Shown here piece by piece: positions 1-37,746 of a DNA stretch of 37,746 nt. Location of the stretch: assembly GCA_036784855.1 (NCBI GenBank), contig JAZDSV010000086.1, positions 1-37,746 of the forward strand, given 5' to 3'. This DNA is from Aphelidium insulamus. Lineage: Eukaryota; Aphelidiomycota; Aphelidea; Aphelidiaceae. A model generated the notes under the pieces. That model ran no database searches and had not been told where the DNA came from. It was given only the letters and a program-made list of their open reading frames with translations. A program made the translations under genes and the position numbers. Numbering within the stretch: position 1 is the first letter of the stretch; each line of letters opens with the position of its first letter.

Positions 1-719
1 TGTACGGCGTTACAGTAGATCTACCGCATTGCGCATTTGAATATTACGTGCGATAATAGTTTAGTGCAGCATAATATGAAAGTCGGTGGGTTACAGTAGT
101 ATTTAACCTGGCATTTTCCTTATCGGACTCACCGCTGGCGCAGTATTCTCTTATCCATGATGAAGCGTTTTAACCGACAGCCTGCGCTGTACACTGCGGG
201 GCCTTATGGCGTTACGGGAACCGTCGCAGCAGTCAGGATCCTGTCTTCGGGGCCGCGACGACCGGCGGGTGTTTGTCCGCGCACCTCCCTCTTACTCTCA
301 CTACTCTGATGATGAGGCCCGCTGACAAGTCAGCTGCCCGCCGGCATCATCACGACCGCTGAGTGGTGCCACTAACAGTTCTGGTGGGCTGGTCATGTTG
401 ACCTCCCCGCACAGCTACTGTACAGCCGGCAATGCTGCCCGTAATGCCAGCGCAGTTGCCGACATCATGGACAGCGACGGTCAGAGTCTTACCTGAGTTT
501 GTCCATTCGAATCCTACCTGAACTCCGCGGCTGCCTGCTACAACTGGTGCTACTGCTGGTGCCATTGCAACTCTATATGGCGAAGAAATAATGGCGACGT
601 CTGCTGGAGCACGCGAATAAGCCTGAGCAGCGCTACAATCCATCGTGCAATCATCGCACGATATCGCCAGCAATTACTGGGCCTGCTGGCTTCTGCTCAA
701 ACAGGTGTCGACAGAAGCA
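1..719. other. No recognisable gene
   Basis: I see no supported gene here. A minus-strand open frame of 107 codons (350-673) has no signal peptide, domain or family resemblance, and its composition is ordinary for chance open frames in this roughly 50% GC sequence. No RNA gene, repeat array or clear promoter was recognised. Confidence 0.5.
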
Positions 720-1290
720 ATATCGGTGATGCTAACGATGATGATGATGAAGACGAGGCGCTTGTGGCGGCCAGGATAACGAGGATGATGATGCAATGAA
801 GATTGCAGCGACGACGATGAGGACACCGTCGACATGATCAGATGTACGACGATGCTTGTTCGTGCGGTTGTTGCTGATGAGTACGACGAGGACAATAATG
901 AGGAGGGAGGAAGAGGACTGACGGGGACGACGAGGACGATGACAATGAATACATGGGACGACCACTCGGGCCTTGCGCAGACACGTTGCCAGCTTTGTTG
1001 AGCAGCACCACGGCCTGGACTTTGCGACAATGCTGTTGGACAATTTTGACGACGAAGACGACGACTGTGGAATGTTCCGACTGTGAAGATGACGAGTCCG
1101 AGATGGTATGCTATGGCTGCGACGGCGGCTCCGAGCATGATGAGCACTGCGTCGACAGGAATGGCGTGTTTCGCAATCAATCCAATGATGATGATAGTGA
1201 TGATGACGAGGCACGGATGCTGATATGGCCAATGAGCACGGCGACAGTGATGATGATGACGATGACAGTGATGATAGCCGCGTCAATGCA
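720..1290 (+). pseudogene. Acidic GAT-repeat tract with PHD-like Cys/His patch, frame-broken
   Basis: The plus strand is packed with GAT/GAC/GAG codons in runs that jump between reading frames: about 728-960, then 1066-1215, then 1230-1275. Read piecewise they give Asp/Glu-rich peptides. Between about 1073 and 1150 one frame gives Cys-x2-Cys-x8-Cys-x2-Cys-x5-His-x3-Cys, with MVCYGCDGGSEHDEHC at its core, which resembles the first half of a PHD zinc finger. No second half (Trp...Cys-x2-Cys) follows. No single frame links the pieces and no start or splice pattern is convincing. It may be a decayed chromatin-type gene, a gene broken by sequencing indels (as the neighbour at 1698-3117 appears to be), or plain trinucleotide low complexity. 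The minus strand shows Ser-rich shadows of the same repeats. Confidence 0.3.
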
Positions 1291-1697
1291 GGTATGCTTA
1301 AGCGACACTACCACTGGCACTCCACGGCTGCATCATCGCATCGCCTGCCGGATCCTGCCAGCAGCTCTCCGATACATGTCATCTGGGCAGAGCGGCGAGT
1401 GACGATAGATAGTGTGTCCGTTGGGCTTGTGCTGGCCCAACCTGTGCCGGCGTTCCATCGGGGACTTGCCAACAATGCCGACTCCACACCGCCATGCTCT
1501 CGCTTGCTCACTCATGCAGACGGCTCTTCTCCAGTACATGTCCACGCCACAGCGGCTGGAGTGCCGCACTCACTTGCTCTGACTAGTTTTGTTGTGTATA
1601 TAAATTGTATCTTGCTGTATAATAGTGCAATTATTACATGTGTGACATTGCTCATTCATTCACGACTTGTTGTGCTCAAACGCAAGGATATCACGCA

Positions 1698-3117
1698 CTA
1701 TGCAGCCGTTGTCTCGGGTGGCGGGTCAGTGCGCAATGCGTCCGTCAGCGCACTACACCGATCCATTTCGTCTGAAGTAAGTGAGTGATCATGACAGGAT
1801 GATCTCTCCTCAAACCTACATGCTCATCCAGACCCAAAGGCGGTGGGCGCGTGGCACACATCTTGCCAATTGCATGGGACAGCGTATCACTTTTGCTCGT
1901 CTCAAACGCGGGTATCGGTCTGCACCATCAGCGCAACTGAATCAAGATGCCATATTACCGCACTAACCCGGCCCTGGTCTTCCAGCGCCTGGTGTTTGCG
2001 CACATAGGCCACAAACTGGAAGCAGGACTGCCACAGCAAGTTGTACTTGAACTGCTTGAACACATATTTGATCTAGCAGCACGTCAGTACGGCACACACA
2101 CATATATCGCATTATCGGACATCAGAGAGCGAAATGCTGCCCACAAGGCGGCCGCCATGATCAGTCAGAGGAAGCGACGAGAAGCCGTGCTCGTGCATAA
2201 CACCCAGTGCCGTGAACACCTGCGCCTCAGAATTGATGGGCAGGACCTCTGTCTTGGACAGTCCCAACTCATCCAACTATGGATACGTCAGAATATTCGG
2301 GAATGCTGATAATCACGTCGGACTTGCCGACATCTGCCGTTGGCACCGACTGAATCTGTCACGCATCGCTGTGTGCATGTGAAATGGATGTAACAGAGAG
2401 TGAGAGACCAGTGCACTCACCTTGTTGTAGAGAAAACTGGCAACGTTGGACTGCGTGAGGATGCCGCGCAGTTCACCGCTGCCGTCCACCACGGCCACCC
2501 GGTGCACACCAGTCTTGAATATGTCCATGGCTTGCGAAGGGTTGTCTCAGGCGGTACCGAGTAGAACGGGTTGCGATGCGACAGGTCTATCAGGCATCTT
2601 GTCAATTTACCGATATCCACACCACAGCTATATTCAATGTGCGTACCAGCTACCAGCTTCACTTGGACTGGTTGGTGGGCCATGGCACGGCGGGTAATCT
2701 CCTGTATCTCCACTTGGTCCTCGTCCACACGCCAGGCATCCTTCTTGAACACCACCAGCACATACGACACCAAGTCTTGGTAGTCAAACATGCCCGTGCT
2801 GATAATATGAGTGTGTATTTTCATGGCGGTATGGTCGCCCATAGTATCACACGTACAATGTCTTGGTGGCGGTGTTGTAGACGGGGACAGAGGAGATGCC
2901 ATTCTTGACCAGGACCTGGCAGTATCAGCACATGCCACTGGAAGACAGGTTACCATGAGCACAGCATACATTGGCAGCGGCCTCCACGCTAATGTCCGAG
3001 TTAATAGTGACCGGGGTCTGACCGCGCACCAGCTCGCCACAGGTAACATCCGTCCAGATGGACCTCCGTGGAGCCGAGGCCGGCGTGTGGCGGTGTGACG
3101 GTGTTGATTGCGGTCAT
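1698..3117 (-). CDS. Four-CBS-domain protein (AMPK-gamma/Sds23-like), frame-disrupted
   Basis: This gene, read right to left, encodes a protein of four CBS repeats, which bind adenosine nucleotides in regulatory proteins such as AMPK-gamma and Sds23. It starts MTAINTVTPPHAG. CBS1 includes VKNGISSVPVYNT and GMFDYQDLVSYVLVVFK. CBS2 has MDIFKTGVHRVAVVDG and ILTQSNVASFL. CBS3 has HEHGFSSLPLTDHGGRLVGS. CBS4 has TLSHAIGKMCATR and LTDALRT before the stop. About eight short introns (40-60 nt, GT-AG) are needed. The frame breaks at roughly 3050, 2546, 1967, 1829-1850 and 1750. Each break is a single base, mostly in GG or CC runs, and conserved CBS motifs resume immediately after it. This is either a young pseudogene or uncorrected sequencing indels. 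The close family (Sds23-like or a plant-type CBS protein) is uncertain. Confidence 0.75.
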
Positions 3118-3326
3118 ATTGTGGAGTCGTATTGTTGTCAATAGCTTACTATGGTGCTTTAAAATGGTTGTCAATACTGATAGACATTTTAACATGCAAT
3201 TCACTGTATACACTTCACAGTATGCACTGCAACTACTGGCATAATGGGCTCGTAGGTAGGACACAAGGTGCTTAGTCGAACGTTTATATTGTAGCACGCA
3301 ATCTACCGTGTGAATGTATGGCCGTC

Positions 3327-3749
3327 TCACTGCGGAGCTTTGCCCTCCATCATCTGGCCTATCTGCATCTCGGTGCTGATCATGGCGTAGACGAGAGAGA
3401 CAACTTCCTCGGGAATAGATTTCTGCAGAATGACCATCAAGTCCACGGGGTTCGGGTAAACTTTGACGGCGTGGAAAAAGCATACGGCGGCCTCCACATT
3501 CACCATCTCTTCCTCCTTCTTCTTTTGCTGTGCGTCAATCTTTTCCTGCTTGAGCGCGCGCTGCTTCTCTACAGCAAGTGAAGTCAGGCGGGGATGCAAC
3601 CTGCACGTAATCACACAACATCAGCGACGCACTTATGGCCTTGCGAAACGTGGGGTCGTTGCGCCGCTTGTAGTCAAAGTACACGCGTAACCCAACACGC
3701 CGACGGTGGCCGCGCCCAGCACAGACGCGATGTATGTGCCTGTGGACAT
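3327..3749 (-). CDS. TOM20: TOM20-type mitochondrial import receptor subunit
   Basis: The product resembles the opisthokont-type TOM20 presequence receptor of the mitochondrial outer membrane. Exon 1 (3633-3749) encodes MSTGTYIASVLGAATVGVLGY, a single N-terminal anchor, followed by the hallmark YFDYKRRNDPTFRKAI. A GT-AG intron (3569-3632) leads to exon 2 (3327-3568): a Lys/Glu-rich linker, then VEAAVCFFHAVKVYPNP and the downstream helices ending MMEGKAPQ. Between GY and VYFDYK one base is missing. Exon 1 is 117 nt where 118 are needed for phase, so this is a single-base deletion or sequencing error. The protein (about 119 aa) is shorter than typical TOM20 (about 145): the helix normally just before the VEAAVCFFHA region is missing or very short. 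The gene is divergent from RPS27, with about 195 bp between the two starts. Confidence 0.8.
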
Positions 3750-3944
3750 TGCTGTAATTTTGCAGAGCTGCAAAGTGCGATTGAATTGCAGCTGCGAAAA
3801 ATGCCACATAATTCAACCAATCAGCGCGCGCCATTACGCAGCCTAAACTCCTGGATTATTACAGCCAGCCAGCCAGCCTGCCGCTCCCACCGCTGCCAGC
3901 CATCCACCCGCACACCATTACACACGCACGCACATCTCTTCACC

Positions 3945-4424
3945 ATGGTGGTATGTCTTGCACATCATCTACTGCTGCATGCTCCTGGACTGACACGTGT
4001 GTGTGCGCGCCGTGTAGCTCGCCGTCGACTTGCTGAACCCGTCCATTGAATCCGAGAAGCGCAAGCACAAGTTGAAGCGTCTCGTACAGTCGCCCAACTC
4101 CTTCTTCATGGATGTCAAGTGCCCCGGTGCGTACTCACTCTTCGCCATGTCGCCGGCAGTCCTCGTGCTGCGTTGCCGTCTGCCCGTCGGCTGTCGGCGC
4201 GACTTGATTACTGATCTCCATTTGCTAATTGTGTGTATAGGATGCCTGTCCGTCACCACCGTGTTCAGCCACGCGCAGACCGTCGTCCTGTGCAACTCGT
4301 GCAACACCGTTCTCTGCCAGCCAACTGGCGGTCTTGCCCGACTCACCGATGGTCAGTGCAATGGATTGTTGACCATATGAATGACACCATTGTAGGCTGT
4401 CAATGCCGCAAGAAGAGCGCCTAG
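3945..4424 (+). CDS. RPS27: 40S ribosomal protein eS27 (RPS27)
   Basis: This is the small zinc-binding protein of the 40S ribosomal subunit. Four exons (3945-3950, 4018-4126, 4241-4351, 4396-4424) joined by three GT-AG introns give 84 residues, the usual length. Conserved stretches include [46 protein letters not shown] and [12 protein letters not shown]. The four zinc-ligand cysteines of the C-x2-C...C-x2-C motif are present (CPGC and CNSC). The first intron directly follows the second codon (ATG GTG), a common arrangement in compact ribosomal protein genes. It is divergently arranged with TOM20. This is the most secure gene in the left part of the window. Confidence 0.97.
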
Positions 4425-4451
4425 TTATATTGCCCTCTGCTAAAGCATAGT

Positions 4452-4457
4452 AATAAA
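4452..4457 (+). terminator. Polyadenylation signal of RPS27
   Basis: AATAAA lies 28 nt after the RPS27 stop codon, in the short gap before the convergent gene that ends at 4498. Confidence 0.5.
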
Positions 4458-4497
4458 GCGATGTGTGACTATAGGTGGCAGACATTGATATTGATAT

Positions 4498-4962
4498 TTA
4501 TTGACGGGACATTCGGTGGGTGAGAAACAGACTTGCGGCAAGGAGACTGGTAGCGGCAATCACCGCGATGGGCATCGCAATACTAGGCTCATTATGGTTC
4601 ACAATGGTGTCATACTTGAGCGACGTGTGTGATACATTGCCAGTGGCAGTGACAGTTGGTCGGATGATCTGATCAGACTGTACGGGCGTGGGTCCCGGCA
4701 GTGGATCCGCCATATACGCAATAGTGTCAAATATGTGTTCAGTAGCCAGCTGAGGGGGCGGGGTCACGACCTGTTCCGGCATTGCTTGCTGATAATCTGC
4801 CGTCCGCGTTGGGATCGGATGGTATGGGCCGGCATGTGGCAAAGGTATTTCGTTTGTGGTACGCGTCGGGGCCATATTGACATGGGCGTCCGCCAGAGTG
4901 GTGATGACGGTAAACGACGACGACAGGAGCGTGCAAACAACGGCTGCAAACGGGAATATCAT
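4498..4962 (-). CDS. Predicted secreted single-pass type I membrane protein
   Basis: I do not recognise this protein. From the Met at 4962 it is 154 aa. It begins with a clean signal peptide (MIFPFAAVVCTLLSSSFTVI), followed by about 90 residues rich in Pro and Thr with no cysteines and one N-glycosylation sequon (NVS). Near the C-terminus is a membrane segment, IAMPIAVIAATSLLAASLFL, and a short basic tail (THRMSRQ). The frame stays open 30 codons upstream (to 5052), but starting there would bury the signal peptide, so I chose the inner Met. It converges with RPS27 and lies 79 bp downstream of the LYAR stop on the same strand. A small surface protein is the likely role. Confidence 0.55.
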   Translation of the reverse strand: MIFPFAAVVCTLLSSSFTVITTLADAHVNMAPTRTTNEIPLPHAGPYHPIPTRTADYQQAMPEQVVTPPPQLATEHIFDTIAYMADPLPGPTPVQSDQIIRPTVTATGNVSHTSLKYDTIVNHNEPSIAMPIAVIAATSLLAASLFLTHRMSRQ

Positions 4963-5041
4963 TGGGGGTAAATGAATAAAGCAATGCGAGAGATAAAGAG
5001 ATTGCGGAAATCTATCGACGCGATTGCGCGTTTCATGTTGC

Positions 5042-5744
5042 TCATTGACCATTGGCCAGTTGGGCGAGGAGCTGATTCAAACGTTTCAGCGTCGTGACAC
5101 AAGCAGCACCTATTATGCAACACATACCGCTCTGAGCAGAGAAGCGTCGACGGACACCATCGCACTTCCTTTATCTTCAGAAATTATCTTTGCTTTTTTC
5201 GCACGCTTTGCTATTATCGCGATGGCCTTTTCCAGCGCTGCAGTCGAAGCCTTTCCGTTAATCAACAATCAAATTGATTTCCATTGATTACCATGCTTAC
5301 CTGCGCCTTCTTGCCATGCTTTTTAATAATAGTCTTTAGCTTGTCGCTGCTGCTTTCACTCTGTTTATCAACTTTGGTTTCAACAACAGGTATTTGCTTG
5401 CTGGATACAACGTTTTCTGCTGGCGGCTGAGGTTTCTCCGCCTTCTCTGCCCTCTTCAATTCATCTACGTTGTTGTTCTTTGACGAATTTTTGGAAGGCT
5501 TCCCACGATACAGAGCCTTTTGATATTTTTCCGCCTCGGATATGCATGATGTGTGTGCGCGATACGCGTCGCCCACAAAGTCCGTCATGCAGTCGACGCA
5601 AGTGTACTGTGCGTGCCGGCATCGCTGCAGATGCGCGTCCAGCTTGGCCTTCTTGAGCGTCTCCTGACACGCATTGCACACAAATGACCTACAAATGGTG
5701 AATGGCTGTCGGTGCACATCTGAAAAAAGCTGGACGTACACCAT
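5042..5744 (-). CDS. LYAR: LYAR-type C2HC zinc-finger nucleolar protein
   Basis: LYAR proteins are nucleolar factors with paired C2HC zinc fingers, linked to ribosome biogenesis and growth. Four exons (5740-5744, 5301-5688, 5128-5250, 5042-5071) with three GT-AG introns give 181 aa. The first intron falls after only five coding bases and yields the family-typical start MVSFVCNACQETLKK. The fingers follow: HLQRCRHAQYTCVDCMTDF, then GDAYRAHTSCISEAEKYQ. A Lys/Glu/Ser-rich central region leads to a basic helical tail (IAKRAKKAKIISEDK) and a final exon encoding LLAQLANGQ. All phases close exactly. The upstream gap is AT-rich with oligo-T and may hold the promoter. Confidence 0.88.
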
Positions 5745-6412
5745 AATCAATGTATTTGATTAAAAAATGAAGAGGATACTATCTTTTCCTTTTTTTACAC
5801 GCGCGTCCACGCGCTCCAAATCGCTCAAAACGCGCCTGTAATGAGGACTCACTGCTGCAGTGAGACAGCCTGGACTTTAAATGATGCTACCATAACGTAT
5901 TCACACTATCTGCCATCGTGGTGATGATAATTATCACTCTGATAAAGTCCACTTGATGCCTCCATAGATACATTCTGCTTGCATATGTGAAAGGTAGTGG
6001 CCTTGTCCAGCTATATGGCAAGCTCATGTAATTGAGTAAGAGTGTCGCAAAGCAGCAGTTCGTATTGTCATGCAACACGCTCTGGAAACCAAATGTATAT
6101 GTGTATCAGAATCGTAGCGGTACACAAGGCGCGCTTACAGAATGGCAAAAATGCATCGCTCTCGGCAGAATCGCAGTCACTGCTGGACGGAACAACGGCA
6201 GGTGCCATGGGTGAAAGTGGGTCGTAAGAAGTGAAGAGTCAAACTTATTGCCATATAGTGGCAATCAAAATGCTGTCTCACTTGCCACTCGCTGTGCCTA
6301 TGTAAATGGTATGTATGTGGCCACGTACATAACACACAGAACTAGAATATAAATTGGAACATTAATACACATGGACTTATATTTACACGAACATGTTGTG
6401 CCGGTGCAGATA
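5745..6412. other. Intergenic gap, no supported gene
   Basis: The gap lies upstream of LYAR and downstream of the Cys-rich secreted gene at 6413. The right half of the 5750-5850 stretch is rich in CGCG, and an oligo-T run is present. Open frames here are about 60 codons and show no domain or signal peptide. Confidence 0.5.
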
Positions 6413-6998
6413 CTACTTTTTGCAGATGCTGGCAAGGCACTTCAAGCCTTGAGCGCACTGTGAAGTGGCTGTACACGAACTGCCGATGGAACGGCGTGCG
6501 TTGCACTGCTTCGTTCCAGTGTTGCAGTATGCCCACTTCACACAGTTGGTGTTGTTTTTGCACGCAGAACCTGGAGTGCCAGTTGGCTTCAGGCACACAC
6601 CGTTCGGGCCGCAGTACCGTGCCGTCTTGCGGGTCACAAAATGTCTTGTAGTCGCACTTTTCACCCACCTTGCTGTACTGGGCGCACTTTCTGTCGCGGC
6701 AGTACAGCGGATACGCACAGTCGCTGCCAAAGGCGCACGTCGAGTTCACGCCGCCCAGCGCGTTACACAGACCGGGGTGGCTGTAGGACGCGTAACTGGC
6801 CGGCAACTCTATACAGAACTGCGGATACGTGCACTCGGAGTCGAGGTAGCACGCATTCGCTGGAATCGGCTGGCACACGGTCTGCTGGTCGCAGTACTCA
6901 TTGTCGGCGCAAGTGTCACAGTTTGCCGGGTTCACTGCCACGGCCAGCCCCGCCACCGATGCAACAATGACTGTCAGTGTGGATGCTGCAAACTTCAT
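6413..6998 (-). CDS. Cysteine-rich secreted protein, one frame break
   Basis: The product starts with a signal peptide (MKFAASTLTVIVASVAGLAVA). It is followed by a mature region of spaced cysteines in short modules such as CDTCADNEYCDQQTVC and CAFGSDCAYPLYC. After DPQDGT the frame shifts: the cysteine pattern continues in another frame with RYCGPNGVCLKPTGTPGSAC, NCVKWAYCNTGTKQC and CAQGLKCLASICKK, then a stop. The 586-nt span is not a multiple of three, so one base is extra or two are missing near 6612-6622. Together the halves give about 195 aa of repeated disulfide-rich modules. Function is unknown and an extracellular role is inferred. The break could be a sequencing error or recent inactivation. 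The cysteine pattern surviving on both sides argues for an error. Confidence 0.7.
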
Positions 6999-7091
6999 TC
7001 TTGGTGAGTGTGTTGTTGTTTGTGTGCGTGTGTCTATGAAGTTCGCGGTGGTGCTTGCGAAAATGGTTTTGGAGTGGCTGCCAACTGCCGC

Positions 7092-7098
7092 TTTTATA
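7092..7098 (-). promoter_or_regulatory. TATA box of the Cys-rich secreted gene
   Basis: TATAAAA reads leftward about 94 nt upstream of the ATG at 6998, in a GC-rich setting that makes it stand out. A CCAAT sequence lies about 30 nt further upstream, near 7124. Confidence 0.45.
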
Positions 7099-7281
7099 GC
7101 GCCGCTTCGGCATTCTGAGTGGGAGCCAATCGCCTCCCAGCTAATTTAGCACCGCCAATATCGTGCATGGAGCGCGTGCTGTCCAGTCGCGGAGCTGGCC
7201 TGGCCTTGTAAATATGATAATATATATATATATATACAATAGCGTATGCAGAGCGAGAGTTAAAATATCTCCGCCGATGTT

Positions 7282-7288
7282 TATATAG
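7282..7288 (+). promoter_or_regulatory. Possible TATA box of the ABCA gene
   Basis: A TATATAG sequence lies about 46 nt upstream of the ABCA start codon. A separate run of TA repeats lies near 7221-7238, so the assignment is tentative. Confidence 0.3.
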
Positions 7289-7333
7289 TAACGGCGTGCC
7301 CCTTTACGCCATTTTCATTCGCGATCTACAGCC

Positions 7334-10300
7334 ATGCCGCTCATCACGTCCAACGCGCAGTTCTTTCAGCCAGAGGTGGACGCGGTGCCGGCAGCTGATG
7401 TCTCGCAGTGGGCAAGGGCAGTGCACGCATACCGGTGCTGGTATCGCCGGTCGGCCCGGCAGTTCCGGTCCATGATGTGGAAGAACTGGGTCTTTACCGT
7501 ATGCTTCCATTATATTCTCACAGGCACATACATATATGCTAACATCTAACGCCGCGGTCATTAGAAACGCCGCGTCAAGCTGACCACGCTGCAGCTGTTG
7601 GCGCCATTTTTCTTTATATGCCTGCTGGTGGCCATCAACGAGCTGCCAAAGAGCAGCCGCAACAATCCCTACAACCCGTTCCCGCAAGTGCTGGACCAGC
7701 CCGTAGTGGGCATAGGCAAGGTTGCCAAGTGCCGGGTAAGCTGATATATATATATATACATATCAGCTCAATTTAACTCAACAATGATTAGACATTCAAT
7801 GAGCGCCCGTGCAAGACCCTTCGCTATACTGGACACGCACTGACAGAGAACGAGAGCCAAGCATTGCACGACCTCGTGCCCTTTATCAAGCAAGGTTGTT
7901 TGATATATATCTATTGATGCCTATAAATCTACCTATGTATACTTACAACAAATATGCAGAGTCGGACCTCAAGGACGGCGACGTCGAGTTCATGGGCAGC
8001 AAGGAGACGCTGATGGACCATTTGCGCGCGGAACCCAACACCACCACCAACGCACTGATATTCCAACGGTTAAATGGCGGCAACTACAAGTATACGCTCA
8101 TGTTCAACGCCACGTACGACGTGATGGTTATCATCGCGCCGTCACGCAAGCCCGACAACCGCAACGAGCTGCAGATCGCCGTGGACAAGGCCATCATGCG
8201 GTACCATCGGCAGCGATACAGCGGCGGGCGGGCGGGCGATGTGTCGCTGGCCAATATCACGTACTCTGCTCGGCAGTTCCCGTCGCTCGGCTTCAAGGGC
8301 GGCATCAATGTGGTGGATGACAATTCGCCAGTGTTTCTCTACTGCGGCATAATGTTCCAATTCGTCATTTTCCTCTACAACATTTGCGTGGAGAAGGGTG
8401 TGTCTCTGTTAGTTTTCATTATGTAATACACCAGCTGACTGACTACAATTATATTGCAGACAAGCGGCTGCGACAGGGCGTCAAGATGGTGGGTCTGCGC
8501 GACTCGATGTACTGGCTCAGCTGGATCGTGACCGCGGCGTTAATCAGCGCCGTGGCCACCATTGTGATGCTGGTCAGCGGCTACATTTGGGGTGTGCGGA
8601 TGGTGACGCGCGCCGAGCCCACCGTCAATTTCGTTGTGTTCATGTGCTTTGCCATGGCCGTCACGGCGCTCGCCATGCTGACCAGTGTCATGATTTCGCG
8701 CACCAAGGCGTCACTGAATGCCGGTATGCTGCACTTTATCCTCGGCCTGCTGGTGGTTGGTGTGTGCGGCAAGGATCAGATCAAGAATGCCATCAGCGAC
8801 ACGTCGAATGTCGACTCTTGGGTGCCGACGCTGCTCTCGCTGCTGCTGCCCGCCTACAATCTGGGCGAGGCGCTGTGCGAAGTCAATCGTGTGGCGGGCG
8901 ATTCGCTGGATGGGCCGACGCCGTATTTCGGCTGGCAGAACGTGTCGCAAGAGACCACATTCAACAAGACGGTGCGCCTGGTGGGCAGCGACGGCAACTA
9001 CGACGAGACGTGGACCATAATTCCGTTGAACAATGTGGCGCACTCGCTCACGTTCATGACCATCAATTTTATTGTGTTTGGCCTGCTTGCTTGCTACCTG
9101 GACCAGGTGTTTCCCGGACCGAACGGCGAACCAATGCCGTGGTACTTTCCATTCGCACCCACCTACTGGGGCTTCCACAAGAAGAATGATGCAAAAGGAG
9201 ATTCTACTGAAAATGGCAATGATGGCATCGATGACGACAAGGCGGACGACGACGATACCGAGGAAACGCCGCTGATTATTGACAGCGATGACTCCGTGGC
9301 GGAGGGGCAAGGCGCCGATGTAGCTGCCGAGACTGAGCGTGTACGGTCAATGAGTCCCTGTGACGGCGCACTGTTGCAGGTCCGTGGACTGCGAAAACAG
9401 TTTAATAGTCGCGGAGTACTGTGGCAGCGTGTTCGTAATGCTTTACAACGCCAACTCCTTCGGCGACAGAACAGTAGCACCACAAACTCCTCTGCGCCTT
9501 CCACTGCCGTGTCCAATCTGTGGCTAAGTGGCGAGTCGGACCAGGTGCTGGCACTGCTCGGGCGCAATGGTGCCGGTAAAACCACCACCATTAAGATGCT
9601 GACGGGGTTGCTGCGGCCGGACGGTGGCGACGCCCTCATCGACGGCCAGTCCGTCATCGCCGATATGAATGCAATCCGACTGCGGCTGGGCGTGTGTCAG
9701 CAGCACGACGTACTGTGGGAGGAGCTGACGGCGCGCGAGCACGTTCAACTGTTTGGCGCCCTAAAAATGGTGCCCACGGAGCACTTGGAGCTGCTGGCCT
9801 ACTGCCTGCTCACCGATGTGGGTCTGTACGAGGTGGCGGACCGCCCTGTGGGCACCTACTCGGGCGGCATGAAACGGCGGCTGAGTGTGGCGCTGGGGTT
9901 CGTGGGTGATCCGCGAATTGTGTTCCTGGACGAGCCGACCACGGGCATGGACCCGTACGTGCGCCGCGATATCTGGAACTTGATTCTGCGCATGAGGCGG
10001 GGTCGTGCCATTGTCATGACTACGCACTCGATGGAAGAGGCCGACATCCTCGGAGACAAGATTGCTCTGCTCGCCAGTGGCCGCCTGCAACTTGTCGGCA
10101 CGTCGCTGGAGCTGAAGGGGCGCTATGCCGGCAAGTGGACTCTGCGCGTGTTTGTGTTGTTTAACTCTATGGGACTAACTTTTACATTTAAGGATACCGC
10201 GTGACTGCGGCAGTCAAGGGCATTGATGGTGCATTGGACATGGTCAGGGCAATGGTTAATGAGCTGCTGCCGGGCGCCGTGTACGAGCCAAACTACTCGT

Positions 10301-10515
10301 CAGTCGGTGCCACTAGGGAGTTAGATGGCGTCTCGCCAGCGGCACAAATCAACTATCTCGCATACACTGTGCCGCCGCAGTTGGACGGCGACATTGTACG
10401 CTTCCTGGAGCGCGCAGAGGCACAGCAGAGCCGGTACATAATCAAGGACTGCAGTGTCACCCAGACTACGCTGGAGGAAGTATTTCTGTCTGCCACAGCC
10501 ACCGCAGACAAGTAG
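7334..10515 (+). CDS. Half-size ABCA-subfamily ABC transporter
   Basis: ABCA proteins move lipids across membranes using ATP. This one has one membrane domain and one nucleotide-binding domain (half-size). Six exons (7334-7498, 7565-7735, 7792-7894, 7960-8397, 8460-10130, 10193-10515) sum to 2871 nt, 956 aa. An N-terminal span (LQLLAPFFFICLLVAI) precedes a large loop, then a cluster of spans from about residue 270 to 560, and an Asp-rich cytosolic linker (DDDKADDDDTEET). The ATPase domain has Walker A GRNGAGKTTT (about residue 659), signature YSGGMKRRLS (758), Walker B VFLDEPTTGMD (781) and the switch histidine in MTTHSMEEAD (811). A low-complexity Arg/Ser insert sits before Walker A. The last intron (10131-10192) is GC-AG with donor GCAAGT. 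Reading through it would stop at 10204 and lose the conserved C-terminal domain. It ends 69 bp from the convergent TMEM33 gene. Confidence 0.92.
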
Positions 10516-10584
10516 CAATAATATATACACTACATGCATATCACTTAAGTTGAGTGTATGTATCTTTTTGCCTCTTCCGTCTGT

Positions 10585-11153
10585 TCATCTGCCACGCTGC
10601 TCGGCGGCCGCCTGCTGTTGTTGTCGGTAGAGAGCGGCTCGGGCATACACATCATTGGCGCTGTATGCAATGAGCCGGTCACGGCACCACGAGTAGACGC
10701 GGCGAACAATGGCAGGACAGCGTCGATGCAGTGTGATGGAGTCGACCCGGGTGCGCAGATCGGTGAATGCTGTGCGTGTGTACGCGCTGTTGGCATAGCG
10801 GTACCGAATGAACATCCAGTAGAGCACCGTGGCCATCAGCGGTCCCCGTCCACTATAGGTCACGTCATGAGGTGAACAATTTAACACATGCACATACAAG
10901 AGAGAGCCCAGGACAAGTACTGGAAGTGACAGAATCTCCATTAGGGCCGCCTGGTAAAGAATAGCGGGCTGAGTCTGTTCAAAGTGGGCCAGAGTGGCGG
11001 TGGCAGCGCGAAGCTTCTCTTCCTGAACCCGCTGTCGGACCCAGAGCTGTGTCAGCACCGATGTGCGCATATAAGATGATACGTGGTACGCCGCATATGC
11101 CGTGAAGGGTGCCACCACCGCTATACTATTTAGCTCATGTCTACATCCAAGTA

Positions 11154-11187
<34 letters not shown>

Positions 11188-11607
11188 CTTACTTATGTAT
11201 GGCTGCTGAGCGGTGGCCATGAATACCAAGGCCACCAACAAGTACTGCATGGACTCGTCAAGGAGTAGTAGCGCCCAATACTCGGTGGACATTCGAGGTT
11301 TCTGAACGCAGCGCGTTAGCATGAGTGCAGACAGATACGTCTACATGTACACAGAGGCGCACACGCTAACCCCAAACCGTTTCCACAGCACGATCGCGTA
11401 CGCAACCGACACGAACTGGAGCGCGCGTCTAAAGTGAGGCAGAGTGGTGTCACTTCCGTACGCCAGCACCGACAACAAAGTGAGCATGGCCGCGGACGCA
11501 ATGTGCAGCAGCTGCATCGCGAACCATGCCGTCTGCAAGTTCATAGCGTTTTTCCTCAAATCAATCGCGGGTGTGTTATTATCCACTACGGACTCCCGCT
11601 TCTCCAT
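10585..11607 (-). CDS. TMEM33: TMEM33/Pom33-family ER and nuclear-envelope membrane protein
   Basis: TMEM33 (fungal Pom33) is a multi-span protein of the endoplasmic reticulum and nuclear pore region. Three exons (11371-11607, 11193-11301, 10585-11120) give 293 aa with exact phases. Family-like stretches are LLLLDESMQYLLVALVFMAT, AILYQAALMEILSLPVLVLG and YWMFIRYRYANSAYTRTAF. The last is followed by a conserved helical region ending RRCPAIVRRVYSWC. Several hydrophobic helices are visible: AAMLTLLSVLAY, the YLLVALVF segment, PVLVLGSLLYVHVL and the ATVLYWMF segment. The C-terminus is Gln/Ala-rich. Intron 2 contains a 28-nt AT dinucleotide run. The gene converges with ABCA. Confidence 0.85.
11157..11184. 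repeat. AT dinucleotide microsatellite inside TMEM33 intron 2
   Basis: Fourteen AT units lie wholly within the second intron of the TMEM33 gene, between donor 11192 and acceptor 11121. Confidence 0.9.
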
Positions 11608-11739
11608 ATTTTATATAAATACATTACCAGTGCACGCTGATAATCCGTGTGTTGAATGTTTTATTGGATCATTTAAGGCTGGTGATGAGTAAGCGGCGGA
11701 ATATTGCATGTGTTCGATAAGTTTGGTTAAGCATTGCAC

Positions 11740-12780
11740 TTAGCTACAGATCGCAAAAATGGGAAGTGCAAAAAGCACGATAGCCCCCTCCCGGACCCGC
11801 ATCTTCACGCCCGCCAGCGCCGCGTCTTTTCTTGCACTTTTCGAAGTGCGCTCGTTTAGTAGAGCGCGCGGTTCCGAACCGATCTTGGCGCGGTCTACCG
11901 CCAGCAGACCACTATCATCAGCAGTCGCAGTGCTGGCGCCATTGTCCAGTAAAACTTTAACCATCTGGAGGCTATCACACAGAGCGGCCTGCTGCAGAAG
12001 CGATCGGCCCAATTCTTGATGGTTTGCAAGTTCCAGCATTTTTTGATAGTTTTTACGTTTTCGGAGGCCATCCATTGACGCCCTTACCATGTCGCAGCTA
12101 TCATGTTCCACGGCCAGCATAACAATACGGCCCTTGGGAGCGCAGCCTTTTTTCGTCACCACCACATCGGCCAACTCGGCGCTATTCTCAAGTGCAGCCA
12201 TGATAAACAGACTATCGACATCCTGCTCCGTGAGGATCTCGATAGCACCGTCAGATAATAGTGCCAGTGCGACTGGTACACTTCCGGGCCTGGGGCTGAA
12301 CAAAGAAATCGCACGAATTGCATCGAGACATGTCTCTGGCTTGCATTTGTCGACGAGCATTTTAACAACGTCGCATCGGTGAGCCATAGCTGCAAAGCCG
12401 AGAGGGGTGCGCTCCGATTTAATCACGTCTTCGCAAGTAACGGGACGGATTTTTGGAGTTTTGACGTCGGGATCCGCGCCGCGACGGAGCAGTTGCTCGA
12501 CAATAAACAACTTGTTTGCATCGCCAGATTCCGATTGTAGGCATGCACAGTGCAACGGCGTCTGACCGTCAGCATCGAGTTCATTCACGTCGGCGTGATC
12601 ATCCAAATATGCTGTGACGGCTGCGACATCTCCTCGCAGCGCCACTTTGTGCAAATTGCCGGCTGTCCCATCGATTCGGCCAATTTCTATGCCGCCATGC
12701 CCTGCTGCTGATCGCATCGGCATTGCGCGGGCGACAGTGCACAGCACGGCCAGAAACGCCCCAGTCTGGGCCACCAACAT
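11740..12780 (-). CDS. Secreted ankyrin-repeat protein, paralog 1
   Basis: This single-exon protein of 346 aa opens with a signal peptide (MLVAQTGAFLAVLCTVARA, cleaved before MPMRS). Ankyrin repeats follow, for example DGQTPLHCACLQSE with LLRRGADPD, RTPLGFAAMAHRCDVVKML, and LLQQAALCDSLQMVKVLLDN followed by GAS. The central repeats are degenerate. Near the C-terminus, after a basic stretch, is a hydrophobic segment (EGAIVLFALPIFAICS) that could anchor the protein. Ankyrin repeats bind proteins and are usually cytosolic, so a signal peptide is unusual and suggests export or a lumenal role. Its partner upstream on the same strand is a small secreted Cys protein. Function is unknown. Confidence 0.8.
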   Translation of the reverse strand: MLVAQTGAFLAVLCTVARAMPMRSAAGHGGIEIGRIDGTAGNLHKVALRGDVAAVTAYLDDHADVNELDADGQTPLHCACLQSESGDANKLFIVEQLLRRGADPDVKTPKIRPVTCEDVIKSERTPLGFAAMAHRCDVVKMLVDKCKPETCLDAIRAISLFSPRPGSVPVALALLSDGAIEILTEQDVDSLFIMAALENSAELADVVVTKKGCAPKGRIVMLAVEHDSCDMVRASMDGLRKRKNYQKMLELANHQELGRSLLQQAALCDSLQMVKVLLDNGASTATADDSGLLAVDRAKIGSEPRALLNERTSKSARKDAALAGVKMRVREGAIVLFALPIFAICS

Positions 12781-12803
12781 GTGTGTGAACTTGCAGGATG
12801 CCT

Positions 12804-12830
12804 AGGTCACGGTTGCCGATGTAACCGGCG
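12804..12830 (-). promoter_or_regulatory. Conserved upstream element of ankyrin paralog 1
   Basis: The stretch is nearly identical to 14916-14943 upstream of the second ankyrin gene (core GGTCACGGTTG, a single C/T change, then GATGTAA and CCGGCGG). It lies 24 nt before the start codon here and about 30 nt there. Similarity continues weakly upstream. It may be 5' UTR or promoter sequence retained from the duplication. Confidence 0.5.
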
Positions 12831-13061
12831 GCGCTGCGCCACGAGATTCAACTTGCTATTGAGTGTCCAATATTAGCATTTTGTTGACGGTTTGCAAACT
12901 ATTTCGGATAAATATATAAATGTAAATATCTAAGCCTAAAGACTCTAAATAAATATATACACAAAGATTGAGAAACTTCTCAAATTAATGGAAAGCGACA
13001 TTTCCAGTGGCACTAATGTTTATATTGATAGCTCGCAGTCAGTATCAATATCAGCAGGCAG

Positions 13062-13568
13062 TTAGACGGAACGACAGGAATACTTTGCAAATTTGTCGTC
13101 CACCGGCACGCACTCATTGGTTGGATGAGCCTCGGGAGTCCACTCGGTACAGTCCGCGGTGTCGCACGTATAGTACACGACCTGTTTGCGCCGGCACGTC
13201 GCTTTGCGGTACACCGACTTGTCAAACACCACAGCCCCATTGGTGTTGAGCGCCTCGGCAGTCACGACCGTGCCGGCTTTGCACCCGTCCGCGGCGTACT
13301 TGCGCAACACTGCGTACTGGTTGCCACCAGTCAGCTTGCCGACGGGCATGAAGTACTTGGTGGAGCGTTTCGTTTGGCACACAGTATCCGTGGTGGCGGT
13401 CGATCTGTTCATGCACAAGATGTTGATGGCGTCATATTGCAGCCAGTTGACGGTCGATTTGGACTCGTCAGCATAGGTCAACGTGGTTTTCGAGGGCAAA
13501 CCATTCGCAGAGGCACCCGAAATAAACCCTGCAACAGTAGCTAGCAGCGCCAAAACCCTCATCAGCAT
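13062..13568 (-). CDS. Small secreted Cys protein, paralog 1
   Basis: The preferred start at 13568 (an alternative is two codons later) gives 168 aa beginning with a signal peptide, MLMRVLALLATVAGFISGASA. The frame is open further upstream, but that would bury the signal. The mature protein has about eight cysteines and shares several motifs with the neighbour at 15051: TLTYADESKS, a tyrosine-rich strand followed by ILCMNR, GCKAGTVVTAEALNTNGAVV, SVYRKATC and YYTCDTADCTEWT. It matches no family I recognise. The conserved spacing suggests a compact disulfide-bonded beta fold that is exported. Confidence 0.75.
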   Translation of the reverse strand: MLMRVLALLATVAGFISGASANGLPSKTTLTYADESKSTVNWLQYDAINILCMNRSTATTDTVCQTKRSTKYFMPVGKLTGGNQYAVLRKYAADGCKAGTVVTAEALNTNGAVVFDKSVYRKATCRRKQVVYYTCDTADCTEWTPEAHPTNECVPVDDKFAKYSCRSV

Positions 13569-13815
13569 CGTAGTATAGTTTGTTGCAAGTTGAGTGTGTG
13601 TTGATGAAAGTATTTGAATGTAAGAAGCGAGAAATGAGAAACACCCGACTTGTGTGTTTGTGACTGAAAGCCTGTCATGGGATTGGAGGAGGCCAATAGC
13701 CAATCACCTCATTTTACAAGTGGCCGGCTGTCCGTCAGGCAGCGTTGGCTTGTATAATTGTGCAATAGACTATTCCGGGTTGGGTTCTATTTGGACTGGC
13801 GCGTATAGACGGCAC

Positions 13816-14886
13816 TTACGATTGCAGCTGCAGAATGCATGCTATCGCAGTGGCACAGATCACTCCAGGAGCTATGACCACGATGAAGAATCCCGTCATA
13901 AAGGTGGCACCCAAGAGCATCATAAAACCTTCATGAGCCGCCATCTTTCCACGCTTCAGCGCCGCCATCACTCTGGCCTCTGTCGGAGTGACTTCAGCCA
14001 GCATGTTGTATGCAGCCGAGCCCGGCTTGGCGCGGTCTAGCGCAAGTTTGCAGTTGAGATCGAGAGTGCAGACTTTGGCACCATGATCCAGCAATACTTT
14101 AAGCACATTACAGTGGTCACTTCCTGCCGCCACGTGCAACGGCGATGAGTAGCCATCACTTGGGTAGTTGACCAGCTCGGGAATGTGCGCCAAGAAGACT
14201 TTGACCACGTCAGGGCAGCCGTGATATGCAGCAAAAGTCAGGTGGCGACCCTCGGGAGCGTGACCACTGTCAATCAACTTGTAGGCCAGATCTGCGCTAT
14301 TTTCAATGGCAGCCGTGTCGAACATGCTACTAGCAATAGAGGCGTCAAGCTTTGCGCCTGCACCGTGGCATAGCAGCAGATGCATCGCCCGCGCATACCT
14401 GCGCTTGCCACGTGCATTTAACGCAGAGTTGATTGCTGCAAGGTGTTCGTCTGGCTCGGTGCGTTCAGCCAGTTTTTTCACAATCGAGCATTGCTGTGAT
14501 AGTGTCGCCACGTCGAGAGGAGTGCGGAATGGATAGCAGAGGGTGTCGATGCTAGGATCCGCACCGGCCTCAAGCAACAGGTCGACAATCTGCAACTTCA
14601 CCGCTTCGTCTACCTCTTCACCTTGCTGACATGCGTAGTGTAGCGGTGCCAAGCCGGCAGCATTATATTCATTGACATTGGCACAATTTTTCAAATGTTC
14701 CCGGACAACTTCAATATTTTCACGATCCGCCGCCTCGTGCAACGTCATATCGGGCAGTGGTACGCTGCAGATAATTCCCCAGTCGGGCAGCTGATCACTT
14801 TCAATGATATGCGCAGTCCTCGTTGGCATTGCAGTGGCGGCGATGCATAGCGCGGCCAGGATCGCCACGACGTGGGCGGCAAACAT
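13816..14886 (-). CDS. Secreted ankyrin-repeat protein, paralog 2
   Basis: From the Met at 14886 the product is 356 aa: signal peptide MFAAHVVAILAALCIAATA, then MPTRTAH, matching the layout of paralog 1 (MPMRSAAG). Ankyrin units include GLAPLHYACQQGEE with LLLEAGADPS, HLTFAAYHGCPDVVKVFLAH and SSPLHVAAGSDHCNVLKVLL followed by DHGAKV. Between them the repeats are irregular. The C-terminus has a strong hydrophobic stretch (MLLGATFMTGFFIVVIAPGV and on), so a membrane anchor is likely. Other in-frame Met codons lie upstream at 14913 and 14979. I chose 14886 because the conserved upstream element sits at the same distance as in paralog 1. Function is unknown. Confidence 0.78.
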   Translation of the reverse strand: MFAAHVVAILAALCIAATAMPTRTAHIIESDQLPDWGIICSVPLPDMTLHEAADRENIEVVREHLKNCANVNEYNAAGLAPLHYACQQGEEVDEAVKLQIVDLLLEAGADPSIDTLCYPFRTPLDVATLSQQCSIVKKLAERTEPDEHLAAINSALNARGKRRYARAMHLLLCHGAGAKLDASIASSMFDTAAIENSADLAYKLIDSGHAPEGRHLTFAAYHGCPDVVKVFLAHIPELVNYPSDGYSSPLHVAAGSDHCNVLKVLLDHGAKVCTLDLNCKLALDRAKPGSAAYNMLAEVTPTEARVMAALKRGKMAAHEGFMMLLGATFMTGFFIVVIAPGVICATAIACILQLQS

Positions 14887-14915
14887 CTCTTTTTGGAAAA
14901 GTGATGCGAACATTG

Positions 14916-14943
14916 GGTCACGGTTGCTGATGTAAGCCGGCGG
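14916..14943 (-). promoter_or_regulatory. Conserved upstream element of ankyrin paralog 2
   Basis: This is the counterpart of 12804-12830. Its position supports the start codon at 14886 and a shared origin of the two ankyrin genes. Confidence 0.5.
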
Positions 14944-15050
14944 TTGCTTCATACGCGCCACAGCTGTTTCAACGATCAAACACCAGCAACATTAAACAAT
15001 TATAATATCAACACTAAGATGTATTCATGATTCTTCACCTGGTTGCGCTG

Positions 15051-15563
15051 CTAGACCGAGAGGCACGTATACTTCTCGTAGGTGCCCTTCTTGGGAGAGC
15101 ACACGTTGGCAGCCTTTTTCTCCTCGGTCCACTGCCGGCAATCCGCGGTGGCACACGAGTAGAACACCACCTCGCTGTGCTTGCACGTGGCTTTGCGGTA
15201 CAGCGAATCCTCCAACACCACCGCGCCATTGGTGTTGAGCGCCTTGGCACTCAGCACCGAGCCGGCCTTGCAGTCATTCGTGGAGTACTTGCGGAACGCG
15301 GCATACGTGTTGCCAACAGTCAGTTTGCTGATGGGCATGAATGACGGACTGCCCATGTATCGCGTGTCGCACATTGTGGTTGCGGTTTTGTTACGGGCAT
15401 CCGTGCACTGTGCATCATTTGCTTGATAATGCATCGAGACCGCAGTGGTTTTGGACGCGTCGGCAAACGTCAGCGACGTGGAGGATACCACTGCAGGTGT
15501 GGTGGCCCCGACACTGGCCACTATCATACCCAGCACTGCCAAAATCTGTATAATTGGCTGCAT
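15051..15563 (-). CDS. Small secreted Cys protein, paralog 2
   Basis: The product is 170 aa: signal peptide MQPIIQILAVLGMIVASVGA, then SLTFADASKT, a region with DAQCTDARNK and TMCDTRYMG, DCKAGSVLSAKALNTNGAVV, LYRKATCKHS and FYSCATADCRQWTEEKK. The end is CSPKKGTYEKYTCLSV. Cysteine positions match the paralog at 13062-13568 throughout, and the C-terminal pattern (VV, aromatic, C-x-TADC-x-x-WT) is nearly identical. There is no intron. The family is unknown to me. It lies about 165 bp upstream of ankyrin paralog 2 on the same strand. Confidence 0.8.
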   Translation of the reverse strand: MQPIIQILAVLGMIVASVGATTPAVVSSTSLTFADASKTTAVSMHYQANDAQCTDARNKTATTMCDTRYMGSPSFMPISKLTVGNTYAAFRKYSTNDCKAGSVLSAKALNTNGAVVLEDSLYRKATCKHSEVVFYSCATADCRQWTEEKKAANVCSPKKGTYEKYTCLSV

Positions 15564-15909
15564 TCTGTTTGAGATGAGTATTGATTATTGATAGAAGAAG
15601 TTTACGAGAAGAAATTTGTGTCAATTTCTGGCCCCCATTCCATACGCGCACCAGCCACATTTGAAAAAAATTCAAGTTGAATAACGCGCCCACACGACGC
15701 ACGGATGATTTTAGTTATCATTGACATTGATTTTATTTATGGTCGCAGACGCGGTGAGATGTTATCGGGTTCTAGTATGCGATTTGAAGTTATGCAGAGG
15801 ATGGGTTTTGGTAGTAGTTTAAGCAACAAACTCAGACCAAATATTACCCATCTTAATGACGCAACAATGTCAGCGCTTAAGGCATGTCACTCTGACCAGG
15901 CCCTTTTAT

Positions 15910-16030
15910 TCAAGTTTTATTATCGCCTTCTTTGGTGCAGAAGTACATCAATGGGCGCGCTTTGTCCTGGCCGCAATTGCATCCGTGCCAGTCTGCCAAG
16001 TTTATACCTTGCGCAATTAATGCATCAATG
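15910..16030 (-). other. Possible terminal exon of a small minus-strand gene
   Basis: A minus-strand frame ends with AVRLLDIDALIAQGINLADW followed by HGCNCGQDKARPLMYFCTKE and a stop at 15910. The stop codon overlaps an AATAAA polyadenylation signal. The peptide looks more protein-like than neighbouring chance frames, and a CAG acceptor precedes GATAGTGCC. I could not find a convincing upstream exon or start codon, so this may be chance. Confidence 0.22.
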
Positions 16031-16465
16031 TCGAGAAGCCGTACGGCACTATCCTGGTGCCGACTCCTCGTGTAAGTAAACTTTTGACATGCCGCCGATA
16101 TCAAGCATTACAATACATAAATTCAGCAAAACCAATGTATAACGCCAGCGGATGCATGCAACTTGTGATGATTATCGATGATAACTCAATAATGACGGTA
16201 TCGAGCGATTGTCATGGTTTGGTGACGTTAGCGCAGATCTACAGCAAATGGCGCCAGTGTATTATCCCAACAATATGTAACTAGCATATTCAACAGAATA
16301 TTGTCGCACAGCTCGTATAAGGTGCTGCAACTTCTATCCGCGGCGCATATATGTAGCGCACTATATTGCGATACCATTAATGTAGCTGCGCTGTGGTTGC
16401 ATGCATTATTGATGATAGCTGTATGGTGTCACAAACGTTCGAACGGCCGTTTTAAACACTCAACG

Positions 16466-16546
16466 CTCATTGGTAGTTTAAACGCTGGCTTCTCATTGGT
16501 AGTTTAAAGTTTTAAACTCTGGCTTCTGATTGGTAGTTTAAACCGG
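16466..16546 (+). repeat. Three direct repeats with CCAAT boxes and TTTAAA
   Basis: Three copies of CT[C/G]ATTGGTAGTTTAAA begin at 16466, 16492 and 16526. They are separated by a shared CTGGCTT spacer, with TTTAAAC elements also at 16450 and 16510. ATTGG is a reversed CCAAT box, and another occurs near 16588. They lie about 230-300 bp upstream of the sphingosine kinase start and may be a promoter array. Confidence 0.6.
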
Positions 16547-16771
16547 TGCCTATATGATTTGACGGCCCAATTTCTGCTGTCATCTGATTGGACGAGTGCT
16601 TAATTATTTCAGGCATTGTTACAGATGTGCTTCACATAAATAATCTCCTGGTGGCGTGCAGATATACCTGCTGTCCTAGGCTCGTGCCGAACGCGTTGAC
16701 AGCTTGAATTCCTGTGGCAGATACTTTTGATTACTGGTCATTGAGGTTTGCAACAAGTTTAGGATGTCGAT

Positions 16772-19016
16772 ATGCCCGCGCCACACAGCCATACCACTGT
16801 TCACCTTCATTCACACGCGCGCATGACGCCGCTATACAAGGCACAGGTGGCCTACTTTCCTGGCGGTCAGGCGGGCCATCACCTGACCGGCACCCTGTCT
16901 CTGTACTGTGTCCCCGTTGATGGTGATGTAAGAAGCAGCGAAGAGCGTGCTGCATTACCCCGTGGCGCTGGAGGCTTCCATTTGCTGTTTGAACAGACAA
17001 ATGTACCGGCCACCGCCAAAGAGCAGCCCCTACGCCTCGCCGTATCCTTGGCGGACGTGTATGGAGCCCATCTGTCCATGATGGCCCCGGGCGTTGAGTT
17101 CTATGGTGGTGGTGTTAGAGCTCCCACGTCTGCCGGCTCGCAGCCTCTACTCAGCATGGATGGCGGTGGCGGTGGTGCTGGTGGTCAAGTGACGGATACA
17201 GCAATGCCATCGGAAGATGTCAGCACAACATCTGGTTCACAGGCTCGCTCGGCTCAAGTATTCAGTATGCCGCCGCCGACACTTGGCGGTCGCCACTCAC
17301 TGAGCGGCCGCACACACACGGCCACTCAAGTATGCGCATTTCCACGATACCTCAAGTCCGTTCAAGTGGCCGGCGACGCGCTGGTCGCATTTACGGTGTT
17401 TGCCATTCAAGACCAGCCAGACATTCTGTCAAGGCTGTTTGGACAGCGTAGACGCACTGCCACATCAGCTACGGCGGGAATTAAGCGGCCCATCACGCAG
17501 AAACCGGTACACACTACGTTCACCTTCGTGCCGCTTCCACTGGCGCCCGGTGATCTTGCTGAACCTCTGCGATGGGTGACCCTTATTCGTGGTACCATGT
17601 CGCACGGCCATGATGCAGGCAACGTTTCTTCTGCTGGCAAGTAAATTGTGATGTACATTACGTGTACATAACCCTGATACATATATGCTGTTAGAGTCGC
17701 TGATGGAGCCCGTCAAAGCCCGCCGCGTACTGGTGCTCATTAATCCATTTGGAGGTACCGGCAAAGCACAGCGCATATATCGACGCCATGTTGAACCACT
17801 ATTCCTGCTGGCCGGGGTGGAGGCCACTGTCAAACGTGAGTGTTGCATACAATTTTACAATATGATCTTATTCCTTCAGTGACTGAACGTGCGGGACACG
17901 CCAAGGAAATCGGTCAGAAGCTGGAGCTGGCTCGGTATGATGCCGTTGTGACTGTGAGCGGTGATGGACTCTTTCACGAGCTGGTCAACGGCCTGCTGGA
18001 CCGCCCAGATGGCGCCCGGGCCATCCAGACCCCCGTAGCGGTTATCCCGGCCGGTCTGTTACTTTTTAGTTTTTGTTTCTTAATACGACTTTTCTTATCA
18101 TTTCAGGTTCCGGCAACGCGCTGGCCAAGTCCGTGGACACCATGTTTCCCGATGTGGCCGCCGTAAGCATCATTCACGGCATGTCCGTGCATATTTATCG
18201 ACTGTAATATATATATTAATGCAATTCACAGCACATACGAGACCATTCGACATGTTTGCCTTCCGGTTGCTGCAGACTGGCCAGCCGCCGTCCGCAGTTC
18301 GATACGGTTTCCTAGAGTTCATGTGGGCCTTTATCGCCGACGTGGACCTGGAGTCCGACCGGTTCCGGTGGGCCGGCTCTGCGCGCTTCACCCTGATGGC
18401 CATTGTGCGCGTGCTGTCGCTGCGACGCTACCGCGCCACCCTCAAATACTTGCCGCTGGAGGAGACTAATCGCACGCCGGTGGTGGCCGAGATGGGCGGC
18501 ATGTTCTCCAACGGCAAAGTGCCACTGCGACACATTGGCGACGATGTGGATCTGGCGGAGGGCGGCGGCCTGCTGTCTTCTGCCACAGTCGGCGGCGAGG
18601 GCGGCACAGTGGTCACTCCGACGGCTGGGTGGCGCAACGTGGACGCCAAGTACTTCACCTACCTGATGGCGATGAACGCGCCGTGGTGTGCGTCGGACAT
18701 GCTGCCCGCCCCGCACGCCAAACTAGGCGACGGCTCACTGGACCTGGTGTGGATGGCGGACGGGACCGTGTGGCATATGCTGCGCCTGCTGCTTGACACC
18801 GCCAGCGGCACGTACATCAAGGAGCCGTACGTGCATGCGGCAAAGTGTCGTGCATTCGTACTGCAGCCACATCAAGGCTTCCCCAAGGGTCTGCTGGATG
18901 TGGACGGGGAGCAAGTAGGCTCCGCGGACACTGCGGCAATCGCCGTGGAATGTTTGCCCCGTTGTGCCCGCCTTATTGTCCCACAGCATCACGTCGAGTC
19001 TGTTTGGACTCAGTAA
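16772..19016 (+). CDS. Sphingosine kinase (diacylglycerol kinase catalytic fold)
   Basis: The enzyme phosphorylates long-chain sphingoid bases with ATP, producing sphingosine-1-phosphate-type signals. Five exons (16772-17636, 17695-17835, 17880-18053, 18107-18178, 18232-19016) total 2037 nt, 678 aa. The first 290 residues are divergent with a Gly/Ser-rich insert. The catalytic part starts VLVLINPFGGTGKAQ and continues AVVTVSGDGLFHELVNGLLD (the SGDG nucleotide loop), VAVIPAGSGNALAKS and FMWAFIADVDLESDRFRWAG. The C-terminal lobe has AKLGDGSLDLVWMADG. Two introns, 17637-17694 (donor GCAAGT) and 18179-18231 (donor GCATGT), are GC-AG. With them every phase closes and conserved motifs join correctly. 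It converges with PIN4, with an AT repeat between the two stops. Confidence 0.92.
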
Positions 19017-19055
19017 ATTGCATTTGTGTTTTTGTGTTGTCTCTACAACTCACAA

Positions 19056-19057
19056 TA

Positions 19058-19092
<35 letters not shown>
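19056..19092. repeat. AT microsatellite between convergent gene ends
   Basis: An almost uninterrupted AT run of about 37 nt lies between the sphingosine kinase stop (19016) and the PIN4 stop (19116). It probably falls in one or both 3' UTRs. Confidence 0.85.
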
Positions 19093-19115
19093 GCGTGTGT
19101 GTATGGTTATCTACT

Positions 19116-19499
19116 TCACTTCCGGTCCTCCACCATGATAATGTGGTGGCCAAACTTTGTGCGCACTGGCGGGTCCGTGTAGATGGGTTTGGATACGGTG
19201 CTGACAGCCAGCTGGAACGCCGCCTCCTGGAACGGGCCGACCATGGACCCGCGCGCCATGTACCCAAGCGCTCCGCCGTGCCGTGCCTTGTCCTCGCTGT
19301 ACACCTCGGCCACCTTGTCGAATGGCTGGCCGGCCTTGAGCTTCTCCATGGCCTCCATGCACTTGCCGTGCTTCTCGCACAGGATGTGGCGCACCTTAAC
19401 GGACTGGGCGGGTTTCAGCGGCGCGTCACCGCCAGCCTTGCCACCACCGCCACCGTTTCCGCCCTTGCCCTTGTTGCCTGCCGAAGCAGCCCTGCCCAT
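19116..19499 (-). CDS. PIN4: Parvulin-type peptidyl-prolyl isomerase (PIN4/Par14)
   Basis: Par14-type parvulins catalyse cis-trans isomerisation of proline peptide bonds. The human member acts in ribosome biogenesis and chromatin. This single-exon gene encodes 127 aa, close to the family length. A Gly/Lys-rich flexible N-terminus ([14 protein letters not shown]) precedes the catalytic domain: [71 protein letters not shown] and a final DRK. Both family histidines (VRHIL and FGHHII) are present. It is divergent from the receptor gene starting at 19706. Confidence 0.96.
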
Positions 19500-19705
19500 A
19501 ATATGTCAAGGCGATGGTGCACGTATAATTTTCGAGTTCCAGCCAATCAGCGCACAGCCGTCATCCGACGATGCCGGGTGGCTATTAATAAAACCCCATT
19601 GACCGCCTCCATTGTGGCAGTAGCGATACAGACACAACTATTAATAGGTACACTGCAGTGGTTAAAGTGTAGATTTTTGATGTTAATCTAGCATAGGTGT
19701 CAATA

Positions 19706-22700
19706 ATGTGGCTGCAACTACTGGCACTGCTAGCCTGTTGGTCACTGTTTCCGGATGCTGATGCAGCCAACTGCAATGCGGGACAGTGCAAGGCATCGGG
19801 AGCATGTTACACGTGCACTATCGGCTACTACGACGACTCATCCGTGTTTTGTTCATCGGGAACTCTGTGCGCGCCGTGTCCTATTAACGCCGCGTGTGTC
19901 GGCAAGTAGTTGCTGAGCCATTGTGCCAGTCTAATGTCACATCATAGGGAATGGTTTGACGTCGTTCACGTGTAATGCCGGATACACCATATCAGGCAGT
20001 ACGGCGTGTCAGGCCTGCGCTCAGGGCACATACAAGACAGCGGCCGGCAATGGCGCGTGTTCTTCGTGTCCAGCTGGCTTCACCACGGCCGGCACTGGTG
20101 CCACTTCATCTGCCAGTTGTAGTGTATCGACAGTCACCTCAACTACGTCCATCGTGACCTCCTCGTCTTCTTTCGGGAAGTCGTCTACTTCAAATTCTGT
20201 CTCTGTGGTAGGAACTAGCACAATGACCGTGCTATCAGTGACAAGAACATCAAGTAGCAGCACTTTGTCACCGTCTCCATCCTCTATGGGCACCTCGACG
20301 GTAGCAGCTGCCACTTCAGTCACTAGCACGCCGGCTAACACCGGCACGGCGAGAACATCTACATCCACTTTAGCTGTGTCAGCCTCGTCATCCAGTGGAA
20401 CTTTGCCATTGACGGTGGCGTCCGCAACCACATCTACTCTGGCACCATCTTACTCGTCATCCAACGTTGCTCCGACATCAAGCCTGGTCTCGACGGCCAC
20501 CTATACCGCCATTTTTTCTTCTGTCACTACCGCCAGCAGGACAACGACGACAACAACAGCTACCACTACTCCATCAACGTCATTCAATGCAACTGCAGCA
20601 GCATCAAATATCGTCACGGCCACCTCCACATTGGTGTCAATGTCTTCTGGCCTGATAGCAACAGCTACAATCATCACTTATGCCAATGGCACAGCAGTAT
20701 CACCAAGCACTAGTTACTTGGTAGCCGCCACTGCCACCACCGCTTCGGTTGCCACCACAATATCTCCCGTAGATTCCACCAATACCACCACGAAATGTCC
20801 CAGCGGCTATGTGTCACTGTTGGGCGATGGTTCGTGCACCAAATGCAACTCGACCTTTATCTCGGTGGCCAATGCGTGTGTGTGCGATGCCGGCTACGAA
20901 CTGCTTGGTGGCGTCAATGGGCTGTGCAGCGCTTGTGATGCCGGCAAGTACAAGCCGTTGCCCGGGGTGACGGTCAAGTGCGTCGCCTGCCCTCCCAATA
21001 CCGTGTGCACGGACCCGGGACTGGTGCAGCCGGTATGCGCCCCGGGATATCAGCTTAGCGACCCCAGCAAAGGAATCAAGTGTGAGGCGGTGCCCACGCA
21101 AGATCAATCTGGCAGTAGTAGCAGTGTGGCAACCCCGCCATCCATCGACAGCCAGACACTGATGATTGTGGGCGCCGGTGCGGCCGGTCTACTGATCATA
21201 CTGGCCATGTGCTACTGTTGGGTGCGGCAGGGCCCACGCACGCGCAGTATCAGCACCACGCTGAACAAGCTTAGTGGCAGTCGCATGTTTGACTCGGTGA
21301 TGACCTCGTCGACACTGACGCCGGCACCGCACACTGCAGCTAATGCAGGCCCGGCAGCCTCGGCCATGTTCACGCATCATAGCGTCAGCGGCACCACGAT
21401 GATGAATCCCCGCACGGCCACCGCAAGTTCAACGCGGAGTGACGGCCGGGAGGCACCTGCCGTAGTAAACATCGCGCAACTTTTGCCTGCCAGCGGCGTC
21501 ATAATGAGTTCGGCGGTGGATGTGGAAGAGGTCCTGGTGCAGACACCCGAGTATCTGTTGTTTGCGGCACAGCTTATCACTTCGGCACTAACAGAGGAGG
21601 CCCGGGTGCGCACGGAAGGGTGTCAGCGATTTCTCCTAAAGGTCATCAACGGTGCGTACCTTACTGTACATGTGTAGCAAACAGTCCGACTCATTGCGGT
21701 AGATGATGTGCCGGCAGCGGTGGCGCGCAACACTGCATACCTCGCCACCGAGGCACGTGCACTGTTCCTGGTTAGTCAGGCAAACGTTCACGGTATCATT
21801 GGCTACTGCACGGAGCCGCTCGCACTGTAAGCACAATACAACTTTCGATGCTTTTATTATTAACACATGCCGACTCAGACTGCTACCGTACTATGACGAG
21901 TCGTTGGAAGCGGCAATCGTGCGACGCGAGTCGTGGTTGCTTGACGAGCAGACGCTGGCTGCAGTGGTGCATGATATCGTGCGTGGAGTGCACGCACTGC
22001 ACCTGGCCGATATCGCCCACACCGATATCCGCCCGGGCAATGTGGCCATGTTTGCAGCCAGTGATCAGTCCCCCGCCCGTTGTCGCCTGATCAACCTGGG
22101 CAAGGTCATGTTTACGCAGGAACTGCCGCCCAGCACACGCCTCGAGGCATTTGGCTTGTAAGTTGTTGGCGGTTTATCTTGTACAAAATTAATCTTCACG
22201 TAGCAATGTGTGCTATGCCGCACCGGAAACATTTGGCATCAAGCGACTGAGCGATTGTGACCCCATCAAGGCCGATATATACGCCCTCGGCATGACCATG
22301 CTATCGATGCTGTCTTGCACGCTACCATACGCCGGGATGGACCACCAGGCAGTCATTGAATTGGCATCGTCAAATGCCCGCCTGGACTGGTGCCCTGCTG
22401 CCGACTCGCAACTGTCACGACTGGCATATAGCGCCTGTGCATTCGATCCATCAATGCGGCCCACCGCGCAGATCCTCCTATTCAAACTGCACTCGGCCAC
22501 TGCCACTAACACCGGCGGCCGCACCTCACTGATCCGGCCGCCATCATCGACATCAAACGCCACCACGAATTTACTGTCGCCCACCAGCATTCGATCGCCG
22601 CCTGCCATACTCCCAGCCAGCTATGACAATACCGCATCGAATTATTATTCAAAGCCAGTGGTGCGCAAGCCGGCTCCCACGCTGGTGGATGAGGCCGAGA

Positions 22701-22843
22701 TTGTGCAGCCAATAATGTTACAGTCGGGCAAACGCCGATTGGCACCCACCATGATCGACGAAGCGGAAGAAGTTGACCCAGCGTTGGAAGCTCGGCCCTT
22801 TGCCGAGCTGGACCGGCTGTCATCCGCTATGGCTGATATATAA
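19706..22843 (+). CDS. Receptor-like (pseudo)kinase A with Cys-rich ectodomain and Ser/Thr stalk
   Basis: Five exons (19706-19901, 19948-21651, 21685-21826, 21879-22157, 22204-22843) give 986 aa. In order: signal peptide MWLQLLALLACWSLFPDADA; an N-terminal Cys module with CQACAQGTYKTAAGNGACSS (ephrin-receptor-like/GCC2-GCC3 type); a Ser/Thr-rich stalk of about 210 residues; a second Cys module (CNSTFISVANACVCDAGYEL); one membrane span (LMIVGAGAAGLLIILAMCYC); and a kinase-like domain. The domain has lysine in FLLKVIN, a helix-C glutamate (LATEARALFL), HTDIRPGN, LINLG where DFG is expected, AAPETFG, DIYALGMTML and a conserved arginine (SMRPTA). The glycine loop is not evident. The DFG aspartate is asparagine. 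The tail repeats PTxxDEAE twice and ends with an FAELDRL motif. Intron 1 is GC-AG (GCAAGT). Intron 2 is only 33 nt. Confidence 0.88.
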
Positions 22844-22979
22844 CGAATTTTTCTAAGCATTCATATTGTGATATGCTTGTACTGAACACGGCATGGGGCT
22901 GTCATCCGCTATGGCTGATATATAACGAATTTTTCTAATCAATCAATATTGTGATATGCTTGTACTGAACACGGCATGG
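22815..22979 (+). repeat. 82-bp tandem direct repeat across the receptor A stop codon
   Basis: Copy 1 (22815-22896) holds the last ten codons of receptor A, its stop and 3' sequence. Copy 2 (22897-22979) follows directly and differs only in a short AT-rich patch (AAGCATTCAT versus AATCAATCAA). The second set of codons is downstream of the stop and not translated. The near identity suggests a recent event. The remainder of the gap to 23157 shows no gene. Confidence 0.9.
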
Positions 22980-23157
22980 TTAGGTTATTTAGTGTGTCCT
23001 ATTTCCCGGCACAAAGCAATGGCCGCCACCAATCAGAGCCACGCATGTCAGCGTCACTTGTCGGAGAGTTGAACGCGGGTAGCGGTAACTCGAACCGCAT
23101 CGACACAGCTGTAAGAAAGTTAATTTTCCATCAGCGTGTCTGACGACTAGTATTGAA

Positions 23158-26100
23158 ATGCGCCTCGACACGTACTTTTATGTGGCGCTCGTGTGTCTGT
23201 TGGTCGTGCTGGTTGACAGGGCTTGGGGTGCCAGTTGTACCGCCGGTCAGTGCAAATCAACTGGCAATTGCTACACATGCACCACCGGTTACTACGATAA
23301 TGGCTCGGGCAGTTGCTCATCGGGAACGCTGTGCGCGCCGTGTCCCGCCAATGCCGCGTGTGCCGGTACGCTCTGATGCGCAATGTTTACTGTGACCCTG
23401 ACACTGTCACAGGTACCGGTCTGACGGCATTCACTTGTAACGCTGGCTACACCATATCAGGCAGTACGGCGTGTCAAGCGTGCGCTCAAGGCACGTACAA
23501 GACTGCTGCTGGTAATGGCGCGTGTACTTCGTGTCCCGCCGGATACACCACGGCCGGCACTGGAGCCACCTCCTCGGCCAGTTGCAGCGTCTCGACAGTC
23601 ACAGTCACCTCGACCACGTCCCTGAGATCATCATCGTCGTCCTCAGCGGTGGCGTCTTCCACTTCTTCGTCAGCGTTGACGTCGGCGACTTCTTCATCGT
23701 CAAGATTGTCAACCTCGTCGTCCTCAGCGGTGGCGTCTTCCACTTCTTCGTCAGCGTTGACATCGGCGACTTCTTCATCGTCAAGATCGTCAACCTCGTC
23801 GTCCTCAGCGGTGGCGTCTTCCACTTCTTCGTCAGCGTTGACATCGGCGACTTCTTCATCGTCAAGATTGTCAACCTCATCGTCCGTTGCATTGACTTCA
23901 TCGTCCTCTGCAATGGCAGTGACTTCTACTGTGGCTTCATTGTTCTCATCAGCGGCACCTACTTCCACAGTGGCTTCATCTTCGTCCTCGTCAGCGGCAC
24001 CTACTTCTACTGTGACTTCATCGTCATCCACCGTGGCCTCTACGTCATCGTTGACCATTGTGACATCTTCTTCGTCAAGAGCTGCAACCTCGTCATCTGT
24101 GACATCCGCCTCATCGTCCTCGTCAGCAGCAGCGACATCGACTGTGGCTTCATCATCAGCAGCGACTTCTACTCTGGTTTCGTCGTCATCATCCACAGCA
24201 CCTACTTCGACTCGAGCGCCATCGTCCTCGTCAGCAGCAGCGACATCGACGGTGGCTTCGTCGTCATCATCAGCAGCTTCGTCTACTGCCTCCTCCTTGT
24301 CGGTGGCTACGTCATTATCGTCCCCAGCAGCAGCTACATCCACTTCAGCTTCAACTTCTTCTTCGGCAGTACAATCGTCCTCGTCCTCACGGGTAGCAAC
24401 AACTATAACGTCCACTTTGGCGATGACATCGACTTTCACGGCATCAGCAACTCCAACAACACTAACAACAACAATTGCATTTACCACGTCAAGTAGCTCG
24501 TCGCGAGCGTCAACCTCCACTACTACCGCCACCTTAAAGATCAGTTCTTCGGCATTAACTGGCTCATCCGTGTCATCATCTAATACTGCAGCTTCTTCAG
24601 GCGCTACATCAGCTTTGTCTTTGTCCTCATCGGCGGTGGCGTCCACATCCACTGCTGCAGTGTTGTCGTCTTCTACTGCCGTGTCTTTGGCCACTGCCGC
24701 TTCGTCGACTTCGACAGCCATTTTATCCTCGTCATCGATTGCTGTACCGTCGACTTCTGCTTTGGCTGCATCCGCGTCGTCCTCTGCAGTATCTGCCTCG
24801 TCTACAGGAGTAGCCTCGTCGACTTCCACAGTGAGTGCAATCGCGGGAACGACAACATCTCTCGTGGCAACTACAACATCCTTCACTTCGGCCACCAGCA
24901 CGTCAAGTTCACGCCTGTCTACTACAGCAGTCACGCCATCAAGTTCTTCTTCGCTGGCTCCATCTGCTGTTTCAACTAGCAGCTCTGCTTCTACAGCCGG
25001 GACGTCGTCAACCATGGCCCTATCAAGTATAAGCGCCTCGACTCGGACAGCTTCGTCCTTGCCTTCCACGAGCTCTCAAGCTTCCACTACTGCGTCCTCA
25101 TCATCGGCAACATCAACTGTTTCGTTGTCTTCCTCATTGGCATCGTCTACTCGTTCATCGACCTCTTCAATAGGTACGGCGGCGGCTTTGTCGAGCTCCA
25201 GTTCATCGTCCTCGTTGACAAGTGCAACGACGGCGTCGTCAAGCTCCAGGTATACTTCATCGTCGTCAGTCTCTTTGTTGGCGTCTTCGACAACTTCAGC
25301 TGCGACGTTATCAGCTACAACTTTGACGTCCTCATCTTTGTCTTTGGCGGCTACGTTGTCTGCTTCCACCGTGCTGACAGCAACATCTAGTTTGGCGACA
25401 TCCTCTGTGGCCACCACCTCGACATACTTATCGATTAAATCGTCATCCACTGCTACCACATCGCCCACGTCGACTGTCAGCCCGCTAGCAACAAGTTCTG
25501 CTTCGAGCAACTCTCGACCAAGTACAACTTCAAGCAGTAACGCGGCGGCTTTGGTAACCAGTAGCAGCATTTCTTCTGCGTCAACGAGTGGTTTATTCCC
25601 CTCTGGTGGAAGCAAGAGCAGTTCGCCAGCCTGGTCATCTACTATGGCAATATCCAGTGCCACAACAACATCAGCTGCGTCACCGTTTTCTGTGCAGCAG
25701 ACGTCTCCCGCGGTAGTAACTAGTTCTGCCAAGATATCTTCAGTGATCACAACGACAACCACGAGCATACTCGCGGTATCCAGCACCGCACCAAGTAGCA
25801 CAGCGGTACTGGGATGCCCACCAAACCAGATCGCCATGGGCCCCGTGTGCACCGCATGCAACTCCACGTTCATTGTGCAGAATAATCAGTGTACCTGCGA
25901 CGCTGGCTACGAACTGGTGGGGTCTCAGTGCACCGTATGTCGCGCCGGAACATTCAAGCCGGCCGTTGGCACGGATACAAAGTGCACGCCATGTCCCGAA
26001 AACGCCGAGTGCGTCGGAACCGGACTCTCCAAGCCGGCCTGCGTGACCGGGTTCGTGCTGGACAGCACGGGCGCAACATGCGTGGTGGACTCGGCCAACA

Positions 26101-27715
26101 CGCAGTCCGCCGGCAAGTCGATGATCGACTCTTCGTTGATGATGCTGGTGATTGTCGCAGTGCTGGTGTGCACGCTGTTCCTGTCGGCTGGTGGATTCCT
26201 GCTCTACCGCAGCAACCGCCGTGCCAGCCGCAGATTCAAGAATGAGAGCGCCGCCTACGCTCTGGGCGTGAACATGAGCTCCAACACCGTGGACATGGGA
26301 TACTTGAACAACGGCAACAGTATGGGAGGCAGCAAGGGAGGGCTGGCTGGCTCTGGCAATGATCGGGCCAAGGCAAGCGGTCTGCCTGCAGAATGTGTCA
26401 TCAGCACCGAGTCGGTGGCGGTTGGCGATGTTGTGGATCAGCGCGACAACTACCTGCTATTTGCGGCGCAGCTGAATGGCGGATCACCGGTATCTCAACA
26501 GGTGCTAGATCGCACATATGGCCAGTTGAAGTTCGTTCTCAAAGTTGTCAATGGTATGATTCCATAGTAGTGATATCGATAACATTAAGTAACCATGTGC
26601 CCACCGCAGACGATTATCCAGACACAGTGGCGATGCAGGTCCAGGCCCTCAATCGAGAGGCAAATATCCTGTTCATGTTCGGCCACCCGAATGTCTGCCA
26701 GATTGTGGGCTATTGTGAGAACCCATTTGCAATGCAAGTCCAGCTGTTTGCAATATCTATGTAGTATTTCATTCGCTAACAACTGATACAGGATCCTGCA
26801 CCACTACCACGCCACTCTGGACAAGTGCATGATGGACGCGGAGAATACCGGAATACTTGCAGATGAATTGGGGCAGACCATTGCGGGACGTGATATGGCA
26901 GCCGGTGTTGCAGCAATACACCAATTAAATGTTGCCCACACCGATATTAATCCGGCAAACGTGGCGGTGGTGTTTGGTCAATTTGAGGGCGGCGAAAGTT
27001 TCCGCTGCAGCCTGATCAACTTTGGCAATGGAATCGTCTTGAAGAACGCCACCGGCAGCACGAGATTATCACAGTTTGGATAGTACGTGTTGTGGTATGG
27101 TGCATTCTCTTTTAACGCATATCTAGCACTCCGAATTATGCCGCGCCAGAGACATTCGGAATCAAGACTGTTCGCGATGTGGACCCATTGCAGGCGGATG
27201 TGTATGCGCTTGGCATGACTCTCTTGGCCATAATATCGAAGTCAATTCCATATGAGGGGCTGGATATGGAGAGCATAGTCACCTTGATCAACACGCAGGC
27301 CCGCCTCGACTGGTTCTGCGAGCCCGAGACTGCCATGGCACGACTAGCATTACGCGCGGCATCATTTGAGCCAGCATCGCGTCCATCGTCGCAAGATCTA
27401 TGGGTCAAACTGCGAAACACGGTCAATCTAGTTATGAATGGCGGTGGCGGTGTGGTGACGGCACCCTCGACAATGAATACCGCTGTGATGCTCAAGTCCA
27501 CAATAATTCCGTCAAACATGAACACAGCAGTATCTGTGAAGCAGCAGTCTCTACCAGAGCAGCAATCGCTGCTTGTGCGCCAGGAACCGCAGATAATGGT
27601 ATCAGCAACGGATCAACAGCTGACTAATGGGGGAAATGACAATGCCGCATCAGCTGCAGTACAGCAATCATTTGCCGAACTGGATGCTTTGAACGATGCA
27701 CTCAACGGCCTGTGA
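23158..27715 (+). CDS. Receptor-like (pseudo)kinase B with very long Ser/Thr-rich stalk
   Basis: This is the longest of the three paralogs: five exons (23158-23365, 23413-26553, 26610-26733, 26792-27082, 27127-27715), 1450 aa. Signal peptide (MRLDTYFYVALVCLLVVLVD...WGA); Cys module with SGSTACQACAQGTYKTAAGN; a mucin-like stalk of about 730 residues of Ser, Thr, Ala and Val, including three 27-residue repeats; a second Cys module (CNSTFIVQNNQCTCDAGYEL); membrane span MLVIVAVLVCTLFLSAGGFL; a basic stop-transfer (YRSNRRASRR); and a kinase-like domain. Kinase motifs: FVLKVVN, helix-C NREANILFMF, VAHTDINPAN, LINFGNG in place of DFG, NYAAPETFG, DVYALGMTLL and SRPSS. The C-terminus is FAELDALNDALNGL. 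Intron 3 (26734-26791) is GC-AG (GCAAGT). Ligand, substrate and catalytic activity are unknown. Confidence 0.88.
23640..23882 (+). repeat. Three tandem 81-nt repeats in the receptor B stalk
   Basis: Copies at 23640-23720, 23721-23801 and 23802-23882 are nearly identical. Each encodes 27 residues beginning SSAVASSTSSSALTSATSSS. Shorter, more diverged Ser/Thr motifs continue to about 25790. Near identity at DNA level implies recent expansion. Confidence 0.9.
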
Positions 27716-27952
27716 ATGAGAATATAAATAATTCGAATATATTTTTTTGTTGGCAAGCGCTTAAAACTACATAGTTGTTGTTGCAACTATTTGCCAGCTG
27801 CAAACTGTATATAGCGCGAGGCTATTTTTGGGACATTGCAACTGCTCATCCAATCGCATGTGCGGCAGTTCAGTGGCTGTGCGCACACAGAAAGAAAGCT
27901 TGAATGTTAACTTTCAATCTGTCTAATCCAGCCGTATCGTATAAGGTTGAAC

Positions 27953-30900
27953 ATGCGCGTCACCACGCTGCGCTTTATTGCGCATGGTTGTTTTCTCCTG
28001 GCCGCACTGACAGCAACAAGTGCTGCCATTTCAACATCGGTAACACCGACATCAGCGTCTCCAGCTACGTCGGCGACCTCATCTAGGTTATCTACAAGTT
28101 CAATGGTTTCGTCACTGTCCTCAACTCTGACGACGTCGATCTCTAGTTCGCGATCATCCTCTGCTGTATCGTCGATTTCTTCATCGGTGTCCACGTCGTC
28201 TGTGGTTGTATCAACCAAATCAGCAACTTCAACTGTCGGTACTTCAACATTGCGCTCGTCCTCTGTTGTATCGTCGATTTCTTCATCGGTGTCCACGTCG
28301 TCTGTGGTTGTATCAACCAAATCAGCAACTTCTACTGTCGGTACTTCAACATTGCGCTCGTCCTCAGCTGTATCGTCGATTTCTTCACCGGTGTCCACGT
28401 CGTCTGTGGTTGTATCAACCAAATCAGCAACTTCTACTGTCGGTACTTCAACATTGCGCTCGTCCTCTGTTGTATCGTCGATTTCTTCATCGGTGTCCAC
28501 GTCGTCTGTGGTTGTATCAACCAAATCAGCAACTTCTAGCAGTATTGTGACGACGCCTACTACAACATCAAGTTCTGCGGTACTGACTTCGTCGAGAACA
28601 TCTTCGGCAGTAGTAACAACAGGTTCCACAGCACCCTCGACTTCAACCACGGTAGCAGGTTCGTCATCTTTGCCGTTTCAAGTCTCCAGCGGTACTTCCA
28701 GCAGCACCAAGATATCGACTTCGCAATCCAGCACCGGCACAACCAGTAGTGTTACATCACCATCAAGCACGTCAACCATCATCAGCAGTGGCAGTAGCAT
28801 CATATCTACAGCATCATTGACCAGCACTAGCTCGCGCGCCACATCAACGCCAACTTCCAGCGTTTTGGTCCCATCAAGTATCAGTGCAAGCTCTGCCACC
28901 AGCTCGAGGGCTACGATAACAACATCGGCATCAGCAACCATTGCCTCTACAGTAACGTCAGCCTCTTTGCCGCTATCCACATCGTCACGCTTGTCGGCAT
29001 CAACGTCAGCATCGGCAAGCTCTACGTTGGCCAGCGCATCCAGTCTTTCGATATCTAGCTCAACACTGGCCTCCAGCAGCCAATCGATGGCATCATCGGC
29101 CACTTCAAAGTCACTGAGCAGCAGCGTGACGATATCACAGGTTGTGGCGTCAGGCAGCACTTCTATGTTGTCAAGCACTCCAGCCGTAACCACCTCGTCA
29201 GCAACTGCCAAGCCATCAAGTACTAGTTCAAGTAGTCTGCCTAGCAGCACCGCGGTGGCTGGATGTCCGTCAAACCAGATCGCTGTGGGTTCCGTGTGCA
29301 CCGCATGCAACTCCACGTTCATTGTGCAGAATAATCAATGCACCTGCGATGCTGGCTACGAGTTGGCGGGCTTGCAGTGCATCGTTTGTCGCGCCGGAAC
29401 ATTTAAGTCGTTGGTTGGCACTGACACAAAGTGCACGCCATGCCCCGCCAATGCCGAGTGTGTCGGCAGCGGACTCGCCAAACCGGCTTGCGTTGCCGGG
29501 TTCGTACTGGATAGTACCGGCGCAACGTGCGTGGTGGATTCGGCCAATGTGCAGGCAGGCGGTGCGGCGGTCGTTGATTCATCGGCCGCGACAGCCGCTA
29601 TGGTGGCGGTGCTGGTGTGCACGCTGCTCTTGTCCACGGGCGGCTTCCTACTATACCGCAAGAACAGCCAGCATAAATTGCGGAACCGTAATGAGAGTGC
29701 TGCGTACGCGCTCGGCGTGGACGCAAGTTCCTCCGTGATGGACATGCATGAGCCCGTCCCAAATCCGTTCAAGGAGCGCGGCAAGACGGCTACTGTGCTC
29801 CCATCAGAATGTGTCATGTCCACCGAGTCTGTGGTGGTGGGCGATGTACTGGACCAGCGGCCAAACTATCTGCTCTTCTCGGCACAGCTGAATGGCTCGG
29901 CAGTGTCCCAGCAAGTCATTGGCCGTGCCTACGGCCAGCAGTCGTTCGTGCTAAAGGTTATCAACGGTATGGCATGCATATCACTGTATATGAACTACGG
30001 TACTAACCCCCCACGCAGATGATAATGCAGACACGGTGTCGGTACAAGTCAAGGCGCTGAAGCGAGAAGCGAATATTCTCTTCATGTTGAACCACCCGAA
30101 CATCTGCCACATTGTCGGCTACTGCGAGAATCCATTTGCAATGCAAGTTTACTTGTGTCCGATGTATAGTACTCTGTGGCTAACTCAATGGCAGGATTAT
30201 GCACGTCTATCAGGCCACGCTGGACAAGTGTCTGATGGACTCAAGCGGCAGTGGAATTCTCTCCAACGAATTAGGGCAGACCATTGCAGCGCGTGACGTT
30301 GCATCCGGGTTGGCGGCCGTGCACCACTTGAGCATCGCACATACCGACATATGCCCGGCAAATGTATCGGTTGTGTTTGGAAAGTTTGAGGGCGGTGAAA
30401 CGTTCCGCTGCAGCCTGATCAACTTTGGCAGCAGTATTGTGCTGCGAGATACGGCCGGCACCACCAGACTGTCCGAATTTGGCTAGTAAGTGCTGTGGTG
30501 TGGCGATTCTCATATATAATCATGTATAGCACGCCGAATTATGCCGCTCCCGAGACATTTGGCATCAAGACCCTCCACGATGTGGACCCGCTGCAGGCCG
30601 ATGTCTACGCACTGGGCATGACCATGATGGCCACTATCGCCAAGACTATTCCGTACTGGGGCCTGGACGCGGAAACAATTGCCAACGTGATCAACAGCGA
30701 GATCCGTCTGGACTGGTTCCGTGCGCCCGACTCATCGCTTGCGCGGTTGGCACTGCGGGCAGCGTCGTTTGAACCGAGCTCCCGCCCGTCGGCGCATGAT
30801 TTGTGGACCAAACTGCGCAGCACCGTGGTCTTGGTTGCCAATGGCGGCGGCGGCAGTATGTTTGCGCCTGTATCGGCGACAAGCACCGCGCGTGTGCTTA

Positions 30901-31187
30901 AATCACCTACGGCCCCCGCGTCCAACACCCATTCAGCCAATGTCACCATGTCAGTGCCGGCGAACAAAAGGCAAAATGCATTGCCAGAACATCAGCAGTC
31001 GATCTCGATGCAAGTTGTGCGCGAGGTACCGCAACTGAAGGCATATCAGCAACAACGACCAGTTAGTCAACATATGCAGCAGCCAGCGCAACAACAACCT
31101 CTCTACGTAGATAGCGAGGCATCGGCGGCGGTGATGGAGAAATTTGCCGAACTTGATGAGCTAAACGCGGCGCTCAACGGACTCTAG
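27953..31187 (+). CDS. Receptor-like (pseudo)kinase C lacking the N-terminal Cys module
   Basis: Four exons (27953-29966, 30019-30142, 30195-30485, 30530-31187) give 1028 aa. After the signal peptide (MRVTTLRFIAHGCFLLAALT...) the Ser/Thr-rich stalk of about 410 residues begins at once, so the Cys module found at the N-terminus of A and B is absent. A juxtamembrane Cys module (CNSTFIVQNNQCTCDAGYEL), a membrane span (TAAMVAVLVCTLLLSTGGFL) and a kinase-like domain follow, all closest to receptor B. Motifs: FVLKVIN, KREANILFML, IAHTDICPAN, LINFGSS instead of DFG, NYAAPETFG, DVYALGMTMM, SRPSA. The tail is Gln-rich and ends FAELDELNAALNGL. The second intron (30143-30194) is GC-AG, at the same position as the GC intron of receptor B. 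Confidence 0.88.
28157..28537 (+). repeat. About 3.7 tandem 102-nt repeats in the receptor C stalk
   Basis: Copies start at 28157, 28259, 28361 and 28463 (the last incomplete). Each encodes 34 residues including SSISSSVSTSSVVVSTKSAT and TVGTSTLRS. The unit differs in length and sequence from the 81-nt unit of receptor B, so the two arrays arose separately. Confidence 0.9.
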
Positions 31188-31250
31188 GCGAGCTGACAAG
31201 CCGATAAGCGCATACATCTAAATACTATTAAATATAGACTCATACTTGAC

Positions 31251-31460
31251 AGTCTCCCACTCAAAGCTGCAGACACAACTATCGATATCGTTAGACACCA
31301 ATAGCGACGTCATGTTCTAAGAAGTGACATGACCATTACGTAAAGTTGAGAGTCTCCCACGCAAAGCTGAATATCCAAATATCCAAATTCAAATATCGAC
31401 ATCATTAGACACCAATAAAGACGTCATGTACTAAGAGCAGACAAGGCCATTGCGTCAAGT
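31251..31460. repeat. Imperfect ~100-bp direct repeat in the gap after receptor C
   Basis: AGTCTCCCAC...CAAAGCTG...ATCGA[T/C]ATC[G/A]TTAGACACCAATA...GACGTCATGT[T/A]CTAAG appears at about 31251-31347 and again at 31351-31460. It is non-coding. No other feature is seen between the receptor C stop (31187) and the MsrA start. Confidence 0.7.
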
Positions 31461-31537
31461 GAGACGGGAGAGACAGTGGAATGCTTGTGTGACTCATACA
31501 TAGCCAGTATTTAATACAGAGACGCGCACAATTGTGC

Positions 31538-32269
31538 ATGAAACAATTCATATCGACAATTGCGCGCGGCATTGGCAGCAGCATGTCGGCCCCCTCGACC
31601 ACCAGCACCCTGATGCCGCGTGAACCATCGGTGCCCACCCACGAACTGGCCACCGTGGCTGCCGGATGCTTCTGGGGCCTGGAAAAGTTCTTCAAGCAGG
31701 AGTTTGGCAGCGGCATTGTGTCGGCGAGCGTGGGCTACACGGGCGGCCACACCCAGCAGCCGACCTATGAGCAAGTGTGCTCGGGCAGCACTGGCCACGT
31801 AGAGGCGTTCCAGTTTGAGTTCGACCCGGCCAAAGTGAGCTATGAGCAGCTGTTGCAGTTTCTGTTCCGCATGCATGATCCCACCACTCTGAACCGTCAG
31901 GCATGTATTACTTACTTATACATGCATGACTGATATAGTCAGATGTCTATCTGACCAGTTATGATATCCCCAAACTTTTAATAAATATCGGATAGGGTAA
32001 CGATACGGGATCGCAGTACCGCAGCGCCATATTCTACCACTCGGAGAAGCAGCGTGACATTGCCGCGCGTATCAAGCACGATATCCAAGAACAGCACTAT
32101 CCCACCCAAACAGTAGTGACGGAAATCGTGCCTGCCGGCGACTATTGGCGCGCCGAAGAATATCACCAGAGGCACTTATATTCTGTGTGGTCTATACTCT
32201 CTTTAAACAGTACACAGATACTTGGAACGCCACCCAGCCGGCTACTGCAACCACAAACTGCGCTGGTAA
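31538..32269 (+). CDS. MSRA: Peptide methionine sulfoxide reductase A
   Basis: MsrA reduces methionine-S-sulfoxide in proteins, using a catalytic cysteine and thioredoxin. Three exons (31538-31900, 31996-32171, 32218-32269) give 196 aa. The catalytic Cys44 sits in AAGCFWGLEKFF. Other family motifs are SVGYTGGHTQQPTYEQVCSG, STGHVEAF, DPTTLNRQGNDTGSQYRSAI, GDYWRAEEYHQ and the C-terminal HPAGYCNHKLRW with the resolving cysteine. The first 30 residues (MKQFISTIARGIGSS...) are basic/Ser-rich and could target mitochondria. Both introns are GC-AG: 31901-31995 (donor GCATGT) splits QG of the conserved NRQGND, and 32172-32217 (donor GCACTT) lies in YHQ-R-YLE. Family conservation fixes both junctions, and no GT donor gives the right frame. 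Confidence 0.93.
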
Positions 32270-32813
32270 ACGTAGTGAGATATTCACACATATCATCTCT
32301 AATCGAGTGGGCTGCACCGCTCGCATGCCATGTGTACGACGTATGCAGCGCACATTACTATAAATATATACGGGAAATACCATCAATATCATAAAAGTGT
32401 AATAGCTGATATTTGAGACGCAACAGCAATAAATATTACTAGCTGTGTGACAGGGAAGCCAATGCCAGATATCTAATAGAGCCGAAAGCACGCGATACGC
32501 GTATGTTGCAGTCGACAACCCCCAGACAGTGCCGATGTAAATAGTTAGTAAGCAACAACTGTGATTGTTGTAACCGTCACACATAGTAGTGATTGTTATA
32601 ATCGTCACACATACAACACACACACAGTCGATACCGTTTCACTTCAGCCACGCACGCGCCGGCGCGATTACTGTGCTATTTACTCTCTCTCTCTTTCTGT
32701 GCAGTACGCTTTTATCGTGCGTGTACTTTGGTGCTCTGCGGGTGACCTCAAGTGGAACTTTTCTGATGATGTCGGCGTTTGCATGCCGTGTGCAACTGCA
32801 AATTACTCCCGCC
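32270..32813. other. Intergenic region with short direct repeat and pyrimidine tract
   Basis: A 2x repeat of GTGATTGTT[G]TAA[C/T]CGTCACACATA lies at about 32559-32610. A CT-rich tract ending TTTCTGTGCAG (about 32680-32703) lies upstream of the next gene and looks like a splice acceptor or initiator, so a 5' UTR intron is possible. No coding feature is supported. Confidence 0.4.
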
Positions 32814-34918
32814 ATGTATGTTTTTTCACTGGCTATCTGCGGCGTGTTGGCCGGGAATGCCGTTGCGGCTGTGGATGTGGCGCCGGCTACCTCGGTCACA
32901 AGTGCGGTGCATGACTACTGCGGCGCCGGAGTTGAGGAGAGGGAAGAGCGGTACAGTGCACGCGTTAATGAGGCGGCCACCGTGCTGGACATGTGGCCGC
33001 TGAATGCTCAATACACCGCGCAAGACGTGGAAGATCGGTTCAGCAAGTGGGAGTCCATTGTAAGTATACGCGCATGATGAATTGTAACCTTCGTAACTAC
33101 TTCTGTTGAAGGACAAGGAAATGACTGCCAGCAAAGATATTTTGATGGCATATCTGTCTGGTGGTGGCGGTTCAGCGGCTCACATCGCGAATCACGTTGA
33201 TGCCAAGCGGGAAATTGCAGCAGGATTGTTCAATGTGCCTGCAGATGCCGACGACAAATCTGTCATTTCCGCGTATTACGCCAACTATAACCACATTATC
33301 AATGGGCTGGAGGAACACGAGACCGCCAGTGACGAGGTGACTGTGTATTATTATAACCTGTTTGTTTACGCAATTTAATTGACCTGTATCTAGCAACTGT
33401 TCCAGTGCTATGGCGCCAAGCAAATGCTGCTGCCGAGCAAATTTGAGCAGTCCGCAATGAAGTATGCAAAGTTTGATAGCCGCGATGAAGCTGCGGCGCT
33501 GTTGGGCGTATCGCGACGATCCATAACACCGGAAGTCCTGGCTGCGTATCGGCGCTGTTTGGAGCAGCATGAGCGGGACTGGGAGTCCAAGTTTGATGAA
33601 TACGTTTCGCAGGTCAGTGTGACCACTCTGCTTTTCTATCTGCAAGCAAGAATGTTGACATGGAATAAACAGTTTAAATTCGCGGTCAAGGCACGTCGCT
33701 GGATGTTGACGCACTCGTCCCTGCGGCGTGCACGTGAAATGCTTGATTTTGCTCCCGATGATCAGCTGACGGATGAATCTGTTCGTAAGGCACACGAAAC
33801 GTGGACGCAGAAAGTATGCAACCATTTTTTGGATGAGCTGAGCATAACTCACTCGTATTTAATGTTTGAATAGTTTGATAAGGCATTGGCGGCCAAAGAG
33901 CTGCTGCTGTGCAACCTTCGTCGCCAGCGGGAGCTGGATGCCGCGCGGGCCCTCGGACTGACAATGGACGCTGAACGATCAGCAGTACTGCGGGCATACC
34001 ATGCTTCCCGTCGCGGCGGTGATATCGAGACGGTGCATGGTGATGTGCTGCGAGATGCCAGACAGATTTTGGTCAGTCGTCATGAACGCGGACAGAGCTG
34101 GACAAAAAATATGCAGGCGCAGTTGGATGACTTGATTGCGGGCGGCATGCTTGCTACCGAGTTCCAGCTCCACTTCCCGGTGCCGGACAGCGATTTGGCA
34201 ACCACTGTAAATATGTACAAGCTGTTGGCGGGTGATTTGGAAGCGTCAACTAGTTTACGTGAGGAGCACGTTCGGCAGGCTCTACTTCGCCCGTGCGTGA
34301 GTGATGTTTACTGTAGCAGTTACAGGAACTTATTCATTGCACAGAAAGCGCAGTGCCTCTTCGCCGTCGTACAAGGAAGCCGTGGTGGCAAGCGCCCTTG
34401 AATTCACCGGCACCTTGGAGACATTGCTGGCCGCTTACACAATTCAAGATGACGCTGACACTGATTCCACGCTTAACACTGCAATCAGTGACCGGTGCCA
34501 GTATATCCGCCAGACGAGCTTGTTCGGCTCCGATCTGCTGGCCAGCATAGCCAAGACCGTTGACCAGGTAGCCAGCATATACCGGCCGCTGTCCAAGGCG
34601 TGGTCCGCGCTCACCACCGAAGGCATGCGTCGACTGTTGACCATGCGCATTCGGCCGGCGATCCGGTGGCGTCGACAGCACGGCAGCGGGCAGGTGGACA
34701 GCTTTGCAGCAATGTTTGCAACGCAGAGCAGCTCGCGGCAGAGCGCCCGCGCCCACCAATTTCTGTACAAATTCGCCGCGATCGCTTACGATGATGTTGT
34801 CCGCCGTGCCGCGCACGCCTATCTGTTTGAGGGGGGCATTGACGCGACTGAGCGAGACAGACGATACTCTGCACTGCGCTATCTGGCCGCACAACTGCGC
34901 CTTCAGTCGTCGCTATAA
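32814..34918 (+). CDS. Secreted protein of intron-separated helical repeats
   Basis: I do not recognise this protein. Six exons (32814-33059, 33112-33336, 33394-33612, 33673-33813, 33874-34296, 34349-34918) join in phase 0 throughout and give 607 aa. It begins with a signal peptide (MYVFSLAICGVLAGNAVA). In-frame Met codons at 32766/32769 would put a short extension before it. A degenerate helical motif recurs about once per exon: AATVLDMWPLN...TAQDVEDRF; IAAGLFNVPAD...SVISAYYANY; AAALLGVSRRSITPEVLAAY; REMLDFAPDDQLTDESVRKA; DAARALGLTMDAERSAVLRA. The pattern, a helix with LG-h, a polar turn, then V-h-x-AY, resembles helices of J-domains or of repeats in some ubiquitin proteases, but no HPD motif or protease site is seen. 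The intron at 33613-33672 and the absence of one at 34075-34125 are less certain. Confidence 0.65.
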
Positions 34919-34976
34919 CCACACAAGAACTCATACAATATACCTCAAATGTACACAACTGGATAACATTATCTGT

Positions 34977-35749
34977 TCACTTGCCACGGAACTCGGCAAA
35001 GGTGTCGGTGAGGGTGCGGCCGGCTTGCAGTGCGGCCAGACACTTTGCATCCACGGCGACATTGATGGCACACCGTTCGACGGTCTGTGCGAGTAGGTGG
35101 GCCGGCACACGCACCACCCCATGCACATCCGCCACAATCACATCGCCCGGCGAAACAGTGACCGCGGGGTAGCGCTGCTCACTGGACTGCGGCGGCACCA
35201 CCACCGGCACCTGTACCGCGGACGGCCGCGTGAATGTGCCCGCCCCGAGACACGAGGTGCCGCGCGCATACACCGCGAACCCCATGGCATCCAGCTCGTC
35301 TGTGTCGCGACACTGGCCGTCCACCACGCAACCGGCCACGTGCAGCCGCTGGGCGCGTGTGCCGAGCAGACCACCCCACACGGCATTCACACAGCCAGCT
35401 GGCTGCGAGATGAATATGATGGAGTGTGCAGGCGCGTCATCCACAAAGTGCCGCCCACTCTCCAGTCGCGGCAAGTGGGTCTCGCTGGCCAGCACCATCT
35501 ACTCGTGTTATCTTGGTACAGATACACCTCCACGTACACTCATATGCACCCACCTTGACCGTGTATGCCTTGCCCACGATCTTGCGCGGCGTGGCTATGA
35601 ATGAGTAAAAGCTTATGTACCTGTGTGCATCACAACTCACACGGCGACTGGGAGCGCAGACCAGGCAGGTAGCACTCATGCTGGAAGCCTAGCTGCACCA
35701 GAGCATCGGTGACATCAGCGGACGAGTACAGGCGGCGTATATCGTCCAT
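34977..35749 (-). CDS. RraA-like protein (HMG aldolase/oxaloacetate decarboxylase family)
   Basis: The RraA fold includes 4-hydroxy-4-methyl-2-oxoglutarate aldolases and oxaloacetate decarboxylases, as well as the bacterial RNase E inhibitor. Eukaryotic members are poorly characterised. Three exons (35641-35749, 35554-35594, 34977-35498) with GT-AG introns give 223 aa. It starts MDDIRRLYSSADVTDALVQL and continues RKIVGKAYTVK. The active-site region has AVWGGLLGTRAQ and VAGCVVDGQCRDTDEL (the D-G-x-x-R-D signature), then FAVYARGTS and a conserved strand, SPGDVIVADVHGVVRVP. The C-terminal helix ends FAEFRGK. The metal and substrate residues look intact, so enzymatic activity is plausible but the substrate is unknown. 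Confidence 0.88.
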
Positions 35750-35943
35750 TATTGGGTGTGAGGGGGTGCCGGTTAGTGAGTGTATGTAGTATTACATCAA
35801 TTGTACGTAGTTGCCGTTTGCCTAAATTAGATGTATACACACGTGGGCTGCTTTGCCTGCATTGATTATTGATTATATTATTGAATGATTAAATTATTGA
35901 ATGTTGAATTGTTGAATATTGCTTTCTTTTCTCTGAATGGCCT

Positions 35944-36588
35944 CTACTTGCTTTCTGCAATCTTCTCGACTTCATGGCATCCTGAATCGTCGCACGTCAC
36001 GAGACTCATAGTAACGGCGATAAGTGTAGAAGATGGCCGCTTCTTTTTGCACCTGTAATCCAGCGGATACGGCTCATAATATGGTAGATTACTGTTCGGT
36101 GTGCAGTTGCGATCATTTACATGGGCATATTCCACCAGATTACCTCGTTCAAAGCTGTAGCGAATATAGTGAAGATCGCCATTTTCTACCTGGCCAACAA
36201 AAAGACATCCGTTCAAGTTGTAAGCTGACATAGAGGTGATGGATTTCCATGTGCAATCGGCAAATTTGATAACCTTGAGATAATGTCTAGGTTTGCGATG
36301 GCCACGCTGTTTTAGCTTCGGTAGGGCCTCCTGTTCACGTCTGGCGAGCATTTTATCAAAACGATAATCAACGCTTGGATCCAGACAGGTCACATTCAGA
36401 ATTTTACGGTTGGAAAGTTGATCTACCTCCCAGTGTGGCGAACAAATGTTATCGGAGCTGTTAAAGAAGCGGAGGCTAATCAGTGAGCTGTCCACAGAGT
36501 ATGCTCTGTACAGAATCGCATCATTGCAAGAGGCAGCTCCGGCAACGGTGACAGCAGCAAAGAACACAGTGAAGAAATAGTGGCTCAT
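35944..36588 (-). CDS. Secreted Cys protein, distant member of the 13-15 kb family
   Basis: From the Met at 36588 the product is 214 aa with a signal peptide (MSHYFFTVFFAAVTVAGAAS). The mature part has about eight cysteines and several basic stretches (LKQRGHRKPRHYLK). Its start (YSVDSSLISLRFFNSSDNIC) and its end (MSLVTCDDSGCHEVEK) resemble the paralogs at 13062 and 15051 (ADESKSTVNWLQYDAINILC; VVYYTCDTADCTEW) in spacing and residue type, and NLNGCLF sits where they have NTNGAVV. I infer a distant third family member. An upstream Met at 36630 would bury the signal. It has no intron. Function is unknown. Confidence 0.65.
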   Translation of the reverse strand: MSHYFFTVFFAAVTVAGAASCNDAILYRAYSVDSSLISLRFFNSSDNICSPHWEVDQLSNRKILNVTCLDPSVDYRFDKMLARREQEALPKLKQRGHRKPRHYLKVIKFADCTWKSITSMSAYNLNGCLFVGQVENGDLHYIRYSFERGNLVEYAHVNDRNCTPNSNLPYYEPYPLDYRCKKKRPSSTLIAVTMSLVTCDDSGCHEVEKIAESK

Positions 36589-37746
36589 TATTCTTATTTT
36601 GGCTGAAGTGACAGAAACAATTCGCATCAATTCATTATGTTGAACGCAGAAATTAATTGCGTTTGGCCAATCACGTTACGAAATGTGATTGTATTGTAAT
36701 AATTCCCATTGATTCATGTTCAATTGCACGTTTATCAATATTATAAACCGACGGAATACACTCGCCGCTGGTCACAAGTTGTACTCAGTTGAGAGTAAGC
36801 GGATATACTCATCAGGCTACTATAGTATACTGTTCTATTCTCATCATGTATGAGTTTCAGTCATTTCAAAGTCATTGACCAGATAGAGTGCAAAATTGAT
36901 ATCACCCAAAATCAAAAGGATGATCCCACTACGATGTGTCATGGTGTGAAGGAGAATGTCCTGCAATAGCCAAATGTCAGCGGCAGCCGGTTTCCTGCTT
37001 GGAACATGTTGGAGCGTGACTCAAACGCGACTAAGCTGCTGTCGTGTGTTAGTATGCCAGGCTTTCAATGGTTTTGTCTTATTTTACCGCAGTACAGATA
37101 CGGCTTGAACAGTCGTACAATGAAACTTTTCGGAATGGCTCAGTTTTGCATATCCCACAAGAAGCACAGAGATGATGACGATCTGGTGGCCATGGTATTA
37201 TGAAAAAGATAAATTTATGAAACAAGCAATCAATGGTCGGCTAAGGTAGTTATTAACAACGTCATGACCGAGCGGTTAGATACGTTTAACGAATCAATCA
37301 ATCAATCAATCAATGGTCAACAAAGATAGTTTTTAACAACTCGATGACCTTCCTCAACAACCGTTGTACCTCATGGCATTCTGTATCTCAAACTTCATTT
37401 GTATCGTTGGCAGCTGATCGCTTGATTGGAATGTGGATTGGCTGACACTGATGCAAAATGTTGGATACGTTGTATGCCATGTCCTAAGGATGGCCATTGA
37501 GATGGGTGATATAAACTGTTGGAATGTATGCTTTGGGACATAGAAAACTCGTCCAACTTTGAAAACATATAGTAATAACTTTATATTTATATTTGTAACA
37601 TTATGAGATTAAAGTCAAGAAACAAGCTTCGACTTCATAGTGCCATCCCGTCTTCACTACTAAATGACATGGTCCAGCCCCAACATCAAATCACGGCATA
37701 GCTACTAAATGCCACCGGGCGACACGCTCACCAGGATTCGACATTC
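36589..37746. other. No recognisable gene at the right edge
   Basis: About 1.1 kb of AT-rich sequence. The longest open frame (37006-37203, 65 codons) shows no domain. It contains an AATC microsatellite at about 37292-37313 and the direct repeat listed separately. Confidence 0.5.
37225..37349. repeat. Imperfect ~45-bp direct repeat flanking an AATC microsatellite
   Basis: CAATCAATGGTC...AAGGTAGTTATTAACAACGTCATGACC (about 37225-37269) recurs as CAATCAATGGTCAACAAAGATAGTTTTTAACAACTCGATGACC (about 37306-37349), with an AATC run between them. No transposon ends or coding potential are visible. Confidence 0.65.

Follow-up and report, generated by a model that had tools for sequence, protein, structure and literature searches.

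Eight introns in a 37,746-nucleotide stretch of the Aphelidium insulamus genome (hereafter the window) appear to begin with GC in place of GT, raising the question of how common such introns are in this organism and how its splicing machinery might recognise them. The listings from several literature searches contained no account of GC-AG introns in aphelids. All eight donors of the original prediction are present in the sequence with the hexamers it gave, GCAAGT five times, GCATGT twice and GCACTT once, and its remark that most follow an exon G applies to six, the donors of receptors B and C being preceded by T. These introns, and two paralogous GT-AG introns needed for comparison, are:

10131..10192, + strand: GC-AG intron of an ABCA-type transporter gene (7334-10515), GCAAGT...TTTAAG, 62 nt, phase 1
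17637..17694, + strand: GC-AG intron of a sphingosine kinase gene (16823-19016), GCAAGT...GTTAG, 58 nt, phase 1
18179..18231, + strand: GC-AG intron of the sphingosine kinase gene, GCATGT...CACAG, 53 nt, phase 1
19902..19947, + strand: GC-AG intron of receptor A, GCAAGT...CATAG, 46 nt, phase 1
21827..21878, + strand: GT-AG intron of receptor A (GTAAGC), paralogous to the GC introns at 26734-26791 and 30143-30194
23366..23412, + strand: GT-AG intron of receptor B (GTACGC), paralogous to the GC intron at 19902-19947
26734..26791, + strand: GC-AG intron in the receptor B kinase domain, GCAAGT...TACAG, 58 nt, phase 2
30143..30194, + strand: GC-AG intron in the receptor C kinase domain, GCAAGT...GGCAG, 52 nt, phase 2
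31901..31995, + strand: GC-AG intron of methionine sulfoxide reductase A (MsrA), GCATGT...GATAG, 95 nt, phase 0
32172..32217, + strand: GC-AG intron of MsrA, GCACTT...CACAG, 46 nt, phase 2

U12-type introns carry an RTATCCTT-type donor motif, and none of the eight hexamers is of this type. All GT-AG and GC-AG pairs that preserved an open reading frame, with ends no more than 45 nt from those of each intron, were scored with position +2 left unweighted; at none of the eight sites did a GT pair outscore the predicted GC donor. The GC donor scored 3.03 against -1.89 for the best frame-compatible GT donor in ABCA, 3.28 against 0.05 at sphingosine kinase 17637 (where an in-frame TAA follows the donor) and 4.68 against 2.54 at 18179, 4.10 against 1.56 in receptor B, 4.19 against 1.94 in receptor C, and 3.48 against -2.24 at MsrA 32172. 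In ABCA and at MsrA 31901 the GC donor is unchanged and a different AG scores higher (3.08 vs 3.03, and 5.46 vs 4.47, respectively); either alternative would remove conserved residues.

Judged by alignment of the predicted products, six of the eight putative sites are supported by conserved motifs or paralogous introns, namely those of MsrA (both), ABCA and receptors A, B and C. Across MsrA 31901 the sequence LNRQ/GNDTGSQYRS (the slash marking the junction) aligns without a gap to a solved MsrA (2j89), and across 32172 the conserved motif EEYHQR/YLERHPAGYCNH runs through the junction. The spliced ABCA sequence LKGRYA/GYRVT aligns to the end of the second nucleotide-binding domain of ABCA4, LKSKFGdGYIVT, where a gap of one residue falls on the junction. 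As to family motifs crossing the junctions, the original claim stands for MsrA and, allowing for this gap, for ABCA, but in sphingosine kinase it fails at 17637 and holds weakly at 18179. Alignment to sphingosine kinase 1 covers residues 281-491. Intron 17637 lies upstream of this region, leaving splice signals and reading frame as its apparent support, while 18179 falls in a weakly aligned stretch within it, both flanks being in frame, and is weakly supported by frame and flanking homology. The receptors offer a different kind of comparison. The GC intron of receptor A (CVG/NGLTSFTC) matches the receptor B GT intron at 23366-23412 (CAG/TGLTAFTC) in position and phase, and the GC introns of receptors B and C match in position the receptor A GT intron at 21827, with an IIGYCTEPLAL / IVGYCENPFAM context and phase 2 in common.

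A gene finder with no preference among the 16 donor dinucleotides (the blind decode) recovered five of the eight window sites at a strict penalty and six at a lax one, the latter using a different acceptor for MsrA 31901, whose listed acceptor was chosen at the strict penalty. Both sphingosine kinase introns were recovered, as were receptor C 30143 and MsrA 32172 at both penalties and receptor B 26734 at the lax penalty only; 10131 was missed (shifted), as was 19902, where no gene model was produced. A two-donor decode of the window returned 34 GT and 10 GC introns, seven of the latter being predicted sites; an exact match to the original denominator of 38 introns was not obtained.

The GC-AG share was estimated mainly from a single unbroken 200 kb of a different contig, including 5 kb of N. 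Here the blind decode placed 234 introns in 99 genes: 153 with GT, 18 with GC, and 63 with the other fourteen dinucleotides together (4.5 each on average), these 63 probably carrying wrong dinucleotides. Within AnGT contexts it found 15 GC donors beside about 150 GT, or 9.1% (15/165; CI 5.6-14.5%; p = 2e-10 against 1%), a value that may be inflated because the decode relies on signals at +3 to +6 whose weights came from GT introns and so favours strong sites. The two-donor decode gave 384 introns in 87 genes, with 21 GC against 325 GT donors in AnGT contexts (6.1%); its GC calls outside such contexts are probably noise. From these predicted introns the GC-AG share in A. insulamus is estimated at about 6-9%, roughly one in 11 to 16, which, as a computed rather than RNA-seq-based figure, looks clearly above the usual level of about 1% and above the 3.5% of Globodera. 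A raised share well beyond the window, as originally proposed, is therefore what the sample suggests, while the figure of roughly 20% describes the window alone.

That the genome holds about 1% GC-AG introns and the window an accidental cluster is scarcely credible: the share in the window (8/38) marginally exceeds that of the sample (p = 0.047), and seven loci of 3.1-3.4 kb on other contigs decoded to 16 GT, no GC and 12 other introns, yet the independent 200 kb departs strongly from 1% and GC introns were decoded in perfect donor contexts on 12 contigs at the middle penalty. Artefactual gene models, very improbable here, have a precedent in Heterorhabditis, where part of the published account gives a fall in GC-AG introns from 8.9% to 0.8% on re-annotation (PMC5906903), and only 21 of the 59 GC calls of the two-donor decode lay in AnGT contexts. 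Against this, GC and GT alternate at one position among the paralogous receptor introns, GC exceeds the average of the other fourteen dinucleotides in the blind decode (18 vs 4.5), and conserved sequence continues through GC junctions. Such continuity is also seen in the 200-kb sample, in two myosin-I junctions, in prohibitin (also against Amoeboaphelidium), in C1-THF synthase, where the junction falls inside one matched stretch, and in Sec24, three residues from an alignment gap.

If the introns are real, GC donors might be read directly by an altered U1, the change lying in its snRNA or in its U1-C protein; the original prediction spoke of a shifted U1/5' splice-site preference. The U1-C protein does differ, reading HNSGWKH where the human protein has HCSGRKH, with Trp at the residue aligned with Arg28; in human U1-C, Arg28 lies near the duplex backbone. 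In the portions of one study drawn on here, a human R28G/K29S double mutant failed to enhance E complex formation, but in yeast Ala at the Arg28 position (Lys in yeast) had no growth effect (PMC4383343). The RNA itself argues against this explanation. Four near-identical U1 genes were found, all beginning AUACUUACCUG, at about 44 bits against an Rfam gathering cut-off of 69.5, and a U1-body search of the genome, which a very divergent U1 would escape, yielded no fifth copy; U6 is also normal. The k-mer ATACTTGCCTG, a U1 end that would pair with GC, has 21 genome matches (1 for its reversed control), none at a U1-like gene; as it is the complement of CAGGCAAGTAT, these were rejected as variant U1 candidates. 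With no U1 copy bearing a matching altered 5' end, a changed U1 of the Oikopleura type finds no counterpart in this search, and direct reading of GC by an altered U1 or U1-C is improbable.

What distinguishes the GC donors is the rest of the site. In the blind decode of the sample they carry +3A, +5G and +6T in 94% of cases each and +4A in 67% (n = 18), as against GT donors (n = 153) with A, T and C at +4 in 19%, 42% and 31% (p = 5e-5 for +4A). Nearly all GC donors thus fall at sites whose other positions match U1 well (+3A, +5G, +6T); MsrA 32172 (GCACTT) is an exception to strong +3 to +6 pairing. Mean predicted U1 pairing is -6.0 kcal/mol for GT donors and -4.1 kcal/mol for GC donors, and would be -8.1 kcal/mol for the latter with T at +2. 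The proposed shift in 5' splice-site preference is thus present but conditional, GC occurring at sites whose remaining positions pair strongly; its GT side is the T or C favoured at +4. Strong GT donors number 5 against 10.9 expected (p = 0.013), a shortage that can arise partly from the decoder's score threshold.

Sites fully complementary to U1 except at +2 (MAGGNAAGTAT) carry C 37, T 11, A 9 and G 5 times across the genome, the T count being that after removal of the four U1 genes; one AAGTAT pattern search gave T in 8 of 36 matches, four of them U1 genes. Raw counts of this kind overstate the C excess because C is common as a codon third base (31%), and, since GGC AAG occurs as an ordinary codon pair too, they were not relied on by themselves and the sites were decoded one by one (36 of the 37 C sites and all T, A and G sites; the 37th C site, C160:126007, lies within the 200-kb sample and was decoded there as a GC donor). 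An intron was decoded exactly at the site for 17/36 C, 2/11 T, 0/9 A and 0/5 G (C vs A+G, p = 0.0018), the C figure dropping to 14/36 and 12/36 under stricter penalties. A decode without donor weights placed no intron at these sites (C 0/36, T 0/11) and was rejected as a site test, having failed to place donors. Reversed-pattern controls gave 12 matches vs 36 for CAGGNAAGTAT and 30 vs 30 for AAGGNAAGTAT. With T at +4 (MAGGNATGTAT) the genome holds T 52, C 21, A 15 and G 7; the loci taken were the first 20 of the 52 T sites and 20 of the 21 C sites, the 21st being the MsrA 31901 donor itself. For MAGGNGAGTAT neither T nor C was in excess (32 matches, with T 10, C 8, A 14 and G 0, against 48 for the reversed control). 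The broader MAGGNAHGTAT (190 matches, 100 of them covered by the listing; reversed control 159) was dropped for the narrower patterns, and a flanking coding potential score of 20 CAGGCAAGTAT loci was ambiguous and replaced by the site-by-site intron decode.

The window introns are very probably ordinary U2-type spliceosomal introns with a GC donor, predicted to be excised with a U1 of normal 5' end, in a genome where such introns make up the 6-9% estimated above. U1 would recognise them through pairing that is nearly complete over +3 to +6 and makes up for the C-A mismatch at +2, most of the sites also having G at -1, and their splicing in the cell would be efficient. Two forces may set their share. 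One is that a T-to-C change at +2 is tolerated at otherwise strong sites; the other is a ceiling on total U1 pairing that would disfavour perfect GT donors, probably since U6 can bind only once U1 has departed. The first might suffice by itself, T and C at +2 of strong sites being equivalent and governed by mutational balance without any ceiling. Such neutral drift is a serious possibility, if short of an even chance; AAGT donors in the sample divide into 10 GC and 10 GT (p = 0.10 against an intron-interior C/(C+T) of 0.33), but for fully complementary sites the ratio is about 18 C to 2 T (against 0.33, p = 1.5e-7). The existence of a pairing ceiling is advanced tentatively, its chance likewise below even. 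Under it, otherwise-perfect donors would almost always take C at +2 and GT donors would stay below the limit through T or C at +4, GC then being the usual way of keeping a strong donor releasable from U1 and not a tolerated error.

A. insulamus, which eats algae, belongs to Aphelida, the sister group of Fungi, and aphelid gene sets serve in reconstructing how fungi arose. As anticipated, the window genes would be modelled wrongly by a gene finder restricted to GT. Since predicted genes in the sample have about 2 to 4 introns on average, annotation of this kind would get a sizeable minority of genes wrong and could bias inferences of gene loss. Transcript evidence for the species is named in PMC10608142, as the Aphelidium insulamus X-134_O14 transcriptome. 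A. insulamus may further offer a naturally occurring trade-off between the base at +2 and the remainder of the donor, making the harm of excess U1 pairing testable at genome scale. Its GC content is higher than the 40% of Amoeboaphelidium.

Among known systems, the U2-type GC-AG introns of animals, plants and fungi, which carry a compensating consensus elsewhere in the site, resemble those described here in their 5' GC, 3' AG and normal U1, but in A. insulamus the share is several-fold larger than the usual level and GC outnumbers GT at perfect-context sites. In the GUAUGU donors of Saccharomyces cerevisiae, U at +4 limits U1 pairing much as T at +4 does in A. insulamus GT donors, although there GC does not provide an alternative relief. 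Human and mouse GC-AG introns are put at about 0.8% of protein-coding introns in the relevant part of one survey (PMC7242645). Globodera shares a raised GC-AG proportion, with 3.46-3.56% non-canonical introns in two table columns and an RNA-seq-supported GC/AG donor consensus CAGG[T/C]AAGT (PMC4901422); its GT donors share this strong consensus, whereas those of A. insulamus favour T or C at +4, and the share in A. insulamus is computed, not RNA-seq-based. Oikopleura and Eurytemora are likewise lineages with raised non-canonical donors, but theirs are GA-AG introns for which excerpts of the report propose a U1 variant (PMC7072748), unlike the normal U1 copies found here. Amoebophrya and the diplonemids are also protists whose genomes are badly handled by standard gene finders; their intron boundaries are described, in the parts of those accounts used here, as variable and in part associated with inverted repeats or with end-to-end pairing (PMC7789003, PMC12621601), whereas in A. 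insulamus only position +2 changes.

All eight intron donors that the original prediction had claimed to begin with GC rather than GT are present at the claimed positions and with the claimed sequences, the base before the donor being G at six of the eight and T in receptors B and C. When all GT-AG and GC-AG pairs that lie within 45 nt of each intron end, keep the frame and bring in no stop were scored, with the second intron base (+2) left unweighted, the predicted GC donor outscored all GT donors at 8/8 sites; for ABCA and for MsrA at 31901 another AG gives the same GC donor a higher score, at the cost of conserved residues. The features concerned, together with one further gene of the window (C159:1-37746), are as follows.

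3945-4430, ribosomal protein S27 gene (PF01667), three GT introns by manual reading
10131, ABCA junction, LKGRYA/GYRVT against the end of an ABCA4 nucleotide-binding domain, one-residue gap at the junction
17637, sphingosine kinase junction, upstream of the aligned region
18179, sphingosine kinase junction, within the aligned region with both flanks in frame, alignment weak at the junction
19708-31187, three receptor-like genes in tandem (GC donors at 19902 in A, 26734 in B and 30143 in C), each with an S/T-rich part, a cysteine-rich part and a kinase domain
31901 and 32172, MsrA junctions, LNRQ/GNDTGSQYRS and EEYHQR/YLERHPAGYCNH, ungapped across both against solved MsrA structures

The accompanying claim that family motifs span the junctions thus holds for MsrA twice and, allowing for the gap, for ABCA, is weakly borne out at sphingosine kinase 18179, and fails at 17637, since that site precedes the alignment. 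The three predicted receptor sites are backed by paralogy: the first GC intron of receptor A corresponds to a GT intron of receptor B, identical in position and phase, and for the GC introns of receptors B and C the counterpart in receptor A is a GT intron, so that paralogues can differ, GT against GC, at a shared intron position. Receptor A has Pfam matches to Pkinase and to an ephrin-receptor-like stretch. Of 7,998 candidates scored with the receptor C kinase as query, only 10 matched at E 1e-5, the best at 39% identity.

The share of GC donors beyond the window was estimated on a single stretch of another contig (C160:1-200000, of which 100001-105000 is 5,000 N, possibly an assembly gap), using a semi-Markov gene finder that was trained on GT introns only and gave equal weight to the 16 donor dinucleotides in decoding. 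This blind decode gave 153 GT, 18 GC and 63 spread over the other 14 dinucleotides, an average of 4.5. Of the 18 GC donors, 15 have AAGT (10), ATGT (3) or ACGT (2), and AAGT likewise follows 10 of the GT donors. Setting 15 GC against 150 GT yields 9.1% (CI 5.6-14.5%; p 2e-10 when tested against 1% and p 7e-4 against the published Globodera share of 3.46%), or ~8% if 4.5 is subtracted from both counts. The blind decode gives an upper figure because weak GT donors are lost in it. Decoding with GT and GC donors alone gave 325 GT and 21 GC with AnGT, or 6.1%, a further 38 GC calls being treated as noise. Seven short loci elsewhere decoded to 16 GT, 0 GC and 12 other dinucleotides. The overall GC share of introns is estimated at about 6-9%. 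Annotation error can produce a high GC-AG share, as a Heterorhabditis study shows (PMC5906903). Five GC junctions of the sample were compared with solved structures: alignment is ungapped at both myosin-I junctions and at the prohibitin junction, that of C1-THF synthase lies, judged by match extent, within a single matched stretch, and that of Sec24 is three residues from a two-residue gap. Two Amoeboaphelidium proteins likewise conserve the prohibitin junction, and the sample's prohibitin scores highest against two proteins of that genus, at 81% identity.

The base at +2 depends on the rest of the donor. In the blind decode GC donors (n=18) show +3A at 94%, +4A at 67%, +5G at 94% and +6T at 94%, and GT donors (n=153) have T (42%), C (31%) or A (19%) at +4. 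Exact matches were counted over 17.95 Mb in 169 contigs (of 18.93 Mb in 274 scaffolds). MAGGNAAGTAT, U1-complementary except at +2 (N), occurs with C 37, T 11, A 9 and G 5 times, the T count excluding four U1 genes, in which the complement occurs; MAGGNATGTAT, with T at +4, occurs with T 52, C 21, A 15 and G 7 times. Reversed patterns, over all N, gave 12 against 36 for the CAGG form, 30 against 30 for AAGG and 46 against 95 for ATGT. GGC AAG can equally be an ordinary pair of codons, so the sites were fetched and decoded blind to +2. At the lax penalty an intron started exactly there at 17/36 C, 2/11 T, 0/9 A and 0/5 G sites of MAGGNAAGTAT (C against A and G pooled, p 0.0018), a placement relying on the +3 to +6 weights, without which no intron was placed at these C or T sites (0/36 and 0/11); stricter penalties left 14/36 and then 12/36 C, with T, A and G unchanged. 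Among the ATGTAT sites fetched, 10/20 C and 9/20 T were decoded as donors at the lax penalty, falling to 7 and 8 and then to 5 and 7 as the penalty was tightened. The derived GC share is ~90% at perfect sites (18 C against 2 T, including the sample's own site) and about a third at +4T sites.

A shifted U1/5' splice-site preference had been suggested, with the U1 5' end and U1C as the places to look. A changed U1 5' end was not borne out: all four U1 copies start AUACUUACCUG, and a genome search found no fifth. U6 has a normal ACAGAGA box, and the genome also carries U1-C and one LUC7 locus. The U1-C zinc finger (contig C32) reads HNSGWKH against human HCSGRKH; in the alignment Trp stands opposite Arg28, a residue close to the duplex backbone. 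Methyltransf_10, the family to which METTL16 belongs, has two matches on contig C12; despite these matches and the canonical U6, few GT donors have A at +4 (19% of 153).

Predicted U1 pairing has a mean of -6.0 kcal/mol in GT donors and of -4.1 in GC donors, which would reach -8.1 if they had T instead. A tolerated +2 mismatch, compensated elsewhere in the site, would account for the existence and placement of GC donors. Tolerance alone would leave the excess of C over T at perfect sites unexplained, since C/(C+T) in intron interiors is 0.33 (18 of 20 C, p 1.5e-7). An upper limit on U1 pairing would account for this excess, and only 5 GT donors have at least 7/9 U1 matches, where column shuffling predicts 10.9 (p 0.013); such a ceiling is a step we infer, because this shortage of strong GT donors may be partly created by the decoder threshold.

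The predicted GC-AG introns are probably real and unusual, and of a kind already known. They come with a quantitative rule linking +2 to the rest of the donor, which we did not find in print in the literature searched. In the main text of the A. insulamus genome paper 'intron' does not occur and 'splic' occurs once, in a reference title (PMC10608142). In human U1, +2C is bound better than +2A and selection is chiefly by duplex stability (PMC4383343). The stop codons of 87 predicted genes in the sample (TAG 32, TGA 30, TAA 25) fit the standard genetic code, unlike the related Amoeboaphelidium protococcarum, in which UAR encodes glutamine (PMC5304391).
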